Assembly (NCBI GenBank): GCA_028285405.1 | Contig: JANQPH010000051.1 | Location: 1-64,000 of the forward strand | Origin: Thermoleophilia bacterium | Lineage (GTDB): Bacteria; Actinomycetota; Thermoleophilia; Miltoncostaeales; Miltoncostaeaceae | DNA: 64,000 nucleotides | Direction of reading: 5' to 3' | Shown here: positions 1-64,000 of the stretch, piece after piece | Numbering within the stretch: position 1 is the first letter of the stretch | How the letters are laid out: every line of letters starts with the position of its first letter | The notes under the pieces: model-generated | Told to the model about the DNA's origin: nothing | Database searches by the model: none | The model's input: the letters and a program-made list of their open reading frames with translations, nothing else | Translations under genes and position numbers: made by a program

Positions 1-260
1 GGGATCTTCGGAAAGAGCGCAACCGCGCGCACCCCGGCGGCCTCGGCGCGCTCGAGCGTCCGCAGGAGCCCGTCCTGGCCGAGCCGGACCTGGCCCGGCA
101 TCGCGCCGATCGGCTCGTCTTCTGCGCCGTCGTGAACGAACAGCGGCTGGATCAGCTCGTCGGCCCGAAGCGTCGTCTCGCGCGCAAGCGCGCGCAGGGC
201 CGCCGAGCGGCGGTTCCGCCGCGGGCGCGCGGTCAGATCGAGGGCTGCCGGGTCGCTCAC
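1..260 (-). CDS. hemB: Delta-aminolevulinic acid dehydratase (porphobilinogen synthase), N-terminal part
   Basis: The first 86 codons of HemB read leftward from a GTG at 260 and run off the window edge. HemB joins two 5-aminolevulinate molecules into porphobilinogen in cytoplasmic haem/tetrapyrrole synthesis. The translation shows the family's N-terminal pattern: an arginine-rich start (RPRRNRR), then ELIQPLFVHDG, a MPGQ-RL segment, and ERAEAAGVRAVALFPKI, which is the first strand and helix of the TIM barrel. The active-site lysines and the metal-binding cysteines lie outside the window, so the metal type cannot be judged. It is divergent from the exporter at 319 with 58 bp between the starts. 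Confidence 0.9.
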   Translation of the reverse strand, partial: MSDPAALDLTARPRRNRRSAALRALARETTLRADELIQPLFVHDGAEDEPIGAMPGQVRLGQDGLLRTLERAEAAGVRAVALFPKI

Positions 261-318
261 GCCACCGATCTTCTCATCACGGGCGCGGTCTCGCCGGCTG
301 TCGCAATACCATCGGGCG

Positions 319-1281
319 ATGGCGGGCTCAGCACCGGGGCGCGGTCTGGCGGGTGGCGACCTGCGCGCGAACCCCCACGTCCTCGCGCTGGTGGCGATGG
401 TCTTCTGGGGATTCGCGTACGTCCCCTCGGCCTGGCTGACCGAGACGTGGCCGCCGCTGCTGGCGGCCGGGGCGCGCCTCGGGCTGGCCGGGATCCTCCT
501 GCTGGCGGTCCTGGCCGTCACCGGCCAGGGTGTGCGGCCCGGGATGCGACCGCTCGAGATCGCTTTTCTCGGCCTGATGCAGACGACGCTGTTCTATGGC
601 GCCACGTTCATCGGGATCGCCGAGGAGGGCGCCGGGATCGCGGCGGTGCTCTCGAACACCGACCCGCTCTTCGTTGCCCTGCTCGGTGCGCTGCTGCTCC
701 GCGAGCACCTCGTCCCCGCGCAGTGGATCGGGCTTGTTGCGGGACTCATCGGGGTCGGAGTGATCGTGTGGGACGGCGCCATCTGGCCGCCCGAGGTGTC
801 GATGATCTCGCTGCTGATCGTCGGAGGCGCGGTCGCGTGGTCGATCGGGACCATCACGGCCGCCCGCTCGGTGCGCGCCAGCGGGTCGCCGATCGCCATC
901 GCCGGCTGGCAGATGCTCTTCGGCGCCGTCCTGCTCGTGATCTGGAGCGGCGTCTACGAGCAGGACGCCCCCGAGATCGGCGGCGGTCAGATCGCCCTCG
1001 TGATCGGGCTAGCCGCGCTGGGATCGGCGGCTCCGCTGGGACTCTTCTATCTGTCGCTGCGCGGCGGCCGGGTCGGCGAGGTGTCGGCCTGGTTCTTCCT
1101 GATCCCCGTCATCGGGGTGCTCACGGCCTGGCCGCTCCTCGGCGAGACGCCCGGCATTCGGCTGGTGGTCGGGCTGGTCGCGGTCTGCGCGGGCCTCCTG
1201 CTCGTGCTGGCGCCGCGGGCGGCCATCGGCGCCGGCCGCCGGATGTTCGGGGGCGGCGCCCGCCCCACCGCCGAGGGCTAG
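319..1281 (+). CDS. EamA/DMT-family membrane transporter
   Basis: A 320-aa protein with about ten hydrophobic segments arranged as two EamA repeats (roughly residues 17-150 and 165-305), the usual length and fold of drug/metabolite transporters (RhaT/YdcZ-like). Repeat 1 starts with LALVAMVFWGFAYVPSAWL and repeat 2 ends in a typical RLVVGLVAVCAGLLLVLAPR helix. The family exports amino acids, purines or drugs; the substrate cannot be read from sequence. The start ATG lies after an 18-nt stretch without a clear ribosome site. The 3' end overlaps the convergent PhzF gene by 4 bp. Confidence 0.85.
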   Translation: MAGSAPGRGLAGGDLRANPHVLALVAMVFWGFAYVPSAWLTETWPPLLAAGARLGLAGILLLAVLAVTGQGVRPGMRPLEIAFLGLMQTTLFYGATFIGIAEEGAGIAAVLSNTDPLFVALLGALLLREHLVPAQWIGLVAGLIGVGVIVWDGAIWPPEVSMISLLIVGGAVAWSIGTITAARSVRASGSPIAIAGWQMLFGAVLLVIWSGVYEQDAPEIGGGQIALVIGLAALGSAAPLGLFYLSLRGGRVGEVSAWFFLIPVIGVLTAWPLLGETPGIRLVVGLVAVCAGLLLVLAPRAAIGAGRRMFGGGARPTAEG

Positions 1282-2126
1282 CCGCCGGCGCTCGTCCCGC
1301 GCAGGGCCGCCGGTCCGCTGATCACGCCTGTGGCGACGGTCGTCGCGGCGCCGGTCAGCTCGACCCGTCCGTTCGGCGCCAGCGCGACCTCGAGCGTGCC
1401 GCCGCGCCGCGAGGCTTGGCGCGCCTGCAGGCGGGTGCGCCCGAGCAGCTCGCACCACATCGGCCCGAGGGCGCAGTGCACCGAGCCCGTGACCGGGTCC
1501 TCGGGCACGCCGGCGGCCGGGGCGAAGAACCGCGAGGTGATGTCCGCCCCCCGACCGCCACGGGCCGTGATCGCCACCCCGCGCGGAGCGAGCTGCTCGA
1601 TGGCGTCGAGCCGGGGCGCCGCCCGCTCCACCGCCTCCGGGCTCTCGAGGACGCAGACCAGGTCCTCGCCGGTCCGCCCGAGCCACGTTGGCTCCTGGCC
1701 GAGCGCGTCCGTGACCCGCCGGTCGGGAGCCACCTCGTCGAGGTTGAGTCGCGGGAAGTCCAGCGTGATCCGGCCGTCCCCGCGCCGCGTCGCCGACAGC
1801 TCGCCCGAGCGCGTGGCGAACCGAATGCGCTCCCCCGGTCGGGCGAGCAGATGGGCGGCGGCGAGCGTCGCGTGGCCGCACAGGTCGACCTCGACCTCCG
1901 GCGTGAACCACCGCAGGAGCCACCGGTCGCCCTCGCGCAGCACGAAGGCTGTCTCGGAGGCACCCACCTCGGCGGCGACGCGGCCCATCCAGTCCTCGTC
2001 CACCGGCACGTCCACGAGGCAGACCCCGGCCGGGTTGCCGGTGAACGGACCCTCCGCGAACGCGTCCACGATCGACAGCGGGATCGGGTCTTGGATCCCG
2101 GGGGAGAGGGTTTCGGCGCCTTTCAT
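1278..2126 (-). CDS. PhzF-family isomerase/epimerase
   Basis: 282 aa, the normal size for the PhzF/diaminopimelate-epimerase-like fold with two alpha/beta halves. Visible family motifs are FTGNPAGV (about residues 28-35), SETAF with the presumed catalytic Glu58, DLCGHATLAAAH in the middle and EDPVTGSVHCALGP in the C-terminal half. PhzF itself isomerises a phenazine precursor, but most homologues outside phenazine clusters have unknown substrates, and no phenazine genes are nearby. The gene stands alone and converges on the DMT exporter. Confidence 0.85.
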   Translation of the reverse strand: MKGAETLSPGIQDPIPLSIVDAFAEGPFTGNPAGVCLVDVPVDEDWMGRVAAEVGASETAFVLREGDRWLLRWFTPEVEVDLCGHATLAAAHLLARPGERIRFATRSGELSATRRGDGRITLDFPRLNLDEVAPDRRVTDALGQEPTWLGRTGEDLVCVLESPEAVERAAPRLDAIEQLAPRGVAITARGGRGADITSRFFAPAAGVPEDPVTGSVHCALGPMWCELLGRTRLQARQASRRGGTLEVALAPNGRVELTGAATTVATGVISGPAALRGTSAGG

Positions 2127-2245
2127 GAGATGCAGGTGATGGCCACGTGGAACCGGCGGGTGTGGTTGTTGGCGCCGGCCGGAGGAGACGCTAGCTTCCC
2201 CGGCCGTTCGCGTAGTGGTGCCCCCGACACGCGAGTGGAGCCCCC

Positions 2246-3271
2246 GTGCTGAGAACTCTGGCTGCGACGACGGCGCTGTTGGTGACGATCCCGGTCGCCG
2301 CGCAGGCGCGTACCACGATCGTCTACGACGGGCACAGCACGGCCCGACAGCTCGCCACCGACTCGGGGTCGCGGTACTGCACCGCCGATGTCCTTCGCGT
2401 CAACCGCGAGGAGCGATCCGCGGATCGTCAGACCTGCTCCCGGTTCGTCCCTCGCGTGAACGCCTACCAGCTGCTCGCGCGCGACGCGGCCGGTATGGCG
2501 GCCCTCCTCAAGTCGGCGATCGACCGTCGGCCGGCGGGCGGCGGCCGGCCCGTGCACGCGGTGGCGGTCGACGAGATCGGGAACGAGTTTCGCGACCCGC
2601 GGCCACGGGTCCGTCTGAAGACGGTCCGGATCGGCGGCCGCTCGTTCCGCATCGCCGCCCAACACCGGGTGCAGCGCCTACCCAAGGGCGGGTGGAGGAT
2701 CGTGCGGCGGCCCGCGCCAGCGAGCGCGAGGCCAGGGCCCGCCCACCCCGGCTCGCGGCTGGCCCGCGCGATGAAGATCCTCGCCGACACGCCGGCGCCC
2801 TGGGGCGGCAGCTATGCGAGCCGAGTCCACTTCTTCGCCGCGCCCGCCTTCACCACGGCGATCGCCGCGGGCAACGGCCCCCACTTCACGCTCAACAAGT
2901 CCGGGACCCGACACGTCCGAGCGGGGTGGCGCGGAGTCATGCCCGCCCTGGCGCGGGCGGGTGGCGTCTGGCTGGCGATGTACCACGGCGACGGGGCCCC
3001 GCTGAACGCGCGGACGTGGCGGCTGGGCCCGTCGCGCGTTGCGGACTACCTGCGGCGCAGTGGTGGTGATGCGGGTCGGCTCCACTTCGTGATCGGCGGG
3101 CTCGCGAGCGCGCCGGCCGGGAGCGTCGGCTGCTCGACGGCGATGGCCTGCCACTGGGCGCTCGCGCGGGAGCGACAGAACGCCGCGATCCTCGCCAACG
3201 GGGTCGGCGCGTGGCGCCTCGGATCCCGCACCGGGGAGGTCGCCCGGGAGCACGCGGCCACCTTCGGCTGA
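2246..3271 (+). CDS. Secreted protein of unknown function
   Basis: 341 aa with a Sec signal peptide (LRTLAATTALLVTIPVAAQARTT, cleavage probably after QARA/QA near residue 21). The mature part has Cys pairs (YCTADV, QTCSRF; later VGCSTAMACHWAL), compatible with disulfides outside the cell, and a basic proline-rich linker near residue 155. The C-terminal half (GGVWLAMYHGDGAPLNARTW to the end) looks like a compact globular domain. I do not recognise the family. The GTG start is chosen because it directly precedes the signal peptide. Confidence 0.6.
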   Translation: MLRTLAATTALLVTIPVAAQARTTIVYDGHSTARQLATDSGSRYCTADVLRVNREERSADRQTCSRFVPRVNAYQLLARDAAGMAALLKSAIDRRPAGGGRPVHAVAVDEIGNEFRDPRPRVRLKTVRIGGRSFRIAAQHRVQRLPKGGWRIVRRPAPASARPGPAHPGSRLARAMKILADTPAPWGGSYASRVHFFAAPAFTTAIAAGNGPHFTLNKSGTRHVRAGWRGVMPALARAGGVWLAMYHGDGAPLNARTWRLGPSRVADYLRRSGGDAGRLHFVIGGLASAPAGSVGCSTAMACHWALARERQNAAILANGVGAWRLGSRTGEVAREHAATFG

Positions 3272-3336
3272 CACGCGGCCGCATTGGCGGCCGCGGCTCC
3301 ACTGGACAGCCGCGCCGGACGCGCAATGATTGGCGC

Positions 3337-4152
3337 GTGGCGCGACGGACCAGCCGAACCCCGGGCTTCCTGGCGCGCCGTCGCGACCGCTTGGCCCGGG
3401 AGCGCACGCGCGGGCAGCTGGAACGCCAGCGCGATCTCGAGGCGCAGGCCGCCGAGCAGTCGGCGGGCGACCTGGGGCCGGCCGGCCGTCCCGTGAGCGC
3501 CAGCCAGGCGGCGGTGTGGAGGCGGGACCAGGTCGCTGCGTATCTCGCTCTGCCGCCGTGGCGACGGGCGTGGCTCACCTGGAAGCAGTGGGGGCACCTG
3601 CGGCGCCTTGCGATCGCGATCGCCATCGTCCCGCTCTGGCCGGTCCTCGTGCTGCCGCTACGCATGACCGGACTGGCGACGGTCGAGGTCTCGCGGACGG
3701 GCGTCATCGTCCTCCTCGCGCTCGTGCCGGTCGCCGTCCTCACGCCGCCGGGCAGGCGGGATCGGTTCTCGCACGACCTGGGGCGGGCGCGCCCGCCCTG
3801 GGGGGGATCGCGGGTCGCGGCTCGCTACCGGCGTGCGCTGGTGGCGGGTGGGGCGGTGCTCGCGCTCGGTGTCGGCGTGGCCGCCTGGCTCGGCCCGGGG
3901 CCCGAGGACCTCGGCGCCGGCGAGCGCTCGACGGCGGCGGCGCGGGCCGATCGGATCGTGGTCGAGAACACCCTGGCCGAGCGCTGCGACCAGCCGGTCA
4001 TCCGATCCCAGCGCGTCGGTGGGGAGCGCTACCGGGCCACGCTCGCGAACGGCGAGATGGCCGAGGTGGAGATCGACTGGCCGGGCCGAGCGCCGCGCGG
4101 GACCGGTGCCGGGCACGGTCGGATCGTCGGGCCCGCGCCCGGCTGCGACTGA
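3337..4152 (+). CDS. Membrane protein of unknown function
   Basis: 271 aa from a GTG at 3337. The N-terminal ~75 residues are highly basic and charged (RRRDRLARERTRGQLERQ), predicted helical and cytoplasmic. Three hydrophobic segments follow, around residues 89-108, 117-133 and 168-185, then a C-terminal soluble tail with a small beta-rich domain (ERYRATLANGEMAEVEIDWPG). No family is recognised. The next gene begins 10 bp downstream, so the two small membrane proteins are probably co-transcribed. Confidence 0.55.
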   Translation: MARRTSRTPGFLARRRDRLARERTRGQLERQRDLEAQAAEQSAGDLGPAGRPVSASQAAVWRRDQVAAYLALPPWRRAWLTWKQWGHLRRLAIAIAIVPLWPVLVLPLRMTGLATVEVSRTGVIVLLALVPVAVLTPPGRRDRFSHDLGRARPPWGGSRVAARYRRALVAGGAVLALGVGVAAWLGPGPEDLGAGERSTAAARADRIVVENTLAERCDQPVIRSQRVGGERYRATLANGEMAEVEIDWPGRAPRGTGAGHGRIVGPAPGCD

Positions 4153-4162
4153 GGCTGTCGGG

Positions 4163-4651
4163 ATGAGCACGGGATCCGTCGGCCGTCGCTGGCACGTCGC
4201 CGATTGGGGCGCACTCGGCTGGACCGAGACGGCGCTGAAGCTCGCCGCGGCCGTGATCGGTGTCGTGGCGCTCGTCGTCGCGCTCGGCGATCCGATCGAC
4301 TGGGCGGGGCCGGCCCGCGGCGCTCAGGTGGGGATCCTGGCGGCGCTGTCGCTCGGCCTGACGTTTGCGATCTTCGATCGCGTGATCGAGCGGGAGCTGA
4401 TCTCGCTCGGGTTCGTCGTCGCCATGGTCGTGGGTCACTGGTGCATGGTGGTCGCGCTCGAGATCAACGGGGGCGTCGAGCCGCTGCTCGGAGCCTTCGC
4501 CGGGCTGATGCTCGCCGGCGAGCTCGTGAAGCTCGCGTTCCTCGCCACGTCGGACTTCACGGTCCGGGACTTCCCGCGCGGGTTCCTGTTCGCGCTGACC
4601 GGGATCTACGTGGTCGGCTACGCGTTCCTGCTCGTCCTGATCCCGTTCTAG
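4163..4651 (+). CDS. Small multi-pass membrane protein of unknown function
   Basis: 162 aa from the ATG at 4163, preceded by a GGGATG-type context. It contains four to five hydrophobic segments (about residues 28-43, 55-70, 78-97, 108-122 and 138-160) joined by short charged loops. It is mostly membrane with little soluble domain. No recognised family. It follows the membrane protein ending at 4152 by 10 bp on the same strand and probably belongs to the same transcript. Confidence 0.6.
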   Translation: MSTGSVGRRWHVADWGALGWTETALKLAAAVIGVVALVVALGDPIDWAGPARGAQVGILAALSLGLTFAIFDRVIERELISLGFVVAMVVGHWCMVVALEINGGVEPLLGAFAGLMLAGELVKLAFLATSDFTVRDFPRGFLFALTGIYVVGYAFLLVLIPF

Positions 4652-4708
4652 CGGCCCGCCGGTTCGGGACCGACGACCCCTGTCTGATGCGGCGACCGCG
4701 CCGCTACC

Positions 4709-5167
4709 GTGAGAGGCGTGTTCCGGATCCTGGCCCCCGTTGCCCTCCCGTTCCTGCTGCTGGCCGTGCTCCTGCCGGCCGTGGCGCTCGGGCACACGGA
4801 CGTGACGGGCACCACGCCCGCCGACGGCGCGACGGTCGAGCGGACCCCGAGCGCGGTGGTGGTCGAGTGGTCGGCCCCACCGGCCCGGCTCGACGCCGCA
4901 TCGGTGACCGTCGCCGGCACCGACGTCTCGGGCTCGGCCCGCATCGACCCCGAGGATGCCCGCCGCCTCGTCATCCCGATCCAGGGCTCCGCCCCCGGTT
5001 CGTACGAGGCGGAGTGGCAGGTGACCGCCGCCGACGGACACCGGATGGTGGGCTCGATGTCGTTCACGGTCTCGGGCGGCTCGCCGATGGAGCAGGTCGC
5101 CGAGCTCGGAGCGCTGCTGGTCGCGGTCGGCGCCGAGCTCGGTGAGATGAGTGCCGGGCGGGCCTGA
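4709..5167 (+). CDS. CopC-domain copper-binding secreted protein
   Basis: 152 aa. The signal peptide ends in LPAVALGHTDVTG, and the immunoglobulin-like CopC domain follows (TTPADGATVERTPSAVVVEWSAPP ... YEAEWQVTAADGHRMVGSMSFTV). CopC proteins bind Cu(II) outside the membrane through a His at or near the mature N-terminus plus a downstream Asp/His; here His29 lies at the expected cleavage region and DGH is present near residue 110. There is no CopD membrane domain fused or adjacent, so this is a stand-alone copper binder. The 3' end overlaps tadA by 17 bp in another frame. Confidence 0.8.
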   Translation: MRGVFRILAPVALPFLLLAVLLPAVALGHTDVTGTTPADGATVERTPSAVVVEWSAPPARLDAASVTVAGTDVSGSARIDPEDARRLVIPIQGSAPGSYEAEWQVTAADGHRMVGSMSFTVSGGSPMEQVAELGALLVAVGAELGEMSAGRA

Positions 5168-5609
5168 CGACGTCCGGCTGATGCGGCTGGCCCTGGAGGC
5201 CGGCCGGGAGGCGACGACACACGACGACGTGCCGGTCGGCTGCGTCGTGAGCAAGGCGGGACGCGTGATCGCGACCGCCCGGAACGAGCGCGAGCTGAGA
5301 TCCGATCCGACCGCGCACGCCGAGGTGCTGGCCGTCCGCGCGGCGGCGCTCGCGCTCGGCGGCTGGCGGCTCCCGGGTTGTGAGGTCCACGTCACGCTCG
5401 AGCCGTGTCCGATGTGCGCCGGAGCGCTCCTGGCGGCGCGGGTCGAGCGGGTGGTCTTCGGGGCCGCCGACCCGAAGCTGGGCGCGGCCGGATCCGTCAC
5501 CCAGGTGCTGCGCGACCCACGGGCGCCGGTGCGGATCGACGTGACCGGGGGAGTGCTCGCCGAGGAATGCTCCAAGGAGCTCGGAGACTTCTTCGCCGCG
5601 CGCCGCTGA
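5151..5609 (+). CDS. tadA: tRNA-specific adenosine deaminase TadA
   Basis: 152 aa cytidine/deoxycytidylate-deaminase fold enzyme that converts adenosine 34 of tRNA-Arg(ACG) to inosine. The zinc site is complete: HAE at 56-58 (His ligand and the proton-shuttling Glu58) and PCPMC with Cys86 and Cys89. The DVPVGCVV strand and ARNERE motif are typical of TadA rather than of free-nucleoside deaminases. Translation from the GTG at 5151 overlaps the end of the CopC gene, which suggests coupling. Confidence 0.92.
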   Translation: MPGGPDDVRLMRLALEAGREATTHDDVPVGCVVSKAGRVIATARNERELRSDPTAHAEVLAVRAAALALGGWRLPGCEVHVTLEPCPMCAGALLAARVERVVFGAADPKLGAAGSVTQVLRDPRAPVRIDVTGGVLAEECSKELGDFFAARR

Positions 5610-5894
5610 CCGGCGTCCGTGCCCAGGCCTACCTTCGAGAGACGCCGAGCGTTCGGCGAGAGGACGGGGCGTACACGGAATGCAACCCTCGCGTTTACGA
5701 AGTTCTCACCGCGGGGCCGTCATGAATCCGGCGGGCCGCCGTTGTCCAGGCATGAGCAAGAACCCCATCGCGTCGCGGACAGCGGGCTGGCAGCGTGTTT
5801 CTGGCCGCAGACGCACGGACCGACCAACGAACTGGACGACACGGCGGGCCTCGGACTATCGTCCTCGCCGGTCGCGAGCGGAGGAGACGAGCTG

Positions 5895-7208
5895 ATGAGT
5901 GTGAGCACTCGGAGTCTGATCGGGGCGAGGACCGCGGGGCGCGGAGTCGCCGTCGCCGTCGCGCTCGGCGGAGTGGCGGCCGCCGGCCTGGTCGCTGCCC
6001 CCGGCAACGCCGACGCCCGTCCTGTCGCGGCCATCGAGGACGACCGGTTCGTCTCGGCGCCCGTCGGCGACCTGCCGGGTCGCATCGCTCGGATGAAGCA
6101 GACCCGGACGAAGTACACGCATGTGGACATCTTCTGGAACGAGGTCGTGCCCAACCGGCCGACCGCGCCCGGCTCGCGCCGGTACAACCGCTCGGTGGCG
6201 AGGAACCACAACTCGGCGGCCTACGACTGGACTCGGATCGACACGATCATGACCGAGCTCCGCAAGCGGAACATCAAGGCGATCCTCCAGGTCTACTCCT
6301 ACCCGACGTGGACGAACGGGGGCCGGCAGGCCCCGATCAATCCGCTCGGCAACTTCCGCACGCAGTACATCCCCTGGGCGCCCAACGCCCGGCACTACGC
6401 GGACTTCATCTTCGCGCTGATGCAGCGGTACAACGGGCGCCAGACCGTCGAGTTGAACGGCCGCAACGTCCGCCTGCCGCGAGCCCGGCACATCGAGCAC
6501 GGGAACGAGGTCAACCTCAAGTCGTTCTTCCGCAAGGGCAGGGGGACGAACGTCGGGGCCTACGTGCAGATGTTCGTCGCCGGCGCCAAGGCGGCCGACC
6601 AGGCGCAGCGGGGGATCCGCCCGAAGGTGATGAACATCGGCGGCACCTTCGGTCCGCGGTCGAGCGGCGGCAACGGCAACCAGGGCGCCCTCCCCTTCAC
6701 CAAGCGCCTGTATCGGAGCAAGGCGTTTCGGGCGAACGCCGACGCCGTCGCCGGGCACGTCTACCCGGCCGCCGCGCCGCTCAAGCAGGTCAGAGGCAAC
6801 GTCTTCCCGACCTGGAGCAACATGAACCTGTGGATCCAGGAGAAGGCCAAGTACGGGAACCTCAGGAACAAGCCGATCTTCATCACCGAGGCCGGTTACA
6901 CGACCGCCTCGACACCGTTCCGCAAGACCAAGGTCACCAACGCGCAGCAGGCCCGCTACTACCGGCAGATCATCAACACGGTGATCCCGCGCGAGGAGCG
7001 CCAGGCCAAGCAGAACATGCGCCAGCGCGGAATCAACATCAGGCAGACGCAGTTCGCGATGGTGATCTTCTTCAACATGCAGAACAACAGCGCTTGGCCC
7101 GGCGGCCTCTGGACCGAGAGCTTCAGGGCGAAGCCCTCGCTCAGGGTCTTCCGTAGCCTCGCCAACCGGCCGACCAAGCCGAGCCTGCGCGGCGTCCTCC
7201 GCACCTGA
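5895..7208 (+). CDS. Secreted glycoside-hydrolase-like (clan GH-A type TIM barrel) protein
   Basis: 437 aa from the ATG at 5895, which follows a strong GGAGGAGA ribosome site. Signal peptide of about 41 residues (two hydrophobic alanine/valine runs ending NADARP). The mature protein resembles a beta/alpha barrel of the retaining clan GH-A: an Asn-Glu pair, HGNE at 202-205, would carry the acid/base Glu205, and FITEAGYTT with Glu332 would be the nucleophile. Aromatic residues are frequent near barrel strands (WNEV, YSYPTW, GHVYP). The substrate is unknown. The frame stays open upstream to 5619, but that part has no protein-like composition. Confidence 0.7.
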   Translation: MSVSTRSLIGARTAGRGVAVAVALGGVAAAGLVAAPGNADARPVAAIEDDRFVSAPVGDLPGRIARMKQTRTKYTHVDIFWNEVVPNRPTAPGSRRYNRSVARNHNSAAYDWTRIDTIMTELRKRNIKAILQVYSYPTWTNGGRQAPINPLGNFRTQYIPWAPNARHYADFIFALMQRYNGRQTVELNGRNVRLPRARHIEHGNEVNLKSFFRKGRGTNVGAYVQMFVAGAKAADQAQRGIRPKVMNIGGTFGPRSSGGNGNQGALPFTKRLYRSKAFRANADAVAGHVYPAAAPLKQVRGNVFPTWSNMNLWIQEKAKYGNLRNKPIFITEAGYTTASTPFRKTKVTNAQQARYYRQIINTVIPREERQAKQNMRQRGINIRQTQFAMVIFFNMQNNSAWPGGLWTESFRAKPSLRVFRSLANRPTKPSLRGVLRT

Positions 7209-7228
7209 CCCGATTGCGGCGTCCATCG

Positions 7229-7257
7229 CGCCCGGCCCGCTTCCGCGGTGCCGGGCG
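7229..7257. terminator. GC-rich hairpin after the glycosidase-like gene
   Basis: Perfect 8-bp arms CGCCCGGC / GCCGGGCG around a 13-nt loop, 20 nt past the stop at 7208. No U-tract follows, as is common in GC-rich actinobacteria. Confidence 0.6.
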
Positions 7258-7282
7258 TGATGTGTTCCTGGGCGGGCCCGGG

Positions 7283-7309
7283 GCCTCGTCTCACATCGTG
7301 AGACTCGGC
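7283..7309. other. Inverted repeat in the 7209-7654 intergenic region
   Basis: GTCTCAC-ATC-GTGAGAC (7288-7304) is a perfect 7-bp inverted repeat, and a GCC/GGC pair flanks it beyond a 2x2 mismatch. The 446-bp region 7209-7654 otherwise holds the terminator hairpin at 7229 and the ribosome site of the next gene; I see no credible gene in it. The repeat could be a regulator site or a second hairpin. Confidence 0.4.
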
Positions 7310-7654
7310 CGACCGGGGACCGGCGGGTGCCTGGAGCGACGAAAGCCACGCCGATCCTGTGCCGGGCCGCACACGCAAGCCGATCTCGCCGAGTAGGTGC
7401 CGGCACCACCCGCTGCAACCTCGGTGTTCTGCCACGCCATCCCGCAGCCGTTCGGGCTTCCGCCGCCATGGGGTGCCGAGTAGAGTCGTCGGGCCGCGTC
7501 GCCCGGCGCGTGCCCTTTCGGACCACCGAGGTCCGGCGGCTGAGCAGGACCAGGAGCGCGGCTGCGTGCGGCGCTGACGGCCGATGAGGGTGGCGATCGG
7601 GACGCGGTAGGCGGGACCTCCGCCGGGTGGCCGGCGGCTGGAGGAACGCATTCG

Positions 7655-8473
7655 ATGAAAGGACCGACCTCGATGGACGACACGCCGATCCGTGATCTGG
7701 AACCGATGTCGTCCCTGTCCAGATCGAGCCTGCCGGTTGCGTTGCCGCCCGCGGAGCGATTCGAGCAGGACGTGGAGTGGTGTGTGGCCCGGGTCGACGG
7801 GGAGTGGCAGGAGGTTCGCTTCCACGACTACGGACGGCTGTACGAGGTCGAGGGCCTCTACGAGCGGATCTTCTACGACATCCTGCAGTGCAACTCGCCG
7901 GCGACGGTGTGCGGCCTGCTCGCCCGTGAGCTCGAGGAGGCGGGGGTCGGCACGAGCGGTCTGCGCGTTCTCGACCTCGGCGCCGGGAACGGGATGGTCG
8001 CCGCCGAGCTGATGGCGCTCGGTGCGTCGGAGGTCTACGGCGTCGACATCATCCCCGAGGCCGCCGAGGCGGCGGAGCGGGACCGGCCGAACGTCTACGC
8101 CGACTACCTGGTCACCGACATGACCGAGCTCGACCCGGACGAGCGGGCGCTTCTGGCCGACGCGGACCTGAACGGCCTGCTGTGCGTCGCCGCCCTCGGG
8201 TTCGGCGACATTCCGCCCGCGGCGTTCGCCAACGCCTACAACCTGGTCCAGGACGGCGGCTGGGTCGCGTTCAACATCAAGGAAGACTTCTTGTCGGGCG
8301 AGGACCGCTCCGGCTTCCAGGAGCTGATCGCCACGGTGATCGAGGACGGCACCATGCGGGTGCACGTCCAGACGCGCTACCGGCACCGCAACGCGACCAA
8401 CGGCGAGCCGATCTACTACGTGGCGCTCGTGGGTCGCAAGGATCGGGACATTCCCGATCACCTCTACGACTGA
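7655..8473 (+). CDS. Class I SAM-dependent methyltransferase
   Basis: 272 aa. SAM-binding motif I is clear (VLDLGAGNGMVAAEL, residues 105-119), followed by the acidic ribose-binding residue in VYGVDII. Late motifs (GGWVAFNIKED, then a C-terminal FQELIATVIEDGTMRVHVQTRYRHR strand pair) fit small-molecule methyltransferases of the UbiE/Mg-protoporphyrin type in general shape. The substrate is unknown. The start at 7655 is supported by GGAGGAA about 8 nt upstream; a second ATG at 7673 is possible. The gene is isolated. Confidence 0.75.
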   Translation: MKGPTSMDDTPIRDLEPMSSLSRSSLPVALPPAERFEQDVEWCVARVDGEWQEVRFHDYGRLYEVEGLYERIFYDILQCNSPATVCGLLARELEEAGVGTSGLRVLDLGAGNGMVAAELMALGASEVYGVDIIPEAAEAAERDRPNVYADYLVTDMTELDPDERALLADADLNGLLCVAALGFGDIPPAAFANAYNLVQDGGWVAFNIKEDFLSGEDRSGFQELIATVIEDGTMRVHVQTRYRHRNATNGEPIYYVALVGRKDRDIPDHLYD

Positions 8474-8483
8474 CCGGCGCTGT

Positions 8484-8503
8484 GCGGCGGCGGACGCCGC
8501 CGC
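8484..8503. terminator. Bidirectional hairpin between convergent genes
   Basis: GCGGCGGCG-GA-CGCCGCCGC lies in the 33-bp gap between the stops at 8473 (+) and 8507 (-); it can serve both. Confidence 0.6.
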
Positions 8504-8506
8504 CCG

Positions 8507-9127
8507 CTAGTCGTCGTCGCCCGTCTGGGCCTGGCGCGCTTCCCACTCGTCGTACGCGGCCGCCTTCTCCTCCCACCTGCTGAGGAGGTCGGCCGGGACC
8601 GGGCCGTCGGGAGTGTCCGCCTCCTGTGGACGACGGCGCCGCACGGGCGATTCCTCCTGCGCCGGCTCACCAGCGTCAGTTGGCGGGTGGGCCTCCGCCA
8701 CGGGCGCGTCGCGATCCGGGGCCGCCTCGGCCTCCGCCTCCGCGGTGGCTGAGTCGGGCGTGACCGGGACCGGCTCGGGCGTGGTCGCCTCCGTCTGTGC
8801 CGGCTCGTCCTCACCGCCGCCGCCGTCGGCGTCGAGGAGGTCGTCGAGCGTGGCCGGTCCATCGGCGCGCACCGGGCGTCCGCGCTGCGCCCACGGGTCG
8901 GTGACCGGGGAGCCGTCCTCGCCGTCGACGAAGAACTGCTCGCCCGCGTGCTCGACGACGATCGTGTAATCGGGACCAAGCGGGGCGTGCCCCTCACGCA
9001 GGCGGGCGAGCGCCTCGAGGGCGGCGATGCGCGCGCTCTCCTGACTGCGGTGTGTCGAGAGCTCGCTGCGGTGGCCGGTGGCCAGGCCGCGCAAGCCGAG
9101 CATGACGACGATCCAGCGACGCTTCAT
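8507..9127 (-). CDS. Acidic, proline-rich protein of unknown function
   Basis: 206 aa from the ATG at 9127, which follows GGGGGGTGAC on the minus strand. The N-terminus (MKRRWIVVMLGLRGLATG) is a short hydrophobic stretch, either a weak signal or a membrane anchor. Residues ~20-75 form a small domain with a strand pattern (GPDYTIVVEHAGEQFFVDGEDGSPV). The rest is a low-complexity Ala/Glu/Pro/Asp linker followed by a basic RRRR patch and a helical tail (LSRWEEKAAAYDEWEARQAQ). No family recognised. Confidence 0.55.
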   Translation of the reverse strand: MKRRWIVVMLGLRGLATGHRSELSTHRSQESARIAALEALARLREGHAPLGPDYTIVVEHAGEQFFVDGEDGSPVTDPWAQRGRPVRADGPATLDDLLDADGGGGEDEPAQTEATTPEPVPVTPDSATAEAEAEAAPDRDAPVAEAHPPTDAGEPAQEESPVRRRRPQEADTPDGPVPADLLSRWEEKAAAYDEWEARQAQTGDDD

Positions 9128-9197
9128 GTCACCCCCCGGTGCCGGGATGAGGGGGAGGAACGCTACCCGACCTGATCGCGCGGCGTCGCCTCGTTGG

Positions 9198-10235
9198 TCA
9201 CCGCGGCCCGACGCGGATCGCCACCTTGCCCCTGACGTCTCCGCGCTGCAGGTGGCGAATCCCCGCGATCGCCTCCTCGAGCGAGAACGTGCGCTCGAGC
9301 GCCGGCGTGACGGCACCCGCCTCGATCAGCCCGACGAGGTCCTCGAGCCCCTGATCCTCCTTGGAGACGAGTGATGTCAGCCGCTGGCCGACGAAGGGGG
9401 ACAGGGCGAGCGCGCGCAGCTGGCGGTCGACCCCTCCGATCAGGCGGCCTCCGTTCTCGCCACCGACGATCACGAGCGTTCCCGTGGGCGTCAGCGCGCG
9501 CCGCAGCCGGCGGAGCCGCGAGTTGCCCCCGGTGTCGACGATCAGGTCGTAGCTGGCGGAGCCGTCGGCGAAGTCCTCGGTCGCGTAGTCGATCGCGCGA
9601 TCGGCTCCGAGCCGGTGCACGAGGTCGAGCTTCTGGGCGCTCGCGACGCCGGTCACCGACGCCCCCAGCGCCCGCGCGACCTGGACCGCGAAGGTCCCGA
9701 CACCGCCCGAGGCCCCGACGACCAGCACGCGCTGGCCCGGCTCGACGCGCCCGACGTCGCGCACCGCCTGGAGTGCTGTGAGGCCCGAGACGGCGACCAC
9801 GGACGCGGCCTCGGGGCCGAGGTGGGCCGGCCGCCGGGCGAGCTTGCGCGCAGGCGCCGACGCGTACTCGGCGAGCGTTCCGCTCCCGATGCCGAGCACC
9901 TGGTCGCCGACGCCGAACCGCGTCACGTCACCGCCGACCTCCACGACCGTGCCGGCGAGGTCCAGGCCGGGGACCGGTTGCCTCGGTCCGCGGAACCCGA
10001 ACCCCATGAGGCGCATGACGTAGGGCTCGCCGGTCATGAGATGGACGGTTCCCCGGTCGATCCCGGCGCTCTCGACCCGGACGAGTACCTCCTCGGGTCC
10101 GGGGCTCGGGAGCGGCACCTCGTCGACTCGGAGGCGGTCGGTACCGCCGTATCCGCGTTGGACGACCGCCCGCATGGTGGCGGGGAGCCGGTCCGCGCCG
10201 TGCGAGCTCTCGGGTGTGTTCGCCACCGTTGCCAT
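9198..10235 (-). CDS. Zinc-independent MDR-family quinone/alcohol oxidoreductase
   Basis: 345 aa medium-chain dehydrogenase. The GroES-like N-terminal domain runs to about residue 125 and the NAD(P)-binding Rossmann domain begins with VLVVGASGGVGTFAVQVA near 170. The catalytic-zinc Cys/His set of true alcohol dehydrogenases is absent, so it belongs to the quinone-reductase/enoyl-reductase-like branch, which uses NADPH. The start at 10235 is supported by AAGGAG 7 nt upstream. It is divergent from the TetR gene at 10312, and its ribosome site overlaps one of two matching operators there. Repression by that regulator is therefore likely. Confidence 0.85.
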   Translation of the reverse strand: MATVANTPESSHGADRLPATMRAVVQRGYGGTDRLRVDEVPLPSPGPEEVLVRVESAGIDRGTVHLMTGEPYVMRLMGFGFRGPRQPVPGLDLAGTVVEVGGDVTRFGVGDQVLGIGSGTLAEYASAPARKLARRPAHLGPEAASVVAVSGLTALQAVRDVGRVEPGQRVLVVGASGGVGTFAVQVARALGASVTGVASAQKLDLVHRLGADRAIDYATEDFADGSASYDLIVDTGGNSRLRRLRRALTPTGTLVIVGGENGGRLIGGVDRQLRALALSPFVGQRLTSLVSKEDQGLEDLVGLIEAGAVTPALERTFSLEEAIAGIRHLQRGDVRGKVAIRVGPR

Positions 10236-10245
10236 CCTCAGTCTC

Positions 10246-10292
10246 CTTACACTGTAAGTCCAGTCCGTCGGAGGGTAGACTTACGACGTAAG
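10246..10292. promoter_or_regulatory. Two matching TetR-type operators in the divergent promoter region
   Basis: Two copies of the 13-bp palindrome CTTAC-N3-GTAAG stand at 10246-10258 (N3 = ACT) and 10280-10292 (N3 = GAC), centres 34 bp apart. They lie between the oxidoreductase start (10235) and the TetR start (10312). Identical half-sites in two copies strongly suggest binding sites for the adjacent TetR protein, acting on both genes. Confidence 0.75.
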
Positions 10293-10311
10293 GTCGTCAA
10301 GGAGTGAGCGC

Positions 10312-10989
10312 GTGCCCGATTCCAAAGCTGCGCCGCAGGTCGCGCTGACGCGCGAGCGCATCGTCGAGGCGGCGGTCTCGCTGGCCGACGATCGCGGCAT
10401 CGGCGCGCTCTCGATGCGCGCGGTGGCGAAGGAGGTCGGGGTGGAGGCCATGTCGCTCTACCACCACCTCGCCAACAAGGAGGCCCTGCTCGACGAGATG
10501 GTCGACGCGGTCTTCGGCGAGATCGAGCTCCCGGCGGCCGGAGATGCGTGGCCCGGCGCCATGCGGACCCGAGCCCGGTCGGCGCGGGCGGCCCTGCGAC
10601 GCCACCCGTGGGCGATCGGGCTGATGGACTCCCGGCGCTCGCCGGGGCGGGCCACGCTGCGCCACCACGACGCCGTCCTCGGCTGCCTGATCGAGGGAGG
10701 GCTCTCACTCGAGACGGCCGGGCACGCCGTCGCGATGATCGACGCCTACGTGTACGGGTTCGTCCTCCAGGAGCTCGCGCTGCCGTTCGAGACGTCCGAG
10801 GAGCTGGAGGAGCTGGCGGAGGAGATCATCGGCTCGCTCCCCGAGGACGAGTACCCCTACCTCGTCGGGTTCGTTCGGGGGCGGGTGCTCCGGCCCGGCT
10901 ATGCGTTCGGCGACGAGTTCGCCGTCGGCCTCGACCTGGTCCTCGACGGGCTCGAGCGGGCCGCGGGGACGGCGCCGGCCGACGCCTGA
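10312..10989 (+). CDS. TetR-family transcriptional regulator with TetR_C_1-like ligand domain
   Basis: 225 aa. The N-terminal helix-turn-helix (about residues 15-58) carries ALSMRAVAKEVGVEAMSLYHHLANKEALLDEM, and the Y-H-H recognition pattern is typical of the tetracycline-repressor subfamily. The C-terminal helical domain has the TetR_C_1 length and an acidic ELEELAEEIIGSLPEDEYPYL segment. The GTG at 10312 follows AAGGAG at 10299. It probably represses itself and the divergent oxidoreductase through the palindromes at 10246-10292; the inducer is unknown. Confidence 0.88.
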   Translation: MPDSKAAPQVALTRERIVEAAVSLADDRGIGALSMRAVAKEVGVEAMSLYHHLANKEALLDEMVDAVFGEIELPAAGDAWPGAMRTRARSARAALRRHPWAIGLMDSRRSPGRATLRHHDAVLGCLIEGGLSLETAGHAVAMIDAYVYGFVLQELALPFETSEELEELAEEIIGSLPEDEYPYLVGFVRGRVLRPGYAFGDEFAVGLDLVLDGLERAAGTAPADA

Positions 10990-11131
10990 GCCTGAACCGG
11001 CCGCTCTTGGCGCGTACGCACCGGATGTAGGGTCAGCTCGTGACCAAGCGGCTCGGCCCTGCCGGCCGCTTCAGTGAGGACCCCGCCCACGCGCTGACCG
11101 AGCGCCCGTGCCACCGAGAGGAGTCGCGTCG

Positions 11132-12730
11132 GTGAGGGATCGGCACCCGCTGATCATCCGCGTGGCCGGACCGTTGCTCGGGCTCTTCGTCGTGGCCAGC
11201 GACGCCACCGCGGTGAACGTCGCGCTGCCCAACATCCAGGCCGATCTGGACACCTCGCTCGGGACGCTCCAGTGGACCCTGTCCGCCTACTTCCTGGCCA
11301 TCGCGGTGACGGTGATCACGGTCGCCCGCATGGGCGATCTGTTCGGGCGCCGCCGGGTCTTCCTCCTGGGTCTCGTCGTGTTCGGGCTGGGATCCGCGCT
11401 CTGTGCGGTCTCGGTCGACGACGTGATGCTGATCCTCAGCCGGGTCGTGCAGGGTGTGGGCGGCGCGGCGCTCTACTCGCTGTCGCTCGCGCTGACGAGC
11501 GCCGCGGTCCCCCGCGACCAGATCGGCAGGGGCGTCGCGGCGTGGGCCGCGACCGGCGGATTCGCGATGGCGATCTCGCCGGTGCTGGCCGGGGGGCTCA
11601 TCGAGGTCTTCGACTGGCGCGCCGTCTTCGTCCTGAACATCCCGATCGTCGCGTTCTCGGCGTTCATGACGCTGCGCCTGCTCGAGGAGTCCGTCGACCC
11701 CGAGGCGGAGCGGCGCATCGACACCGCCGGCATCGCGTTGCTGACGACCGGGCTGCTCGTCCTGATGCTGGGACTCATCCAGGCCGACTCGTGGGGCTGG
11801 GGGTCACCGCTCACGATCGGCCTCATCATCGGATCGATCGTCCCGCTCGCGGCGTTCCTGGTCGTCGAGTCCCGCGTGTCGGCTCCGCTGATCGAGCTCG
11901 GGATATTCCTGCGCAACCTCCCGTTCCTGGGCGCCAACGTCCTCGCGCTGGCGGCCTACTACGCGGTCTACGTATTCCTGTTCATCGCCGCGCTCTACCT
12001 CCAGAACATCCACGGCGACTCCGCGCTCGGGGCCGGCATCCGTCTGCTCCCGTTCGCCATCGTCTTCGCGGCCCTCGCGCCCAAGGTCGGCGGGATCGTG
12101 AACCGCATCGGGCCGGTCATCCCGATGGTGATCGGCGGCTCCCTGCTGGCGGGCTCCCTGCTGGCCCTGTCGTTCGCAGACGCCGACAGCCCGGAGCTCT
12201 TCCTGTTCATCTGCTTCGCGGTCTTCGGCGCGGGCATGGCCGTCGGCCTGGTCTCGATCAGCGCGGCCGCGCTCGGGGCGGTGCCGACGGCGAAGATCGG
12301 CGCCGCGTCGGGCATCCGATCGACGATGGCTTACGTCGGGGGCGCCCTCGGCGTCGCGGTGGCCGGCGCCGTGCTCCTGCTGCGAGAGCGGAGCCGGCTC
12401 TCCGAGATCACGGCCGCCCAGGGCCGTGAGCTGTCGCCGACCGAGCAGCGTGACATCGACGCGCTCCTGTCCGGCTCACCCGAGGCGCGCGCTCAGATCG
12501 ACCTCCTCACCCCGCTCGAGGCGAACGAGGTGATCGCCGCGGCCGGTGAGGCCTTCACGGCGGGGATGGCCACCACGCTCCGCCTCACCGCCGGGCTCCT
12601 GGTGGTCTGTACCGTCGCGATGCTGGTGCTGACCCGCTGGCGCACATCCCACCGGGATCCGGCGCCCCACGGCCACGCGATGCTGCCGCCACCCGAGGAG
12701 GCTCACACGCGGGCGCGAGAGAGCCGGTGA
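11132..12730 (+). CDS. MFS transporter, DHA2 (14-helix) family
   Basis: 532 aa from the GTG at 11132, chosen because AGAGGAG lies 8 nt upstream; an in-frame GTG at 11108 would add eight residues. Hydrophobic segments fit 14 helices. MFS motifs visible are GDLFGRRRV (loop 2-3, about 69-77), LSRVVQGVGGAA (motif B) and GGFAMAISPVLAGGLIEVFDWRAVFVLNIP (motif C and the DWR..F.N.P signature of DHA2 exporters). It is probably a proton-coupled multidrug/metabolite exporter. It ends convergent to the DUF418 gene. Confidence 0.88.
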   Translation: MRDRHPLIIRVAGPLLGLFVVASDATAVNVALPNIQADLDTSLGTLQWTLSAYFLAIAVTVITVARMGDLFGRRRVFLLGLVVFGLGSALCAVSVDDVMLILSRVVQGVGGAALYSLSLALTSAAVPRDQIGRGVAAWAATGGFAMAISPVLAGGLIEVFDWRAVFVLNIPIVAFSAFMTLRLLEESVDPEAERRIDTAGIALLTTGLLVLMLGLIQADSWGWGSPLTIGLIIGSIVPLAAFLVVESRVSAPLIELGIFLRNLPFLGANVLALAAYYAVYVFLFIAALYLQNIHGDSALGAGIRLLPFAIVFAALAPKVGGIVNRIGPVIPMVIGGSLLAGSLLALSFADADSPELFLFICFAVFGAGMAVGLVSISAAALGAVPTAKIGAASGIRSTMAYVGGALGVAVAGAVLLLRERSRLSEITAAQGRELSPTEQRDIDALLSGSPEARAQIDLLTPLEANEVIAAAGEAFTAGMATTLRLTAGLLVVCTVAMLVLTRWRTSHRDPAPHGHAMLPPPEEAHTRARESR

Positions 12731-12745
12731 TCGTCCGGGCGTGGC

Positions 12746-12761
12746 CCTCGCGGGATCGAGG
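12746..12761. terminator. Possible weak hairpin between convergent genes
   Basis: CCTCG-CGGGAT-CGAGG lies between the stops at 12730 (+) and 12781 (-). Short arms and no U-tract, so only a candidate. Confidence 0.3.
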
Positions 12762-12780
12762 TTGCGCGGGCGAGCGACCC

Positions 12781-14001
12781 TCACTGCCGCAGCGGCTGGA
12801 GGCGCAGGTACGTCCACGACCGCAGAACCCACTCGAACGGACCGAAGCGCGCCCAGGCCATCCAGGCCATGGCGAAGAGCGACAGCCCCAACCAGATGGC
12901 GATGCTCAGCCCGATGCCTCCCCACGGCGCGACCTCGCCGAACAGCCCGAACCCGTAGCCGTAGGCGAGCGTCGTCACCACGACCGACTCGAGCAGGTAG
13001 ACGCTCAGCGACATGCGGCCGCCGGACTCCAGGATCCGCGACCAGCGTGGCGGGCGCGAGCCGAGGCCGAGCGCGAGCGCCGCGACCATCGCCGCCGAGA
13101 GCGCCGGCGCGAACCCGTACTGGAGCGCGAAGGATAGGACGCCGAGCGTCGACTCCTCCGAGTTGGCGACCTGGAGGCTGGCGGCGAGGGCGCTGCCCGC
13201 CAGTCCGATCGGCCCCCAGATCATCAGCACCCGCCGCAGCGACCGGGTGTGGTTCTCGGGTCGCGAGAGCAGGTCGCCCCGTCCCACGACCACGCCCACG
13301 ATGAACAGCGCGAAGGCGGCCGGCCCCTGGGTCGCCGCGAGCACCACGAGCGTCCCGGGCCAGTCGGCCGCGTGCTGCTGGACGACGTCGAGGAAGCTCC
13401 CGGAGGTGAACGCCGTGATCTGCTCCGGCGACGCCATGGTTGTTCCCGGGTCACCCTCGAGCGCGGTCAGGCCGGCCAGGGCCAGCCACACCACGGTCGC
13501 CGCCGCGTACACCCCGACGGCCCACTGCAGCAGCCGCCGGTCCGACCACCGACGCATCGAGAACGCGATTGCCCCGACCACGCCGTAGATGAAGAGGATG
13601 TCGCCCGGGAAGAACAGGATCCCGTGGAGGACTCCGAGGATCAGCAGGCCGACCATCCGCCGGAAGTAGCGCGGTCGCAGGTTGCCCCCGCGCTCGGCCG
13701 CCCTGCGCAGCTGGACCGACAGGCCGTAGCCGAACAGGAACGAGAACAGCAGGTAGAACTTCAGCTGGGCGATCGTCGCGATCAGCCAGCGGCCTGCGAT
13801 GTCGGCGCCGCTCGTGAAGTCGGCCCACCCGGTGTCGGGCGACTGCACGATGAACCCGATGTTCACGACGAGGATGCCCCAAAGCGCGACGCCACGGAGC
13901 GCGTCGACCAGCCGATGGCGCTCGGAAGACGTGGCCGGTCCGGCGGTTTGTCGAGTCGCCACGGGGTCGCCGCTCAGCTCTCTTCGCTCGTGCTCGGCCA
14001 C
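12781..14001 (-). CDS. DUF418-domain multi-pass membrane protein (YeiB-like)
   Basis: 406 aa with about ten membrane helices. The N-terminal RLVDALRGVALWGILVVNI is the family signature (R-x5-RG-x4-GI-x3-N), and the C-terminal third matches the DUF418 region (GRMSLSVYLLESVVVTTLAYG, then IAIWLGLSLFAMAWMAWARFGPFEWVLRSWTY). Function of the family is not established; acyl/small-molecule transfer has been suggested. It is divergent from a TetR gene at 14126, with two inverted repeats in between, so it is the likely regulatory target. Confidence 0.85.
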   Translation of the reverse strand: MAEHERRELSGDPVATRQTAGPATSSERHRLVDALRGVALWGILVVNIGFIVQSPDTGWADFTSGADIAGRWLIATIAQLKFYLLFSFLFGYGLSVQLRRAAERGGNLRPRYFRRMVGLLILGVLHGILFFPGDILFIYGVVGAIAFSMRRWSDRRLLQWAVGVYAAATVVWLALAGLTALEGDPGTTMASPEQITAFTSGSFLDVVQQHAADWPGTLVVLAATQGPAAFALFIVGVVVGRGDLLSRPENHTRSLRRVLMIWGPIGLAGSALAASLQVANSEESTLGVLSFALQYGFAPALSAAMVAALALGLGSRPPRWSRILESGGRMSLSVYLLESVVVTTLAYGYGFGLFGEVAPWGGIGLSIAIWLGLSLFAMAWMAWARFGPFEWVLRSWTYLRLQPLRQ

Positions 14002-14055
14002 GCGAAGAACGCGGCCACGGCAACGGCGATCGTCTCGGGAGTGTCGCTCACTGTC

Positions 14056-14103
14056 GGCAGCATACGGATCGTACTGCCATAATGAGAGTAACTATCACTA
14101 CTC
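14056..14103. promoter_or_regulatory. Inverted repeats between DUF418 and TetR genes
   Basis: Two dyads lie between divergent starts at 14001 and 14126. The first (14056-14078) is GGCAG-CA-TACG-GAT-CGTA-CTGCC. The second (14086-14103) is GAGTA-N8-TACTC. The second is in an AT-richer patch 22 bp before the TetR start. They are candidate operators of the flanking TetR protein. Confidence 0.5.
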
Positions 14104-14125
14104 GTTGTCGAGCGGGAGGGGCTCC

Positions 14126-14707
14126 ATGCCGGATCGCACGTCGTCGCTGCGGCGACGCAACCGAATCCGAGCGATGCGCGACGTCCAGGCGGCGGCGATC
14201 GACCTCTTCGAGGGACAGGGGTTCGACGCGACGACCATCGAGTCGATCGCGCGGGCGTCCGGAGTGTCGGCGTCGACGATCTACCGACACTTCGGAACCA
14301 AGGAGCAGATCGTGTTGTGGGACGAGCGGGAGCACCTCATCGACGAGGAGCTCGGTCGCCGGCTCGGCACGGCCACTCCGCTCGAGGCACTGCGCGATGC
14401 ATCCATCGTCGCCCTCGCCGAGCGTGACGACGAGGACGACTTCCTCCGCTGCGTGCGGCTGTCCTACGCCGAGCCGGCGATCTGGGCCGCGGGCGCGCGG
14501 AAGAACCCCGTCCACCGTCGCCAGCTCGCCGCGGGCATCGCGAGGTCGCGCGGCCGATCGGCAGCCGACCTGGCCGACGAGTGCGCCGCCGCCGTCTGTC
14601 TCGCCGCCCTCGACGTTGCACTCGACAGCTGGCAGCGGTCCGACGGGGCGTCCGACCTGCGCGACGTACTCGTCGAGGCGTTCGGCGTCGCGGGAGCCGT
14701 TGGGTAG
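14126..14707 (+). CDS. TetR-family transcriptional regulator
   Basis: 193 aa from the ATG at 14126, preceded by GGGAGGGG. The helix-turn-helix is clear: AAIDLFEGQGFDATTIESIARASGVSASTIYRHFGTKEQIVL (about residues 20-62). The C-terminal domain is helical with a cluster DERDDEDDF-type acidic stretch and resembles the MftR/actinobacterial TetR group in layout. Probably controls the divergent DUF418 protein and itself. Confidence 0.87.
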   Translation: MPDRTSSLRRRNRIRAMRDVQAAAIDLFEGQGFDATTIESIARASGVSASTIYRHFGTKEQIVLWDEREHLIDEELGRRLGTATPLEALRDASIVALAERDDEDDFLRCVRLSYAEPAIWAAGARKNPVHRRQLAAGIARSRGRSAADLADECAAAVCLAALDVALDSWQRSDGASDLRDVLVEAFGVAGAVG

Positions 14708-14775
14708 GTACCGGGTGCGCCACGGCGTGAGCGAGGCTCAAGGCCGTTCGAGGCCCCTGGCTCTATGGTGGGCCG

Positions 14776-15597
14776 GTGCGCCCCTTCCTCGTCGGAGTGC
14801 TCGCCGTCGCGCTCGCACTCGTTCTCGTCGCGTGCGGGTCGAGCGAACCCGGTCCGCCGGCCGATCCACGAGGGGCGGAGGTCTTGGAGGTCGCCGTCCC
14901 GAGCGCGGGGGTCGAGGGGGACCGGGTCGCGACCGTGGTCGTTCCGCCCGGTGCCGAGCCCCGGCCCGTCGTGCTCTTCCTGCACGGACGCGGCGCGGAC
15001 GCCGACGACTATCTGACTGACTCCTTCTTCACCGCCATTGAGGCATTGGGCGCCGAGGCACCCGCCGTCGTGTTCCCCGACGGCGGTGACGCGTCCTACT
15101 GGCACGATCGCGAGGACGGCTCGTGGGGCACCTACGCCCGCGAGGACGTGCTCCGTGCCGTCGCCGGCACCGCACCAGAGGCGGTCGACCCGAGCCGCGT
15201 CGCCGTGGGCGGGATCTCGATGGGCGGCTTCGGGGCCCTGCTCCAGCTGCGCGACGCGCCGGCTCGGTGGTGTGGCGTCGGCGCGCACTCGCCGGCGATC
15301 TTCTTTGCGGCTGAGGACACGGCACCCGGCGCGTTCGACGACGCCGAGGATTTTGCGGCCAACGACCTGATCGCCTCAGCGGGTGAGCCGGGCGCCTTCG
15401 GCACCGCGCCGATCCGCATCGACATCGGCGCCGACGACCCGTTCGAGCCCGCGACGCAGGCATTCGTCGACACCGCCACCTCGGCGGGGACGGAGGTCGC
15501 GCTCAGCGTCGAGGATGGCGGGCACGAGGGCAGCTACTGGGACGCCCGCTGGAGCGACTACCTCGGCTACTACGCGGACGTGCTCGCGGACTGTTGA
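14776..15597 (+). CDS. Lipoprotein alpha/beta-hydrolase (esterase D/mycolyltransferase-like)
   Basis: 273 aa. A lipobox-like LVLVACGSS ends the signal peptide (Cys20), so it is probably membrane-anchored on the outside. The alpha/beta-hydrolase fold is shown by VVLFLHGRGADADDY (oxyanion region), VFPDGGDASYWHDREDGSWGTYAREDVL, the nucleophile elbow GISMGGFGAL with the catalytic Ser, an acid in IDIGADDPF and the His in GGHEGSYW. This arrangement matches the esterase-D/antigen-85 group. The substrate is unknown. Confidence 0.82.
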   Translation: MRPFLVGVLAVALALVLVACGSSEPGPPADPRGAEVLEVAVPSAGVEGDRVATVVVPPGAEPRPVVLFLHGRGADADDYLTDSFFTAIEALGAEAPAVVFPDGGDASYWHDREDGSWGTYAREDVLRAVAGTAPEAVDPSRVAVGGISMGGFGALLQLRDAPARWCGVGAHSPAIFFAAEDTAPGAFDDAEDFAANDLIASAGEPGAFGTAPIRIDIGADDPFEPATQAFVDTATSAGTEVALSVEDGGHEGSYWDARWSDYLGYYADVLADC

Positions 15598-15629
15598 GCT
15601 GCGGCGCCCTGGTGACAGCGCGTGATGAG

Positions 15630-15718
15630 CGGAGGGGGAGGGATTTGAACCCTCGTCGGACCCAAAGGCCCGAAACGGTTTTCGAGACCGCCGCATTCGA
15701 CCGCTCTGCCACCCCTCC
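15630..15718 (-). tRNA. tRNA-Ser (anticodon CGA)
   Basis: 89-nt class II tRNA with 7-bp acceptor GGAGGGG/CCCCTCC, G73, a T-arm GAGGG-TTCAAAT-CCCTC, and anticodon loop CTCGAAA giving CGA (reads UCG). The long variable arm fits serine. CCA is not encoded. Confidence 0.95.
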
Positions 15719-15774
15719 GGGCGGAGCACGCTAGCACGGGCTCCCGGGCCGACTAGCATGCGTGATTCCGCGAG

Positions 15775-15863
15775 GGAGAGGTGTCCGAGCGGCCGAAGGA
15801 GCGCGACTGGAAATCGCGTAGACGGGGCAACCCGTCTCGAGGGTTCAAATCCCTCCCTCTCCG
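15775..15863 (+). tRNA. tRNA-Ser (anticodon GGA)
   Basis: 89-nt class II tRNA with acceptor GGAGAGG/CCTCTCC, G73, anticodon stem CGCGA/TCGCG with loop CTGGAAA (anticodon GGA, reads UCC/UCU), a long variable arm and T-arm GAGGG-TTCAAAT-CCCTC. It is divergent from tRNA-Ser(CGA) across a 56-bp gap. Confidence 0.95.
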
Positions 15864-15932
15864 TCTGGAATGCCCGGTGGCGGCGCACGACGTGCGCGCC
15901 GCCGGGCGTCGTGCTCGTGCCGCGCCGGCAGG

Positions 15933-18119
15933 TCAGGCGGTGGCCGCCTCCTGGCGCTCAGGTGGCTCTGACCCCGGCGGGTCGTCGGGTGGCTCGGCCT
16001 CGCTGAACCCGATCTTGTCGTGCAGCCGGCGCAGCGGTCTCGGCGCCCACCAGTTCCACTCGCCGAGCAGCTTCATCAGCGAGGGGACCAGGAACGCCCG
16101 GATGATCGTCGCATCGATCAGCACCGCCGCGGCTGTCCCGATCCCGAGCTGCTTGATCAGCGTGATCTCGGACGTCGCGAACGCGCCGATCGCGATTGCG
16201 AACAGCAGGGCCGCTGCGGTCACGACGCGCCCCGTCCGCTGCAGACCGATCGCGACCGCTTCGTCGTTGGAGTGCCCCTGGTCGTAGGCCTCTTTGATCC
16301 GGCTGAGCAGGAACACGGCGTAGTCGGTCGAGAGGCCGAACGCCATCGCGCCCATCAGGATGGGCATGGTGAGGTCGATCGCCCCGACGCTCTCGTAGTT
16401 CAGGAGCCCCTCGAGGCGGCCGTCCTGGAAGATGAACACCAGCAGGCCGAGCGTCGCGCCGAGCGTCAGCACGTTCATGATCACGGCCTTGATCGGCAGC
16501 AGCACCGAGCCGGTCATGACGAACAGGGCGATGATCGTGACGCCCACGATGATGGTGATCGCAAGCGGCAGGTGGGACGCGATGCTGCTCCGCTCGTCCA
16601 CGAAGGCGGCGGTGATTCCGCCGGCGAGCACGTCGAGCTCTGTCGGCGTGGACCGGATCTCGTCGAGCAGGTCCTGCGATGCGTCCGAGAGCCCGGAGCT
16701 CGCCGGGATCACGTCCACTCGCCAGGTCACGTCGTCCAGCTGCACCGGTGGGACCACGGTCGTGATGTCGGGAAGGCCCGCCAGCTCCTCCGAGTAGGTC
16801 GCGACCTCGGCCGCGCCGGTGGGTCCGGTGGGCGCGTCGATGGCGAGGATGATCGGCTCGGAGAAGTCGGCGACGAAGTCCTCGTCCAGTGCGTCGCCCA
16901 CCTGCTCGGCGCTCGCCGAGTCGGGAAGCACCTGAGCGTCGACGGTCGTGAAGTTGATCCGGAACGTCGGCAGGGAGATCACGACCAGGACCAGGATCGT
17001 CGCGGTCGCGACGATGCCCGGTCGGCGCATCACGAACTGGGACAGCCGGTACCAGAAGCCGTCGGTCAGCTCGTCGGCCGACTCGTTCTTGCGCTTCCAG
17101 CCCGGCAGGCCGAGCGCGTTCACCCTGCTGCCGAGGACCGCGAGCACCGCCGGAAGCACGACGAGCGACGCGAACGCGGCCAGCGCGGCGACCAGGACCC
17201 CGCCGATTCCCATCGAGAAGAGAAAGCTCTGCGGGAAGATCATGAGGCCCGCAAGCGCCGCGGCGACCGTGATCGCCGAGAAGAGCACGCTGCGCCCCGC
17301 CGTCTGCAGGGTGCGCGTGATCGCGGCGAGCCCGGGCCCCCGCCGCGCCAGCTCCTCGCGATAGCGATTGACGATCAGCAGGCTGTAGTCGATCGACAGC
17401 CCCAGGCTCAGCCCGATGACGAGGTTCAGCGAGAAGACCGAGATCTCGAACGCCTCGTTCAGGATCCCGAGGCCGAGGAAGCCGAGGAAGATCACGAGCC
17501 CGCCCATCAGCAGCGGCAGCACGGCCGCGACGAGCCCGCGGAAGACGAACAGCGCGACGAGGAAGAGGATCGGGAACGCCAACAGCTCGGCCCGCTGGAG
17601 GTCCTCCTCGATGATGGTGCCCACCTGGTCGCCGACCACCGCCGAGCCCCCGACGAGCACGTCGTCGCGGTCGGCCAGCTCCTCCTCCGCCGCCGCCGCG
17701 ACCTCGGTCGCCTCGTCGTCCGAGATCGGGGCGAGGGAGCCGAGCACGAAGGCCTTGTCGCCGTCCTCGGCGATGAACGCCTCGTTCCCCCCGTCGAACG
17801 GTGTCTGGACCAGCGCAACCCGGTCGATGGCGGCGAGGGTGGCCGCGGCGCTCGACACCTGCTCCTGCCCGGCGGGTGTGGTGATGTCGCCGTCCTCGGC
17901 CTCGACCACGAGGATGATCGCCGGCAGCGGGTTGACGCCACTCGCCGCTTGGAGGCGCTCCTCGGCGAGCACGAACTCGGAGTCGGGGTCCTCGAAGCCG
18001 CCGTCCGAGAGGTTCTGGGTCAGCGATCCCCCGACGACCCCGCCCAACCCGAGCAGGATCAGCGCAAGGGCGATCAACCACCAGGGGCGGCGGGTGACGA
18101 GGCGGGCCAGTGGGGTCAT
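15933..18119 (-). CDS. MMPL/RND-family transporter
   Basis: 728 aa, the size of compact actinobacterial MmpL pumps. Layout is TM1 near residues 15-33, an extracytoplasmic domain, TM2-6 (about 180-330), a second extracytoplasmic domain and TM8-12 (about 525-690). The two repeated halves carry SIDYSLLIVNRY and STDYAVFLLSRI, the paired Asp-Tyr proton-relay motifs of MMPL proteins. It probably exports lipids or drugs using the proton gradient. The start is supported by GGAGGT 7 nt upstream. No lipid-synthesis genes are adjacent, so no cargo can be proposed. Confidence 0.9.
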   Translation of the reverse strand: MTPLARLVTRRPWWLIALALILLGLGGVVGGSLTQNLSDGGFEDPDSEFVLAEERLQAASGVNPLPAIILVVEAEDGDITTPAGQEQVSSAAATLAAIDRVALVQTPFDGGNEAFIAEDGDKAFVLGSLAPISDDEATEVAAAAEEELADRDDVLVGGSAVVGDQVGTIIEEDLQRAELLAFPILFLVALFVFRGLVAAVLPLLMGGLVIFLGFLGLGILNEAFEISVFSLNLVIGLSLGLSIDYSLLIVNRYREELARRGPGLAAITRTLQTAGRSVLFSAITVAAALAGLMIFPQSFLFSMGIGGVLVAALAAFASLVVLPAVLAVLGSRVNALGLPGWKRKNESADELTDGFWYRLSQFVMRRPGIVATATILVLVVISLPTFRINFTTVDAQVLPDSASAEQVGDALDEDFVADFSEPIILAIDAPTGPTGAAEVATYSEELAGLPDITTVVPPVQLDDVTWRVDVIPASSGLSDASQDLLDEIRSTPTELDVLAGGITAAFVDERSSIASHLPLAITIIVGVTIIALFVMTGSVLLPIKAVIMNVLTLGATLGLLVFIFQDGRLEGLLNYESVGAIDLTMPILMGAMAFGLSTDYAVFLLSRIKEAYDQGHSNDEAVAIGLQRTGRVVTAAALLFAIAIGAFATSEITLIKQLGIGTAAAVLIDATIIRAFLVPSLMKLLGEWNWWAPRPLRRLHDKIGFSEAEPPDDPPGSEPPERQEAATA

Positions 18120-18346
18120 GCTGGGACCTCCGTGGTTCCCCCTGCAAGGTGGAACCCGGACGATTCGAATGGTGCCGACGGGCGAGACACCGTGTCACTC
18201 GAGACAGGCGGGCACGTCGAGCGGGTGTGACCGGCCGATGATGTCACTGACGGAGCTGGTCTGACGCGCGGGTTTCCCTGGTCGTCCGTCGAGATTCCCG
18301 AGCCTCGCGCGACTCCAGGGGCACGGTGGTAGCGTTGATCGCCGTC

Positions 18347-18418
18347 GGGCAGTTAGCTCAGCGGGAGAGCGCTCGCCTCACACGCGAGAGGTCGCTGGTT
18401 CGAACCCAGCACTGCCCA
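18347..18418 (+). tRNA. tRNA-Val (anticodon CAC)
   Basis: 72 nt with acceptor GGGCAGT/ACTGCCC, A73, D-arm with AGCTCAGCGGGAGAGC, anticodon stem CTCGC/GCGAG with loop CTCACAC (anticodon CAC, reads GUG) and T-arm GCTGG-TTCGAAC-CCAGC. CCA is not encoded. Confidence 0.95.
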
Positions 18419-18506
18419 TCGAGCGAGACCGTTGGCCAGCGGGAACCGGTACCCGTGCTCCGAGACGGATGGCGCGGACTTGGCGCTCCTGCTGCCGACG
18501 TCTCGT

Positions 18507-18689
18507 CTAGATCTCGGGAAGCGCGATTGCGCCGACCACGATCAGGACGACTGCCAGGACTCCGAGCGCGACCAACACGAGCACGAGGATGCCGCACGAG
18601 CCCGCGAGGGCTCGTTCCTTCTCCGCCTGAAGCTCTTCTCGATGCTCATCTTCTGCCCGAGGGCCGGGCCCATGCCGTGTTCCCGGCAT
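18507..18689 (-). CDS. Possible small single-pass membrane protein
   Basis: 60 aa: a charged helical first half (RAEDEHREELQAEKERAL) and a C-terminal hydrophobic helix of about 25 residues (GILVLVLVALGVLAVVLIVV). That charged-then-TM layout is more protein-like than the other frames here, but there is no family match and no clear ribosome site. It shares the 725-bp stretch 18419-19143 with one other small candidate. Confidence 0.35.
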   Translation of the reverse strand: MPGTRHGPGPRAEDEHREELQAEKERALAGSCGILVLVLVALGVLAVVLIVVGAIALPEI

Positions 18690-18880
18690 GTCTCACGCCG
18701 AATCTGGTCGCACGTTGGTCGACACCACCTGGGCCGGGGCTCGCATCGCTGCTGAGGCCGCTACGCGTGTGCCAGCTCGCTCCGCTGTCGGGACAGCTTG
18801 ACCGGTGAGCTGTCGACGCGCCTGGTCTGCCGAGCGACGGCACCCGATTCGTTGATCTGCGTCGCAGCGAGTCTCGTAGG

Positions 18881-19147
18881 GTGCCTGGAGATCGAGTGTC
18901 ACATCCATCTGGAAGGGTCGACCGTCGGGGCGAGTCGTTGGCGCCCGATCCCGTCCAGGACCGAGAGCGCAGGCGGGCGGTCGTGGCGAGCGTTCTCGTG
19001 GTTTGCGGCGCGATCTTGCTCGTGTGCGTCGCGCTCCTCGTCTGGGCCGGGATGATCATCAAGCGTGCGGGGAGCGTCTCGGCCGGTCCGGTCCCGCGCC
19101 GGTTGGGTCAGACGTCGATCCGACATTTGGCAGGATCGCCGCCGTGA
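18881..19147 (+). CDS. Possible small membrane protein coupled to the ion channel gene
   Basis: Up to 88 aa from a GTG. It contains one strong transmembrane helix (AVVASVLVVCGAILLVCVAL, about residues 34-57) followed by WAGMIIKRAG. Its stop overlaps the GTG start of the channel gene by a GTGA, the usual translational-coupling arrangement in this window, which is the main reason to list it. The N-terminal third is low in protein-like composition, so the true start may be further in. Confidence 0.35.
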   Translation: MPGDRVSHPSGRVDRRGESLAPDPVQDRERRRAVVASVLVVCGAILLVCVALLVWAGMIIKRAGSVSAGPVPRRLGQTSIRHLAGSPP

Positions 19148-20151
19148 ATCGTGACGAGGGCAACGGCTCGCCGGGTTCGCCCCACGAGGGCAGCGCGCAG
19201 CTCGACGAGGACACCCCGCACCCGATCGTCCCGATCGACGAGGGCGTGCCCGCCGAGCCGACCGGCTGGGTCGTCGCCCGCACCTGCACGGTCATCGCCA
19301 ACGCGCTGTGGTTCCAGTGGGCCGTCGTCGGGGCGATCATCGCCAACGCCATCGTCCTCGCGCTCGAGACCTACCCCCGGGTCGACGATCGCTTCGGCGA
19401 CACACTCACCACGCTCGACAACGCGTTCCTCTATCTCTTCTCGGTCGAGATCGTGATCCGGGTGCTGGCCTACGGCCGCAGGCCGTGGCTGTTCCTGCGC
19501 GAGCCGTGGAACATCTTCGACCTCGTGGTCGTCGGGGCCGGCTACATCCCGGGCATCGGCGCCGGCTCGACCGCGCTGCGTGTCGTCCGCATCCTGCGCG
19601 TGGCGCGCATCGTCAGCGTCGTCCCGGACCTTCGCATCGTCATCAGGGGCCTCATGCGAAGCATCGCGCCGATCGGGGCGGTGACGTTGCTGGCGTTCAT
19701 GCTCTTCTACCTCTACGGCATGGTGGGCTGGCTGCTCTTCCACGAGCAGAACCCCGAGGAGTGGGGGGACATCGGCCGCTCGATGCTGACCCTGTTCGAG
19801 GTCCTGACGCTCGAGGACTGGGTCGACGTGATGGACCGCGGCATCTCGATCCACCCGTGGTCGTGGCTGTATTTCCTGAGCTTCGTCCTGGTCACCGTCT
19901 TCATCGTCCTGAACATCGTCATCGCGGTGGTGATCAACAGCGTGGAGTCCGCCCGGGACGAGGTCACCGGCCACGGGTCGGACGACGAGGACGGCGACGC
20001 GGACGGTGGGGAGTCGCGGATCGATCCGGAGCTGGCCGCGAAGATCGCCGCGGCCCGCGCCGCGTTGGACGAGGTCGAGCGAGCCGCGGGCGCCGGGCCA
20101 GCCGCGCCGCCCAAGCGGCGGCGCATCCCTCGGGGTCCGCAAACGCCCTGA
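19144..20151 (+). CDS. Voltage-gated cation channel (NavBac/ion transporter family)
   Basis: 335 aa from the GTG at 19144 (AGGA 8 nt upstream). It is a single six-helix domain that would form a homotetramer. S1 covers about 55-75 and S2 about 94-110; S3 carries WNIFDLVVVGAGYI. S4 has four arginines at three-residue spacing (R146, R149, R152, R155). S5 is followed by a pore helix and filter TLEDWVD at 222-228, and S6 by FLSFVLVTVFIVLNIVIAVVINSV. After S6 come an acidic linker and a helical C-terminal segment (ELAAKIAAARAALDEVERAA), as in NavBac coiled coils. The filter differs from the usual TLESW sodium filter, which points to altered, possibly calcium, selectivity. Confidence 0.88.
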   Translation: MNRDEGNGSPGSPHEGSAQLDEDTPHPIVPIDEGVPAEPTGWVVARTCTVIANALWFQWAVVGAIIANAIVLALETYPRVDDRFGDTLTTLDNAFLYLFSVEIVIRVLAYGRRPWLFLREPWNIFDLVVVGAGYIPGIGAGSTALRVVRILRVARIVSVVPDLRIVIRGLMRSIAPIGAVTLLAFMLFYLYGMVGWLLFHEQNPEEWGDIGRSMLTLFEVLTLEDWVDVMDRGISIHPWSWLYFLSFVLVTVFIVLNIVIAVVINSVESARDEVTGHGSDDEDGDADGGESRIDPELAAKIAAARAALDEVERAAGAGPAAPPKRRRIPRGPQTP

Positions 20152-20230
20152 GCCCTCGCCGTCGGGCAGACTGCGGCAGATCTCCTCCGTTGACGCCACG
20201 GCGTATCTGGCGCCATACCCCCGACGCAAC

Positions 20231-21124
20231 GTGCGTCGACCGATCCTGCTGCGCCAGACGGTCGCCACGTATCCGGTCGAGCCGGTGGCCGACGACGCCT
20301 GGCTGGCGATCGCGTTCCGTGCGTTTGCGCGACTCGCCGAGCGCGGTCGCGTGCGGGACGTCCTGATCCTCGGCACCGGCAACGGGCTGGATGCGCTCGC
20401 GGCGCTCGAGATCTTCGATCCCGACGCGCTGACGGTGACGGACCTCTTCGAGGAGTGCCTTTCGGTCGCGCGCGAGAACGTCCTGGCCCATCTGGAGGAC
20501 GGCGCCACGACCGAGATCGACTTCGTCGCGGGCGATCTGCTCACGGCTGTGCCGCCGACGACCCGGGTCGACCTCGTCTACGAGAACCTCCCGAACATCC
20601 CGACCACGCCGGAGGTCGAGCTCGAGCGCGGCGTCAACACGGGGCGGTTCTTCGATGCGACGGGGCTCGACGTGCCGGAGCGCTTCGACGCACACCGCCT
20701 CGCGCTCCACTGGCGGTGCCTGCGTGACGCATGGGCGCACGTCCGGCCCGGTGGCGGTGTGCTGACGGCGCTCGGGGGCCGGGTGCCGGTGGAGGTCGCG
20801 CTCGAGCTCCACCGCGAGCGCGGCTACGACCCCGAGCTCGTCGCCTTCGACGTGAAGCTCCAGTCGGAGCCGGCGCTGGTGCTGCCGGGCTACGGGGTTG
20901 CCGAGGAGGCCACGGGGATCGAGTTCACCTTCTACGCGTCGGAGGCGGTGGAGATCGTCGCCGCGGCGCGGGCGTCCGGGCTCGACGGGGAGGACCTGCG
21001 CGGCGCCGTCTCGCCCGAGCTCGCGCGACTCGCAATCTCGGCGCGCGAGGCCGAGCGGCGGCTCGAGTCCGGGCAGGACGTCGCGCACTCGGTGCTCCTG
21101 ATCCACGGCAGGAAGCCCGGCTGA
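20231..21124 (+). CDS. SAM-dependent methyltransferase-like protein
   Basis: At least 297 aa. Motif I is VLILGTGNGLDALAALEI and the motif II acidic residue is in LTVTDLFEE. A later ENLPNIP takes the place of the NPPY-type motif of release-factor/adenine-N6 methylases. That context (DLVYENLPNIPTTPEVELERGVNTGRFFD) resembles the PrmC-type arrangement with Leu replacing the first Pro. The start is uncertain: protein-like sequence continues upstream to about 20180 without an in-frame ATG, GTG or TTG after the channel stop at 20151, and GTG 20231 is the first usable codon. The target is unknown. Confidence 0.65.
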   Translation: MRRPILLRQTVATYPVEPVADDAWLAIAFRAFARLAERGRVRDVLILGTGNGLDALAALEIFDPDALTVTDLFEECLSVARENVLAHLEDGATTEIDFVAGDLLTAVPPTTRVDLVYENLPNIPTTPEVELERGVNTGRFFDATGLDVPERFDAHRLALHWRCLRDAWAHVRPGGGVLTALGGRVPVEVALELHRERGYDPELVAFDVKLQSEPALVLPGYGVAEEATGIEFTFYASEAVEIVAAARASGLDGEDLRGAVSPELARLAISAREAERRLESGQDVAHSVLLIHGRKPG

Positions 21125-21162
21125 CGCCCGACTCGGCGGTCATCCCGCGCTTCGATGCACCG

Positions 21163-21191
21163 TTGACGGCCCGGGTGGCCGCGGTTATAGA
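21163..21191 (+). promoter_or_regulatory. Sigma-70-type promoter for the MetE-like gene
   Basis: TTGACG (21163-21168), a 17-bp spacer and TATAGA (21186-21191). This is an unusually consensus-like housekeeping promoter for this GC-rich DNA. Transcription would begin near 21198, leaving a leader of about 125 nt before the ATG at 21324. Confidence 0.7.
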
Positions 21192-21233
21192 GACATCCTC
21201 CGGCTCGACGGGGAACGTTGTGTCTCGTGCTTG

Positions 21234-21267
21234 GCCCCTCGAGTACGGGGGCTGCGTGAGCCGCAGC
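21234..21267 (+). other. Paired hairpins in the leader of the MetE-like gene
   Basis: Two adjacent stems: GCCCC (21234-21238) with GGGGC (21248-21252), and GCTGCG (21251-21256) with CGCAGC (21262-21267). They share bases at 21251-21252 and so could be alternatives. They lie in the predicted 5' leader; no known riboswitch consensus was recognised. Confidence 0.4.
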
Positions 21268-21323
21268 AGCGCCCGCGACCATCTCAGGTCGCCCGCACCG
21301 ATTCCGACAGAAGAGGTTCGTGA

Positions 21324-22463
21324 ATGCGCATCCCCAACGAGAACGTCGGGTCACTTCCCCGGCCGATGACACTGCAAGACGCCACCCAGGCCTACGACGA
21401 GGGCTCCATCAGCCACGCCGATCTGGAGGCCGAGCAGGACGCCGCCTGCAGGGACTCGATCGAGCGAATGGAAGCCACCGGGTCGCCGATCGTCTCCGAC
21501 GGCGAGCAGCGGGCCTCGAGCTTTGCGACATACCCGCTCGCCGACACGCTCGCCGGCACCGGCCTCGCGGACCATCTCGCCCCGGAAGGGCAGTTCTTCG
21601 CGATCTTCGAGGACGGCCACCACCGGCAGCTGCCAAAGCTCACGGGCGGCCCGTTTCACTACCGCACCTTCGCCTCGGACTATCTGAAGAAGTCGATGCC
21701 GATGGCGACGAAACCGATGAAGCAGGCGGTCATCGCGCCGTCGATGCTCTGGCTGCTCTACCCGCTCGACGGCGAGATCGAGGGGTACTCGCGCGAGCAG
21801 TTCCTCGACGACATCTGCGACGAGTGCGAGAAGGACATCCGCCAGGCGTTCGAGGCCGGTGCCGTGCGCGTCTCGATCGACTTCACCGAGGGTCGGCTGG
21901 CCAACAAGAACGACCCCCGAAACCCGTGGACCGGGCGGGGCTTGCTCCAGGAGTTCATCGACCTCAACAACCGGGTCATCAACCGGTTCACGCCCGAGGA
22001 GCGCGTCAACATCGGCATCCACACGTGCCCGGGGGGCGACTGCGACTCGGTGCACAGCAAGGACGTCGACTACGCGCTCCTGCTCGAGCGGATGTTCGAG
22101 ATGAACGCGGGCTACTTCCTGATCCAGTGCGCGTCCGAGGACGACCGGGAGTACGTCTACGAGCTCTGCGGCAAGTACAGCCGCGAGGATGCCGAAGGTG
22201 TCGCGCAGGTGTGCTTCATGGGCGTGATCGACCCGCTCAACCCGGAGGTCGAGACGCCCGAGTACGTGCGCGACGAGCTGCTTGCCGCCGCCAAGCACAT
22301 CCCCAAGGAGCGACTCGGCGCCACCGACGATTGCGGGTTCTCGCCCTTCAGCATCGACGTGAAGCCCAAGCACGGGTCTCCCGACTTCGCTCGCGACATC
22401 GCGTTCCAGAAGATCGAGTCCCGCATCAAGGGTGCCGAGATGGCCTCGCGGGAGCTCAGCTGA
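21324..22463 (+). CDS. MetE-like (cobalamin-independent methionine synthase family) methyltransferase
   Basis: 379 aa, equal to the C-terminal catalytic barrel of MetE; the N-terminal half of full MetE is absent. The family start motif NVGSLPRP is present. Zinc ligands can be placed at the His and Cys of IGIHTCPGGDCD, the Glu of QCASEDD and the Cys of GATDDCGFSPF. Short core-MetE proteins transfer methyl groups to thiols such as homocysteine or coenzyme M, often from corrinoid proteins or unknown donors. The acceptor cannot be told. It is a single gene behind its own promoter and structured leader. Confidence 0.85.
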   Translation: MRIPNENVGSLPRPMTLQDATQAYDEGSISHADLEAEQDAACRDSIERMEATGSPIVSDGEQRASSFATYPLADTLAGTGLADHLAPEGQFFAIFEDGHHRQLPKLTGGPFHYRTFASDYLKKSMPMATKPMKQAVIAPSMLWLLYPLDGEIEGYSREQFLDDICDECEKDIRQAFEAGAVRVSIDFTEGRLANKNDPRNPWTGRGLLQEFIDLNNRVINRFTPEERVNIGIHTCPGGDCDSVHSKDVDYALLLERMFEMNAGYFLIQCASEDDREYVYELCGKYSREDAEGVAQVCFMGVIDPLNPEVETPEYVRDELLAAAKHIPKERLGATDDCGFSPFSIDVKPKHGSPDFARDIAFQKIESRIKGAEMASRELS

Positions 22464-22612
22464 CCGAACGTCCGTGGCCTCGGGCACGCCTCGGCATGTC
22501 CGGCCGCGAGCCGTGACGAACGAGGTCCAAGACCAGCCGATGCATCGGGTCGGCTGGTCGCGGCCTCGCGGTGGGTCGATCCCGCTCGACACGCCCGGCG
22601 CCGCCCGGGCGA

Positions 22613-23176
22613 TCAGGGGCCGCGCCGTCTGCCCTCGCGCGACTGGGAGCCGAAATCGCTCGGGGAGATCCCGGGCACCGAGCGGGTACGCCGTGGGACG
22701 TCGACCCTCGGGGCCTCGGCGACGAGCGGCGCGACCATCGCGTCGACGTGGAGGCGGGACTCGTTGATCGCCTCGAGCTGACGCGCTCGCCGCGAGATCT
22801 CCTCGACCGGGTTCCGCTCGTATCCCTCCGTCAGCGCCTCGAGCGCGAGCTCGGCCGCCGCCTCGGCCAGCCTGGCGCAGCCCTGTGCGGCCGGCGAGCA
22901 GTGTGGGTTGCGCTCGGCGATCACCTCGGAGAGCCGGATGAGCTCACATCCGAGGAGCGCGATCTCCGGAAGGTCGCTGGCGGTCTCGTCGATCTGCTCG
23001 ACCTCGTCCGACAGCTTGGCGATGGCCTCCCGGAGTGGGGTCGCCCTGGCGCCGGTCCCGAGGGTGTGTCCCGCCTCGCGCAGGAGCGCGGCCGCACCGT
23101 CGATCGCCCGCAGCGCTGCGAGCATCAGCGCGTTGCTCGGGTGGCTCCGGCGATCGTCGAGCAGCGGCGGGGACAT
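22613..23176 (-). CDS. Helical protein of unknown function
   Basis: 187 aa from the ATG at 23176 (an alternative start at 23242 would add 22 residues of low protein character). It is almost entirely helical: LMLAALRAIDGAAALLREAG, then LREAIAKLSDEVEQIDETASDLPEIALLGCELIRLSEVIAERN, CARLAEAAAELALEALTEGY and RRARQLEAINESRLHVDAMV. The tail is short and basic. The heptad-like spacing suggests a helical bundle. No family recognised. Confidence 0.5.
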   Translation of the reverse strand: MSPPLLDDRRSHPSNALMLAALRAIDGAAALLREAGHTLGTGARATPLREAIAKLSDEVEQIDETASDLPEIALLGCELIRLSEVIAERNPHCSPAAQGCARLAEAAAELALEALTEGYERNPVEEISRRARQLEAINESRLHVDAMVAPLVAEAPRVDVPRRTRSVPGISPSDFGSQSREGRRRGP

Positions 23177-23340
23177 CGCTACCGGGTGAGACCGATCTGT
23201 CTCGCCATATGCTCTACTACCAACGGGACCACGCCGCGTCAATGGTTCACCCCCCGTGCGCGCTTGCGCGCCGGGCTTGGAAGACCGCCGTCGCGATGGC
23301 CGTGGAGCGGTTCACGCCGCTGACATAGGGTCTGGCGACG

Positions 23341-24171
23341 ATGGCGAGGAACTACGGCAGCGTCGAGCGCACCGAACGGCTCGCCCCCAACCTGGTTCGC
23401 GTCGTGATGGGCGGGGACGGGCTCGAGCGGTTCACGCCGACCGAGTTCACGGACCAGTACGTCAACGCGCTGTTCATCCCGGACGGCGCGCCGTATTCGG
23501 TGCCGTTCGACGTCGAGGCGGCCAGGGCGCTCGGGTTCGCGCAGAGCCCGAAGGGGCGCCGGCTCACGGTGCGATCCTGGGATGCCGCGGCGCGACGGTT
23601 GACGCTCGACGTCGTGACCCACGGCGAGGCCGGGTACGCCGGTGCCTGGGCCGGTCGGGCGCGGCCGGGCGATCTGCTGCAGATGCTCGGGCCGAGCGGC
23701 GACTACCGACCCGACCCGGACGCCGACTGGCACCTCTGGGCCGGAGACGAGAGCGCGCTCGCGGCCATCGCGGCGTCGCTCGAGGCAGTGCCGGCGGGCA
23801 AGTCCGGCGTGGCGCTGATCGTCGTCGACGGTGAGGACCACGAGATCCCGCTGGCGAGCCCGGGCGACGTCGAGGTGCGGTGGCTGCATCGCGACTCCGT
23901 CGAGACGCCGGCGAGCCTGCTGCCCGATGCGATCGCCGGGCTCGACTGGCCGGCCGGACGCGCCGACGTCTTCGTGCACGGAGAGGCGGGGGAGGTGCGG
24001 GCGGTCCGGCGGCACCTGCTCGCCGAGCGCGCAGTCGATCCGAATCGCGTGTCGATCTCGCCCTACTGGCGGCGCCACCACACCGACGAGAAGTGGCGAG
24101 AGATCAAGAAGGAGTGGCTGGCCGAGCAGGCGCAGGACGTCGCGCCAGACCAGGCGGCCGGCCGGCCCTGA
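23341..24171 (+). CDS. Siderophore-interacting protein (FAD-binding ferric-siderophore reductase)
   Basis: 276 aa with the SIP layout. The N-terminal FAD-binding barrel has the family's RLTVRSWD (the R-x-Y/S-T/W flavin motif, here RSW) and FVTHGEAGYAGAWA-type segment. The C-terminal NAD(P)H domain has LWAGDESALAAIAASLEAVPAG, then the family-typical GEAGEVRAVRRHLL and SISPYWRRHHTDEKW tail. SIPs reduce ferric siderophores in the cytoplasm to release iron. No siderophore transporter is adjacent. A helical gene lies divergent upstream. Confidence 0.88.
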   Translation: MARNYGSVERTERLAPNLVRVVMGGDGLERFTPTEFTDQYVNALFIPDGAPYSVPFDVEAARALGFAQSPKGRRLTVRSWDAAARRLTLDVVTHGEAGYAGAWAGRARPGDLLQMLGPSGDYRPDPDADWHLWAGDESALAAIAASLEAVPAGKSGVALIVVDGEDHEIPLASPGDVEVRWLHRDSVETPASLLPDAIAGLDWPAGRADVFVHGEAGEVRAVRRHLLAERAVDPNRVSISPYWRRHHTDEKWREIKKEWLAEQAQDVAPDQAAGRP

Positions 24172-24263
24172 GGGTTCAGGGCGGCGGCTCCCGCCGTCGA
24201 TAGGGGAATGCCGCCTTGGGGCGGGCTCCGAGGCTCGGCGCCAACCCACGAGAGGGATTCCGG

Positions 24264-27227
24264 ATGGGCCGCGTACGTCGCTCCACCACGACACGGATGA
24301 TCGCGGCCGTGAGCGCCGTCGGGGCCGGGCTGGCGCTGGCGTCCGGTGCCGCAGCGGCCACCGTCGCGGGGACCCAGGGCAACGATCGGCTCGCCGGCAC
24401 CCCCACGGGCGACGTGATCAGGGGCTCGGCCGGAGACGACCGGCTTCGTGGTCGCGAGGGGAACGACCGGCTCGCCGGTGGCATCGGCGACGACCGGCTC
24501 GACGGTGGGCGGGGGCAGGACAACCTCGTCGGTGGAGTCGGCGCCGACCGGCTGCGGGGCGGTCCCGACCTCGACTCGTTCGACGCCGGCCCCGGCGACG
24601 ATGTCGTCGACGCGGCCGACGGCATCGGCGAGCAGGTCGCCTGTGGCCCCGGCGACGACACCGCCCGCGTCGACGTCCTCGACACCGTCGACGAGAGCTG
24701 CGAGACCGCGGCGGTCAGGAGCGTTCGGGGAATCGGCGCGGAACTCTTCTGGAGCGGGCTCTATCCGCGCCGGATCGGCGCCGCGCGAACCGACGGCAGC
24801 CGGGTCGACCGCAACCTCGTCCGCGCGTTCGGCATCAGCGTCTTCGGCGGCGTTGCCAGCGACAGCCGCCACGTCTACTGGGTCGACTTCACGACCGGCC
24901 GTCTCATGCGCGCTCGTCACGACGGGACCCGGGTCCGCACGCTCGTCCGGAACCTCGGCTTCGCGTCGATCCACGACGTGGCGGTCGACGACAGGTACAT
25001 CTACTGGACGAACGCCGAGCGCTCGCTGATCGGCCGCGCCAGGCTGAACGGCAGACGGGTGGACAGGCGGTTCATCGTCCTCCCGCGGAGCGTCGAGCCC
25101 TCGGGGCTCGCGGTCTCCCGAGCGCTCAACGCCATCTACTGGACCGATCGCTCGGGCCCCCTCGGCTTTCGCGGCAGCCGCATCGGCCGGGCGAACCTCG
25201 ACGGCTCGGGGGTCGATGTCGGCTTCTTGCCACTCCTGATCCGGGGCGCCCTCGCGACGGACGTTGCCGTCGGCCAGCGGGGCCTGTTCTGGACCGATCA
25301 CCTCGGCAAGCGCGTCGGTCGCGCGAACGCCGACGGCTCCAACGTCGACACCAGCTTCGTGCCGGCGTCCCGTGCCCGGACGACGCTTCCAGGTGGGATC
25401 GCGGTCGATGGGGCGCACGTCTACTGGAGCGACCTGATCGGACGGATCCTGTCGCCCGGAGACTCGATCTCGCGCGTGAGCCTCGATGGCACCGGGGTCG
25501 AGCGACGGTTCATCCGCGGCGCCAATCGTCCGTGGGGTGTTGCGGTCGAGCGGGCCCCACTGATCTCCGCCAAGCCGGGTCGGATCGACTTCGGGGACAT
25601 GCCCGTCGGCAGCGGCCCGACCGCGTCACGCGCGACGACCGTCGAGAACGTCGGCAACTGGCCGCTCCAGGTCGTCGCGACGGGCCTTCGCGGAGCGGAC
25701 GGGGCCCAGTTCACCATCACGCGCGATGCGTGCTCGGGCCAGACGCTTCCTCCCGGGGCCACATGTGCCGTCGAGTCTGCGTTCGACCCGACGGCACCGG
25801 GGGGCAAGCAGGCGAACCTGGTGATCCAGAGCGACTCCGCGACGCGCTCCAACACGCGTGTTCGTCTGCGCGGGGTCGGAACCCAGGCGCGGGTGGCCGT
25901 GTCGCCGACGAGCGAGGACTACGGCAGCCGAGCGGTCGGCGCGGGACCGTCGGCACCGGTGGGCTTCACGGTGTCCAACGGCGGCGACGCGCCGCTCGTG
26001 GTCGGGGCCGTGGCGCTTGCGGGGAACGACCCCAACCAGTTCTCGATCACCTCGGACCGCTGCACAGGGACGCGGGTCGCACCCGGCGCCAGCTGTGAGA
26101 TCGGCGTGGTGTTCGATCCGTCGACCGCGGGCGACCTGCAGGCCAGTCTGCGGGTGCCGACGAGCGATCCGAACGTACCGGTCGCAACTGCTGGGCTCGA
26201 GGGTCGGGGCGTGACGGCGGCCGCGGCGATCGCGCCGCGTGCCGCCGACTTCGGCACCGTCGACGTCGACGAGCGGTCCGGTCCCAGGACCTTCACGGTA
26301 ACGAGCGTCGGCGGGGCCCCGCTCGACGTCACCCGGGTCCAGCTGACCGGTGCCGACTCGAGTCAGTTCTCGCTGACGGGGACGACGTGCAACGGGGCCA
26401 CGCTGCCGCCGGGTGGCACCTGCGACGCGACGGTGGTGTTCGCCCCATCCGCGGGCGGAGCGTTCCGCGCCGATCTCGAGGTGACCGCCGACGATCCTGG
26501 CATCGGCAACCCCGCCGCGATCGCCGTGATCGCAGGCAACGGTCGCAGCCCCGGGCCCCCGAACCCACCGCCGAACCCGCCGTTCCCGCCGAACCCACCC
26601 TTCGACCCGGCCGACGACTGCGGCGTTCCCGAGATCACCAGCACCGCGGCGAGCGGCGGGACGACTCGCCGGATCGCCGGCGTCGAGCAGCGGTTCCTGA
26701 CCCGCGACTACAACGCGCCATGGGCGGCGCGCGGGACGACCCGGTGCGCGTCCGGCATGGTCATCAACTTGTACGGCCCGCTGCTCAACCGCCGGTCCGC
26801 CGTCCGCCTTGCCGAGCGCGGCGACTCGCTGCCGGTCCAGAAGGTCGCTCAGGCAACGATCGATCAGAACGGCGGCTTCAGCCTGCCGGCCCAGGCGCGC
26901 CCTGCCGGTCAGTACTTCGTCGCCCTCGGCGACTCCGACCCGCTGTCCGGAACGCCGATCTGGGTGCGCCTGAGGCCGACGGGAACCGCGGTGCCGAAGG
27001 GCCCCACCACCGTGCGTGCGTTCGTCGGTCCGCCTCAGGCGACGGAGGGCGAGCCGGTCGTCCTGCAGCGCCTGGTCGGTGGCGAGTGGAGGAACTTCTC
27101 GCGCGGGACCGTGAGCCGGCAGGCCCGCGTCGACCTCGCCGCACCGCCGACGGGCAGGGTTCGCGCCGTCGTCGAGCCGCCGGACGAGATTCTGATCACG
27201 CGTCGCGTCTTCGACGTCGACCGCTGA
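24264..27227 (+). CDS. Large secreted protein: RTX-like repeats, YWTD-type propeller, three choice-of-anchor-D domains
   Basis: 987 aa from the ATG at 24264 (AGAGGG 7 nt upstream; an earlier in-frame ATG at 24216 lacks a site). Signal peptide to about residue 32. Residues ~36-125 hold glycine/aspartate nonapeptide-like repeats (GNDRLAG, GDDRLRG, GNDRLAGG, GDDRLDGG, GADRLRGG, GDDVVDA) as in calcium-binding RTX proteins. Residues ~165-430 repeat YW-strand units (HVYWVDF, YIYWTNA, AIYWTDR, LFWTDHL, HVYWSDL) like a low-density-lipoprotein-receptor beta-propeller. Three ~105-residue Ig-like domains follow, each with FG.v.vG...FtI..D.CsG..L.PG.tC...v.F.P. Next come a proline-rich linker and a C-terminal beta domain. 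Probably an extracellular adhesion/matrix protein. Confidence 0.85.
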   Translation: MGRVRRSTTTRMIAAVSAVGAGLALASGAAAATVAGTQGNDRLAGTPTGDVIRGSAGDDRLRGREGNDRLAGGIGDDRLDGGRGQDNLVGGVGADRLRGGPDLDSFDAGPGDDVVDAADGIGEQVACGPGDDTARVDVLDTVDESCETAAVRSVRGIGAELFWSGLYPRRIGAARTDGSRVDRNLVRAFGISVFGGVASDSRHVYWVDFTTGRLMRARHDGTRVRTLVRNLGFASIHDVAVDDRYIYWTNAERSLIGRARLNGRRVDRRFIVLPRSVEPSGLAVSRALNAIYWTDRSGPLGFRGSRIGRANLDGSGVDVGFLPLLIRGALATDVAVGQRGLFWTDHLGKRVGRANADGSNVDTSFVPASRARTTLPGGIAVDGAHVYWSDLIGRILSPGDSISRVSLDGTGVERRFIRGANRPWGVAVERAPLISAKPGRIDFGDMPVGSGPTASRATTVENVGNWPLQVVATGLRGADGAQFTITRDACSGQTLPPGATCAVESAFDPTAPGGKQANLVIQSDSATRSNTRVRLRGVGTQARVAVSPTSEDYGSRAVGAGPSAPVGFTVSNGGDAPLVVGAVALAGNDPNQFSITSDRCTGTRVAPGASCEIGVVFDPSTAGDLQASLRVPTSDPNVPVATAGLEGRGVTAAAAIAPRAADFGTVDVDERSGPRTFTVTSVGGAPLDVTRVQLTGADSSQFSLTGTTCNGATLPPGGTCDATVVFAPSAGGAFRADLEVTADDPGIGNPAAIAVIAGNGRSPGPPNPPPNPPFPPNPPFDPADDCGVPEITSTAASGGTTRRIAGVEQRFLTRDYNAPWAARGTTRCASGMVINLYGPLLNRRSAVRLAERGDSLPVQKVAQATIDQNGGFSLPAQARPAGQYFVALGDSDPLSGTPIWVRLRPTGTAVPKGPTTVRAFVGPPQATEGEPVVLQRLVGGEWRNFSRGTVSRQARVDLAAPPTGRVRAVVEPPDEILITRRVFDVDR

Positions 27228-27230
27228 TCG

Positions 27231-27255
27231 GGCCCCGCCTGGCGCGCGCGGGGCC
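27231..27255. terminator. Hairpin after the large secreted protein gene
   Basis: Perfect 8-bp arms GGCCCCGC / GCGGGGCC around a 9-nt loop, 3 nt past the stop at 27227 and before the convergent gene ending at 27303. No U-tract. Confidence 0.6.
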
Positions 27256-27302
27256 ACCACGAGCAAGTGCTCGCAGCGGCCCCGGTGCTCACCTGGGGAG
27301 CG

Positions 27303-27914
27303 CTACCTGATCGGCGCGCAGGCGATCCCCGGGTTGGAGCCGTGGCCCCCGTGCGAGTGGCCCGGCATCGCGGCGTGGCTCTCGCCCGACGCCGCCGCCT
27401 TGTGCCCGTGCATCTCCGGGTAGGCGTGCACCATCCAGAACGTCCCGGGCCTGATCACTCGCTCGTCGACCTTCGCGGTGAAGGCCGCATAGGCCACACC
27501 GGCAGAGTTCGCGGTGATGTTGGGGAAGTCGTGGATGTGGCGCTTGGAGTGGCCACCCGGCGCGAAACACCCCTTCGGCCGAGCGCCCGGCGCCTCGCCG
27601 TGGATGTGGTTGGCGTGTGAGCTTCCCGGCTCGAGCCCGGCAACCGAGATCTTCGCGGTCAGCTTCTGGCCGCGCTGGCGAACCATCGCCATGCCGAGCA
27701 CCTCGCCGGTGGACCGGTCGCGCACCGTGACGGTGCGCTGCGCCGAGTAGTTCGCGAGGCCCTTGGCGGCACTCGAGGACTTGCCCTTGGCCGAGTGATC
27801 CTTGGCCGAGTGGTCCTTGGTCCCGTCGTGCCCGATCGCGGCGCCGACCCCGAGGGCCAGTACGCCGGCAGTCGCCAGCCCGGCCGCGAGCACGCGGCGG
27901 TTTCGATTCTCCAT
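27303..27914 (-). CDS. Secreted His-rich CHRD/Cu-Zn-SOD-like protein
   Basis: 203 aa. Signal peptide (RVLAAGLATAGVLALGVGAAIG), a short DHSAKDHSAKGK repeat, then a beta-rich domain with ANHIHGEAP and HSKRHIHDFPNITANSAGVAYAAF. That pattern of H-x-H and a late hydrophobic strand is like CHRD or Cu/Zn superoxide-dismutase-like domains. The C-terminus is histidine-rich (HGHKAAASGESHAAMPGHSHGGHG), so metal binding outside the cell is likely. Function beyond that is inference. The next membrane protein gene lies upstream on the same strand. Confidence 0.65.
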   Translation of the reverse strand: MENRNRRVLAAGLATAGVLALGVGAAIGHDGTKDHSAKDHSAKGKSSSAAKGLANYSAQRTVTVRDRSTGEVLGMAMVRQRGQKLTAKISVAGLEPGSSHANHIHGEAPGARPKGCFAPGGHSKRHIHDFPNITANSAGVAYAAFTAKVDERVIRPGTFWMVHAYPEMHGHKAAASGESHAAMPGHSHGGHGSNPGIACAPIR

Positions 27915-27977
27915 CGTTGGAGCTCCTGTCTGTTCGCAGTGGATCTCGCACGCGGACGCGTGCGAGGAGGGTGCGAG

Positions 27978-28523
27978 TCAGACGGGGGGAGCTCGAGGGG
28001 CTGCGGGATTGGCGAGTGACGCCTCGGCCGAGGCGGTGGTGACGGCGAGGACCGCGTACCGTGGTGAGCCCTGGGCCCCCGGCTCGGGGGGCGTGATGAG
28101 CCTGCGCAGGAACGCGATCGCCTCGAGCGCGGCGGCCAGCAGCCGGTCGACGCCGAGGCACAGGAGCGCGAGCACCAGCGCGGCGATCAGGTGGGCCACG
28201 AACGCCGACTCGTCGATCACGACACCGCCCTGATGGGGTGGCAGCCCGAACGCCCACGGCGCCCAACCCATCGCGGCGTGCAGGACTCCCTGCAGCACGA
28301 GCTGGGCGATGAGGAGGGCCGCCACCCCGCGCTCGCGAAACACGCGGCGCGGGCGGACGGCGACGCTCAGCGCGGCCAGCATCGACAGGGCCGCGACAAG
28401 GCCGATCGATCGCACCGTGACCACGCCGTGGCCCATCGCCGAGCCGTGGGCGACGAGCGTCACGAGGCCGCCGGTCGCGACCAGCACGGCCCGTCGGATC
28501 GCTCGTGCGGCTTTCGACGTCAC
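27978..28523 (-). CDS. Membrane protein of unknown function
   Basis: 181 aa with four hydrophobic segments (about residues 11-32, 38-56, 66-88 and 105-127) and His residues near the membrane face (LVAHGSAMGHGVV, LQGVLHAAMGW, FVAHL). The C-terminal ~45 residues are proline/alanine-rich. It shares strand and neighbourhood with the His-rich secreted protein and the zinc-type binding protein, which hints at metal handling, but that is inference from context only. Confidence 0.55.
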   Translation of the reverse strand: MTSKAARAIRRAVLVATGGLVTLVAHGSAMGHGVVTVRSIGLVAALSMLAALSVAVRPRRVFRERGVAALLIAQLVLQGVLHAAMGWAPWAFGLPPHQGGVVIDESAFVAHLIAALVLALLCLGVDRLLAAALEAIAFLRRLITPPEPGAQGSPRYAVLAVTTASAEASLANPAAPRAPPV

Positions 28524-28593
28524 GAGGCGACGATAGAGGCGACCGAGCGCGCCAGGCCGAGGACGGATGCCCCGGATTGGCGCGGTCGACGGC

Positions 28594-29772
28594 TCAGCTG
28601 CTCAGGCCGCTCCCGATGTTCTGAGCGTTGCTCCGGAGCAGGCCGACGTAGGTGCCGGCGTCGGAGCCCTCCTCACCGAGGGCGCCGGTCGCGAGTTCGG
28701 GCCCGACGGTGACGCCGGCCTCGCTGGCGATGGTCTCGAGCAGATCGGGGTTCGCGACGTTCTCGGGGAAGATCATCGGAACGCCCGATTCCTCGATCTC
28801 CTTCACGACCGCCGCGACCTCCCCGGCCGATGGGTCCGCGCCTTCGGTCGTGACCGAGCTCAGCGCCGAGCCGAGCACCTCGAAGTCGTGCTCCTGCGCG
28901 AAGTAGCCGAATGCGTCGTGGTTCGTGAACAGGACCCTGCTCGCCGGCGGGACGGCCGCGAGCGCCGCCACGATCTCGTCCTGCGCCGCCTCGAGCTCTG
29001 CGGAGAAGGCCGCCGCACGCTCCTCGTAGGCGTCGGCGTTGTCGGGATCGGCCTCGGCGAGGGCGGTCGCGACCACCTCGGTCATCGCGATCCCGTTGGC
29101 CGCCGTCATCCAGACGTGGGGATCGTCCTCACCCTCGGCATGGTCGTGGCCTTCGTGGCCATCCTCACCCTCGGAGTGCGCCTCGTCGTCCTCGGAGTGA
29201 GCATCGTCCTTCTCCTCCTCCGAGTGCTCGTGGCCGTCCTCGTCCTCGGAGTGGTCGTGCCCGTCCTCCTCGTCGGAGTGCGCGTCGTCCTTCTCCTCCT
29301 CCGAGTGGTCGTGGCCGTCCTCGTCCTCGGAGTGGTCGTGCCCGTCCTCCTCGTCGGAGTGCGCCTCACCCTCCTCGTCGGAGTGCGAGTGCTCTCCCTC
29401 GAACGCGATCGGCTCGATCGCCTCCGACAGCGTGACCACCGTCGCGTCACTCCCCGACGCGTCGATCGCGGCCTCCAGCCACTCCTCGAAGCCCAGTCCG
29501 ATCTCGAAGACGAGCGACGCATCGGTGATCGCCTCGACATCGGCGGGTTCCGGCTCGAACGTGTGCGCGTCGGAGTTCCTGCCGACGAGCGTCGTCACGG
29601 AGACGTCGTCTCCTCCGACGTTCTCGACGATGTCAGCGACGATGCTGGTCGTGGCGACGACCGGGAGCGCGTCCCCGTCCGCACCGGAGGTGTCGTCGCC
29701 TCCACACGCGGCGGCGACGGCGATCGCGGCGATGGCGGGGGCTGCGAGAAGAGCTGTACGAGTCTTTGGCAT
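28594..29772 (-). CDS. znuA: Zinc/manganese ABC transporter substrate-binding lipoprotein (ZnuA-type)
   Basis: 392 aa cluster A-I binding protein. Signal peptide with lipobox (AVAAACGG, Cys23). Metal ligands are expected at His70 (NSDAHTFEP), His219 (DDPHVWM) and the His of FTNHDAFGYF, plus an acidic residue near the C-terminal SDAGTYVG. Between the first two lies a very long His/Asp/Glu loop (about residues 128-215) built from an 81-bp tandem repeat, as in zinc-type ZnuA proteins but longer. No ABC permease or ATPase gene is adjacent, so it acts as an orphan here. An operator-like dyad overlaps its promoter. Confidence 0.88.
   Translation of the reverse strand: MPKTRTALLAAPAIAAIAVAAACGGDDTSGADGDALPVVATTSIVADIVENVGGDDVSVTTLVGRNSDAHTFEPEPADVEAITDASLVFEIGLGFEEWLEAAIDASGSDATVVTLSEAIEPIAFEGEHSHSDEEGEAHSDEEDGHDHSEDEDGHDHSEEEKDDAHSDEEDGHDHSEDEDGHEHSEEEKDDAHSEDDEAHSEGEDGHEGHDHAEGEDDPHVWMTAANGIAMTEVVATALAEADPDNADAYEERAAAFSAELEAAQDEIVAALAAVPPASRVLFTNHDAFGYFAQEHDFEVLGSALSSVTTEGADPSAGEVAAVVKEIEESGVPMIFPENVANPDLLETIASEAGVTVGPELATGALGEEGSDAGTYVGLLRSNAQNIGSGLSS
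29203..29364 (-). repeat. Two tandem 81-bp units in the metal-binding loop of the ZnuA-type gene
   Basis: Residues 137-163 and 164-190 of the protein are two 27-residue copies (beginning AHSDEEDGHDHS and ending EEEKDD) that differ by one residue (GHDHS versus GHEHS). The DNA copies are in phase and nearly identical, which points to recent slippage or duplication that lengthened the loop. Confidence 0.85.
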
Positions 29773-29780
29773 GGGCGGGG

Positions 29781-29809
29781 ATGATAATGAGACTCAATCT
29801 CATATGCCA
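29781..29809 (-). promoter_or_regulatory. Promoter with Zur/Fur-like dyad upstream of the ZnuA-type gene
   Basis: On the minus strand a -10 TATCAT (29781-29786) and a possible -35 TGGCAT (29804-29809) have a 17-bp spacer. That spacer exactly holds the dyad ATGAGA-CTCAA-TCTCAT (29787-29803) in an AT-rich island. A start about 7 nt on would put transcription at or next to the ATG at 29772, i.e. a leaderless mRNA. A metal-responsive repressor of the Fur/Zur type is the natural candidate. Confidence 0.6.
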
Positions 29810-29921
29810 GCGCCCCCGTGGCGGCCCCGTGACACCGGCCCGGGGCGGTCCCCGATAGCCTGAGCCGGCACAGCGGCGCCCGGAGGGGCGCGTCAACTGA
29901 ACACCTCGGAACGGAGGACGA

Positions 29922-30434
29922 TTGAGCGATCTCATCGTCATTGGATACCCAGACGAGGAGACGGGCGAGAAGGCCTACGAGGAGGCCCAGCAGCTGCAGA
30001 GCGACCTGATCCTCGAGCTCTCGGCCTTGGGTCTGGTCGTGCGCCGCGCCGACGGCAAGGCGAAGGTCGAGACGCCGCAGGGCAACACGGCGGTCGGAGT
30101 CGGCGCCCTGTGGGGCGCGGTCTTCGGGATGCTCTTCGGGTTCCTGCTGTTCGTGCCGTTTTTTGGCGCCATCATCGGCGGCGCGCTCGGCGCGCTCTTC
30201 GGCGGGCTCGACAAGTCGGGCATCGATGCGTCGTTTCGCGACCGCGTTCGCGACATGATCCAGCCCGGGACCTCGGCGGTGGTGATGGTCGCCGAGAAGG
30301 TCACGCCCGACAAGGCCATCGAGGCGCTCGCTCCGTATGGGGGCGAGGTGCTGCAGACCTCGCTGAGCGAGGACGCCGAGAAGCACCTGCAGGAGGCCCT
30401 GCACGGCCACTCCGGCGAGGAGCAGAGCAAGTAG
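29922..30434 (+). CDS. DUF1269-family membrane protein
   Basis: 170 aa from the TTG at 29922, supported by GGAGGA 4 nt upstream. The N-terminal domain begins SDLIVIGYPDEETGEKAYEEAQQL. A glycine-rich double hydrophobic stretch follows (GVGALWGAVFGMLFGFLLFVPFFGAIIGGALGALFGGL, about 58-97), then a soluble C-terminal domain (DMIQPGTSAVVMVAEKVTPDKAIEALAPYGGEVLQTSL). This is the standard DUF1269 layout. The family is often stress-linked but has no settled function. Confidence 0.85.
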   Translation: MSDLIVIGYPDEETGEKAYEEAQQLQSDLILELSALGLVVRRADGKAKVETPQGNTAVGVGALWGAVFGMLFGFLLFVPFFGAIIGGALGALFGGLDKSGIDASFRDRVRDMIQPGTSAVVMVAEKVTPDKAIEALAPYGGEVLQTSLSEDAEKHLQEALHGHSGEEQSK

Positions 30435-30445
30435 CGAGCGGTCGC

Positions 30446-30472
30446 GTCGGGCCGGGGTCCTTCCGGCCCGAC
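30446..30472. terminator. Bidirectional hairpin between convergent genes
   Basis: Perfect 10-bp arms GTCGGGCCGG / CCGGCCCGAC around GGTCCTT, between stops at 30434 (+) and 30498 (-). Confidence 0.75.
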
Positions 30473-30497
30473 CCACCGTTCGAGCGTCGCTCGCCGC

Positions 30498-30836
30498 TCA
30501 GGCGGACGAGGGCGGCGAGTGCCCCTCCGGGGGTCCGTCGGGAGCACCGCCTTCGTGGTCGGCGAGGATGTCCTCGTCGAGCTCCCTGACCGAGCGCTCG
30601 AAGAACGGGTCTCCCGACTTCGCGTAGACGTAGCGCACGATCTGCTGCGAGCCCACGACGACCTCGTTGCCGTCCACGAGAACGGGCACCCGGGGCTGTC
30701 CGCTCAGCTCGATGACCTCGGTGCGCTCCTCTCTCGGGTAGGGAACCTCGACGAGCTCGACATCGAGGCCCGAGTTCTCGATGCCCTGCCGCGCCGCGGC
30801 GCACCAGGGACACTTCCAGCGGTGGTAGAGGCGCAC
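30498..30836 (-). CDS. Glutaredoxin/GST N-terminal-domain protein
   Basis: 112 aa, one thioredoxin-like domain. The N-terminus RLYHRWKCPWCAAARQGI carries a CPWC redox motif, followed by the cis-proline region QPRVPVLVDG and the GST-type VVGSQQIVRYVYA. The C-terminal ~25 residues are a disordered acidic/proline tail in place of the helical GST C-domain. It probably works as a small glutaredoxin-like disulfide reductase with mycothiol or another thiol; the partner is unknown. Confidence 0.78.
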   Translation of the reverse strand: MRLYHRWKCPWCAAARQGIENSGLDVELVEVPYPREERTEVIELSGQPRVPVLVDGNEVVVGSQQIVRYVYAKSGDPFFERSVRELDEDILADHEGGAPDGPPEGHSPPSSA

Positions 30837-30958
30837 CCGCTAAGTGTGGCAGGGGTGGCGCGCTCCGATCGGCCGATCCTGCTCAAGCCTTCCGATCCGT
30901 GCGACGACCTCGCGGGTGCACGCCCATTTCCGGGCACGAACCTACGAGGAGCGATCGA

Positions 30959-32890
30959 ATGCACCCGCGCCGTCCGTCTCACCGCAACCCCGCCCGCGGC
31001 TCCCGCGGCCGGCTGATTCGCCTGGCCGTCGCGAGTGCCGCCGTCGCGGCGGGAGCGGCGGTGGCGGCGCCTGCCGCCGTTGCTGGCGAGGCGCGGCTGC
31101 TCCTCGGCCTCGAGCGGCCGGGCGGAACCGGGCTGGCGCTTGAGCGGGTCGCCGATCCGTCGTCGCCGGACCACCGCGACTATCTGACGCTGCCCGAGCT
31201 GCGCCAGCGCTACGGCGCGAGCCCGGCCACGGTGCGTCGGGTTCAGGGCTACCTGCGCAGTCGCGGCATCGACAGCTCTGTCGATCCCACCCGGACCTTC
31301 GTCGCGGCGACGATGACCGAGGACCAGGCGGCGGCGGCGTTCGGCGAAGGGATCATTCGGATCGCCGAGGCGCAGGGTGTCGTCGGCAACGACCGAAGCG
31401 CGCTGCCGCGTCCGCTGCGTGGGCTGGTGCGCGAGGTCGCGGGCCTGGGGCAGTTCGAGGCCGATGCGCAAACCAGCCGTCGGCGTGAGTCGGACGCTCA
31501 CCGGGGCCGGATCGGCACGGTCAAGCTGCCACCACGGACCGGGCGCGCCGAGGGCTGCGTCGATGGTCGCGAGGTCGGTCTCGGCGGCGAGGCCAGCCGT
31601 ATCTTTCCCGGTACCAAGCCGTTCACGCCGAACCAGATCCAGACCGCGTTCGGCTTTGACCCGCTGCACCGCGCGGGCGTCCAGGGGCGCGGCCAGAGCA
31701 TCGCGCTCGTCGAGTTCGGTGCTGGCTTCAAGGCCAAGGACATGTCGGTCTTCGCCAAGTGCTTCGGTCTGCCGGAGCCGAAGGTACGGGCGCACACCGT
31801 GGGCATCGCGCGGCCGCCCGTGCCGTTCGAGTCCGGCGCGACCGGGGAGGCGACGCTCGACATCCAGACCCTGATGCTGGCGGCACCGAGGGCGCGAATC
31901 GAGGTTCTCCTGGGCGGCCCGCGGACCCCCTTCGCGGAGCCGCTCGCCGCAGCGCTCGACGCGAAGCGGCTCGGGCGCCTGCCCAGCGTCGTGTCGATCA
32001 GCTACGGCCTGTGCGAGCCGCTCGCCGCCGCGTCGGGGGCGGGAACCGCCGACCGGCGGCTGTTCGAGCGCGTGGCCCAGGCGGCCGGGCTCCTCGGTAC
32101 CTCGATCGTGGTCTCCTCGGGGGACTCTGGTTCCTCGGCCTGCGCGCACCAGGTCGGCGGGCTGCTGCTCAGTGAGGTTGCGGGCACCGTCATCACCGGC
32201 AGCCCCTCGGTCGCGTGGCCAGCCAGCTCGCCTTCGGTGACCGCCGTCGGCGGCACCTCGATGCGCCTCGACCGCGCCAACCGGATCGTCCGGCAGCGGC
32301 CGTGGAACAACACGCAGGTCGGCATCCCCGCTGCAGAGATCGTCGAGGTCGCCGGGCGGGACTTCGTGACCTTCCCGGCAGGCGGCGGGACTGGCGGCGC
32401 GAGCCGGTTCCACCGCCAGCCCGGCTATCAGGCCGATGCTGGCCTCGGTGCCGCGCAGCGTCTGGTTCCGGACGTCTCGATGTACGCCTCCAACGTGCCC
32501 GGGATCGTCACGTACTGCAGCGCCTTCAGCGTGGCGGCCGGATTCGGCGAGTGCCCGCCGAGCCCGGAGAACGGCTTCTGGTCAGCCATCGGTGGGACGA
32601 GCTTCTCGGCACCGCTGCTCGCAGGCGGCCTCGCGCTCGCCAACGAGCAGGCCGCGAGGGCCGGCGCGCCGCCGCTCGGGTTCGTCAACCCGCTCATCTA
32701 CGAGCGCCAGACCCGCCGCGCCGCGCTGCGGGACGTCACGACGGGCAGCAACGCGCTCTTCCCGGTGGGCTGCTGCCAGGCCCGAGTCGGGTACGACCAG
32801 GCGACCGGGTGGGGCACGGTCGACGTCTCCAAGCTCAGCCAGGTCGCGCGCCAGCGCTGGCAGGCCAGGGCCGACGTGCTCGGGAGTTGA
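30959..32890 (+). CDS. Secreted sedolisin-type (S53) serine-carboxyl peptidase with propeptide
   Basis: 643 aa from the ATG at 30959, supported by GAGGAGC. Signal peptide to about residue 43, then a pro-kumamolisin activation domain (about 55-165: DPSSPDHRDYLTLPELRQRYGASPATV ... VDPTRTFVAATMTEDQAAAAF). The catalytic part has Glu297 and Asp301 (GEATLD), the oxyanion Asp389 in SGDSGSS and the nucleophile Ser548 in GGTSFSAP. A DVTTGSN-type calcium site lies near the C-terminus. All residues needed for activity are present. Sedolisins are acid endopeptidases; secretion and a removable propeptide fit. Confidence 0.92.
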   Translation: MHPRRPSHRNPARGSRGRLIRLAVASAAVAAGAAVAAPAAVAGEARLLLGLERPGGTGLALERVADPSSPDHRDYLTLPELRQRYGASPATVRRVQGYLRSRGIDSSVDPTRTFVAATMTEDQAAAAFGEGIIRIAEAQGVVGNDRSALPRPLRGLVREVAGLGQFEADAQTSRRRESDAHRGRIGTVKLPPRTGRAEGCVDGREVGLGGEASRIFPGTKPFTPNQIQTAFGFDPLHRAGVQGRGQSIALVEFGAGFKAKDMSVFAKCFGLPEPKVRAHTVGIARPPVPFESGATGEATLDIQTLMLAAPRARIEVLLGGPRTPFAEPLAAALDAKRLGRLPSVVSISYGLCEPLAAASGAGTADRRLFERVAQAAGLLGTSIVVSSGDSGSSACAHQVGGLLLSEVAGTVITGSPSVAWPASSPSVTAVGGTSMRLDRANRIVRQRPWNNTQVGIPAAEIVEVAGRDFVTFPAGGGTGGASRFHRQPGYQADAGLGAAQRLVPDVSMYASNVPGIVTYCSAFSVAAGFGECPPSPENGFWSAIGGTSFSAPLLAGGLALANEQAARAGAPPLGFVNPLIYERQTRRAALRDVTTGSNALFPVGCCQARVGYDQATGWGTVDVSKLSQVARQRWQARADVLGS

Positions 32891-32898
32891 TCCGACGA

Positions 32899-32934
32899 GG
32901 ACCACGGCCTCGTCGGTTCGCGAGGCCGTGGTCC
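32899..32934. terminator. Strong hairpin after the sedolisin gene
   Basis: Perfect 14-bp arms from 32899-32912 and 32921-32934 (GGACCACGGCCTCG and its complement) around an 8-nt loop, 9 nt after the stop at 32890. It also insulates the SRP RNA gene that follows. Confidence 0.8.
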
Positions 32935-32952
32935 GTCGACTATCCTCGTTCG

Positions 32953-33226
32953 GTGACCGTGCTAGGCGGGGAGCTAGCGGTGCCCTGTACCCGCAATCCG
33001 CTACAGCGGGGCCAAATCCCTGTCCGAGGAGTCGGTTCGAGGCGGCGGGTGCCAGCAATGCGGTGTCGATGACGAGGTCCCATTCGGTGGGCGACCGCGA
33101 ACCAGGTCAGGTCCGGAAGGAAGCAGCCTTAAGCGACTCCGTCTACGCGCAGTGGGGTTCCCTCGTTGGAGCTGGCGGCTGGCGCTACGACCTCATTTCC
33201 GTCTTCGACGACAGGTGCACGGTCAC
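32953..33226 (+). ncRNA. ffs: Signal recognition particle RNA, long (Alu-containing) bacterial type
   Basis: The helix-8 signature GGTCAGGTCCGGAAGGAAGC starts near 33104, with the GGAA loop that binds Ffh. The 5' part has GTGCTAGG..GGGGAG.TAGCGGTGCCCTGTACCCGCAATCCGC, which matches the Alu-domain segment of the Bacillus 6S/scRNA. The ends pair over 10 bp: GTGACCGTGC (32953-32962) with GCACGGTCAC (33217-33226). This gives about 274 nt, much longer than the ~4.5S type. The position directly upstream of dnaX is the usual one. Confidence 0.95.
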
Positions 33227-33258
33227 ATTCATCTGATGCCCGGCCACTTCGGGTCGTG

Positions 33259-34959
33259 GTGAGCGGCGAGGAGGGCGGGAGCCTCTACAACCGGCACCGC
33301 CCCGGTGGCTTCGATGATCTGGTCGGCCAGGACCACGTCGCGCGGGCGCTGACGAACGCGCTGCGCTCGGGCAGCCCGGCGCGGGCGTACCTGTTCTCCG
33401 GGCCGCGCGGCACGGGGAAGACGACGACGGCTCGAATTCTCGCCCGGTGCCTCAACTGCCTGAGCGCCACCGGGCCGACGCCCGAGCCGTGCGGGACGTG
33501 CGAGTCGTGTCTTCGCACCGGCCACGACGACTGGCTCGACGTGGTCGAGGTCGACGCCGCGTCGAGCGCGCGTCGGATCGACGAGATGCGGGACTGGCTC
33601 GAGAGCGTGCGCTACCCGCCGGCCGTGTGCCGGTACCGGGTCACGATCATGGACGAGGCGCACCAGATCCAGAAGGACGCGGCGAGTGCGCTGCTGAAGA
33701 CACTCGAGGAGCCTCCGCCGCACCTGGTGGTCATCCTCTGCACGACCCACCCGTGGGACATCCTCCCCACGATCAGGTCGCGCCTGCAGCACTACGTGCT
33801 GCGCCGGCCGACCGTGCCCGACCTGACGAAGGTGCTCGAGCGGGTGTCGCTGGCGGAGGGCATCGAGACCTCCGAGCAGGCGCTCGACATCGTGGCCCGC
33901 GCGGCCGACGGCTCGTACCGGGACGCGCTCGGGCTCCTCGAGCAGGTCGCCACGTATGCCGGTGGCCGGGTGGAGGTCGCCGACGCCCTCGAGCTGATCG
34001 GGGCGGTCTCGCGCGAGACGACCTTCGAGCTGCTCGAACTCGTCGCCGGCGGTCAGGCCGCCCAGGCCCTCGGGCTGCTCGAGTCGACGCTCGACTCGGG
34101 AACCGACCCCGAGCAGCTGATGCGGGGCCTGGTGACCCATCTGCGCTTCGTCGGGCTCCTGCAGCTCGGGGCCGAGCCACGCGATGCCTGGGGGCTTGCC
34201 CCCGACGAGATCGGTCGGCTCGAGGCCGAGGCCAACCAGCTTCGCCCCGAGGCGGTGGTGCGAGCGCTCGACCTGCTGGTCGAGGCCCAGGTTCGGATCA
34301 AGCACGGCACGGCCGATCCGAGGCTGCAGCTCGAGCTGGTGGCGGCCAAGATGGGGCGGCCGGCGCTCGACCCGACCGTCGAGGGGCTGGCCGCCCGGAT
34401 CGCCGCGCTGGAGCAGGCGGGGCCGGCGGCGCCCGCTGCGCCGCGCGCGTCGGTGGAGCCGGTGGGGCCGGTGGAGCCGCCGCCCGCTCCGGTCGATGAC
34501 GCGCCGCCACCCGAGGCGCCGGACGAGCCGACGGCCGAGGCTGCCGAGGTCGCCGAGTGGCCGGCGCCGTCTCCGGGGGGCGCCGGCGGGGACCCGCCCG
34601 ACCTCGACCACCTCGAGCGCCTCTGGCCTCGGGTACTCGCCCAGCTCGAGGAGCAGGCGCCCCCGACGTACGGCTTCCTCGACGACTCGCGTCCGCTGGC
34701 GGCCGACGGCAGCGAGATCCGGGTCGGGGTCCCAAGCGCGATGCGCGCCGACATGCTGGCGATGCGCGAGCACCGGGAGCGGATCGAGGTCGCGCTCGAG
34801 CAGGTGACCGGCGCCCGGCTGACGCTCGACTTCGCCGTCGTCGAGAGCGGCGAGGAGAAGGACGACGACGAGGCGCCCGCATCTGCCGACGAGCACGAGC
34901 AGCAGCTCCGGGAGCGGATGCGGCAGCTCTTCGAGATCGAGGGCGAGGAGTCGGCGTGA
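33259..34959 (+). CDS. dnaX: DNA polymerase III subunit gamma/tau
   Basis: 566 aa from the GTG at 33259 (a GTG at 33256 is equivalent). Clamp-loader AAA+ ATPase: YNRHRPGGFDDLVGQDHV start, Walker A SGPRGTGKTT, the zinc module CLNCLSATGPTPEPCGTCESC, the Walker B/DEAH box IMDEAHQIQKDAASALLKTLEEPP and sensor 1 ILCTTHPWDILPTIRSR. The collar domain follows, then an Ala/Pro/Glu-rich linker (about 390-440) and a C-terminal tau-like domain. It loads the beta clamp during replication. It follows ffs by 32 bp and leads ybaB-recR. Confidence 0.95.
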   Translation: MSGEEGGSLYNRHRPGGFDDLVGQDHVARALTNALRSGSPARAYLFSGPRGTGKTTTARILARCLNCLSATGPTPEPCGTCESCLRTGHDDWLDVVEVDAASSARRIDEMRDWLESVRYPPAVCRYRVTIMDEAHQIQKDAASALLKTLEEPPPHLVVILCTTHPWDILPTIRSRLQHYVLRRPTVPDLTKVLERVSLAEGIETSEQALDIVARAADGSYRDALGLLEQVATYAGGRVEVADALELIGAVSRETTFELLELVAGGQAAQALGLLESTLDSGTDPEQLMRGLVTHLRFVGLLQLGAEPRDAWGLAPDEIGRLEAEANQLRPEAVVRALDLLVEAQVRIKHGTADPRLQLELVAAKMGRPALDPTVEGLAARIAALEQAGPAAPAAPRASVEPVGPVEPPPAPVDDAPPPEAPDEPTAEAAEVAEWPAPSPGGAGGDPPDLDHLERLWPRVLAQLEEQAPPTYGFLDDSRPLAADGSEIRVGVPSAMRADMLAMREHRERIEVALEQVTGARLTLDFAVVESGEEKDDDEAPASADEHEQQLRERMRQLFEIEGEESA

Positions 34960-35041
34960 CGATGTGCGGCACGGCCCGCGCCGTCGCCGGCTGGGGAACC
35001 CGATACGGTCACATGACGATCTGGAACACGGGAGGAGCGCG

Positions 35042-35371
35042 GTGCCGCAAGGTGGGATGAACCCCAACAAGATGATGAAGCAGATGCAGAAGATGCAGGA
35101 GGAGATGGCGCTCGCCCAGGAGCAGCTCGCCCAGGAGCGCATCTCCGCATCTGCCGGAGGTGGGGCGGTGACGGCAACCGTGTCGGGCGGTCTCGAGCTG
35201 CTCGAGATCGAGATCGACCCCGCCGTGGTCGACCCCGAGGACGTCGAGATCCTTCAGGACGCCGTCGTCGCCGCGGTCAACGAGGCGATGCGGCAAGCCC
35301 AGCAACTCGTCCAGGAGCGCCTCGGTGCCGTCGCCGGGCCACTCGGCAACCTCGGCATCCCCGGGCTCTAG
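35042..35371 (+). CDS. YbaB/EbfC-family nucleoid-associated protein
   Basis: 109 aa from the GTG at 35042 (GGAGGAG 4 nt upstream); an ATG at 35057 is a possible alternative. The N-terminal helix MNPNKMMKQMQKMQEEMALAQEQLAQ is typical, followed by a beta-strand core (GGAVTATVSGGLELLEIEIDPAVVDPEDVEILQDAVVAAVNEAM) that dimerises and binds DNA. The dnaX-ybaB-recR order is widely conserved and points to a replication/repair role. Confidence 0.93.
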   Translation: MPQGGMNPNKMMKQMQKMQEEMALAQEQLAQERISASAGGGAVTATVSGGLELLEIEIDPAVVDPEDVEILQDAVVAAVNEAMRQAQQLVQERLGAVAGPLGNLGIPGL

Positions 35372-35393
35372 CCCCGGGCCCCCCGGGCTCGCC

Positions 35394-36005
35394 GTGGTCG
35401 CGGGACACGCCCGCGTCCTCACCCCGGCGATCGAGGCGCTCGTCGCCGAGCTCTCGCGCCTGCCCGGGATCGGCCCGCGCAGCGCGCAGCGGCTGGCGTT
35501 CCACCTGCTTCGCTCGCCGAGCGAGCGCCCCGCCGCGCTCGCCGCCGCGCTGTCGGTCGTCTCGGAGCGGGTCGGGCTCTGCAACGAGTGCTTCTCGTTC
35601 GCCGAGGACGGGGAGTGCCCGATCTGCACCGATCCCCGGCGTGATCGCTCGATCATCTGCGTGGTCGAGGAGCCGTCGTCGATCCTGCCGATCGAGCGCA
35701 CCCAGGAGTATCGAGGCCTCTACCACGTGCTGGGCGGGGCGCTCTCGCCGATCGACGGGATCGCCCCCGAGGATCTGAAGATCACCGAGCTCGTCGGCCG
35801 AGCCGAGCGTGACGAGGTCACCGAGCTCGTGATGGCGACCAACCCGACGATGGCCGGTGAGGCGACGGCGCTCTACCTGGCAGACGCCCTGCGCGGCGTC
35901 GTGCGGGTGACGCGCCTGGCCAGCGGCCTGCCGGTCGGCGCCGATCTCGAGCACGCCGACGAGCTGACGCTCGGGCGTGCCCTGGCGGGCCGCCAGGAGC
36001 TCTAG
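35394..36005 (+). CDS. recR: Recombination mediator RecR
   Basis: 203 aa from the GTG at 35394. It has the helix-hairpin-helix LSRLPGIGPRSAQRLAFHLL, the Cys4 zinc finger CNECFSFAEDGECPIC, and the Toprim domain with IICVVEEPSSILPIERTQEYRGLYHVLGG and later ELVMATNPTMAGEATALYLA. RecR works with RecO/RecF to load RecA at gaps. The 3' end overlaps the convergent DUF1116 gene by 4 bp. Confidence 0.95.
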   Translation: MVAGHARVLTPAIEALVAELSRLPGIGPRSAQRLAFHLLRSPSERPAALAAALSVVSERVGLCNECFSFAEDGECPICTDPRRDRSIICVVEEPSSILPIERTQEYRGLYHVLGGALSPIDGIAPEDLKITELVGRAERDEVTELVMATNPTMAGEATALYLADALRGVVRVTRLASGLPVGADLEHADELTLGRALAGRQEL

Positions 36006-37402
36006 GAGGCCCGCCCGGAACCGGCGGGCTGCGCCACGAGGGCGCGGAGCGCCGCGCGGAAGGGCTCGAGCGGGGCGGCCGCGACCCCGGCGCCGATCTG
36101 TCCGCCCTCGACCCGGTGGAGGATGCCGGTGTTGATGAGCGGGGTCTGGCCGAGGTCGAGCACCGCCCGCGCGTCGACGCCGAGCGGTGTGCCCTCGCCG
36201 TCGAGGGTCGGGATGCGGAACGTCTCGCTCTGGGCGAGGGTGATGTCGTCCATGTACCTGGTCCGCTCGACGGCATCCGCCAACGTGCCGCCCAGGAACG
36301 CCGCGACGCTCGGGCTGGCGGCGCTCGCGGCGGCCCCGAGGCCGCAGCACTCGATCAGGGCCGAGTCGCCGATGTCGGGGGCCGCGTCCGCGTCGCCGAC
36401 GCCGGGCCGGTAGAGCGCGTCGCCGACCATCTCGGCCGGCGCCGAGAACCACTGTCCGGGCAGGCCCGCCAGCTCGATCGCCGCGTCGACCCCGTTGCGG
36501 CTGACGAACGTGACCATGCTCGAGCCCTCGGTGCCGCGCATTCGCTCGAGCGCCACCCGGCAGGCCGCGATCGTGACCGTGAGCGCGAAGTGGCCGTTGT
36601 CGGCGAGCAGCCGGCCGACGTCCGCGACCGCGCCGGGGGCGTGCGCCCCCATCGAGCCGAGCGTCCGCCGGAGCAGCAGCATCGTCGCGGCTTGGTGGCG
36701 CATGTGGCAGTCGTCGCCCATCGCGACGGCCTCCGCGAGGAGCGGGAACACCTCGAGCGGACCGTCGGCGGACAGCGCGGCGTCGAACGCGGGCGCGACG
36801 ACGTCCGCGAGGAGTCGCTGCCGGGCGATCGCCTCGTCAGAGCCCACCCCGAGCCAGAAGGCGTCCCCCGGGCCGTCGCAGAGCGGCGAGAACGACGCGG
36901 TGCCCGACTCCTCGTCGCGCGTCTCCCAGACGGCCATCGACGGCGAGATGATCCCGGTCATCGCCCCCGCGGCGCCCAGGGAGTGGGTCGGCGCCAGGGC
37001 CACCTCACCGCGGGTGAGGAGCTCCACGGCGGCCGCGGTGTCGGGCGCCCACCCCTCGAACACGCAGGCTGCCGCCGCGGCGATCCGCTGGGGCGCGCAC
37101 ATGTCGGCGGCGTCGATCTTCGGGCCCGCGTGCAGGATCAGGCGCTCGCCCGCGACACCGGGGATGCGATCGGCGGCCGGACCGGCTCCGACCAGCACGG
37201 GCCGTGCGTCCGCCAGCATGGACAGCGCGGCGGCGTTGGCGCGCTCGATGCGCTGGTCGCCGTAGGCGCCGCCGAGCAGCGCGATGTCGTCGGCGCGCCC
37301 GCTGGCCGGGGGCTTCCAGTCGATCGCGATCGGATCGAGGCCCTGAGCGCGGAGCGCGTCCTCCATCAGCTCCAGCCCGGCGGTTGCCACCCGTAGGCTC
37401 AT
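36002..37402 (-). CDS. DUF1116 protein (YlbE/AllG-like oxamate transcarbamylase component)
   Basis: 466 aa from the ATG at 37402. It matches DUF1116 over its full length: WKPPASGRADD near the start, ANAAALSMLADARPVLVGAGPAADRIPG, LLTRGEVALAPTHSLGAAGAMTGIISPSM, FWLGVGSDEA and a C-terminal MDDITLAQSETFRIPTLDGEGTPLGVDARAVLDLGQTPLINTGILHR. In Escherichia coli the DUF1116 protein acts with FdrA and a DUF2877 protein as oxamate carbamoyltransferase. Homologues of both partners and a carbamate kinase lie at 46667, 51897 and 42131 here. Its start codon is 3 bp from the divergent start at 37406. Confidence 0.85.
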   Translation of the reverse strand: MSLRVATAGLELMEDALRAQGLDPIAIDWKPPASGRADDIALLGGAYGDQRIERANAAALSMLADARPVLVGAGPAADRIPGVAGERLILHAGPKIDAADMCAPQRIAAAAACVFEGWAPDTAAAVELLTRGEVALAPTHSLGAAGAMTGIISPSMAVWETRDEESGTASFSPLCDGPGDAFWLGVGSDEAIARQRLLADVVAPAFDAALSADGPLEVFPLLAEAVAMGDDCHMRHQAATMLLLRRTLGSMGAHAPGAVADVGRLLADNGHFALTVTIAACRVALERMRGTEGSSMVTFVSRNGVDAAIELAGLPGQWFSAPAEMVGDALYRPGVGDADAAPDIGDSALIECCGLGAAASAASPSVAAFLGGTLADAVERTRYMDDITLAQSETFRIPTLDGEGTPLGVDARAVLDLGQTPLINTGILHRVEGGQIGAGVAAAPLEPFRAALRALVAQPAGSGRAS

Positions 37403-37405
37403 CGC

Positions 37406-38347
37406 ATGAACCTTCTCGCACTCGCGGACGCGTGCGCCCGGCACCCCGGGCTCCAAGCCAAGCGCGACCTGGGCGCGGTCGCCGACGTGATCGGTGGCGA
37501 CGGCGACGATGCGGCGTTCCTTCCCGCGCCGGGTGGCGGGGAGACCGTCGCGGCCGCCGAGGCAATCGCGCCGGCGTTCGTTCGGGGCGCGCCCGAGGTG
37601 GCCGGCACCGCCGGCGTCGTGGCGGCGCTGAACGACATCGCCGCCAGCGGCGGCCGCCCGACGGCGTTGCTCGACACCGTCGTCGCTCCGAGCAGGGAGA
37701 TTCTCGAGGCGATCCTGCGGGGCGTGGCCCGCGGCTCGGATCTCGCCGGCGTGCCGGTGCGGGGAGGCCACGTGACCGTCGCGGCCGGCTCCGAGCCGGC
37801 GCTCTCGACCGCGGCCATCGGCCACACCGGTGCTCCACTCAGCTCGTCCGCGGCCAGGCCGGGCGACGAGGTCTCGCTCGCCGTCTGTCTGGACGGCGTG
37901 GCCGGCGATGCCGGCGGCATCGGGTTCTTCTCGCACCTGCGCGGGTCACGGCGGGGGCGCTGGCCCGACGACCTGGCCCTGCTCGCCGAGGTCGCCGAGG
38001 CGGGCGAGGCATGGGCCGCCCGCGACGTCTCGATGCCCGGGATCGTCGGCTCGCTCGTCCAGATGGCCGACGCGGCTGGCGGGCTCGGGGCGGAGCTCGA
38101 GCTCGACCGGATTCCGATCCCCGACGGTCTCCCGGTCGATCGCTGGCTCACCCTGTTCCCCTCGTACGCGTTCCTGCTGGTCGGTGAGGCGTCGCCGCTC
38201 GAGGGGCGCTTTGCGGCCGCCGGGCTCGCGTGCGCCAGGATCGGTCGTCTCGATGCGTCCGGCGTCGTTCGGCTCGTCGCCGGCGACCAAGTGGCGCCGG
38301 TCTGGGACCTGTCGCGCGAGCCGTTGACCGGACTCACCGGCCGCTGA
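37406..38347 (+). CDS. AIR-synthase-like ATP-binding protein (Sll0787/NitF type)
   Basis: 313 aa with the PurM/SelD/HypE layout. Early DLGAVADVIGGDGDDAAFLPAPGGGETVAAAEAI is the ATP-phosphate strand region. GTAGVVAALNDIAASGGRPTALLDTVV is the conserved dimer/nucleotide segment, and GVARGSDLAGVPVRGGHVTV is the glycine-rich loop. It matches the Sll0787 family of the Nit1C/nitrogen-starvation cluster, for which the substrate is not known. The GNAT, radical-SAM and Sll0783-type partners are adjacent on the other strand. No ribosome site is seen and the start almost touches the divergent DUF1116 start. Confidence 0.82.
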   Translation: MNLLALADACARHPGLQAKRDLGAVADVIGGDGDDAAFLPAPGGGETVAAAEAIAPAFVRGAPEVAGTAGVVAALNDIAASGGRPTALLDTVVAPSREILEAILRGVARGSDLAGVPVRGGHVTVAAGSEPALSTAAIGHTGAPLSSSAARPGDEVSLAVCLDGVAGDAGGIGFFSHLRGSRRGRWPDDLALLAEVAEAGEAWAARDVSMPGIVGSLVQMADAAGGLGAELELDRIPIPDGLPVDRWLTLFPSYAFLLVGEASPLEGRFAAAGLACARIGRLDASGVVRLVAGDQVAPVWDLSREPLTGLTGR

Positions 38348-38825
38348 GCGCGGCGCCGCTCTCCCACACGTCGGCGAGGCGTCCTCCGCGCGCGAGGCCG
38401 ATCGACATGCGCTGGTGCGGCACGCCGCGGTACTCGAACGGGTGGCCCATCGGCTCCCAGCCGAGCCGCTCGAAGAACCGGACGTTCGGGGTCTGGACCT
38501 GCGCGAGCATCAGCCCGCCGCCGAGGGCGGCCGCGGTCGCGACGGCGAAGCGGACCAGCTCGCGGGCGGTCGTCGTCCGCCGAGCCTCGGGGAGGACAGC
38601 CAGCCGGTCGCCCTTCCACAGCCCGGCCTCGTCGAGCGCGTAGAGCCGAACCGCCCCGATCACTTCACCGTCGCGAAGCGCGACGGCGTGGAGGGCCGAC
38701 TCGTCCCACGGATCACGGTCGCTTCCGTCGAACAGCCGCTGCTCCTCGACGAAGACCCGGGTCCGCACGGCCATGTGGGCGTCGAGCTCCACGGTGCTCG
38801 ACGCGATCCGGACCGTCGCCGGCAC
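38334..38825 (-). CDS. GNAT N-acetyltransferase of the MSMEG_0567/Sll0786 (NitE) family
   Basis: 163 aa single GNAT domain. HMAVRTRVFVEEQRLFDGSDRDPWDESALHAVALRDGEVIGAVRLY covers the N-terminal strands and the substrate side. The acetyl-CoA loop is GDRLAVLPEARRTTTARELVRFAVATA, in which the R-x-x-x-T-A-R pattern replaces the usual Q/R-x-x-G-x-G/A. The tail is FFERLGWEPMGHPFEYRGVPHQRMSIGL. This matches the nitrogen-starvation N-acetyltransferases encoded next to an AIR-synthase-like gene in Nit1C clusters. Its start follows the radical-SAM stop by 3 bp. Confidence 0.85.
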   Translation of the reverse strand: MPATVRIASSTVELDAHMAVRTRVFVEEQRLFDGSDRDPWDESALHAVALRDGEVIGAVRLYALDEAGLWKGDRLAVLPEARRTTTARELVRFAVATAAALGGGLMLAQVQTPNVRFFERLGWEPMGHPFEYRGVPHQRMSIGLARGGRLADVWESGAALSGR

Positions 38826-38828
38826 CCC

Positions 38829-39986
38829 TCAGTCGGCGGTGGGCGGCTCTATGCCGCTGCGGCCACCGCCGTGCAACCGCTCGAAGGTCGACAGCGCGGA
38901 GCAGGCCTGGCAGCGGACGCAGCCGGCGCGCGCGTTCTGGCTCAGCATGTCGGCGTCCGCAATCAGCGGGGCGACCGCGTCGTAGACGGCCTGGACCCGC
39001 TCCGGATCGGGTGGAGCCTCGCCCGAGAGGATGCTCCCGGGGCCCGGGCGCAGCGGGACGACGAACGGGTAGACGCCCCGGTCGATCGCGGCCTTGCAGC
39101 CGGCGACGATCGACTCCACGCTCTCGCCGAGGCCGATGATCAGGTAGGTCGAGACCTGGCCGTGGCCGAACACCTCGACGGCCGCATCCCACGCCGCCAG
39201 GTAGTGATCGACACCTTGGGCGTGCTTTCCGGGCGCGATCCGGGCCAGGATCTCCTCGTCGAAGGTCTCGAGGTGGAGCCCGAGCGCCTCGACCCCGGAC
39301 TCGGCCAAGTGCTCGAACCAGCTGAACTCGTCCGGCGGCTCGATCTGGACCTGAACCGGCAGGCCGCTCCGGTTCCGGATCGCCGCCGCGCACTTGGCCA
39401 TGTAGGCCGCCCCGCGATCGGTGCGGTTCGGTGTGCCCGTCGTCAGCGTCACGTCCTTCGCGCCGTCGAGTCGCGCCGCCGCCTCGGCCACCTCGGCGAG
39501 CATCTCGGGTGTCTTGGTGGGGACCGTGCGGCCCGCCTGGAGGCTGGTTCCGATCGCGCAGAAGTGGCACTGCTCGTGGGTGCCCCAGTACACGCAGCGC
39601 TGCATCACCGTCGAGGCGAGGCTGTCCATGTGCATCAGCGCGATCTTCCAGTACGGCACGCCGTCGGCCGTCTCGAGCTCGTAGATCTTCGGCCGCGGCG
39701 GCATCGTCACCCGGCCGACCTCCTCGCCGTCGCGATAGAGGGTGCCGCGGCGGGCGTGCCCGTTGCTTCCGAGGACGAGCTCGTACGGGCTGCTCGAGAC
39801 GTAGTCGCCGTGAACCGGCACGGTCAGGGGGGTGCCCTCGATCCAGATGAAGCCGGCATCCGAAGGACCGGCGCCACCCGCTCGGAGCTCCTCGCGGGGT
39901 GGGCGCGATTCCGCCCGCGTCCGCACACCGAGCGATTGCAGCTCGACCGCGAGGGTGCGGACGTCGATGGGTGCGGAGGTGCTCAC
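38829..39986 (-). CDS. Radical SAM protein of the MSMEG_0568/Sll0785 (NitD) family
   Basis: 385 aa from the GTG at 39986, overlapping the amidohydrolase stop by 4 bp. The presumed [4Fe-4S] site is CVYWGTHEQCHFC, spaced CX8CX2C rather than the standard CX3CX2C, and is followed by AIGTSLQAGRTVPTKTPEMLAEVAEAA. Barrel elements follow (VTLTTGTPNRTDRG, VQIEPPDEFSWFEHLAESGVEALGLHLE, TYLIIGLGESVES). A second cysteine group CVRCQACS stands near the C-terminus and may bind an extra cluster. The reaction is unknown; the gene is a core member of Nit1C clusters. Confidence 0.88.
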   Translation of the reverse strand: MSTSAPIDVRTLAVELQSLGVRTRAESRPPREELRAGGAGPSDAGFIWIEGTPLTVPVHGDYVSSSPYELVLGSNGHARRGTLYRDGEEVGRVTMPPRPKIYELETADGVPYWKIALMHMDSLASTVMQRCVYWGTHEQCHFCAIGTSLQAGRTVPTKTPEMLAEVAEAAARLDGAKDVTLTTGTPNRTDRGAAYMAKCAAAIRNRSGLPVQVQIEPPDEFSWFEHLAESGVEALGLHLETFDEEILARIAPGKHAQGVDHYLAAWDAAVEVFGHGQVSTYLIIGLGESVESIVAGCKAAIDRGVYPFVVPLRPGPGSILSGEAPPDPERVQAVYDAVAPLIADADMLSQNARAGCVRCQACSALSTFERLHGGGRSGIEPPTAD

Positions 39987-40846
39987 CAGCGCTCGCCGTG
40001 CAGCGTCTCGAAGTTCTCGTAGAGGACCATGCGCTTCAGTTCCTCCGAGACCGGCGCCCCCTCGATCTTCCAGTACTCGCCCATGAAGTCCGACCAGGGC
40101 TCGTCCGAGCCGAAGATCACGCGGTCGGCGCCGATCCCCTGCTTCTCGATCTCGACGAGCAGCCAGCGGGCGCCGAAGCCGACGGCCCACGACGTGTCGG
40201 TGTAGACCTTGTAGCCGTCGCGGATCCAGTCCATGAACTTCGGCACGAGCTTGATGTGTCCGCTCACGCCGCCGCCGAAGTGGACGAGGTGGATCTTCAC
40301 CCGCTTGCCATACTCCTCGACCAGCGGGATGAAGTTGTTGATGTCGCTCGCCCCGCCCGGCGAGGTGTGGAAGTGGAACACGTAGTCGTGCTCCTCGGCC
40401 ACCTTCATGCACTTGTCGGCGATCTCGCGCGTCTCGTCGTCCCACTCAGCCGGGTTCGGGTTCCCGCCCAAGAGGAACGTCGTCTTCAGCCCGAGGATCC
40501 CCGCCTCGCCCGCGTGCCGCAGCGCCTCCTCGGTGTGCTCCCGATCGCGGGGCAGGAACGAGACCCACAGGAGCCCGCGGATCCGGTCCGTCGAGCTCGC
40601 GGCCTCCATGACGACCGGGTTGAGGCCGAACGGCTGCTCGGGCTTCGGGATCCCGTAGTTCGACATGACCAGGCTGCGCTCGATCCCGTGCTGGTCCATG
40701 AACTTGAGGAAGTCCTTGGTCTTCGGGAAGTCGTAGACGATCGGCTTGACCGGATAGTCGATGCCATAGAAGGGCCAGGACTCGATCTCGCCGATGTGGC
40801 TGTGGCCGTCGATGACCTCACGCTTCATTCCGTCTGGCAGCGGCAC
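39983..40846 (-). CDS. Amidohydrolase-2 family metal-dependent hydrolase
   Basis: 287 aa TIM-barrel amidohydrolase. The first metal pair is the VIDGHSHIGE motif (H-x-H), a barrel His is in YVFHFHTSPGGASDINNF, another in KIHLVHFGGGVSG, and the late Asp is in RVIFGSDEPWSDF. All ligands for a mononuclear-metal amidohydrolase/decarboxylase of the ACMSD/4-oxalomesaconate-hydratase-like branch are present. In known Nit1C clusters a nitrilase occupies this position between the Sll0783 and radical-SAM genes, and none is seen here. C-N or C-C bond cleavage is possible. Confidence 0.82.
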   Translation of the reverse strand: MPLPDGMKREVIDGHSHIGEIESWPFYGIDYPVKPIVYDFPKTKDFLKFMDQHGIERSLVMSNYGIPKPEQPFGLNPVVMEAASSTDRIRGLLWVSFLPRDREHTEEALRHAGEAGILGLKTTFLLGGNPNPAEWDDETREIADKCMKVAEEHDYVFHFHTSPGGASDINNFIPLVEEYGKRVKIHLVHFGGGVSGHIKLVPKFMDWIRDGYKVYTDTSWAVGFGARWLLVEIEKQGIGADRVIFGSDEPWSDFMGEYWKIEGAPVSEELKRMVLYENFETLHGERW

Positions 40847-40857
40847 GGGGATCTCCT

Positions 40858-40895
40858 TTACGTGATCAGGCGGGCATTACGTGGTCAGGCGAGCA
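40858..40895. repeat. Tandem 19-bp duplication around a stop codon
   Basis: Two adjacent 19-bp copies, 40858-40876 and 40877-40895, starting TTACGTG(A/G)TCAGGCG and differing at two positions. They cover the end of the gene on 40885-41508 and the gap before the amidohydrolase. Each copy contains an in-frame TGA on the minus strand. Confidence 0.8.
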
Positions 40896-41508
40896 GTCGT
40901 CGTTCCAGCTCCTGCGCGGCGGCGCGCCATTCGCCGGGGTCGGTGAACTCGCGCGCCTCGGTGAGCGCGGGCTCGTTGGTTGCCTCTCCGGTCTCGGGGT
41001 CGAGCGCCACCGCCTCGAGCGTAAAGACGGGGGTCAGCGTGTCGGGGTCGAGCCGAGTCGACACCGCCACCGCATATCCCGTTCGTAGCGACATGCGCAC
41101 CCGCCGAAACGGTGGCCACATCTCGTTCTCGCCCTCGACCCAGATCGTCGCGACCGAGTCTCCCCGGTTGCCTGCGCGGCGGATCTCGTCGCGGGTCCGA
41201 TACACCGCCTCTCGCTGCGCGACCGAACGCTCGTACATCTGGTACGCCGCATCGCGCACCATGTCGAGCTCGACCTCGGGGGGGATGCCCGCAAGGTCGA
41301 CGCCGGCGTCGCGTAGGTCCTGCTCGGCCGTCGAGTTCAGGTAATGCGTGATCAGCGCATCGACGTCCGGGATGCGATCGAGATGCTCGACGAGCGAGCG
41401 GACCAGGCCAACGCACACCTCGTAGAGGTCCGGGCGTACGCTCGCGACCGGGTAGAGCCGCTCCTCGGCGGTTCTCCACGCTCGCTTGGCCTCGTCCCGC
41501 TCGCTCAC
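40885..41508 (-). CDS. Protein of unknown function in the Nit1C-like operon
   Basis: 207 aa from a GTG. Predicted helical at the N-terminus (ERDEAKRAWRTAEERLYPVASVRPDLYEVCVGLVRSLVEHLDRIPDVDALITHYL), then a mixed region with DAAYQMYERSVAQREAVYRTRDEI and a C-terminal beta part that reads like a small-ligand or DNA-unrelated domain (VATIWVEGENEMWPPFRRVRMSLRTGYAVAVSTRLDPDTLTPVFTLEAVALDPETGE). I do not recognise the family. It lies 16 bp after the Sll0783-type gene and 38 bp before the amidohydrolase, so it is in the same operon. Confidence 0.7.
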   Translation of the reverse strand: MSERDEAKRAWRTAEERLYPVASVRPDLYEVCVGLVRSLVEHLDRIPDVDALITHYLNSTAEQDLRDAGVDLAGIPPEVELDMVRDAAYQMYERSVAQREAVYRTRDEIRRAGNRGDSVATIWVEGENEMWPPFRRVRMSLRTGYAVAVSTRLDPDTLTPVFTLEAVALDPETGEATNEPALTEAREFTDPGEWRAAAQELERRLLA

Positions 41509-41524
41509 CCGGCCTGAGCCGGCC

Positions 41525-42010
41525 TCAGACAGTCCAGGTGTTGAGCTGGAATGCCTTGTTCCGGAATGCCGTCAGCGCCGAGTCGAGCACATCCAGCGGG
41601 TTGAACGCCTGGACGCCGGGGATGAGGTCGTCCTCGCGGAAGCCGTAGAGCGCTCCCATCGCGAACCGGCAGGCGTAGATGTTCGCGCCCTCGTCGAGCA
41701 GCGTCTTCAGCTGCTTGTTGATGGCCATGTGGCCGGGGAAGGCCTCCTGGCCGACCGCCGGGTATCCGCGGGTCGCCGAGGCCATCAGCACGCCCGGCCC
41801 GTAGAGGACCAGGTTCACCTGGAAGCCCTTGCGTCCGAGGCGGGTTGCCGTCAGCAGGTTGACGAGCCCGACCGAGCCCTCGTAGGGCACCGTGTGCATA
41901 AAGATGTAGGCCTCTTCACCCGGCTCAGCCTTGATGTCGTCGAAGAGCTTCTCCTCGACGTCGTAGAGCTCCTGGCCCTCTTCGGGCTTCATTCCCTCGA
42001 TCTTCGCCAT
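41525..42010 (-). CDS. MSMEG_0572/Sll0783 (NitB) family nitrogen-starvation response protein
   Basis: 161 aa from the ATG at 42010, with AAGGAG 7 nt upstream. It is a DsrE-like alpha/beta protein: EEAYIFMHTVPYEGSVGLVNLLTATRLGRKGFQVNLVLYGPGVLMASATRGYPAVGQEAFPGHMAINKQLKTLLDEGANIYACRFAMGALYG. The Cys in IYACRFA sits where DsrE-like proteins carry a conserved Cys. In Synechocystis the homologue is among the genes most induced by nitrogen starvation. It heads the minus-strand unit, with a dyad (42038-42061) in its leader region. Confidence 0.88.
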   Translation of the reverse strand: MAKIEGMKPEEGQELYDVEEKLFDDIKAEPGEEAYIFMHTVPYEGSVGLVNLLTATRLGRKGFQVNLVLYGPGVLMASATRGYPAVGQEAFPGHMAINKQLKTLLDEGANIYACRFAMGALYGFREDDLIPGVQAFNPLDVLDSALTAFRNKAFQLNTWTV

Positions 42011-42037
42011 CGCCAGCTCCTTCGGTCGCAGGGTCCG

Positions 42038-42061
42038 CCACTCGCCGCGGTGAGCGAGTGG
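42038..42061. promoter_or_regulatory. Inverted repeat in the divergent region of the nitrogen cluster
   Basis: Perfect 8-bp arms CCACTCGC / GCGAGTGG around 8 nt, 28-51 bp upstream of the Sll0783-type start and 70 bp before the carbamate kinase start. It is either an operator shared by both divergent units or a leader hairpin. Confidence 0.45.
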
Positions 42062-42130
42062 CCGCGCACCGCGAGCCGAAGCGACAACCATTCTCGATAC
42101 GCTCGGCCACGTCAAGTCGGGGAGCACCCT

Positions 42131-43066
42131 GTGTCAGGCACGATCGTGCTCGCTGTCGGCGGGAACGCTCTCGCCCCGGCGGGCTTGGGTAGCAACGACG
42201 AGCAGGAGGCGCTCGCGCGCCGGGTCGCGGACATCGCCGTCGGCATGCTCGACGGCGATCGGCGCCTGCTCGTCGTCCACGGAAACGGCCCGCAGGTCGG
42301 CGCCCTGGCCCTGGCTCAGGAGGCCGTCTCCCGCGAGCTGCCGCCGCAGCCACTGTTCGTGCTCGGGGCGATGACCCAGGGCCAGATCGGGTTCGTGCTG
42401 GGCAAGGCGCTCGGCGACGCGCTGGCCGAGGCCGAGCGGCCACATGGCGTCTCGGCGCTGGTGACCCAGGTCGTCGTCCGGGAGGACGACCCCGCGTTCG
42501 CGACCCCGTCGAAGCCGATCGGCCCGTTCTTCCCCGAGGGCCGGGCCCGTCGCTTGGCCGACGCGCGCGGCTGGGACGTCGCCGAGGACGCGGGTCGGGG
42601 GTGGCGACGCGTGGTCGCCTCGCCCAGGCCGGTCGAGATCGTGGAGGCACCCGAGGTCGAGCGGCTGCTCGCCGCCCACGAGGTGGTGATCGCGGCCGGT
42701 GGCGGCGGCGTCCCGGTCGTGCGGGGGGAGGGCGGGCTGAGCGGGGTCGAGGCGGTGATCGACAAGGACCACTCCGCCGCGCTCCTGGGCCAGCTGGTGG
42801 GCGCGAGCGAGCTGATCCTCCTGACCGGGGTCGAGCGGGTCGCCCTGGACTTCGGCACACCCGCAGAGCGCGACATCGACGAGATGACCGTGGCCGAGGC
42901 GAGGTCCCATCTCGCCGACGGTCAGTTCCCCGCCGGGAGCATGGGCCCGAAGATCCAGGCGGCCGTCGACTTCGTCGAGGCGACCGACGGGACGGCGATC
43001 GTCACGAGCCTCGAGGCCGCCACCGAGGCGCTGGCCGGGCGCAGCGGGACGCGGGTGCGGCCGTGA
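42131..43066 (+). CDS. arcC: Carbamate kinase
   Basis: 311 aa from the GTG at 42131 (GGGGAG 8 nt upstream). Amino-acid-kinase fold with the carbamate-kinase set: IVLAVGGNALAP at the N-terminus, LLVVHGNGPQVGALA, VVIAAGGGGVPV, VIDKDHSAALLGQLV and the C-terminal GSMGPKIQAAVDFV. In catabolism it turns carbamoyl phosphate + ADP into ATP + carbamate (then NH3 + CO2). No arginine deiminase or ornithine transcarbamylase gene is nearby; the oxamate-transcarbamylase-type genes are, which suggests the AllK-like role. The stop overlaps the next start (GTGA). Confidence 0.93.
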   Translation: MSGTIVLAVGGNALAPAGLGSNDEQEALARRVADIAVGMLDGDRRLLVVHGNGPQVGALALAQEAVSRELPPQPLFVLGAMTQGQIGFVLGKALGDALAEAERPHGVSALVTQVVVREDDPAFATPSKPIGPFFPEGRARRLADARGWDVAEDAGRGWRRVVASPRPVEIVEAPEVERLLAAHEVVIAAGGGGVPVVRGEGGLSGVEAVIDKDHSAALLGQLVGASELILLTGVERVALDFGTPAERDIDEMTVAEARSHLADGQFPAGSMGPKIQAAVDFVEATDGTAIVTSLEAATEALAGRSGTRVRP

Positions 43067-44436
43067 GCGACGCTCCGCGATCGGTCCTGACCTGGCGGCC
43101 CGACGCCGCGGGTCTCGGCTGGGAGGTGTCCGAGCGAGCCCGCGCGGTGCTCCAGGACCCGCAGGGCTTCGGCAACTACATGACCTACCGTGACGCGTAC
43201 CGCATCCTGGGCTGGGATCCGGCCGAGATCTATCGCGACGGCGGGGTCGTCCTCGACCGGGATGAGTGGGCGGACCTGGGGTGGCTCGCGAACCACATGG
43301 GCCCCTCGCCGCGGGTCGTCGATGCCGTTCAGGCGGCCGTTGGGCCCGACACGCTCGGTCCGTACTCGCCCGATCTGACCGAGCCGCTGCGGGACCTCCT
43401 GGCCAGCCGCCTGCTCGGACGCGAGCGCGACGGGTCGTTCGCGGTTATCGGAACCGAAGGCGCCCAGGCGGGCGTCGGCTACGCGGCGCTCGCGTGTCTC
43501 GATCCCGGTGACGAGGTGATCGTGACCGATCCCGGCTACTTCCACTTCGCTCCGGCGCTGCGGCTGGCCGGGGCGGTCCCGCGGTACCTGCGGCTCGGCG
43601 CGCACAACGGCTACCGGCTCGACCCCGACGAGGTTGCGGCGGCGGTCGGCGAGCGGACGAAGATGGTCGTCGTCTGCGACCCGGTCAACCCGTTCGGGAC
43701 CGTCCAGCGCCGCGAGGAGCTCGAGGCGCTACTGGCGCTGTCGGCCGAGCGGCGGCTGATCCTTCTGTCCGACACCACCCACGCCCATCACCGGATCGAC
43801 CCGAGCGCGCAGCACCACTCCCTGGCCGCGCTGGCGGCCGAGGAGCCCGAGGCGACCGTGCTCGCGGCGAGCGGCCTCGCCGGGCTCGGTCTGGCGTCGA
43901 TTCGCCTGGGCGCGCTCGGCGGCCCGCCGCGGGTCGTGCGCGCGGCCCTCCAGGTCAAGATCGCCGCGGTCCGGCTCAACACGAACCGGCTCGCCCAGTT
44001 CGCCGCGGTCGCCGCGCTGGCCGACACCGAGTGGGCGGCGCGCGGCGAGCAGGTGATCCGTCGCAACCTCGCCGCGGCCGCCGAGATCGTGCCGCTGGTC
44101 GTCGCCCCCGAATACGGCATCTCGTGTGTCGTCGACTGCGCCGGCCTCGGCGCCAGCGCCCAGGAGATCATGGTGGCGCTGTGCCGGCGCAAGGTGGCCG
44201 TCTACCCGGGTGACGGCCTCGGCGAGGTCGGGGCGACGACGACGATCCGGCTGAACCTCTCCGATCCGAGCCCGGTCGCGATCCAGCGCCTTGCCGAGGC
44301 GTGGCCCGAGGCGGTCGCCGAGGCGGCGACCCGCGTCTACCGGGAGCCGGTCGTCGAGTTCTTTCGCTCCCTTCCGACCGATCGCGGCGCCCGGCTGGCG
44401 GCACTCGTCGCTGACGCCGAACCGGGGTGCCGGTAG
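43063..44436 (+). CDS. Aminotransferase class I/II fold protein lacking the PLP lysine
   Basis: 457 aa. Fold-type I features are present: a substrate-side Tyr in PYSPDLTEPLRDLLA (Tyr101), the Asn of DPVNPFG (Asn209), the Asp that contacts the pyridine nitrogen in LLSDTTHAHH (Asp237) and the carboxylate-binding Arg in TTIRLNLSDPS. Where active enzymes have S-x-S-K-x7-R, this protein reads LAASGLAGLGLASIRLGAL: Arg281 is kept, but the Schiff-base lysine position (eight before it) is Ala273. It may be a binding or regulatory protein, or use another residue. It is coupled to carbamate kinase and 12 bp before the flavin monooxygenase. Confidence 0.8.
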   Translation: MSDAPRSVLTWRPDAAGLGWEVSERARAVLQDPQGFGNYMTYRDAYRILGWDPAEIYRDGGVVLDRDEWADLGWLANHMGPSPRVVDAVQAAVGPDTLGPYSPDLTEPLRDLLASRLLGRERDGSFAVIGTEGAQAGVGYAALACLDPGDEVIVTDPGYFHFAPALRLAGAVPRYLRLGAHNGYRLDPDEVAAAVGERTKMVVVCDPVNPFGTVQRREELEALLALSAERRLILLSDTTHAHHRIDPSAQHHSLAALAAEEPEATVLAASGLAGLGLASIRLGALGGPPRVVRAALQVKIAAVRLNTNRLAQFAAVAALADTEWAARGEQVIRRNLAAAAEIVPLVVAPEYGISCVVDCAGLGASAQEIMVALCRRKVAVYPGDGLGEVGATTTIRLNLSDPSPVAIQRLAEAWPEAVAEAATRVYREPVVEFFRSLPTDRGARLAALVADAEPGCR

Positions 44437-44448
44437 TAGGGTCAACGA

Positions 44449-45450
44449 ATGCGTCTCGCCTGGTATTGCCCATCCGAGGGCGATGGTCGCTATCTGGGGA
44501 CCCGGCTGCCCGAGCGGGCGCCGAGCTTCGACTACCTGCGCTCGGTGGTCGTCGCCGCCGAGCGGGCCGGCGCGGACGAGATCCTGATCCCGACCGGGGA
44601 CCTGAACGACTCGTTCGATCCCGCCGCGCCGTTCGCCGAGAGCTGGACGACCGCCTCGGCCCTCGCCGCGACCACCGAGCGGATCCGGCTCCTGGTCGCG
44701 GTCAACCCGGCGGCGATCGAGCCGGACCTGGTCGGCCATCAGGCCGAGACGCTGTGGCAGATCGCGCCGGGACGGATCGCGATCAACCTGGTCGCTGGCG
44801 GGAGCCCGGCGGGTGCGCACGGCGCGCCCGAGCGCGCGCACGACGAGCGGTATGCCCGGCTTGGGGCGATGGTGGCCGTGCTCGAGCGCAGGTTCCCCGG
44901 GCCGCTCTACCTGGGCGGGGCGAGCCCGGCGGCGGTGGAGCTCGCCGCCCGCGTCGCCGACACCTACCTCATGTGGGGGGAGCCGCCCGACGCCATCGCC
45001 GCCAGGGTGCGCGGGATGCGCGAGCGGACCGACCGGCCGATCGGATTCGGGCTGCGGGTGCACGTCATCGCCCGCGACACCGATCGCGACGCGTCCGATG
45101 CGGCAACCGCCCTGGTCAGCCGCGCCGAGGTCACCGGTGAGCGAGCGAGCGAGTACGAGGGCTTCGACAGCGTCGGGCAGTCGCGGATGAACTCGATCGC
45201 GGCCGACGATGCGGGCTGGATCGAGCCCGGGCTGTGGGCCGGCATTCGGGCCGTTCGCGGCGGTGCGGGAACGGCCCTGGTCGGCTCCTACGAGCGTGTC
45301 GCCGGATTGCTGGCTCGGTACGCGGATGCGGGGATCGGGCTCGTGATCGCCTCCGGCTATCCGCACCTGGAGGAGGTCGAGCGGGTCGGCTCGCGCGTGT
45401 GGCCACTGCTCGGAGCACGCGCCGGCGCTCCCGAGGTCGCCTCGACATGA
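44449..45450 (+). CDS. LLM-class flavin-dependent monooxygenase (SsuD/RutA-type)
   Basis: 333 aa luciferase-like TIM barrel. Typical elements are LRSVVVAAERAGADEILIPTGDLNDSF, TASALAATTERIRLLVAVNPAAIEPDLVGHQAETLWQIAPGRIAINLVAGGSP, and a C-terminal GSYERVAGLLARYADAGIGLVIASGYPHLEEVERVG. These match the alkanesulfonate-monooxygenase branch, though the protein is some 45 residues shorter, mainly in the mobile loop region. Family members use reduced FMN and O2 to oxidise sulfonates, nitriles or pyrimidine rings. The stop overlaps the next start (ATGA). Confidence 0.87.
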   Translation: MRLAWYCPSEGDGRYLGTRLPERAPSFDYLRSVVVAAERAGADEILIPTGDLNDSFDPAAPFAESWTTASALAATTERIRLLVAVNPAAIEPDLVGHQAETLWQIAPGRIAINLVAGGSPAGAHGAPERAHDERYARLGAMVAVLERRFPGPLYLGGASPAAVELAARVADTYLMWGEPPDAIAARVRGMRERTDRPIGFGLRVHVIARDTDRDASDAATALVSRAEVTGERASEYEGFDSVGQSRMNSIAADDAGWIEPGLWAGIRAVRGGAGTALVGSYERVAGLLARYADAGIGLVIASGYPHLEEVERVGSRVWPLLGARAGAPEVAST

Positions 45451-46670
45451 CGGTCGTGCCGCCCGCCAACGCCGAGCGCCTCGCGGAGCGGTTCGGCACC
45501 CCCCTCTACGTCTTCGACGGGGCCGCGGCCGCCCGCGCCGCCAAGGGCTTCCAGGCCGCGTGGGGCCCGAACGACACGATCGCCTACTCGCTGAAGTGCA
45601 ACCCGCTCGTGGGGCTTGTGGCCCGGCTCGCCGGTGCGGGCTGCGCGACCGAGGTGGCGTCGGGGTTCGAGTACCGGATCGCGCGGCGAGCCGGCGTGCC
45701 CGGCTCCCGAATCATCTTCAACGGACCGCTGAAGCGTCCGGACGAGCTCGTGCGGGCGCTGCGCGAGGGCGCGACGATCATCCTCGACGGCGCCGACCAG
45801 GTGCGGGCCGCGGCGGCGGTGGCCGCGGAGGCCGCACCACAGGCGAGGATCGGGCTGCGCGTCACGCCACCGTGGCGGGAGCGAACGGATCGCTTCGGGG
45901 TTCCCTCGCGAATGGTCGCTCCCGCCGCGCGGATGCTCGCCCGGGCGGGCCTGACGCTCACCGGGTTGCACATGCATCTGGGCGCCTACCAGCTGGGTCC
46001 GCTTCCGCCGTCCGGGCCGCCGATCCACGCCGTCAACGTCGAGTACCCGGTGTCGGTCGAGCTGTTCGCCCGCATGGCGCGTGTGCTCCGGGAGCTCGCG
46101 GACGATGTCGGTGGGATCGAGTGGCTCGACCTCGGTGGCGGCTGGCCGGCGCCGTGGGACCTGGCCGACCACGTCTCCGCCGTGGAAGCGGCCCTCGGCC
46201 CGGATCGGCCCCCGCTGATCCTGGAGCCCGGCCGCGCGCTGATCCGCGACGCCGGCTGGCTGCTCGTGCGCGTCGTCGCCAGGCGCGGCCGCCATGCGGC
46301 GATCGTCGACGCCGGCGTCACGCAGGTCCCGTGCGTGCTGTGGAAGCGCTCCCCCGTCCACCCGGCCGCGCCCCGTTCCGGCCCGGAGCGTCCGACGGAC
46401 CTGTTCGGGCCCTTGTGCCTGCAGCACGACGCGATCGCCCGGGAGGTGCCGCTGCCGCCGCTCGCCGAGGGGGACCTGCTCTGGATCGGGCAGACCGGGG
46501 CGTACGCGATCTCCCAGGCATCGCCGTTCATCCATCCTCGTGCCGGGGCGGTGCTGCTCGAGGGCGAGCAGGCGGTGATGCTGCGCTTTCCCGAGACCGA
46601 CGAGGAGGCGCTCGGGCCGCAGGCCGAGCCGCTGCTCACGGGGCCCGAGTCGAGGCCGATGCCGGTATGA
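45447..46670 (+). CDS. Fold-type III PLP decarboxylase (diaminopimelate decarboxylase-like)
   Basis: 407 aa. The PLP lysine is Lys50 in YSLKCNP. The barrel continues with GCATEVASGFEYRIARRAGV, GLHMHLGAY (PLP-binding His), EWLDLGGGWPAPWD and the phosphate/carboxylate-binding LILEPGRALIRDAG. The C-terminal beta domain carries DLFGPLCLQHD, the GPxCx3D motif that donates the partner-subunit Cys. It is related to LysA but diverged; housekeeping lysine genes (lysC, asd) are elsewhere. Here it is sandwiched between the flavin monooxygenase and fdrA with overlaps on both sides, so it probably decarboxylates a pathway intermediate. Confidence 0.85.
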   Translation: MTVVPPANAERLAERFGTPLYVFDGAAAARAAKGFQAAWGPNDTIAYSLKCNPLVGLVARLAGAGCATEVASGFEYRIARRAGVPGSRIIFNGPLKRPDELVRALREGATIILDGADQVRAAAAVAAEAAPQARIGLRVTPPWRERTDRFGVPSRMVAPAARMLARAGLTLTGLHMHLGAYQLGPLPPSGPPIHAVNVEYPVSVELFARMARVLRELADDVGGIEWLDLGGGWPAPWDLADHVSAVEAALGPDRPPLILEPGRALIRDAGWLLVRVVARRGRHAAIVDAGVTQVPCVLWKRSPVHPAAPRSGPERPTDLFGPLCLQHDAIAREVPLPPLAEGDLLWIGQTGAYAISQASPFIHPRAGAVLLEGEQAVMLRFPETDEEALGPQAEPLLTGPESRPMPV

Positions 46671-48139
46671 GCATCGCGACCCGGATCCATCGCGGCCAGT
46701 GGGTCGACAGCGCCCGGCTGATGCAGGCCGCGCGGGCGGCTCGAGAGGTCGATGGGGTCGAGGACGCCGCCTGCTTCATGGGCACCCCCGCCAACCTGGA
46801 CGAGGCCAGGTCGCTCGGGTTGTGGAACGGGTCCCAGGACGAGGCCGCGCCCGACGACGTCGTCATCGTCGCTCGCGGCGACGACGCGGAGCGGGGTGTC
46901 GCCGCCGCGGACGCCGCGCTCGCCGCCTCGGACGCGCCGGCGGCTGCCGGGCCCGCGATGCGGGCGCCGCGGTCGCTGCGATCGGTGGACGCCGATCTCG
47001 CGATCGTGTCGGTGCCGGGCGAGTACGCGGCCATCGACGGCCACAAGGCGCTCGCCGCGGGGATGGACGTGCTCCTGTTCAGCGACGGCGTGAGCATCGA
47101 GGACGAGCTCCGCCTGAAGCGGCGCGCCCACGAGCTGGGGCTGCTGGTCATGGGTCCTGGCGCCGGGACGGCCATCGTGGACGGGGTCGCGCTCGGCTTC
47201 GCCAACGTCGTCGCGCCCGGGACCGTCGGCGTTGCCGCCGCGGCCGGCACCGGCGCGCAGGAGGTCACCGTGCTCGTCGGCCGGCACGGCGCCGGGGTCA
47301 GCACGTGCTTCGGCACGGGCGGCCGCGACCTGTCCGAGGAGATCGGCGCGATCACCATGCTCGACAGCATCGAGCGGCTCGCCCGGGACGACGGCACCGA
47401 TGTCGTCCTCGTCGTCTCGAAGCCGCCGGCGGACGACGTCGCCGAGCAGGTGCTCGGCGCGCTCGAGGCGGCCGGCAAGCCCGCGGTCGCGTGTTTCGTC
47501 GGCGCCCGCCCGCCGGCGCGACCCGGGGTGCACGTCGCCGACACGCTCGCCCACGCGGCGCAGATCGCCGCGACCCTGGCGGGAGGGCACGTCTCCGGCG
47601 AGGATCGCCCAGCCGACGTTCCCTCTCGTCGCAGCGGATTCGTGCGCGGCCTGTTCTCGGGCGGGACGCTCTGCAGCGAGGCCTCGGCGATCCTCGCGGA
47701 GGGGCTGCCAGAGGTGCGCTCGAACGCTCCCGCCGGCCGCGCGGAGCGCCTCGAGGCGGGCGAGTGGCCGCCCGGGCATGTCTGCATCGACATGGGGGAA
47801 GAGGAGTACACCCGCGGCCGTCCGCACCCGATGATCGACCCCGGCCCGCGCGCCGAGGCGGTCGGCCGGGAGGGCGCTCGGCCGGACACCGCCGTCCTGC
47901 TGCTGGACGTCGTGCTCGGCTACAGCAGCCACCCTGACCCCGCCGGTGTGCTCGCGCCCGCGATCGTGCAGGCCCGTCGGACCAACCCGGACCTCGCCGT
48001 GGTCGCCCACGTCCTCGGCACCGAGGAGGACCCGCAGGTCCAGTCCCGGCAAGAGGCGACGCTGCAGGACGTCGGCGCGGAGCTGGCGGCGACGAACGCC
48101 GACGCGGTGGGGCGCGCGCTCGAGCACGTCCGCTCGTGA
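46667..48139 (+). CDS. fdrA: FdrA/AllF-like acyl-CoA-synthetase-related protein (oxamate transcarbamylase component)
   Basis: 490 aa. The N-terminal RIHRGQWVDSARLMQAARAAREVDGVEDAACFMGTPANLDEARSLG is typical of FdrA. The CoA-binding-like domain has IVSVPGEYAAIDGHKALAAGMDVLLFSDGVSIEDELRLKRRAHELGLLVMGPGAGTAIVDGVALGFAN. A succinyl-CoA-ligase-like domain follows (STCFGTGGRDLSEEIGAITMLDSIERLA ... GGTLCSEA ... CIDMGEEEYTRGRPHPMIDPGPR). Together with DUF1116 and DUF2877 proteins it forms the E. coli oxamate carbamoyltransferase. Start and stop both overlap neighbours by 4 bp, inside one operon. Confidence 0.9.
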   Translation: MSIATRIHRGQWVDSARLMQAARAAREVDGVEDAACFMGTPANLDEARSLGLWNGSQDEAAPDDVVIVARGDDAERGVAAADAALAASDAPAAAGPAMRAPRSLRSVDADLAIVSVPGEYAAIDGHKALAAGMDVLLFSDGVSIEDELRLKRRAHELGLLVMGPGAGTAIVDGVALGFANVVAPGTVGVAAAAGTGAQEVTVLVGRHGAGVSTCFGTGGRDLSEEIGAITMLDSIERLARDDGTDVVLVVSKPPADDVAEQVLGALEAAGKPAVACFVGARPPARPGVHVADTLAHAAQIAATLAGGHVSGEDRPADVPSRRSGFVRGLFSGGTLCSEASAILAEGLPEVRSNAPAGRAERLEAGEWPPGHVCIDMGEEEYTRGRPHPMIDPGPRAEAVGREGARPDTAVLLLDVVLGYSSHPDPAGVLAPAIVQARRTNPDLAVVAHVLGTEEDPQVQSRQEATLQDVGAELAATNADAVGRALEHVRS

Positions 48140-49299
48140 TCCGGATCGTCACCTACTCCACCAAGCCACGGGGAGGGGTCGTCCACGCCCTCGCGCTCGC
48201 CGAGTCGCTCGAGCGCCTGGGGGCCGATGTCGAGCTCTGGGCGCTGTCGCCCGACGGGGCGGGCTTCTTCCGCGAGCCGGCGGCGTCGACCCGGCTCGTG
48301 CCCGTGCCCCGCGACGAGCACGAGGACATCGAGACGCGGATCCTGCGCTACGCCGACACGCTGGCCGATGCGCTGGCGAGCGCCGAGCCGGCCGACGTCC
48401 ACCACGCCGAGGACTGCCTGTCGGCGCGGGCGCTTCTTCGGCTGCGAGGCGAGGGCGAGATCGCGTCGGTCGTCAGGACCATCCACCACGTCGACGACTT
48501 CGAGAGCCCCGTCCTGACCGAATGCCAGCGCGCGTCGATCCAGGACGTCGACCACCGCGTCTGCGTCTCCCGGTGGTGGGCCGACCGGGTGCGAGCGGAC
48601 TTCGGCGTCGACGCCGCGGTGATCCCGAACGGGATCGACGCCGAGCGGTTCCGGTCGTGTCCGGCGAGCCGTGAGGGCGCCGGTGCCACGTTCGGGTGGG
48701 GCGACCGACCGACCGTGCTCTCGGTCGGGGGCGTGGAGCCGCGCAAGGGGAGCCGCGAGCTGCTCGCCGCGTTCGCCCGGGCCCGCGCTCGCCTGCGCCC
48801 CCGCGCGCTGCTCGTCGTCGCCGGCGGCGCGACGCTCTTCGACTACTCCGGCTATCGGGACGCGTGGCGCGCCGACGCCGAGCGGCTCGGCCTGCGCGTG
48901 GCCGAGGGGCGGCCCGCCGACACCGACGACGTCGCGGTGCTCGGGCCGGTTCCCGACGACCAGATGCCGGCCCTCTATCGCGCCGCCGACACCGTGGCCT
49001 TCCCCTCGATCAAGGAGGGCTTCGGCCTCGTCCCGTTCGAGGCGATGGCGGCGGGCACCCCGGTCGTGACCAGCGACCTTCCGGTGCTCGAGGAGCACCT
49101 GACGTCCGGCCACGACTGCCTGATGGTGGATCCGTCCGACGAGGTCGCGCTGTCCGACGCGCTCGTTCGCGTCACCACCGATGGCGACCTTCGCGCCTCG
49201 CTGGTCCGAGCCGGGCGGCTGACCGCGCACGAGCTGACGTGGGAGCGCGCGGCTCGATCCCACCTCGATCTCTATGAGCGGACGCTGTCTCGTGTCTGA
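48136..49299 (+). CDS. GT4-type glycosyltransferase of the MSMEG_0565 family
   Basis: 387 aa GT-B fold. The N-terminal domain begins MIRIVTYSTKPRGGVVHALALAESLERLGADVELWAL with the acceptor-side glycine loop GGVVHALALAE and has TIHHVDDF. The C-terminal domain has SVGGVEPRKGSRELLAAFARA (donor diphosphate site) and the E-x7-E motif in IKEGFGLVPFEAMAAGTPVVTSDLPVLEE. This family is encoded in mycobacterial Nit1C/MSMEG_0565-0572 clusters; its product is unknown. Translationally coupled to fdrA by a GTGA overlap. Confidence 0.88.
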   Translation: MIRIVTYSTKPRGGVVHALALAESLERLGADVELWALSPDGAGFFREPAASTRLVPVPRDEHEDIETRILRYADTLADALASAEPADVHHAEDCLSARALLRLRGEGEIASVVRTIHHVDDFESPVLTECQRASIQDVDHRVCVSRWWADRVRADFGVDAAVIPNGIDAERFRSCPASREGAGATFGWGDRPTVLSVGGVEPRKGSRELLAAFARARARLRPRALLVVAGGATLFDYSGYRDAWRADAERLGLRVAEGRPADTDDVAVLGPVPDDQMPALYRAADTVAFPSIKEGFGLVPFEAMAAGTPVVTSDLPVLEEHLTSGHDCLMVDPSDEVALSDALVRVTTDGDLRASLVRAGRLTAHELTWERAARSHLDLYERTLSRV

Positions 49300-49720
49300 C
49301 GAGTACGCGACGTGGACCGCGCGCTGGCGCGGGGGCTACGCGTCAGACGTCGAGGGCCGAGGTTTCGCGCTGCGGGTGGACGAGCCACCCGAGGCCGGCG
49401 GCGAGGACACCGGCCCGATGCCGACCGAGCTCATCGCCGCCGCGCTCGCCTCGTGCTTCGTGGCTGCCGTCGCGTGGGCGGCCGGGAAGCGTCGCATCGA
49501 GCTCGACGATCTCCGGGTCGACGTCACGCCGGAGCGCGCCCCCGGCGAGCCCCGGCACGGGGGCTACGAGATCGTCGTCACCTCCTCCACGCCGGAGGAG
49601 GTCCTGCGACCCGCGTTCGAGCTCGCCACCCGCTACTGCTGGGTGAGCAACACGCTGCGCCAGCCTCCGACGCTCGTCTATCGGTTGGCGAGCGGAACTC
49701 GCTCCGACGCCTCCGGTTGA
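49292..49720 (+). CDS. OsmC/Ohr-family protein
   Basis: 142 aa from the GTG at 49292 (an ATG at 49274 inside the glycosyltransferase gene is the alternative). ATWTARWRGGYASDVEGRGFALRVDEPPEAGGEDTGPMPTELIAAALASCFVAAVAWAAGKRRIELDDLRVDVTP is the standard OsmC half. One peroxidatic-position Cys is in LASCFVAAV and the second family Cys is in TRYCWVSNTL, so thiol-peroxidase chemistry is possible. It may protect against the monooxygenase's by-products or act on thiol adducts; that is inference. Confidence 0.82.
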   Translation: MSDEYATWTARWRGGYASDVEGRGFALRVDEPPEAGGEDTGPMPTELIAAALASCFVAAVAWAAGKRRIELDDLRVDVTPERAPGEPRHGGYEIVVTSSTPEEVLRPAFELATRYCWVSNTLRQPPTLVYRLASGTRSDASG

Positions 49721-49757
49721 GGTAGCGTCACCTCAACACGAGCGGGAGGCGCCCCCA

Positions 49758-51092
49758 ATGCCCGACCCCCAACGCATCTGCGTCATCGGTGGTGGAGCCG
49801 CCGGGATCAGTGCGGGTTCGATGGCCAAGCGGACGAATCCGGATGCCACCGTCACCGTCTGCACGGAGTTCGAGGACGTCGCGTACTCCCCGTGCGGGAT
49901 CCCCTACGTGCTGGCACGAGAGATCCCCGACTTCGAGCGGCTGTTCCTGGCCGGACCCGAGCAGTATGCGGAGGCGGGCATCGACCTGCGCCGCGAGACC
50001 GTCGTCAGCGAGGTCGATGCGCAGGCGCAGACGCTGGTGGCCAACGGCGAGACCCTCTCGTGGGACCGGCTGATCATCTGCACGGGGTTCAACTACCTGC
50101 TGCCGGACCTGCCGGGCGCGGATCTCGACGGGGTCACCTTCGTCAAGAACATCCGCAGGGCGATCGAGCTCGACACGACGCTGGACGGGGTCAAGCGCGC
50201 CGTCGTGCTCGAGTCGACGCCGCTCGGGGTGGAGATGCTCGCGGCGCTGGCCCACCGCGGGATCGAAACGCACCTGGTCGACTCGGGGAGCTGGCTGCTG
50301 TCGCAGGTGGCGGACCCCGACATCGCCGAGCCCGTCCAGAAGAGCCTCGAGTCGCTCGGCGTCACCCTCCACTTCGGCGTTGAGGCCGAGGCGTTCGAGG
50401 GCGCCAACGGAGCGCTCGAGCGGGTCACTACGAACCACGGTCCCATCGACGCGGACTTGTGCATCGTCGCCACCCACAAGGAGCCCGAGACGACGATCGC
50501 GCGCTCGATCGGCGTCAAGGTCGGCTCGACAGGCGGCATCGAGGTGAACGGTCAGATGGAGACCTCGCTGGAGGGGGTCTACGCCGCGGGGGACGCCGTC
50601 GAGGTGCCCCAGGGCTTCACCGGGCTGGCGGTTCAGGGGCTGACCGGCTCCCACGCGATGCAGCAGGGCCGGGTGGCCGGAGCCAACGCGGGTGGCGGCT
50701 CGCGGACCTACGACCCGGTCTACGTGCCGTGGGGGATGGTGGGCGGCACCGTGCAGATCGGCGGGGCGAGCTTCGGCGAGCACCTGGCCGAGAGCCTCGG
50801 GATTCCGCACATCGTCGCCCGCGCCAACGGGATCAGCCGGGCGCGGTACTACCCGGGGGTCCAGCAGGTGATCGTGAAGCTGCTCGCCGAGCCCGGGACG
50901 GGCAAGCTGATCGGCGCGCAGATGGTCGGCGGGGAAGGCGTCAAGGAGCGGGCCGACTTCCTGGCGTTCGCGCTGAAGCGCGGAGCGACGCTCGAGGACC
51001 TCGCCTTCATGGAGAACGTGTACTCGCCACCGATCGGGGCGCTGTACGAGCCGATGTCGGTGGCGGCCCAGAACGGCATGGCCCAGCTGTGA
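49758..51092 (+). CDS. FAD/NAD(P)-dependent disulfide reductase (CoA-disulfide reductase/NADH oxidase family)
   Basis: 444 aa. FAD-binding ICVIGGGAAGISAGSMAKR is at the N-terminus and the single redox Cys sits in AYSPCGIPYVL, as in CoA-disulfide reductases and NADH oxidases. Then come an LIICTGFNYLLP motif, an NAD-binding stretch (AVVLESTPLGVEMLAAL, with Glu in place of the usual GxG start, so nucleotide affinity is uncertain) and the second FAD motif GVYAAGDAVEVP. A dimerisation domain follows (GTVQIGGASFGEHLAESLG ... LIGAQMVGGEGVKERADFLAFAL). It may keep CoA, persulfide or mixed thiols reduced for the cluster. Confidence 0.82.
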   Translation: MPDPQRICVIGGGAAGISAGSMAKRTNPDATVTVCTEFEDVAYSPCGIPYVLAREIPDFERLFLAGPEQYAEAGIDLRRETVVSEVDAQAQTLVANGETLSWDRLIICTGFNYLLPDLPGADLDGVTFVKNIRRAIELDTTLDGVKRAVVLESTPLGVEMLAALAHRGIETHLVDSGSWLLSQVADPDIAEPVQKSLESLGVTLHFGVEAEAFEGANGALERVTTNHGPIDADLCIVATHKEPETTIARSIGVKVGSTGGIEVNGQMETSLEGVYAAGDAVEVPQGFTGLAVQGLTGSHAMQQGRVAGANAGGGSRTYDPVYVPWGMVGGTVQIGGASFGEHLAESLGIPHIVARANGISRARYYPGVQQVIVKLLAEPGTGKLIGAQMVGGEGVKERADFLAFALKRGATLEDLAFMENVYSPPIGALYEPMSVAAQNGMAQL

Positions 51093-51535
51093 GCGCTCAC
51101 GACGACATCCCGGAGGCGGTGCGCGGCTATTTCGGCCACGACAAGGTGTCGCTGTTCGGCGAGGGCGGCATGCCCGCGGCGCCACCGGCGCCGCCCGGCT
51201 CGCCGGCGCGAAAGCAGGGCGAGGCCGCGAGGGCGGACGCGCTGGCCAAGGCGGGGACGCCGGGCGAGCGTCCCGGGAGCCGACCGACGGCGAGGGCTCC
51301 GCGGGCACGGCCCGGGCGGTGGTTTCGCGACCACGGCGAGCAGGCGCTCTACGAGGACACGATGCGACGTCTCGTTCGCCGGTACGGAGGGGTTCCCCCG
51401 GCGCGCGAGGCGGGGTGGTTCTGGCGCGACGTGTTCGTGCCGCTCTACCGAGCCATGCCGTGGCGGGTCCGTCGGCCGGCCGTGAACGTCGGCTCCTCGG
51501 CTCGCGGATGGCGTCGCGGCGGCGGCAGCGCCTGA
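51089..51535 (+). CDS. Protein of unknown function coupled to the flavoprotein
   Basis: 148 aa from the GTG at 51089, overlapping the flavoprotein stop by 4 bp. Residues 1-30 (AHDDIPEAVRGYFGHDKVSLFGEGGMP) look ordered. Residues ~30-80 are Pro/Ala/Arg low complexity. The C-terminal ~60 residues (DHGEQALYEDTMRRLVRRYGGVPPAREAGWFWRDVFVPLYRAMPWRVRRPAVN) are helical and rich in aromatic and basic residues. No family recognised. Confidence 0.6.
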   Translation: MSAHDDIPEAVRGYFGHDKVSLFGEGGMPAAPPAPPGSPARKQGEAARADALAKAGTPGERPGSRPTARAPRARPGRWFRDHGEQALYEDTMRRLVRRYGGVPPAREAGWFWRDVFVPLYRAMPWRVRRPAVNVGSSARGWRRGGGSA

Positions 51536-51539
51536 GCCG

Positions 51540-51842
51540 CTAGGGATCGACGATCTCGAACGCCTCGGGCGGCAGTCCAGGGCCGCACAGGCCGGTGTCG
51601 AGCACGTATCGCGCCCCGTCGGTGTCGTCGCGCAGATGAACCACGAAGCAGGGCAACCCGATCTCGGTGCGCTCGGCGTAGTCGAGCACCGTGAACGTCG
51701 TCCGCATGGCCTCGCGATGGCGCAGGAGGCGGCACGCGCCCATGCCGAGGTCTTCGCGCCGCTGGACGACGAACGGTCCCATCTCGATGGTCTGCCGGAC
51801 CCGGGTGCCGATGTCCGGGCGCAGCCACGTGTCGAGGTTCAC
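51540..51842 (-). CDS. Small protein of unknown function
   Basis: 100 aa from a GTG at 51842. The sequence is well balanced and protein-like (MGPFVVQRREDLGMGACRLL ... TTFTVLDYAERTEIGLPCFVVHLRDDTDGARYVLDTGL), with two cysteines. It ends in PPEAFEIVDP. It is convergent to the gene ending at 51535 and divergent from the DUF2877 gene; the opposite strand here is less protein-like, which is why this strand was chosen. No family recognised. Confidence 0.5.
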   Translation of the reverse strand: MNLDTWLRPDIGTRVRQTIEMGPFVVQRREDLGMGACRLLRHREAMRTTFTVLDYAERTEIGLPCFVVHLRDDTDGARYVLDTGLCGPGLPPEAFEIVDP

Positions 51843-51896
51843 CGGTGGGCGTCCCTGTACGCGTGGTCGTGGCTCTGCCGGGCGGATCGGGTCGAG

Positions 51897-52562
51897 GTGC
51901 TCGGGCGGGGGAGGGGGATGCTCCACCTCCTCGCCTCGGGGGTGGTCGTCACCCTCGCCGGGCCGCGGACCCTGCTCCTGGCCAACGCGATCTCCGTCAC
52001 CTCCGCCGGTGAGATTCCGCTCCGCCCGCGGCTCGTCGATCCGCGGGTGTCGCCGATCGAGATGATGCCCGCCGGACGCACTCGAGGCCTGGCTGAGGCG
52101 CTCTGCGCGCGGACCGAGCTGGGCTCGAGCAGCCGCGGGCGCCTGGGTCTCGTGCGCCTCGAGGAGGCCCTCCTGACCGGCGACCCGCGCGACGGGCAGC
52201 GCGCCGCCGGCGCGCTGCTCGGGCTCGGGCCCGGCCTCACGCCCGAGGGCGACGACGTCCTGGTGGGCGCCGCGCTGGCGGTCGCCGCCGCCGGGCGGGC
52301 GGCGGGCCTGCGTCCGGCTCCTCGCCGCCGCCTGCTGGCGGCCCTCTGTCCCACCGACGCCCACGGCCGGACGACGCGGCTGTCGGCGACACTGCTCCGG
52401 CTCGCGGCCGTGGGCGCGGGCCCGGAGCCGTTCGGGCGGGTGGTGCGCGGCGACCGCTCGGCTCGCCTGGAGCTCTCGCGGCTCGGCGCCAGCAGTGGAC
52501 GCGCCCTACTGGCCTCGGCCGATCGGTCTCTCGGGGCGCTCTCAGCCCGGGTCGGTGACTGA
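51897..52562 (+). CDS. DUF2877 protein (YlbF/AllH-like oxamate transcarbamylase component)
   Basis: At least 221 aa. It shows the DUF2877 signature AAGALLGLGPGLTPEGDDVLVGAALAVAAAG with the family's G-x-GLTP-x-GDD core, a later LSATLLRLAAVGAGPEPFGRVV and a C-terminal LGASSGRALLASADRSLGAL. The protein family pairs with FdrA and DUF1116 proteins. The N-terminus is uncertain: similarity to YlbF appears to extend about 15 residues upstream (SLYAWSWLCRADRVEV), but there is no in-frame ATG/GTG there, so a CTG near 51855 or another start is possible. The 3' end overlaps the convergent DsbA-like gene by 21 bp. Confidence 0.8.
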   Translation: MLGRGRGMLHLLASGVVVTLAGPRTLLLANAISVTSAGEIPLRPRLVDPRVSPIEMMPAGRTRGLAEALCARTELGSSSRGRLGLVRLEEALLTGDPRDGQRAAGALLGLGPGLTPEGDDVLVGAALAVAAAGRAAGLRPAPRRRLLAALCPTDAHGRTTRLSATLLRLAAVGAGPEPFGRVVRGDRSARLELSRLGASSGRALLASADRSLGALSARVGD

Positions 52563-53174
52563 GCGGGCGTGCTCGATCGCCCGGCCGAGCGCCTCGTGCG
52601 GGACGGCGCCCGGAACGAGGAAGCGCCCGTCGAACACGAACGCCGGTACCGCGTTGATCCCCGCGCTCTGCGCGCTCGTGGTCGAGGCGTCGACAGCGGG
52701 CGCATGGGCCCCCGACTCGACTGCGTCCTGCCCGGCCGCCTCATCGAGGCCCACGTCGGCGACGCACTCGGCGAGCACGGCCCAGTCCGAGATGTCCTTC
52801 GACTCGGCCCAGTACGCATCCATGATGCGCCGATGCAGCCGGGCGTGTGAGCCGTCGCGGAGCGAGCGTGCCCACTCGGTCAGCTCGAGCGCCCGGCGGC
52901 TCCGGGGCACCTTCTCGGGGTGGGGGGCGTAGGTGAGCCCGGCCGCCTCGGTCAGTTGCCTCGGGACGTCCATCCCGCCCTCGCCGTAGCGCCTGACCAG
53001 CTCGTCTCGGCTGATCCCGTCGGATGGGTACTCGGGATGCAGGTCGAACGGCAGCCACTCGACCGTCACCTCGGGCTGGGACTCGAGCCACTCCACGCGT
53101 TCGGTCGCCACGTAGCAGAAGGGGCAGGTGTAGTCGCTCCAGACCGCGACCGAGACCGACTGGGGTTGGCTCAC
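52542..53174 (-). CDS. DsbA-family (FrnE-like) thiol-disulfide oxidoreductase
   Basis: 210 aa from the GTG at 53174. Thioredoxin fold with VAVWSDYTCPFCYVATERVEWL (CPFC redox motif), the long helical insert of DsbA/FrnE proteins (DELVRRYGEGGMDVPRQLTEAAGLTYAP ... ALELTEWARSLRDGSHARLHRRIMDAYWAESKDISDWAVLAECVADVGLD) and the cis-Pro region INAVPAFVFDGRFLVPGAVPHEALGRAI. No signal peptide, so it is cytoplasmic. FrnE-type proteins act in redox stress or polyketide pathways; the partner is unknown. Confidence 0.85.
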   Translation of the reverse strand: MSQPQSVSVAVWSDYTCPFCYVATERVEWLESQPEVTVEWLPFDLHPEYPSDGISRDELVRRYGEGGMDVPRQLTEAAGLTYAPHPEKVPRSRRALELTEWARSLRDGSHARLHRRIMDAYWAESKDISDWAVLAECVADVGLDEAAGQDAVESGAHAPAVDASTTSAQSAGINAVPAFVFDGRFLVPGAVPHEALGRAIEHARSVTDPG

Positions 53175-53234
53175 GGCAGCGAGCGTAGCGCCCGGCCCGG
53201 AGGCCGGGGTATCACCGGAGTAGCCTGCATGTGA

Positions 53235-53792
53235 ATGCGCCAGGACGCTCTCCCGACGGACCTCGTCGTGATGGATGGCCCCGAGGTCGTACGCACGCTC
53301 GCCCGGATGGCCCACCAGATCGTCGAGCGGCCGAATCGGGTCGGCAGGCTTGCGCTGGTCGGGATCCACACCCGGGGACTGCCGCTGGCCGAGCGGTTGG
53401 CGGGCCAGATCGCCGAGCTCTCGGGGGAGCGCCCGGACCTGGGAGCCCTCGACATCGCGCTGGTCCGTCGCGACGCCGCCGCGGGAACCGTGTCCGTCCC
53501 GGTCGTCTCGCACGTCCATCTGGACTTTCCGGTCGATCGGCGCGAGATCGTGATCGTCGACGACGTGATCTACACGCGGCGCACGGTCCAGGCAGCGCTC
53601 GAGGCGGTCTTCGCCGACGGGCGGCCCTCGCTCGTCCAGCTCGCCGTGCTGATCGACCGCGGTCACGGCGAGCTGCCGATCGGGCCTGACTACGTCGGGC
53701 GGGAGCTGGTGACCGCGCGCGAGGAGCACGTGCGGGTTCGCCTCGCCGAGCTCGACGGCGTCGACGAGGTGCTGCTCACCCGCGCGAGCTGA
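53235..53792 (+). CDS. pyrR: PyrR-type regulator/uracil phosphoribosyltransferase
   Basis: 185 aa. Type-I phosphoribosyltransferase fold: RTLARMAHQIVER, LVGIHTRGLPLAERLA, and the PRPP loop EIVIVDDVIYTRRTVQAALEAVF, where the usual Y-T-G-R-T of PyrR is Y-T-R-R-T. PyrR binds pyr mRNA and also makes UMP from uracil. No pyrB, pyrC or carA lies downstream; the next gene is lysC, so the gene is not in its usual operon position here. Only 60 bp separate it from the divergent DsbA-like start and no attenuator was seen. Confidence 0.88.
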   Translation: MRQDALPTDLVVMDGPEVVRTLARMAHQIVERPNRVGRLALVGIHTRGLPLAERLAGQIAELSGERPDLGALDIALVRRDAAAGTVSVPVVSHVHLDFPVDRREIVIVDDVIYTRRTVQAALEAVFADGRPSLVQLAVLIDRGHGELPIGPDYVGRELVTAREEHVRVRLAELDGVDEVLLTRAS

Positions 53793-53890
53793 GTCGTCGC
53801 GCCGGCACGCCCCGTCCACGCGGGCCTGCTCTATCATCGTCGGCCGGTCGCGACCCGAGCGAGAAGGACTCCACGATCGCCCTTCGCACG

Positions 53891-55114
53891 ATGAAGTTCG
53901 GCGGCACCTCCGTCGCCGATGCCGACAAGATCAGGAACGTCGCCCGCCGGATCGCCGGCGCGCGCGAGTCGGGCGACAACGTGGTGGCCGTGGTGTCGGC
54001 TCGGGGCAAGACGACCGACCAGCTCGTCGCGGCCGCGCGGGAGATCTCCGAGCGGCCCGACCCGCGCGAGATGGACATGCTGCTCTCCACGGGGGAGCGG
54101 ATCTCGTGCGCGCTGATGGCGATGGCCCTGCACGACCTCGGTCACGGCGCGGAGTCCTTCACCGGATCGCAGGCGGGGATCCTCACCGACACCGCCCACA
54201 CGCGGGCGAAGATCCTCGACATCAAGGCCGATCGGCTGCGGGCGGCACTCGACGCGGGCTCGATCGTCCTCGTCGCCGGCTTCCAGGGCGTGTCCACGGA
54301 TCGCAACGTGACCACGCTCGGGCGGGGTGGGAGCGACACGACCGCGGTTGCGCTCGCGGCCGCCCTCGACGCGGACGTGTGCGAGATCTACACCGACGTG
54401 ACCGGGGTCTTCACGGCCGACCCCCGGATCGAGCCCGGTGCGCGCAAGCTGCCGCTCCTGACCCACGAGGAGATGCTCGAGATGGCGGCGTCCGGCTCGC
54501 GCGTGCTCGCGCTTCGCTCCGTCGAGTTCGCGCGCAACCATGGAGTCGAGCTGCACGTGCGATCCTCGTTCCGCGAGGAGGAGGGAACCATCATCACGCA
54601 GGAGACCACCGCGATGGAGAAGGCGATCGTCTCGGGCATCGCCCACAGGTCCGACGAGGCCAAGATCACGGTCTCGGGGGTGCGCGACCAGCCCGGCGTC
54701 GCCGCCGAGATCATGACCGCGCTGGCCGACTCGGGCATCAACGTCGACACGATCATCCAGAACGTGAGCGCCGACGGCGTCACCGACCTCTCGATGACCG
54801 TCCCGCTCGACGACCTGCAGGGTGCGCTCGGCGCGATCGACCAGCTCGCAGGACAGCTCGACTACCAGGGCGTCTCCGCCGACGACCAGATCGGCAAGGT
54901 GACGCTGGTCGGGGCGGGGATGAAGTCGAACCCGGGCATCGCCGCCAAGATGTTCCGCACGCTCGCCGCCGAGGGCATCAACATCCAGATGATCGACACC
55001 TCGACGATCAGGATCACCGTCGTGATCGACCGCCGCGAGATCGAGCGGGCCGTGCGCGCGCTGCACGACGCCTTCGACCTCGCGAGCGAGGCCGCCAGAC
55101 GCGCGGATGTTTAG
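53891..55114 (+). CDS. lysC: Aspartate kinase
   Basis: 407 aa. KFGGTSVADADKI is the kinase phosphate loop, with VAVVSARGKTTDQL, LLSTGERISCALMAMAL, VAGFQGVSTDRNVTTLGRGGSDTTAVALAAAL and the allosteric junction DPRIEPGARKLPLLTHEEMLEMAASGSRVL. Two ACT domains follow (about 265-405), the lysine/threonine feedback site. First step of lysine, threonine, methionine and diaminopimelate synthesis. The ATG at 53891 has no ribosome site close by (AGAAGGA lies over 20 nt upstream). The last 8 bp overlap asd. Confidence 0.95.
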   Translation: MKFGGTSVADADKIRNVARRIAGARESGDNVVAVVSARGKTTDQLVAAAREISERPDPREMDMLLSTGERISCALMAMALHDLGHGAESFTGSQAGILTDTAHTRAKILDIKADRLRAALDAGSIVLVAGFQGVSTDRNVTTLGRGGSDTTAVALAAALDADVCEIYTDVTGVFTADPRIEPGARKLPLLTHEEMLEMAASGSRVLALRSVEFARNHGVELHVRSSFREEEGTIITQETTAMEKAIVSGIAHRSDEAKITVSGVRDQPGVAAEIMTALADSGINVDTIIQNVSADGVTDLSMTVPLDDLQGALGAIDQLAGQLDYQGVSADDQIGKVTLVGAGMKSNPGIAAKMFRTLAAEGINIQMIDTSTIRITVVIDRREIERAVRALHDAFDLASEAARRADV

Positions 55115-56132
55115 GGTCGCCGTCGTCGGCGCCACCGGCGCCGTGGGGGGCACGATGCTGCGCGTGCTCGAGGAGCGGGGTTTCCCGGTCTCCGAGCTGC
55201 GCCCGCTCGCGTCTGCGCGCTCGGCGGGAACCCAGGTCGACTACCTCGGGATCCCGCGGACCGTCGAGGAGCTGACGACCAGCTCCTTCGAGGGGGTGGA
55301 CATCGCGCTGTTCTCGGCCGGCGGGAGCCGGTCCCGGCAGTTCGCGCCGGCGGCGGTCGCCGCGGGGGCGGTCGTGGTGGACAACAGCTCCGCGTTTCGG
55401 ATGGACCCTGACGTCCCGCTGGTGGTCCCCGAGGTCAACGAGGACGCACTGGAGACCCACAAGGGCATCGTGGCCAACCCCAACTGCGTCGCGGCGCCAC
55501 TCGTCGTCGCGCTCAAGCCGATCGCGGACGAGGTCGGGCTCGAACGGATCGTGCTCTCCAGCTACCAGTCGGTGAGCGGGACCGGTGTCGCCGCGATCGA
55601 GGAGCTTCGCAGCGAATCCGCCGGCCACCTCGACGGCCGAGAGCCCGAGCCCGCCGTCTACCCGCACCCGATCGCGTTCAACGTCCTGCCCCACATCGAC
55701 ACGTTCGACGAGAGCGGGTACACGGGCGAGGAACGCAAGGTCATGGACGAGACCCGCAAGATGCTCGGCATGCCGAACCTGCCGGTGTCGGCGACCTGCG
55801 TGCGCGTCCCGGTGATGGTCGGACACTCGGAGTCGGTGCAGATCGAGACGACCGACCTGATCTCACCCGACAAGGTGCGTGAGCTGCTCATGGTCGCCCC
55901 CGGCGTGTCGCTCGTCGACGAGCCCGAGGCCAACCGGTACCCGCTTCCCCGCGACGCCGCGGGTCGGGACGAGGTGCTCGTCGGCCGAATTCGCGCGGAC
56001 TCGTCCCACCCGCGCGGGATCGTGCTGTGGCTCGCCGCGGACAACCTCCGCAAGGGTGCCGCGACGAACGCCGTTCAGATCGCGGAGTCGATCGTGACCA
56101 ACGGCCTGCTGCGGGGGCACCAGGCCGCCTGA
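55107..56132 (+). CDS. asd: Aspartate-semialdehyde dehydrogenase
   Basis: 341 aa. N-terminal NADP-binding VAVVGATGAVGGTMLRVLEERGFP, catalytic Cys in VANPNCVAAPLVVAL, QSVSGTGVAAIEELR and the substrate-binding SATCVRVPVMVGHSESVQIET region. It reduces aspartyl phosphate to aspartate semialdehyde. It is translationally coupled to lysC through an 8-bp overlap, the classic lysC-asd pair. Confidence 0.96.
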   Translation: MFRVAVVGATGAVGGTMLRVLEERGFPVSELRPLASARSAGTQVDYLGIPRTVEELTTSSFEGVDIALFSAGGSRSRQFAPAAVAAGAVVVDNSSAFRMDPDVPLVVPEVNEDALETHKGIVANPNCVAAPLVVALKPIADEVGLERIVLSSYQSVSGTGVAAIEELRSESAGHLDGREPEPAVYPHPIAFNVLPHIDTFDESGYTGEERKVMDETRKMLGMPNLPVSATCVRVPVMVGHSESVQIETTDLISPDKVRELLMVAPGVSLVDEPEANRYPLPRDAAGRDEVLVGRIRADSSHPRGIVLWLAADNLRKGAATNAVQIAESIVTNGLLRGHQAA

Positions 56133-56136
56133 CCGC

Positions 56137-57516
56137 TCAGCACGGTCGCGGGTGCTCGTCGGCGCCCGGCGGGCGCGGCGTCGGTGGGTTGGCCGAGAGC
56201 TCCGTCCACGCCTTGTCGATGTCGTCGAGCAGCGCGTCGACGAGCGTGCGCGACAGCCGTTCCTTGACCACCACGCGCAGCAGCTTGGTGTCCTGGGCGT
56301 TCGGCGGCAGCGTGTAGGCCGGCATGATCCAGCCGTCGCTACGCAGGCGCTCGGCCAGCGCGAACTCGTCGAAGCCCGGATCGCCGGCGAAGGTGAAGGT
56401 CACGACGGGCTCGGGCAGCCGGTCGTTCAGCATCCGGAAGCGGCCCATCCCGGCGAGGCGCTCGCTCAGGTACTCGGCGTTGCCGAGCATGTTGCGCACG
56501 ATCCGGGCGTAGCCCTCGCGCCCGAGTCGGAGGAAGCTGTAGAGCTGCGCCTGGATCATCGCGCTGCCCCGGCTGAAGTTCAGCGTGTAGGTGGGCTGCC
56601 CGGCGCCGAGGTAGTTGACGTTGAAGACCAGATCGGCGGGCAGGAACTCGCGGTCCTTGAAGACCAGCCAGCCGACGCCCGGATAGACCAGCCCGTACTT
56701 GTGCCCCGACGCGTTGATCGAGCGGACGTGCTCGAGCCGGAAGTCCCACTGCAGCTCGGGCTCCGAGAACGGCGCGACGAACCCACCCGAGGCGGCGTCG
56801 ACGTGGATCGGGATGTCCCAGCCCTCGCTCGCCTTGATGTCGGCGCACATGTCGTTGAGCGACGGGATCGGATCGACCTGACCGATGAACGTGGTGCCGA
56901 GCACCGCGCCGACGGCGATCGTGTTCTCGTCCACCCGCTCCCGTACGTCGGCGACGTCGATGACGAAGCGGTCGGAGCTCATCGGCACCCGCCGGGCCTC
57001 GACGTCGAAGTACCGGGCGAACTTGTCCCAGACGACGTGGGTCTCGGCCCCGTAGACGACGTTGGGCTTGTCGATCGGCCGCCCGGCCGCCTCCTGGCGA
57101 GCCCGCCAGCTCCACTTGTGGGCGAGCAGGCCGAGCATGATGGCCTCGCTCGATCCGATCGTCCCGACGCCGACGGGGTCCAGGTGCCCGGGCGCGTTCC
57201 AGAGGTCGGCCAGGAGCCGGACGCAGATCTCCTCGATGCGGTGGGCGGCCGGGTACTCCTCGTGGTCGATGTGGTTCTTGCCGAGCGCCTCGGTGACGAT
57301 CTTGGTCGCGTGGTCGTCCATCCACGTCGTCACGAAGGACGCGAGGTTGAGGCCCGTCGACCCGTCGAGCTGCAGGACGTCGTGCATGAGCAGGTAGGCG
57401 GTCTCGCCGGCCATCCCCGACTCGGGGAAGTGCGAGAGCTCGGCCGCGGGGCGGTCGAAATCCTTGGCTCCGTAGGTTCCCGCGAACAGCTCTTCCGATG
57501 AATCCCTCGGGCTCAT
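56137..57516 (-). CDS. gadB: Glutamate decarboxylase
   Basis: 459 aa from the ATG at 57516, supported by GGAGGA 9 nt upstream. Group II PLP decarboxylase close to GadA/GadB in length: DDHATKIVTEALGKNHIDHEEYPAAHRIEEICVRLLADLWNAP, GVGTIGSSEAIMLGLLAHKWSWRAR, IPIHVDAASGGFVAPF and the PLP lysine in SINASGHKYGLVYPGVGW. It converts glutamate to GABA and uses up a cytoplasmic proton. No GABA antiporter or GABA transaminase gene is next to it. It is convergent to asd with a 4-bp gap. Confidence 0.93.
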   Translation of the reverse strand: MSPRDSSEELFAGTYGAKDFDRPAAELSHFPESGMAGETAYLLMHDVLQLDGSTGLNLASFVTTWMDDHATKIVTEALGKNHIDHEEYPAAHRIEEICVRLLADLWNAPGHLDPVGVGTIGSSEAIMLGLLAHKWSWRARQEAAGRPIDKPNVVYGAETHVVWDKFARYFDVEARRVPMSSDRFVIDVADVRERVDENTIAVGAVLGTTFIGQVDPIPSLNDMCADIKASEGWDIPIHVDAASGGFVAPFSEPELQWDFRLEHVRSINASGHKYGLVYPGVGWLVFKDREFLPADLVFNVNYLGAGQPTYTLNFSRGSAMIQAQLYSFLRLGREGYARIVRNMLGNAEYLSERLAGMGRFRMLNDRLPEPVVTFTFAGDPGFDEFALAERLRSDGWIMPAYTLPPNAQDTKLLRVVVKERLSRTLVDALLDDIDKAWTELSANPPTPRPPGADEHPRPC

Positions 57517-57641
57517 TTCCCGATTCCTCCCGTCGACCACGCCATTCTGTCGGCATCCTCGGCGGGCTGTGACGCCCGGGCGAGCAGATCTGGCCAACCC
57601 GGGGCTGATGCGCGCCGACCCTGCGACTACCGTGGTCCGCC

Positions 57642-58346
57642 GTGTCGTGGCGCCGCTCGAGGAGCAGGTCGTTGCCGGCCGCCGTGCTGGCGGGGGGAGC
57701 GCTCCTGCTCGCGACGGCGTGCGGGGTCGGTCCCGGCGGCGAGGAGGAGGGCGCGGCCGTCGTCGAGCGGGTCGTCGACGGCGACACGGTCCGGGTGCTC
57801 GTGGACGGCGAGCCCGAGACGGTCCGGCTGGTGGGGATCGACACGCCCGAGTCGGTCGCGCCTAACCGTCCGGTCGAGTGCTTCGGCCCCGAGGCGAGCG
57901 ACCGGCTCGGGGAGCTGCTGCCGGCCGGCGAGCCGGTGACCATCGAGACCGACCCGACCCAGGACGAGCGCGACCGGTTCGGGCGGCTCCTCGGCTACGT
58001 GTACTCCGAGGACGAGGCGCGGTCGGCGAACGAGGCGCTGGTCGCCTCGGGCCATGCCCGGGTCTACGTGTTCGGCGGCGTTCCCTTCGACCGGGCTGAG
58101 GAGTTCATGCGACAGGAGGCCGAGGCCCGCGAGGCGGGGCGTGGCCTCTGGGGCGCGTGCGAGCCCGGCGCGGCCGACACGGAGGAGCCGGAGCGCGGCG
58201 GCGCCTGCGATCCCAGCTACAGCGGCTGCGTGCCGTCGCCCCCGCCCGATCTCGACTGCGACGACATCGACGGGCCGATCGAGGTGAGCGGCGCCGACCC
58301 GCACCGCCTGGACGGCGACGGCGACGGGGTCGCCTGCACCGGCTAG
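57642..58346 (+). CDS. Thermonuclease (SNase)-family lipoprotein with excalibur-like C-terminus
   Basis: 234 aa. Signal peptide with lipobox (LLLATACGVG), so probably anchored outside the membrane. The SNase domain (about 38-170) has VVDGDTVRVLVDGEPETVRLVGIDTPES and DRFGRLLGYVY, giving the calcium Asp, catalytic Arg and Glu equivalents. The C-terminal ~45 residues have paired Cys and a calcium-like DGDGDGVAC, the excalibur pattern found fused to such nucleases. The 3' end overlaps the convergent gene by 4 bp. Confidence 0.88.
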   Translation: MSWRRSRSRSLPAAVLAGGALLLATACGVGPGGEEEGAAVVERVVDGDTVRVLVDGEPETVRLVGIDTPESVAPNRPVECFGPEASDRLGELLPAGEPVTIETDPTQDERDRFGRLLGYVYSEDEARSANEALVASGHARVYVFGGVPFDRAEEFMRQEAEAREAGRGLWGACEPGAADTEEPERGGACDPSYSGCVPSPPPDLDCDDIDGPIEVSGADPHRLDGDGDGVACTG

Positions 58347-60028
58347 CGGCGCGAGACCCGGAGCGGGATCGTGCGCTCGTCTCCGTCGACCCTGGCGCTC
58401 GGATCGACGACGGCCGTCACGCCGCCACCGCGAAGCGCTCCGTAGTCGACGCTCACGCGACCTCCGGGCGGGACCGTGATCCACCGCGGCATCACCTTCC
58501 GGGCACTCGAGCCGCGTACGCGCTCGGCGCCGATCAGGACCCGAACCGGCTTCCGCGCGCTGGAGCCGATCGAGAGCGTCCGCGTCCGGCGGTCGACTCG
58601 GGCCCCGATCCGCGCCCGCGCGGGGAACGCCGCCGTCGTCACGTGGAAGTCGAAGTGCACCGCGCCGTGCTCGATCGAGAGCTCGAGTCGCACGCGATCG
58701 TCTGCGGAGCGCCCGTTGCGGAACTCGACACCTCGGCCCCGGGGAGCGAACGTGACCGAGTCGCGCTCACCGGGCGCCAAGTCCACGTGCTCGACCCCTG
58801 TGTGGTAGCCGTCGCCGATCATCGAGAGCTCCTCGCGGGCCGAGCCGCGCAACCCGCGCCCCGAGAGGGTGACGTGGTACGTCCGGTTCGCCACGAGCGT
58901 GTAGCGGGGGTGGTGCGAGTCGTTCCACGGGGTCTCGCCCGCGGCGAGGACGTTGCGAACCCCGGCCCCGGGAATGCCGTTGACGCACGACTGGCGATCG
59001 CCGTCGTGGGTGCAGCCTGCGCGGTTGCCGGCGGCGTCTCGTACGAGGAGGCTCCCGTGCCTGCCGTCGGACTGATCCCCCGACCAGGTCAGGAGCTGGC
59101 GGCCGGCGCGCGAGGCGCCCGTGCGCTGGGCGTCATTGCTCGACGGGCGGGTCGGGAAGGCGTTCTTCGATCCGAAGCCCGCCAGAGCATCGATGATCTG
59201 CAGCGTCTTGGTGTTCGCGTCGCCCTCGTAGAGGTCCGACTCCTCGGCCGGGTTCGTGGACGCCTCGTAGGACCACTTCTCCTTGCCGATGTCGATCGTC
59301 ATACGGCGCTCGACCCCGGGGTAGTTGTTGTCGTAGACGAGGACGTCGAACACGTTGCCGCCGCGGTCCTCCACCGCGTACGGCGTGATCGCGTGCCCCC
59401 CGGTGAAGCCGCGCTGGAAGATCGCGAAGACGATCTGCTTGCCGTCGGCGAGCGCCGTCCGCGTCTCGGCGAGGATCGCCGACGGCGGGCCGGTGCCGGT
59501 CGCGTCGACGACCGCGTCGAGGGCCTGGTGGGCGAAACCCATCGCCAGCTGGGACTGCAGCGCTCGGTTGCCGCCGATCGAGAGGGCTGGGATGGCGGGA
59601 GCGCCGAAGCGCGCGGGCGTCCACCCCGTGCCGGCCTTGGCCGCCGAGGCCATAACGGCGAAGCCGTAGCAATGTCCGCCCGCCGAGGCCTTGTTCACCT
59701 CCTCCGCCCACTCCTTCGCGGCGGCGGTCAGCCTGCAGGCTCCGCTCGTCTTGGTGCAGACCTTTCGGCCGAACATCCTCGTCATCTGCGTGGGCCCGAT
59801 CCCGGCCGCCGTCTCGTCGGTGACGAAGAACTGGCCGTTCTCGATGCCGGCCACCTTGTCGCCGAAGTTCGGGAAGGCGAATCCGTCGGTCGCCGGTCGG
59901 AAGCCGTTGTCGGCGACGAGGGTGGCCGCGGACGCGCCGGATGCCGAGACCACGAGTGCCGAGGCGGCCAGCGCGACGGCGCCGAGGATGCCGGCGCGGC
60001 GAATGCGGCGTGTCCCGATCTGGCTCAT
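58343..60028 (-). CDS. Secreted protein with papain-like cysteine-peptidase features
   Basis: 561 aa with a signal peptide (AGILGAVALAASALVVSASGASAA). The N-terminal half (about 35-275) holds a possible catalytic set: Cys in GGHCYGFAVMASAAK, His in FTGGHAITPYAVEDRG and an Asp/Asn pair in VLVYDNNYPG. That order (C, H, N/D) and spacing fit a papain-like fold. The C-terminal half is beta-rich (two or three Ig-like stretches, e.g. TYHVTLSGRGLRG, VRLELSIEHGAVHFDFHV, GGRVSVDYGALRGG). The family is not recognised and activity is inference. Convergent to the nuclease gene. Confidence 0.6.
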   Translation of the reverse strand: MSQIGTRRIRRAGILGAVALAASALVVSASGASAATLVADNGFRPATDGFAFPNFGDKVAGIENGQFFVTDETAAGIGPTQMTRMFGRKVCTKTSGACRLTAAAKEWAEEVNKASAGGHCYGFAVMASAAKAGTGWTPARFGAPAIPALSIGGNRALQSQLAMGFAHQALDAVVDATGTGPPSAILAETRTALADGKQIVFAIFQRGFTGGHAITPYAVEDRGGNVFDVLVYDNNYPGVERRMTIDIGKEKWSYEASTNPAEESDLYEGDANTKTLQIIDALAGFGSKNAFPTRPSSNDAQRTGASRAGRQLLTWSGDQSDGRHGSLLVRDAAGNRAGCTHDGDRQSCVNGIPGAGVRNVLAAGETPWNDSHHPRYTLVANRTYHVTLSGRGLRGSAREELSMIGDGYHTGVEHVDLAPGERDSVTFAPRGRGVEFRNGRSADDRVRLELSIEHGAVHFDFHVTTAAFPARARIGARVDRRTRTLSIGSSARKPVRVLIGAERVRGSSARKVMPRWITVPPGGRVSVDYGALRGGGVTAVVDPSARVDGDERTIPLRVSRR

Positions 60029-60153
60029 CGATCCGTTTCTCGGCTCCAGTCATCGGGGCTTGAACAGGTATGTCCGCCGCCGCTTCCTGAGAGGTCGCTG
60101 GGAGTTCGGTCGCGGCGTGCGGCGGGCGCCCCGGTGGCTGCCAGACTTGAGCG

Positions 60154-60885
60154 ATGGCGACGCAACTGCCAGAGGCTGCGGATGCGCGGGTGCTCGTGGT
60201 CGACGACGAGCGGAACATCACGGAGCTCCTCGCGATGGCCTTTCGGTACGAGGGCTTCGAGGTCGACGAGGCGGCCTCGGGGGCCGAGGCGCTCGAGCGG
60301 GTCGTGGCCAGCCCACCGAGCCTGATCGTGCTGGACGTGATGATGCCCGGAATGGACGGTTTCACCGTCGTCAAGAAGCTCCGCGAGCAGGGCCGGTCTA
60401 CGCCGGTGCTCTTCTTGACGGCCAAGGACACCACCAAGGACGCCGTGGAAGGTCTGTCGCTCGGCGCGGACGACTACGTCACCAAACCGTTCAGCCTGGA
60501 GGAGGTGATCGCCAGGGCGAGGGCGGTCCTCCGGCGGACAGGTGGCCTCGCCGACGCCCATCGCCGTCTCGAGGTCGCCGACCTGGTGATGGACGACGAC
60601 ACCCGCGAGGTGTGGCGCGCCGGCGAGCCGGTCGAGCTCACCGACACCGAGTACCGACTGCTGCGCTACCTGCTCGCCAATCCGCGCCGGGTGCTGACCC
60701 GGCAGCAGATCCTGCAGCACGTCTGGGACTACGACTTCGGCGGCGACGGCCGGATCCTCGAGACCTACGTGAGCTACCTGCGCAAGAAGGTCGACCAGGT
60801 CGAGCCACGGCTGATCCACACCGTGCGGGGCGTCGGATACACGCTCCGCGTTCCGGCTGACGCCGGGGGGTCGGCGGGGACATGA
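60154..60885 (+). CDS. OmpR/PhoB-family response regulator
   Basis: 243 aa. Receiver domain: VLVVDDERNITELLAMAFRYEGF, phospho-acceptor Asp61 in LIVLDVMMPGMDGF, the Thr in FLTAKD and the Lys in GADDYVTKPF. DNA-binding winged helix at about 145-232 (ELTDTEYRLLRYLLANPRRVLTRQQILQHVWDYDFGGDGRILETYVSYLRKKV), as in MprA/TrcR-type actinobacterial regulators. The stop overlaps the kinase start (ATGA). Confidence 0.94.
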   Translation: MATQLPEAADARVLVVDDERNITELLAMAFRYEGFEVDEAASGAEALERVVASPPSLIVLDVMMPGMDGFTVVKKLREQGRSTPVLFLTAKDTTKDAVEGLSLGADDYVTKPFSLEEVIARARAVLRRTGGLADAHRRLEVADLVMDDDTREVWRAGEPVELTDTEYRLLRYLLANPRRVLTRQQILQHVWDYDFGGDGRILETYVSYLRKKVDQVEPRLIHTVRGVGYTLRVPADAGGSAGT

Positions 60886-62315
60886 CGCTGCGCACCCGGC
60901 TGCTCGTCGGGATGCTCGCGCTGGCCGCGGTCGCGCTGGCCGTGTCTGGCTTCTTGGCGTACCGGGCCCTCGAGAACTTCCTCGTCGACCGGGTCGACGA
61001 GCAGCTCGTGGACGTGGTGCGCCCGGTCCAGCGTGAGTTTCGGGACGACGGTCGTGGGGGAGGCCGCCGTGGGCCACCGCTTCCGGACGGCAGCGTGGCG
61101 CAGCTGCGCGGCCCGGACGGGGAGGTCCTCGCGCAGCGTGAGTTCGCCTTCGACGAGTCGGGGCCCGTGCCGGTCCCCGAGCTCGACCCGTCGGCAGCGG
61201 CCGCGGTCGACGAGCGGACGCTCGTGTCGGTCGACTCGACCAACGGGGGCCCGGAGTTCCGCGTGCTGATCGAGCCGGACCTGGACGGAGGCACGATCGT
61301 CGTCGCCATCCCGCTCACCAGCGTCGAGAACACGCTCGACCGACTCGTCGTGGTCGAGGTGGTCGTCGGGCTGTCGACCCTGGTGGTGTTGGGGATCGCG
61401 GCGTGGTTCGTCGTACGCCGCACCCTGCGGCCGCTCGATCGGATGGAGGCCGACGCCACCCGAATCGCCGCCGGTGATCTCTCGCGCCGTGTCGAGCCCG
61501 CCGACGATCGGACCGAGGTCGGTCGGCTCGGGCTCGCGCTCAACCAGATGCTCGGCGAGATCGAGACGTCCTTTGCCGCGCGCCGGGAGTCCGAGGAGCG
61601 GCTGCGCCGGTTCGTCGCCGACGCGTCGCACGAGCTGCGAACGCCGCTGTCCTCGATTCGCGGCTACGCGGAGCTCTTCCGGCGAGGTGCCGGCGAGCGC
61701 CCCGAGGATCTCGAGGTGACCATGCGTCGGATCGAGGACGAGGCCGCGCGGATGGGCGTGCTGGTCGACGATCTGCTGCTCTTGGCGCGCCTCGACGACG
61801 GGGGCCCGACCTTCGCCCGGGACCGGGTCGATCTGGCCGCGGTCGTTCACGATGCGTGTGCCGACGCACGCGCCCGGGCGCCGGAGCGCGACATCGCGTG
61901 CGACGCCCCGACCCCGGTGCTGGTGACCGGAGACGAGGCGCGCCTGCGGCAGGTGGCGGCCAACCTCGTCGGAAACGCCCTCACGCACACCCCGGCCGGC
62001 TCGCCCGTCGAGATCCGAGCGCGAGCGACCGACTCGACCGGGGAGCTCGAGGTCGTCGATCGAGGACCTGGGATCCCCGAGTCGGACCGCGAGCAGATCT
62101 TCGACCGGTTCTGGCGGGCCGACCGGTCCCGCGAGCGATCGACGGGCGGCGCCGGCCTCGGTCTCTCGATCGTCGCCGCGATCGTCGAGGGGCACGGTGG
62201 CACCGTCACCGCCGAGAACGTCGACGGCGGTGGGGCCCGGTTCGTCGTCCGCCTCCCGCTTCGGTCCGCGGGCCCGGCGGTCGGTCAGGGCGCGAGCACC
62301 CTCGGTGGCATCTGA
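60882..62315 (+). CDS. Sensor histidine kinase
   Basis: 477 aa. TM1 near 8-28, an extracytoplasmic domain of about 130 residues with a Gly/Arg-rich loop, TM2 near 156-178, HAMP (about 178-230), HisKA with phospho-acceptor His250 in FVADASHELRTPLSSIRGYAE, and the HATPase with N box NLVGNALTHTP, G1 VVDRGPGIPES, F box IFDRFWRAD and G2 GGAGLGLSIV. It should phosphorylate the response regulator encoded just upstream. The signal sensed is unknown. The last 31 bp overlap the convergent gene. Confidence 0.94.
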   Translation: MTLRTRLLVGMLALAAVALAVSGFLAYRALENFLVDRVDEQLVDVVRPVQREFRDDGRGGGRRGPPLPDGSVAQLRGPDGEVLAQREFAFDESGPVPVPELDPSAAAAVDERTLVSVDSTNGGPEFRVLIEPDLDGGTIVVAIPLTSVENTLDRLVVVEVVVGLSTLVVLGIAAWFVVRRTLRPLDRMEADATRIAAGDLSRRVEPADDRTEVGRLGLALNQMLGEIETSFAARRESEERLRRFVADASHELRTPLSSIRGYAELFRRGAGERPEDLEVTMRRIEDEAARMGVLVDDLLLLARLDDGGPTFARDRVDLAAVVHDACADARARAPERDIACDAPTPVLVTGDEARLRQVAANLVGNALTHTPAGSPVEIRARATDSTGELEVVDRGPGIPESDREQIFDRFWRADRSRERSTGGAGLGLSIVAAIVEGHGGTVTAENVDGGGARFVVRLPLRSAGPAVGQGASTLGGI

Positions 62316-63331
62316 TCGAACGGCACCGGCCGGCCCCTGACGGGAATCATGCGTTGCTCGAGCTCGCCACCCCGCCGACGCGCCTCGGCGCAGGTCGAGC
62401 ACACCATCTCCTCGGTGGCGTGGCCCTTCAGCGTCGCGGGCTCGGTGGCGACGCCGTGCGCCGGGTCCACCGCGCAGAGCCCGTCGAACGGGTCGTCGAT
62501 GTCGATCGGCTCGCCGAGGTCCGCGGCGGCCAGCTCCAGCTCGTCGAACGCGCGGCGCACCCCCGGAAGCGCGCCCTCGACCGCGGACATCCGATCGGCT
62601 CCGAGGACGGCCGCCCGCGCGCTTGCGGACTCCGATCGCGACGCCTCGAGGTGGGCGGCGATTCGGGGCGTCACCTGGGCGTGCCCTCGTAGCTCGCTCG
62701 TCCGTGCGTCGATCGCGTCGAGACAGACGACTCCCCAGCCGCGCATCTCGGCGAGCTCCGCGCGCGCGCCGCGCCGTTCCCGGCGGAGCCCCCAGGCGAC
62801 CGCCCAGGCCGCTCCCAGCACTCCGAGCCCCAGCAGGAGGAGGATCTCGCGAGTGGCGCCCGACTCCTCGGGCTCGGGCGTGGCCAGCTCGCCCGCGGCG
62901 ATGACCCGCGGCACCGGATCGGGCTGGTCGACGACGAGCGGCGAGCGCAGCCGGGTCGTGATCGTCGCCGGCGGGAGCGGGCCGACGGCAACGGTCGGCC
63001 GCCCGGGCGCGGTTACCGCGAGCGTGCCGGAGTAGCCGAGATCGCGCCGGAGGCGCCGGGTGTAGGCGCGCATCGACGGCGAGCCGACGGGGCCGGGCAC
63101 GATCGCCAGCTTGACGTCCCGTCCTTCGCCGTTCAGCTCTGCGGCCGCCTGCGCGAGCGCCGCCTCGGCCTGACCGGACGCTGGACCCAGCGCCCGCGGG
63201 CTCACATAGGCGTCACCTTCGGTGAGGGCCGCGATCGCAGGAGCATCCTGGGCGGTTGCGGCCTGCGCGCCGAGCAGCCCGAGCGCGGCAACGATGACCG
63301 CGAGCAGGCTCCTCGTGCGCGCGCTGCGCAC
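62285..63331 (-). CDS. Membrane protein with extracytoplasmic domain and C-terminal cysteine-rich segment
   Basis: 348 aa from a GTG. Signal peptide (SLLAVIVAALGLLGAQAATAQD), a ~120-residue extracytoplasmic alpha/beta domain (LAQAAAELNGEGRDVKLAIVPGPVGSPSMRAYTRRLRRDLGYSGTLAVTAPGRPTVAVGPLP), one TM helix (EILLLLGLGVLGAAWAVAWGL) and then a cytoplasmic helical region. Three cysteines near the end (GLCAVDP, VCSTC) could bind zinc. The external domain recalls TPM-type domains in outline only. The start lies 2 bp after the preceding gene's stop, so the two are co-transcribed. Confidence 0.6.
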   Translation of the reverse strand: MRSARTRSLLAVIVAALGLLGAQAATAQDAPAIAALTEGDAYVSPRALGPASGQAEAALAQAAAELNGEGRDVKLAIVPGPVGSPSMRAYTRRLRRDLGYSGTLAVTAPGRPTVAVGPLPPATITTRLRSPLVVDQPDPVPRVIAAGELATPEPEESGATREILLLLGLGVLGAAWAVAWGLRRERRGARAELAEMRGWGVVCLDAIDARTSELRGHAQVTPRIAAHLEASRSESASARAAVLGADRMSAVEGALPGVRRAFDELELAAADLGEPIDIDDPFDGLCAVDPAHGVATEPATLKGHATEEMVCSTCAEARRRGGELEQRMIPVRGRPVPFDQMPPRVLAP

Positions 63332-63333
63332 CG

Positions 63334-63960
63334 TCAGCCCGCGCGCGGGCGCGCTCGCCGCAGCCGGCCTCGGAGCCGCTCGAGCAGGGGGGCTCGGCCG
63401 CTCGGCGCGTCCCCGAGCTCCAAGCGCATCAGGGCTACCTGGCCGTGGGCGCGCACCGGCGTGAAGCCCAGCGACTCGAGGAACTCGCGGTCGAACAGGG
63501 TGTGGTGGCTGCGGAAGCGGTCCTCGTCCACCACCTCCTCCGCAAAGCCGATCGCGAACGCCTCGACGGCCCTGGTCCCGCTCGCTTTCAGATCGGCGAG
63601 CGCCTCGAGCGTCAGGTGCTCCGCGGTGTCCACGGAGTCGTCCGAGAAGACCAGCATGCATGTGAGCAGCGCGGCGTCACGGCTCGGTGGGCCCGCGGCC
63701 ATGAGGTCCGCGCGCGGGAAGAGCTCGGCGGGGCCGTACTGGATCAGCCCGTCGACGGTGTCGCCGTCGCGGGCCATGCGGCCCCACGAGCCCGCCCCCA
63801 GGCGCCGGGCCCGCTCGACCCACCGTCGCTTCTTGCGCGCGTCTGACAGGGCGCGGCGCTCCTGCCAGAAGACGCAATCGACGCAGGGAAGCGGCGCCGA
63901 CTCGCGCGAGGCGTCCGTCAGCGGCTCGATTCGACTCGACGTACCCGTCTGGCCCGTCAT
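63334..63960 (-). CDS. GNAT-like protein with N-terminal CxxC
   Basis: 208 aa. The N-terminal PLPCVDCVFWQERR holds a CxxC-FW motif, followed by RRWVERARRLGAGSWGRMARDGDTVDGLIQYGPAELFPRADLMAAGPPSRDAALLTCMLVFSD. Later come a helix-rich middle and a C-terminal HHTLFDREFLESLGFTPVRAHGQVALMRLEL that resembles the last strands of a GNAT domain. I infer an acetyltransferase-like fold; the acetyl-CoA loop is not clear. The C-terminal tail is strongly basic. Confidence 0.55.
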   Translation of the reverse strand: MTGQTGTSSRIEPLTDASRESAPLPCVDCVFWQERRALSDARKKRRWVERARRLGAGSWGRMARDGDTVDGLIQYGPAELFPRADLMAAGPPSRDAALLTCMLVFSDDSVDTAEHLTLEALADLKASGTRAVEAFAIGFAEEVVDEDRFRSHHTLFDREFLESLGFTPVRAHGQVALMRLELGDAPSGRAPLLERLRGRLRRARPRAG

Positions 63961-64000
63961 GGGCTGATGATAGGCGCGGTCGGCGACGGGCTCAGGGGGA

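Follow-up and report, generated by a model that had tools for sequence, protein, structure and literature searches.

Two bacterial channels of the ancestor-like BacNav (AnclNav) group, as that group is defined in PMC7041947, bear selectivity filters closely similar to the one described here: CavMr of Meiothermus ruber, a native Ca2+ channel with the filter TLEGWVD (PCa/PNa 218), and NavPp of Plesiocystis pacifica, a Na+ channel with the filter TLEDWTD (PCa/PNa 0.308, PK/PNa 0.16) that is blocked by Ca2+ and alone among the ancestor-like channels shows block by divalents (PMC10349818). Measurements exist for TLEDWVD itself in two mutants, one of each channel (PMC7041947). In CavMr-G4D, PCa/PNa fell to 7.73 +/- 2.24, with PK/PNa 1.20 and PCs/PNa 0.87 (Table 1 of that paper), and in NavPp-T6V it was 1.72, with PSr/PNa 33.9 and PK/PNa 0.99. 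(The error on the 1.72 differs within the source, being +/- 1.09 in its text and +/- 0.19 in its Table 1.) PK/PNa is thus about 1 in both mutants, so they have little Na+/K+ selectivity. The data cited from the same paper assign Ca2+ selectivity in the ancestor-like group to the glycine at filter position 4 and not to added acidic residues; removal of Asp7 in CavMr-D7M left PCa/PNa at 144, and NavPp remained Ca2+-blocked when given TLEDWSD or TLEDWAD, filters that the paper describes as Ca2+-selective in NavAb or NaChBac.

The literature is nevertheless in conflict on what this filter means for Ca2+. The review PMC10120453 states that an Asp one residue beyond the selectivity Glu is "always" calcium-selective, and cites NavAb with TLEDWSM, whose permeability to Ca2+ over Na+ rose about 100-fold; NaChBac with LEDWAS likewise carries Ca2+ current (PMC7764494). 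This rule is opposed to the loss of Ca2+ selectivity, or the block, reported in PMC7041947, and a text search of the review gave 0 occurrences of NavPp. The strings TLEDWVD and LEDWVD were not found in the literature searched, where PMC7041947 names its mutants G4D and T6V, and that search brought up no electrophysiology on a native channel with this filter. The window channel has a filter variant on which published findings genuinely disagree.

The window, by which we mean the whole 64,000-nucleotide stretch analysed, contains such a channel gene at 19144–20151 on the forward strand (as are all features below). Its frame is open from a GTG start at 19144 through the stop ending at 20151 and encodes 335 aa; the assignment rests on the open reading frame, a Pfam match and an N-terminal motif, PIDEGVP (residues 30–36), that aligns with the same motif in the relative L002. 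A possible ribosome-binding site, AGGA (19132–19135), is suggested 8 nt upstream of the GTG from reading of the sequence only. Residues 55–272 match Ion_trans (PF00520) with E = 7.2e-48 (163 bits; curated cut-off 25), giving the protein the six-helix domain of the voltage-gated ion channel superfamily, and a search of NCBIfam profiles with the protein gave no match. With phmmer, 154 PDB sequences matched at E <= 0.001, and the 60 of these that were listed are either Cav/Nav channels of four domains or Nav channels of bacteria, NavAb and NaChBac for example, the latter being the closest bacterial entry among those listed (6vwx, 1.8e-51). The identity of 19144–20151 as a voltage-gated channel is far beyond chance. 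The gene encodes a genuine channel of this bacterial type, ordinary as a protein but with a variant filter. The initial annotation, which had called it a NavBac-type channel with filter TLEDWVD and had numbered filter positions 3, 4 and 7 as Glu224, Asp225 and Asp228, is borne out by the intact frame, the Pfam match and the alignment. The gene is single-copy in its 2.41 Mb genome; another Ion_trans match above the cut-off in that genome has a K+-channel-like TVGYGD filter.

The voltage-sensor domain S1–S4 (19306–19659, residues 55–172) was placed by invariant alignment columns and low-confidence AF2 helices. It has the S4 arginine repeat R146, R149, R152 and R155 with S2/S3 counter-charges E102 and D126, and these residues and F99 do not vary among five aligned rows, one of them a canonical TLESWSM channel; the sensor is complete. 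The S6 pore helix (19861–19968, residues 240–275, with the conserved Asn257) was assigned from the alignment and the AF2 model. It is followed by an acidic neck, DDEDGDADGG (19981–20010, residues 280–289), which resembles NEEDGEADG of NaChBac (EEDGEADG against DEDGDADG in the matching segment) and is not retained in the closest relative, L002. The C-terminal helix that AF2 places at residues 295–314 (20026–20085) shows by eye a 4-3 heptad of L297, I301, A304, L308 and V311 and is a probable tetramer coiled coil, a further likeness to NaChBac. The AF2 model was built from five sequences and is poor (pLDDT 60, pTM 0.39), so it is used for helix order and fold neighbours only; the order is as expected, at low confidence, and the Foldseek neighbours are NavMs, NavAb, NavCt, NaChBac and CavAb.

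Relatives of the channel turned up in 6 of 42 genomes from the order, 54 of 399 in the class sample and 18 of 396 in the phylum sample. This patchiness within the order is what a decayed gene or an assembly error might leave, but a non-working channel is highly improbable given the intact frame, the full set of voltage-sensor residues and a dN/dS well below 1 against the nearest relative (NG86, 305 codons, dN 0.26, dS 0.67), which points to purifying selection. In the pore 85 of 103 residues are identical to that relative, and the 13 residues MLTLFEVLTLEDW plus VD are identical across three genera.

The filter itself (19807–19827, residues 222–228) reads T222, L223, E224, D225, W226, V227, D228. 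It is unlike the filter of canonical sodium-selective BacNavs, which begins TLESW and has no charge at positions 4 and 7; NaChBac (TLESWAS), for example, has Ser4 and Ser7 where the window channel has Asp. It agrees with CavMr and with NavPp at six of seven residues each. Like CavMr, the window channel is a one-domain six-helix protein, but it has Asp225 for the Gly4 typical of CavMr-type filters, the very change that cut PCa/PNa of CavMr from 218 to 7.73. It also lacks the disulphide loop that CavMr is reported to have after the filter, in the P2-S6 region (PMC10120453), since its only cysteine is Cys48 and no cysteine pair is present there. With NavPp it shares Asp4 and Asp7; it differs in having Val for Thr at position 6, and in NavPp this substitution left no selectivity against K+. 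The engineered filters of CavAb and of the NavAb and NaChBac Asp mutants (TLDDWSD, TLEDWSD, TLEDWAD) resemble it in their acidic positions and, by the weak model, in fold; the acids at positions 3, 4 and 7 of CavAb are matched by Glu224, Asp225 and Asp228, with Glu in place of Asp at position 3. Those mutants were, however, made on canonical BacNavs, in which the filter Trp and S6 stand one residue further apart than in the window channel. Because the stretch between the filter Trp and the conserved Trp of S6 has one residue fewer here than in NavAb, the NavAb counterpart of Asp228 is uncertain. Divalent block can also be installed in NavAb at Leu176 (PMC10349818), and the counterpart of that residue here, Leu223, is kept as Leu. 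In the Cav3 T-type channels, repeat I (TLEGWVD) and repeat II (QEDW) align with the window filter with no gaps there, although these channels consist of four fused repeats with an asymmetric filter.

The ancestor-like BacNavs stand apart from the canonical groups and have an additional acidic residue in a TLExW filter, as does the window channel. In a 70-row tree, from which the filter columns had been removed beforehand, nine canonical-side rows, NaChBac among them, are split from the window channel by a branch of moderate support (bootstrap 94, SH-aLRT 77), so that it falls with neither the Bacillus nor the NavAb-like groups. CavMr and NavPp were not among the rows of this tree, and by sequence the window channel appears to lie outside the canonical sodium-selective BacNavs with an affinity to the ancestor-like group. 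Rows left out were L002 (same protein as L006), L064–L068 (weak), L069 (the window again), L070 (K+-channel-like), L071 and L073 (frame broken), and the truncated L038, L040 and L056 (filters TLEGWPD, TLEGWNE and TLEDFPQ). Class-sample matches in G290 and G268, second pieces in G241 and G179, and some others also lie outside the rows, and the relatives on plasmids come from 10 of 39 records.

Position 4 in the 70 rows is Gly in 27, Asn in 25, Asp in 9, Ser in 8 and Thr in 1. TLEDWVD occurs in exactly three, the window channel, L006 and L007, each from a different genus of a single family, and all three have a glutamate at residue 219 (codon 19798–19800; P1 helix, filter position -2), which aligns with Gln172 of NavAb, is Gln in NaChBac also, and is found in 0 of the 67 other rows. 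This set of three channels with Glu219 is what is new here; the co-occurrence of Glu219 and TLEDWVD is suggestive and does not amount to a correlation, because three rows of one clade represent one evolutionary event. The clade is well supported (window with L006 100/96; with L007 99/91) and in the tree it sits next to the remaining actinobacterial rows as a whole (95/87). Gly4 is found in the three further channels from this order (TLEGWIE, TLEGWNT, TLEGWNS). A constraint joining the TLEDWVD clade with the three same-family Gly4 rows was not rejected (p-AU 0.291), nor was one joining it with an Asp4 channel of Pseudoalteromonas (p-AU 0.156). Native Asp4 channels thus stand alongside Gly4 channels of the same family, and the conflicting rules can be tested on natural proteins.

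We consider it somewhat better than an even bet that the window channel is voltage-gated, only weakly selective among cations and sensitive to Ca2+. Both TLEDWVD mutants are weakly Ca2+-permeable and nearly non-selective between Na+ and K+, and therefore a dedicated Ca2+ channel is not the default expectation; in addition, the Ca2+ determinant of the ancestor-like group, Gly4, is absent. The channel is probably poorly selective rather than a dedicated calcium channel. Four subunits of a homotetramer would put rings of Glu224, Asp225 and Asp228 around the pore, with Glu219 deeper. Depolarisation would open S6, Na+ and K+ would pass with little discrimination, and Ca2+ and Sr2+ would bind the acidic rings, giving modest divalent permeation while slowing or blocking the monovalent current. 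Its role would then be monovalent cation entry on depolarisation, governed by external Ca2+, and not a dedicated route of Ca2+ entry. Against this, the roughly 4.5-fold difference in PCa/PNa between CavMr-G4D and NavPp-T6V means that the backbone matters, and the backbone here carries Glu219; Asp4 would also be expected to raise Ca2+ permeability, judging from NavAb and NaChBac (PMC10120453, PMC7764494).

Those same two precedents, in which Asp4 made canonical channels Ca2+-permeable or Ca2+-selective, and the "always" of the review are the main argument for a native calcium-selective channel, in which the acidic rings, chiefly the HFS+1 "beacon" Asp225 just outside the Glu ring, would bind Ca2+ as in CavAb and the NaChBac mutants. 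Glu219 would add a further acid, and Cav3 chains were the top phmmer matches among solved structures, but a four-domain chain sums its matches and the "edw" repeat is repeat II. The genome of the window also has one exporter gene of the Na_Ca_ex family (PF01699), but across the order such genes are present in 4 of 6 genomes with the channel and 14 of 36 without it, with no clear link. In the values cited from PMC7041947, TLEDWVD did not confer high Ca2+ selectivity on either CavMr or NavPp, NavPp stayed blocked with the two canonical calcium filters, and the review that says "always" does not, by text search, mention NavPp. We regard a calcium-selective channel as possible but unlikely. A calcium-conducting channel had been proposed for this locus, partly on the ground that added acids go with calcium permeation or block as in CavMr. 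The phrase covers such filters and is fair for canonical BacNavs, but it is contradicted in the ancestor-like group (PMC7041947), and CavMr is a poor example, its selectivity depending on Gly4 and not on its Asp; the proposal by analogy with CavMr was rejected as it stood. The mutant values weaken the case for calcium.

A narrower version, that Glu219, Asp225 and Asp228, found together only in a small Miltoncostaeales clade, form a native acid-ring filter selective for divalents through stacked carboxylates like those of CavAb, without the Gly4 of CavMr, is rather doubtful. If it were true, there would be two natural routes to bacterial Ca2+ channels within one family, with position 4 switching between Gly and Asp. 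Preference for sodium together with a low-affinity block by Ca2+, as in NavPp, is unlikely: the two filters are the same except at position 6 and native NavPp favours Na+, but it is precisely the replacement of Thr6 by Val, giving TLEDWVD, that abolished Na+/K+ discrimination in NavPp (PMC7041947).

The neighbourhood of the gene differs in each of three loci compared. In the window an MMPL transporter and a tRNA-Val lie upstream and a weak methyltransferase match downstream; L002 has a pentapeptide-like ORF upstream (by eye), with genes for a Fur regulator and a member of the peroxidase family on its downstream side; and L007 has a GGDEF-like and an NmrA-like ORF (by eye). No neighbours or operon partners are conserved across these three loci, and a partner-gene explanation was rejected. 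A link with swimming found no support either: within the order, flagellin is present in 1 of 6 genomes that have the channel and 9 of 36 that lack it, and it was not found in the genome of the window. No phage or virus copies of the channel were seen in 50,697 phage records or in a scan of viral contigs. The gene belongs to a Thermoleophilia genome close to Miltoncostaea. The closest named relative found is a Miltoncostaea sp. MAG, MAG_Ve_Sed_04 (68% best segment), of the Actinomycetota, Thermoleophilia, Miltoncostaeales; the genus has two named species, M. marina and M. oceani, and the "soil-type" label of the initial annotation is unsupported. Elsewhere in the window, a 1003-aa ORF at 24216–27227 begins with a region of glycine-aspartate repeats (NDRLAG, GDDRLRG) which by eye resemble Ca2+-binding repeats of the RTX type.

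Other native Asp4 filters were seen in L074 (Pseudoalteromonas donghaensis plasmid), L076 (Microvirga plasmid) and L079 (Nonomuraea), namely TFEDWTD, TFDDWSG and TGDDWGN. The channel relative L073 on Vibrio alfacsensis plasmid pVa1 also has TFEDWTD, in a frame broken into several pieces. The strings TLENLPD, TLENFPD and TLDGLGD were not found in the literature searched. Filter position 5 has Leu, Phe, Met or Ile in place of Trp in 36 of the 70 aligned rows, many of them actinobacterial homologues; examples of Trp-less filters are TLENLPD (L014, L048, L044), TLENFPD (L018), SLEGLPD (L036), TLDGIGD (L072, Streptomyces fungicidicus plasmid p1) and AFDDMGN (L004 and L005, Glycomyces).

What the first reader, a model, noticed from the sequence alone, without database searches (positions are those of the whole stretch)
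36002..52562. Interleaved Nit1C-like and oxamate-transcarbamylase modules: a possible undescribed nitrogen-salvage system
Seen: within 16.6 kb lie Sll0783-, Sll0785-, Sll0786- and Sll0787-type genes plus an MSMEG_0565-type glycosyltransferase, and also DUF1116, carbamate kinase, FdrA and DUF2877 genes. Between them sit an LLM flavin monooxygenase, a DAP-decarboxylase-like enzyme, an aminotransferase-fold protein, an amidohydrolase, OsmC and a disulfide-reductase-like flavoprotein, many coupled by 4-bp overlaps. Known: Nit1C genes are linked to nitrogen starvation and cyanide assimilation; FdrA/DUF1116/DUF2877 with carbamate kinase are the E. coli oxamate transcarbamylase system (AllFGHK). Inference: oxidation, hydrolysis and decarboxylation of a nitrogen compound feed a carbamoyl transfer that yields carbamoyl phosphate, then ATP + NH3 + CO2.
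Basis: partly seen in the sequence, partly recalled or inferred. Interest (0 to 1): 0.88.

Follow-up and report, generated by a model that had tools for sequence, protein, structure and literature searches.

The report
Nitrogen-starvation cluster fused with carbamoyl-phosphate module
A conserved bacterial gene cluster joins the core of a poorly understood nitrogen-starvation (cyanide-linked) pathway to an enzyme set that turns a urea-like group into carbamoyl phosphate and ATP; it occurs across several bacterial phyla, has no match in the papers searched here, and suggests a testable chemistry for the old pathway.

Summary
Window 36002-52562 carries a Nit1C-type core (NitB/Sll0783, NitD radical SAM, NitE GNAT, divergent NitF, MSMEG_0565 glycosyltransferase) interleaved with AllF/FdrA, AllG, AllH and carbamate kinase. 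It is one conserved unit: OXTCase or carbamate-kinase genes lie on the NitB/NitD contig in 37 independent genomes, from Miltoncostaeaceae (this genome), Solirubrobacterales and other Actinomycetota to Chloroflexota, Dadabacteria and one MAG labelled Bacillota.

The 49 classifiable loci of the main table split cleanly. Type A (13) has nitrilase-superfamily genes, mostly with NitG/NitH, and no AllFGH/kinase. Type B (36, this one) has the reverse. A NitD tree needs one change, so this is one deep split, not many replacements. The type A hydrolase is nearest to ureido-hydrolases, so AllFGH plus kinase looks like a phosphorolytic, ATP-yielding alternative to hydrolysis of the same ureido bond (inference).

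Allantoin origin is unlikely: no AllD or over-cut-off allantoinase in this 97.6% complete MAG. Substrate, product and direction remain unknown. A new variant of two known systems.

The parts
36002..37390 (-). AllG / DUF1116, oxamate carbamoyltransferase subunit. The ~45-residue N-terminal extension resembles the C-terminus of E. coli AllF
   Evidence: PF06545 194 bits; 35% identity to E. coli AllG over 409 aa; solved homologue 3clq
37406..38347 (+). NitF-like AIRS/PurM-fold protein (Sll0787/MSMEG_0567 C-terminal type, divergent)
   Evidence: TIGR04049 213 bits, below its cut-off of 321; AIRS domains PF00586/PF02769; conserved in the cluster
38334..38825 (-). NitE GNAT N-acetyltransferase (Sll0786/MSMEG_0567 N-terminal type)
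   Evidence: TIGR04045 114 bits over cut-off
38829..39986 (-). NitD radical SAM protein (MSMEG_0568 / Sll0785 type), Cys-x8-Cys-x2-Cys plus conserved C-terminal cysteines
   Evidence: TIGR04043 422 bits over cut-off; conserved Cys at >=90%
39983..40828 (-). Amidohydro_2 family metal hydrolase with intact His/Asp metal motifs
   Evidence: PF04909; HxH, HFH, H, D invariant in the cluster; no close solved relative
40885..41508 (-). Unknown conserved cluster protein ('unk885'); confident model without a match to solved folds
   Evidence: 29 of 36 type B loci, 0 of 13 type A; AlphaFold pLDDT 96.7; Foldseek PDB best E 0.12
41525..42010 (-). NitB / Sll0783 / MSMEG_0572, DsrE fold with near-invariant Cys114
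   Evidence: TIGR04044 200 bits; Foldseek hits DsrE 3pnx and YchN 1jx7; Cys conservation
42131..43066 (+). Carbamate kinase (AllK/ArcC type)
   Evidence: TIGR00746 340 bits, PRK12352 over cut-off; 41% identity to E. coli AllK
43063..44436 (+). Aminotransferase-fold protein without the PLP lysine (Thermoleophilia accessory)
   Evidence: PF00155; Lys replaced by His in homologues, residue deleted here
44449..45450 (+). SsuD-like LLM flavin monooxygenase (Miltoncostaeaceae accessory)
   Evidence: PF00296; nearest TIGR03565, below cut-off; 8 of 36 type B loci
45447..46670 (+). DAP-decarboxylase-like PLP enzyme (Thermoleophilia accessory)
   Evidence: PF02784/PF00278; PLP Lys and catalytic-type Cys kept
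46667..48139 (+). AllF / FdrA, oxamate carbamoyltransferase subunit, lacking the E. coli C-terminal ~55 aa
   Evidence: NF004760 444 bits over cut-off; 41% identity to E. coli AllF over 483 aa
48136..49299 (+). MSMEG_0565-family glycosyltransferase
   Evidence: TIGR04047 408 bits over cut-off
49292..49720 (+). OsmC-like protein with two conserved cysteines
   Evidence: PF02566; Cys conservation
49758..51092 (+). CoA-disulfide / persulfide reductase-like flavoprotein with redox Cys (SPCGIPY)
   Evidence: TIGR03385-like, below cut-off; solved relatives 6ruz, 5l1n, 8a56; Cys conserved
51089..51535 (+). Small conserved cluster protein, motif FWrxVFvPvYRxxPWxxR; overlaps the CoADR stop by 4 bp
   Evidence: 20 of 36 type B loci, 0 of 13 type A; coordinates
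51540..51842 (-). Small gene (100 aa) conserved in Miltoncostaeaceae between the small protein gene and allH; unknown
   Evidence: tblastn 63-69% identity in L032, L033, L037, L038
51897..52562 (+). AllH / DUF2877, oxamate carbamoyltransferase subunit; start codon uncertain (reader gave 51636)
   Evidence: PF11392 50 bits; profile match begins at 51903; start analysis

Best explanation
The window holds a complete type B cluster: the NitB/NitD/NitE/NitF core and MSMEG_0565-type glycosyltransferase of the Nit1C/gpr nitrogen-starvation clusters, in which the C-N hydrolase (nitrilase superfamily) and its partners NitG and NitH are absent and the three-subunit carbamoyltransferase AllFGH, a carbamate kinase, an amidohydrolase, a CoA-disulfide-reductase-like flavoprotein, OsmC and two unknown proteins are present instead. 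Most likely mechanism: the NitB/D/E/F core and the metal amidohydrolase produce or open an N-carbamoyl (ureido) intermediate; AllFGH cleaves it with phosphate to an amine or amide plus carbamoyl phosphate; carbamate kinase turns that into ATP and carbamate (NH3 + CO2). Type A clusters would hydrolyse an equivalent bond with an N-carbamoyl-amidase-like enzyme and gain no ATP. OsmC, the CoADR-like protein and the DsrE-fold NitB would handle a thiol or persulfide cofactor or redox balance. Shown: gene content, conservation as a unit, the split from the nitrilase type, subunit conservation, lack of allantoin genes. Inferred: ureido substrate, catabolic direction, role of each core enzyme.
For: Conserved unit in 37 independent genomes: 36 in the table plus the Chloroflexota genome G987/L148. 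A tree of NitD places type B in one block, 100% support on the separating branch, with a single A/B change. Both types occur in one family (f5): e.g. G158, G383, G403 are A and G392, G554, G740 are B. Type B: 0 of 36 with nitrilase, NitG or NitH; type A: 0 of 13 with AllF/G/H or CK. Type A hydrolase beside NitB (read in L091) is nearest to N-carbamoylputrescine amidase TIGR03381 (8e-30), against 8e-10 for the Nit6803 nitrilase family, and to solved N-carbamoylputrescine, beta-ureidopropionase and N-carbamoyl-D-amino-acid hydrolases, with E-K-C residues and a CYDKAFPE motif. AllF, AllG and CK align with E. coli AllF/G/K at 35-41% identity, and E. coli AllFGH is a demonstrated oxamate transcarbamylase (PMC11326118). 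No AllD over cut-off in 24 type B genomes; none at all in this one. From the AllG side, 11 of 20 NitB genomes in an even sample have AllG within about 11 kb, while 35 others carry a higher-scoring AllG class, 8 of which were read and lie in separate AllFGHK-type cassettes without Nit genes. The type A core is induced >100-fold by nitrogen starvation in M. smegmatis (PMC6039565).
Against: The A/B split rests on one change in the tree, so it could reflect two clusters with different substrates rather than equivalent endings. Nitrilase-superfamily substrate cannot be read from similarity at this distance. AllFGH is reversible (PMC11326118), so a biosynthetic direction is open. Two type A loci (L090, L093) also carry an amidohydrolase homologue, so that gene is not a marker of the phosphorolytic route. 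Regulation in this genome was not tested. AllF here lacks the C-terminal segment of E. coli AllF, and no activity is known for this subfamily. In Pseudomonas the NitC of Nit1C is reported to act on nitriles (PMC11049912), which does not fit a ureido intermediate there.
Confidence: 0.45

Rival explanations
1. Biosynthetic direction: carbamate kinase and AllFGH use ATP, NH3 and CO2 to install a carbamoyl group on a metabolite that NitD, NitE, NitF and the glycosyltransferase then build into a glycosylated nitrogen or thiol compound (storage, redox buffer or signal) made under nitrogen stress.
For: Glycosyltransferase, GNAT, radical SAM and an AIRS-type ATP enzyme are typical of a biosynthetic pathway; the GT also matches MshA-type enzymes below cut-off. 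AllFGH is measured in the oxalurate-forming direction (PMC11326118). M. smegmatis gpr changes NADPH and peroxide resistance rather than acting as a simple catabolic route (PMC6039565). OsmC and the CoADR-like gene suggest a thiol link.
Against: The kinase matches the catabolic E. coli AllK at 41%. The related clusters are induced by nitrogen starvation, when spending NH3 and ATP on carbamoyl phosphate is costly. Type A has a hydrolase at the corresponding place, which points to release.
Confidence: 0.27
2. Oxalurate/oxamate (purine or allantoin) salvage: AllFGHK does its E. coli job on imported or internally made oxalurate, and the Nit genes are only neighbours.
For: AllFGHK of E. coli does this (PMC11326118). 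Comammox and archaea carry allFGHK without upstream purine genes (PMC12625717). 9 of 24 type B genomes have an unlinked allantoinase over cut-off.
Against: No AllD in this genome and none over cut-off in 24 type B genomes; allantoinase is below cut-off here and in 15 of 24. The tight and repeated joining with NitB/D/E/F and 4-bp overlaps argue for one pathway. The type B AllG forms a lower-scoring subfamily distinct from the ordinary cassettes.
Confidence: 0.13
3. Cyanide/nitrile assimilation variant: the cluster still handles HCN-derived compounds, with the amidohydrolase and AllFGH replacing nitrilase chemistry after a nitrile has been hydrated or converted to a carbamoyl compound.
For: Nit1C is linked to cyanide assimilation in Pseudomonas (PMC11049912), and the NitB/D/E/F core is shared. 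The AIRS fold includes HypE, which handles a carbamoyl-to-cyano conversion (established knowledge).
Against: No nitrilase of the Nit6803 type over cut-off in any of the 29 NitB-bearing actinobacterial genomes searched. The NitF-like protein does not end in a HypE-type cysteine tail (sequence). No cyanide gene was found in the cluster.
Confidence: 0.1

Closest known systems
Nit1C cluster (nitBCDEFGH; Synechocystis sll0783-0787)
   Same: NitB, NitD, NitE and a divergent NitF lie together; nitrogen-starvation families by NCBIfam name
   Different: No NitC nitrilase, NitG or NitH; AllFGH, carbamate kinase, amidohydrolase, OsmC, CoADR-like and unknown genes are added
M. smegmatis gpr cluster MSMEG_0565-0572 (GlnR-dependent)
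   Same: Same core plus the MSMEG_0565 glycosyltransferase family
   Different: gpr-type loci (e.g. L091) carry two carbon-nitrogen hydrolases, the MSMEG_0569 flavoprotein and MSMEG_0570 in place of AllFGH/CK; GlnR control not tested here
E. coli allFGHK (oxamate transcarbamylase + catabolic carbamate kinase)
   Same: All three subunits and the kinase are present, 35-41% identical for AllF, AllG and AllK
   Different: Genes scattered over both blocks of one cluster; no allantoin genes; C-terminal segment of AllF missing, with a similar segment apparently at the N-terminus of AllG; AllG of a distinct subfamily
Comammox/AOA allFGHK next to triuret/biuret genes (PMC12625717)
   Same: AllFGHK used outside a complete allantoin pathway
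   Different: No report there of a Nit1C core alongside

Membership tests
Nit1C | NitB (Sll0783 family) | tested here: met
   TIGR04044 200 bits, cut-off 110
Nit1C | NitD radical SAM | tested here: met
   TIGR04043 422 bits, cut-off 304
Nit1C | NitE GNAT | tested here: met
   TIGR04045 114 bits, cut-off 68
Nit1C | NitF AIRS-like | tested here: inconclusive
   TIGR04049 is the best family but 213 bits is below the cut-off of 321
Nit1C | NitC nitrilase | tested here: not met
   None in the cluster; no TIGR04048 match in G000 at E<=0.001
Nit1C | NitG and NitH | tested here: not met
   Profiles built from L091 NitG/NitH find none in any type B locus
Nit1C | Cyanide or nitrile assimilation | not testable with these tools
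   Needs culture experiments
Oxamate transcarbamylase (AllFGH) + AllK | AllF/FdrA | tested here: met
   NF004760 444 bits, cut-off 433
Oxamate transcarbamylase (AllFGH) + AllK | AllG and AllH | tested here: met
   PF06545 194 bits; PF11392 50 bits
Oxamate transcarbamylase (AllFGH) + AllK | Carbamate kinase | tested here: met
   PRK12352 288 bits, cut-off 266; TIGR00746 340, cut-off 358, just below
Oxamate transcarbamylase (AllFGH) + AllK | Carbamoyl transfer to oxamate | not testable with these tools
   Enzyme assay needed
Allantoin catabolism (AllBCD to AllFGHK) | AllD ureidoglycolate dehydrogenase | tested here: not met
   No match in G000; none over cut-off in 24 type B genomes
Allantoin catabolism (AllBCD to AllFGHK) | Allantoinase | tested here: not met
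   Best in G000 200.8 bits, cut-off 357.85
gpr (MSMEG_0565-0572) | MSMEG_0565 glycosyltransferase | tested here: met
   TIGR04047 408 bits
gpr (MSMEG_0565-0572) | Two carbon-nitrogen hydrolases, MSMEG_0569, MSMEG_0570 | tested here: not met
   Absent from the window
gpr (MSMEG_0565-0572) | GlnR-dependent expression | not tested
   The NitB/CK intergenic DNA was only aligned; no conserved box was established

The most novel reading that the evidence does not exclude
The Nit1C/gpr core acts on an N-carbamoyl (ureido) metabolite rather than a nitrile in these lineages, and the pathway has interchangeable endings: a hydrolytic one (carbamoylase-like CN-hydrolase, type A) and a phosphorolytic, ATP-conserving one (AllFGH + carbamate kinase, type B), so AllFGH is a general ureido phosphorolase and not only an allantoin enzyme.
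Probability: 0.33. Interest if true: 0.78.

Novelty: new variant of a known kind. Interest (0 to 1): 0.6.

Why it matters
Nit1C-type genes are widespread and strongly induced by nitrogen starvation, yet what their core enzymes (NitB, NitD, NitE, NitF) do has no settled answer. Finding the same core stably joined to enzymes of known chemistry (carbamoyl transfer to phosphate, carbamate kinase) gives a concrete guess at the intermediate, and shows AllFGH in a context other than allantoin breakdown. Purified AllFGH from this cluster could be used to screen for the unknown substrate. The cluster also contains a protein (unk885) whose confident model matched no solved structure.

Tried and rejected
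(1) The six-frame ORF list alone misled: several long ORFs are antisense; a codon model plus family scans gave the gene set. (3) Idea that the amidohydrolase replaced the nitrilase: weakened, because two nitrilase-type loci carry it too. (4) Fisher p = 1.9e-8 for exclusivity is not independent evidence: the tree shows a single change. (5) Allantoin origin tested and not supported. (6) LLM, decarboxylase-like and aminotransferase-like genes as core steps: rejected on distribution and, for the last, on the missing lysine. (7) Conserved operator in the NitB/CK intergenic region of Miltoncostaeaceae: nothing convincing. (8) Direct comparison of the E. coli AllF C-terminus with the window AllG N-terminus was weak (E 0.014); the relocation is supported mainly by family-model hits at AllG N-termini in other type B genomes. 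(9) PDB sequence searches for amidohydrolase and NitB gave nothing; Foldseek placed NitB (DsrE fold) but not unk885. (10) Loci found with the amidohydrolase probe are biased for that gene and are not used to claim its frequency. (11) Literature searches found no paper describing this combination in the held library; subscription papers and preprints were not covered.


Full report
What is there. A codon-usage gene model with Pfam and NCBIfam scans gives 18 genes between recR and dsbA. Minus strand: AllG, NitE, NitD, amidohydrolase, unk885, NitB, with the AIRS gene on plus between AllG and NitE. Plus strand: carbamate kinase, aminotransferase-like, LLM, decarboxylase-like, AllF, glycosyltransferase, OsmC, CoADR-like, a small protein, AllH; a small minus-strand gene (51540-51842) lies before AllH.

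It is one conserved unit. The window lies in a 2.4 Mb, 97.6% complete MAG, placed by its relatives in Miltoncostaeaceae. In the same order, FdrA orthologues at 59-65% identity sit in the same gene order in several genera. A probe with the amidohydrolase in a named collection found 23 loci at 51% identity or more in Thermoleophilia, other Actinomycetota, Chloroflexota, Dadabacteria and one MAG labelled Bacillota, nearly all with FdrA, AllG, AllH or CK nearby. A probe with NitB in 397 evenly drawn Actinomycetota, unbiased for the other genes, gave 20 over-cut-off genomes. Ten of them have OXTCase/CK genes beside NitB, seven have nitrilase-type genes, and three are cut by contig ends. Counting from AllG, 11 of those 20 have AllG within about 11 kb, whereas 35 other genomes have a higher-scoring AllG class; the eight of these that I read lie in AllFGHK-type cassettes without Nit genes.

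Two types. With profiles built from the loci, 55 independent NitB/NitD loci fall into 36 with AllFGH/CK (type B), 13 with nitrilase-superfamily genes (type A) and 6 undecidable; none has both. NitG and NitH occur only in type A; unk885, OsmC, the small protein and the XRE-cupin regulator only in type B. A later fetch added one more Chloroflexota type B locus, L148, giving 37 type B genomes in all. A NitD tree of 44 rows needs a single A/B change, so the contrast is one old event followed by spread of whole clusters, including into the same family (f5 holds both types). I therefore do not lean on the Fisher value.

What the contrast suggests. The type A hydrolase beside NitB is closest to N-carbamoylputrescine amidase and to solved ureido-hydrolases, with Glu, Lys and Cys of the nitrilase superfamily in place and a CYDKAFPE motif. 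AllFGH of E. coli splits oxalurate, also an N-carbamoyl compound, with phosphate (PMC11326118). The simplest common reading is a ureido intermediate, hydrolysed in type A and phosphorolysed in type B, with carbamate kinase recovering ATP. This step is inference. Chemistry at these similarities is not proof, and Pseudomonas NitC is reported to act on nitriles (PMC11049912).

LLM occurs in 8 and the decarboxylase-like gene in 13 of 36 type B loci, confined to Miltoncostaeaceae and to Thermoleophilia respectively. The aminotransferase-fold protein lacks the PLP lysine in every homologue (His instead; deleted here). They cannot be the general pathway.

Source of the ureido compound. No AllD in this genome and none over cut-off in 24 type B genomes; allantoinase over cut-off in only 9 of 24 and not here. 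So allantoin is not the general source.

Other core proteins. NitB is predicted as a DsrE fold with a near-invariant cysteine, in line with earlier authors' remark on MSMEG_0572 (PMC6039565). Together with OsmC and a CoADR-like enzyme with conserved redox cysteines this points to a thiol or persulfide role, and the type A gpr cluster gives peroxide resistance and a higher NADPH ratio in M. smegmatis (PMC6039565). unk885 has a confident model and no match among solved structures.

Conclusion. By membership it is neither Nit1C (NitC, NitG, NitH absent) nor the E. coli allantoin system (AllD, allantoinase absent), but a stable joining of parts of both. I found no description of it in the held literature, which lacks most subscription papers and preprints.

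Noticed in passing
L090, L091, L092, L093 (type A loci), hydrolase gene next to the glycosyltransferase; e.g. L091:15340-16191: A second nitrilase-superfamily paralogue has Asp in place of the catalytic Cys (LIDYDKTFPE, LVDHDK) in all four loci.
   Followed up: partly
window 43063-44436 and homologues: Aminotransferase-fold protein with the PLP lysine replaced by His in homologues and the residue deleted in this genome.
   Followed up: partly
AllG N-terminus, window 37255-37390 region; L073 13358-13510, L076 13485-13670: The C-terminal ~55 residues of the E. coli AllF family model match the start of AllG in several type B genomes, as if a segment had moved between subunits; weak for the window itself.
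   Followed up: partly
L065, L066, L067, L068, L099, L103, L105, between regulator and CoADR-like gene: A recurring ATAGTAAA-type motif beside the XRE-cupin (PuuR-like) regulator of type B clusters; the regulator was not found in the window's own cluster.
   Followed up: no
L042-L046 (genus g12 of the same family): Small genomes keep only AllG, an FdrA lacking its N-terminal ~100 residues, and the MSMEG_0565-type glycosyltransferase, without any Nit core gene nearby.
   Followed up: partly
L147, L150, L151, L152, L153, L073, L076, L082: A DUF7714 protein (PF24830) recurs beside type B clusters outside Miltoncostaeaceae.
   Followed up: no
L069:2598-3476 and 3466-4002 and relatives: Solirubrobacterales clusters add a methyltransferase (PF12147) and a small protein without known family between OsmC and the aminotransferase-like gene.
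   Followed up: no
L154, L155, L156, L157: Three genomes with nitrilase-side NitB loci (G158, G383, G137) and G213, which has no NitB match, carry an orphan AllG without FdrA far from any Nit gene.
   Followed up: no
L037 9233-10649, L038 1523-2858: FdrA is in two reading-frame pieces in two genomes of genus g11, a frameshift or assembly error.
   Followed up: no
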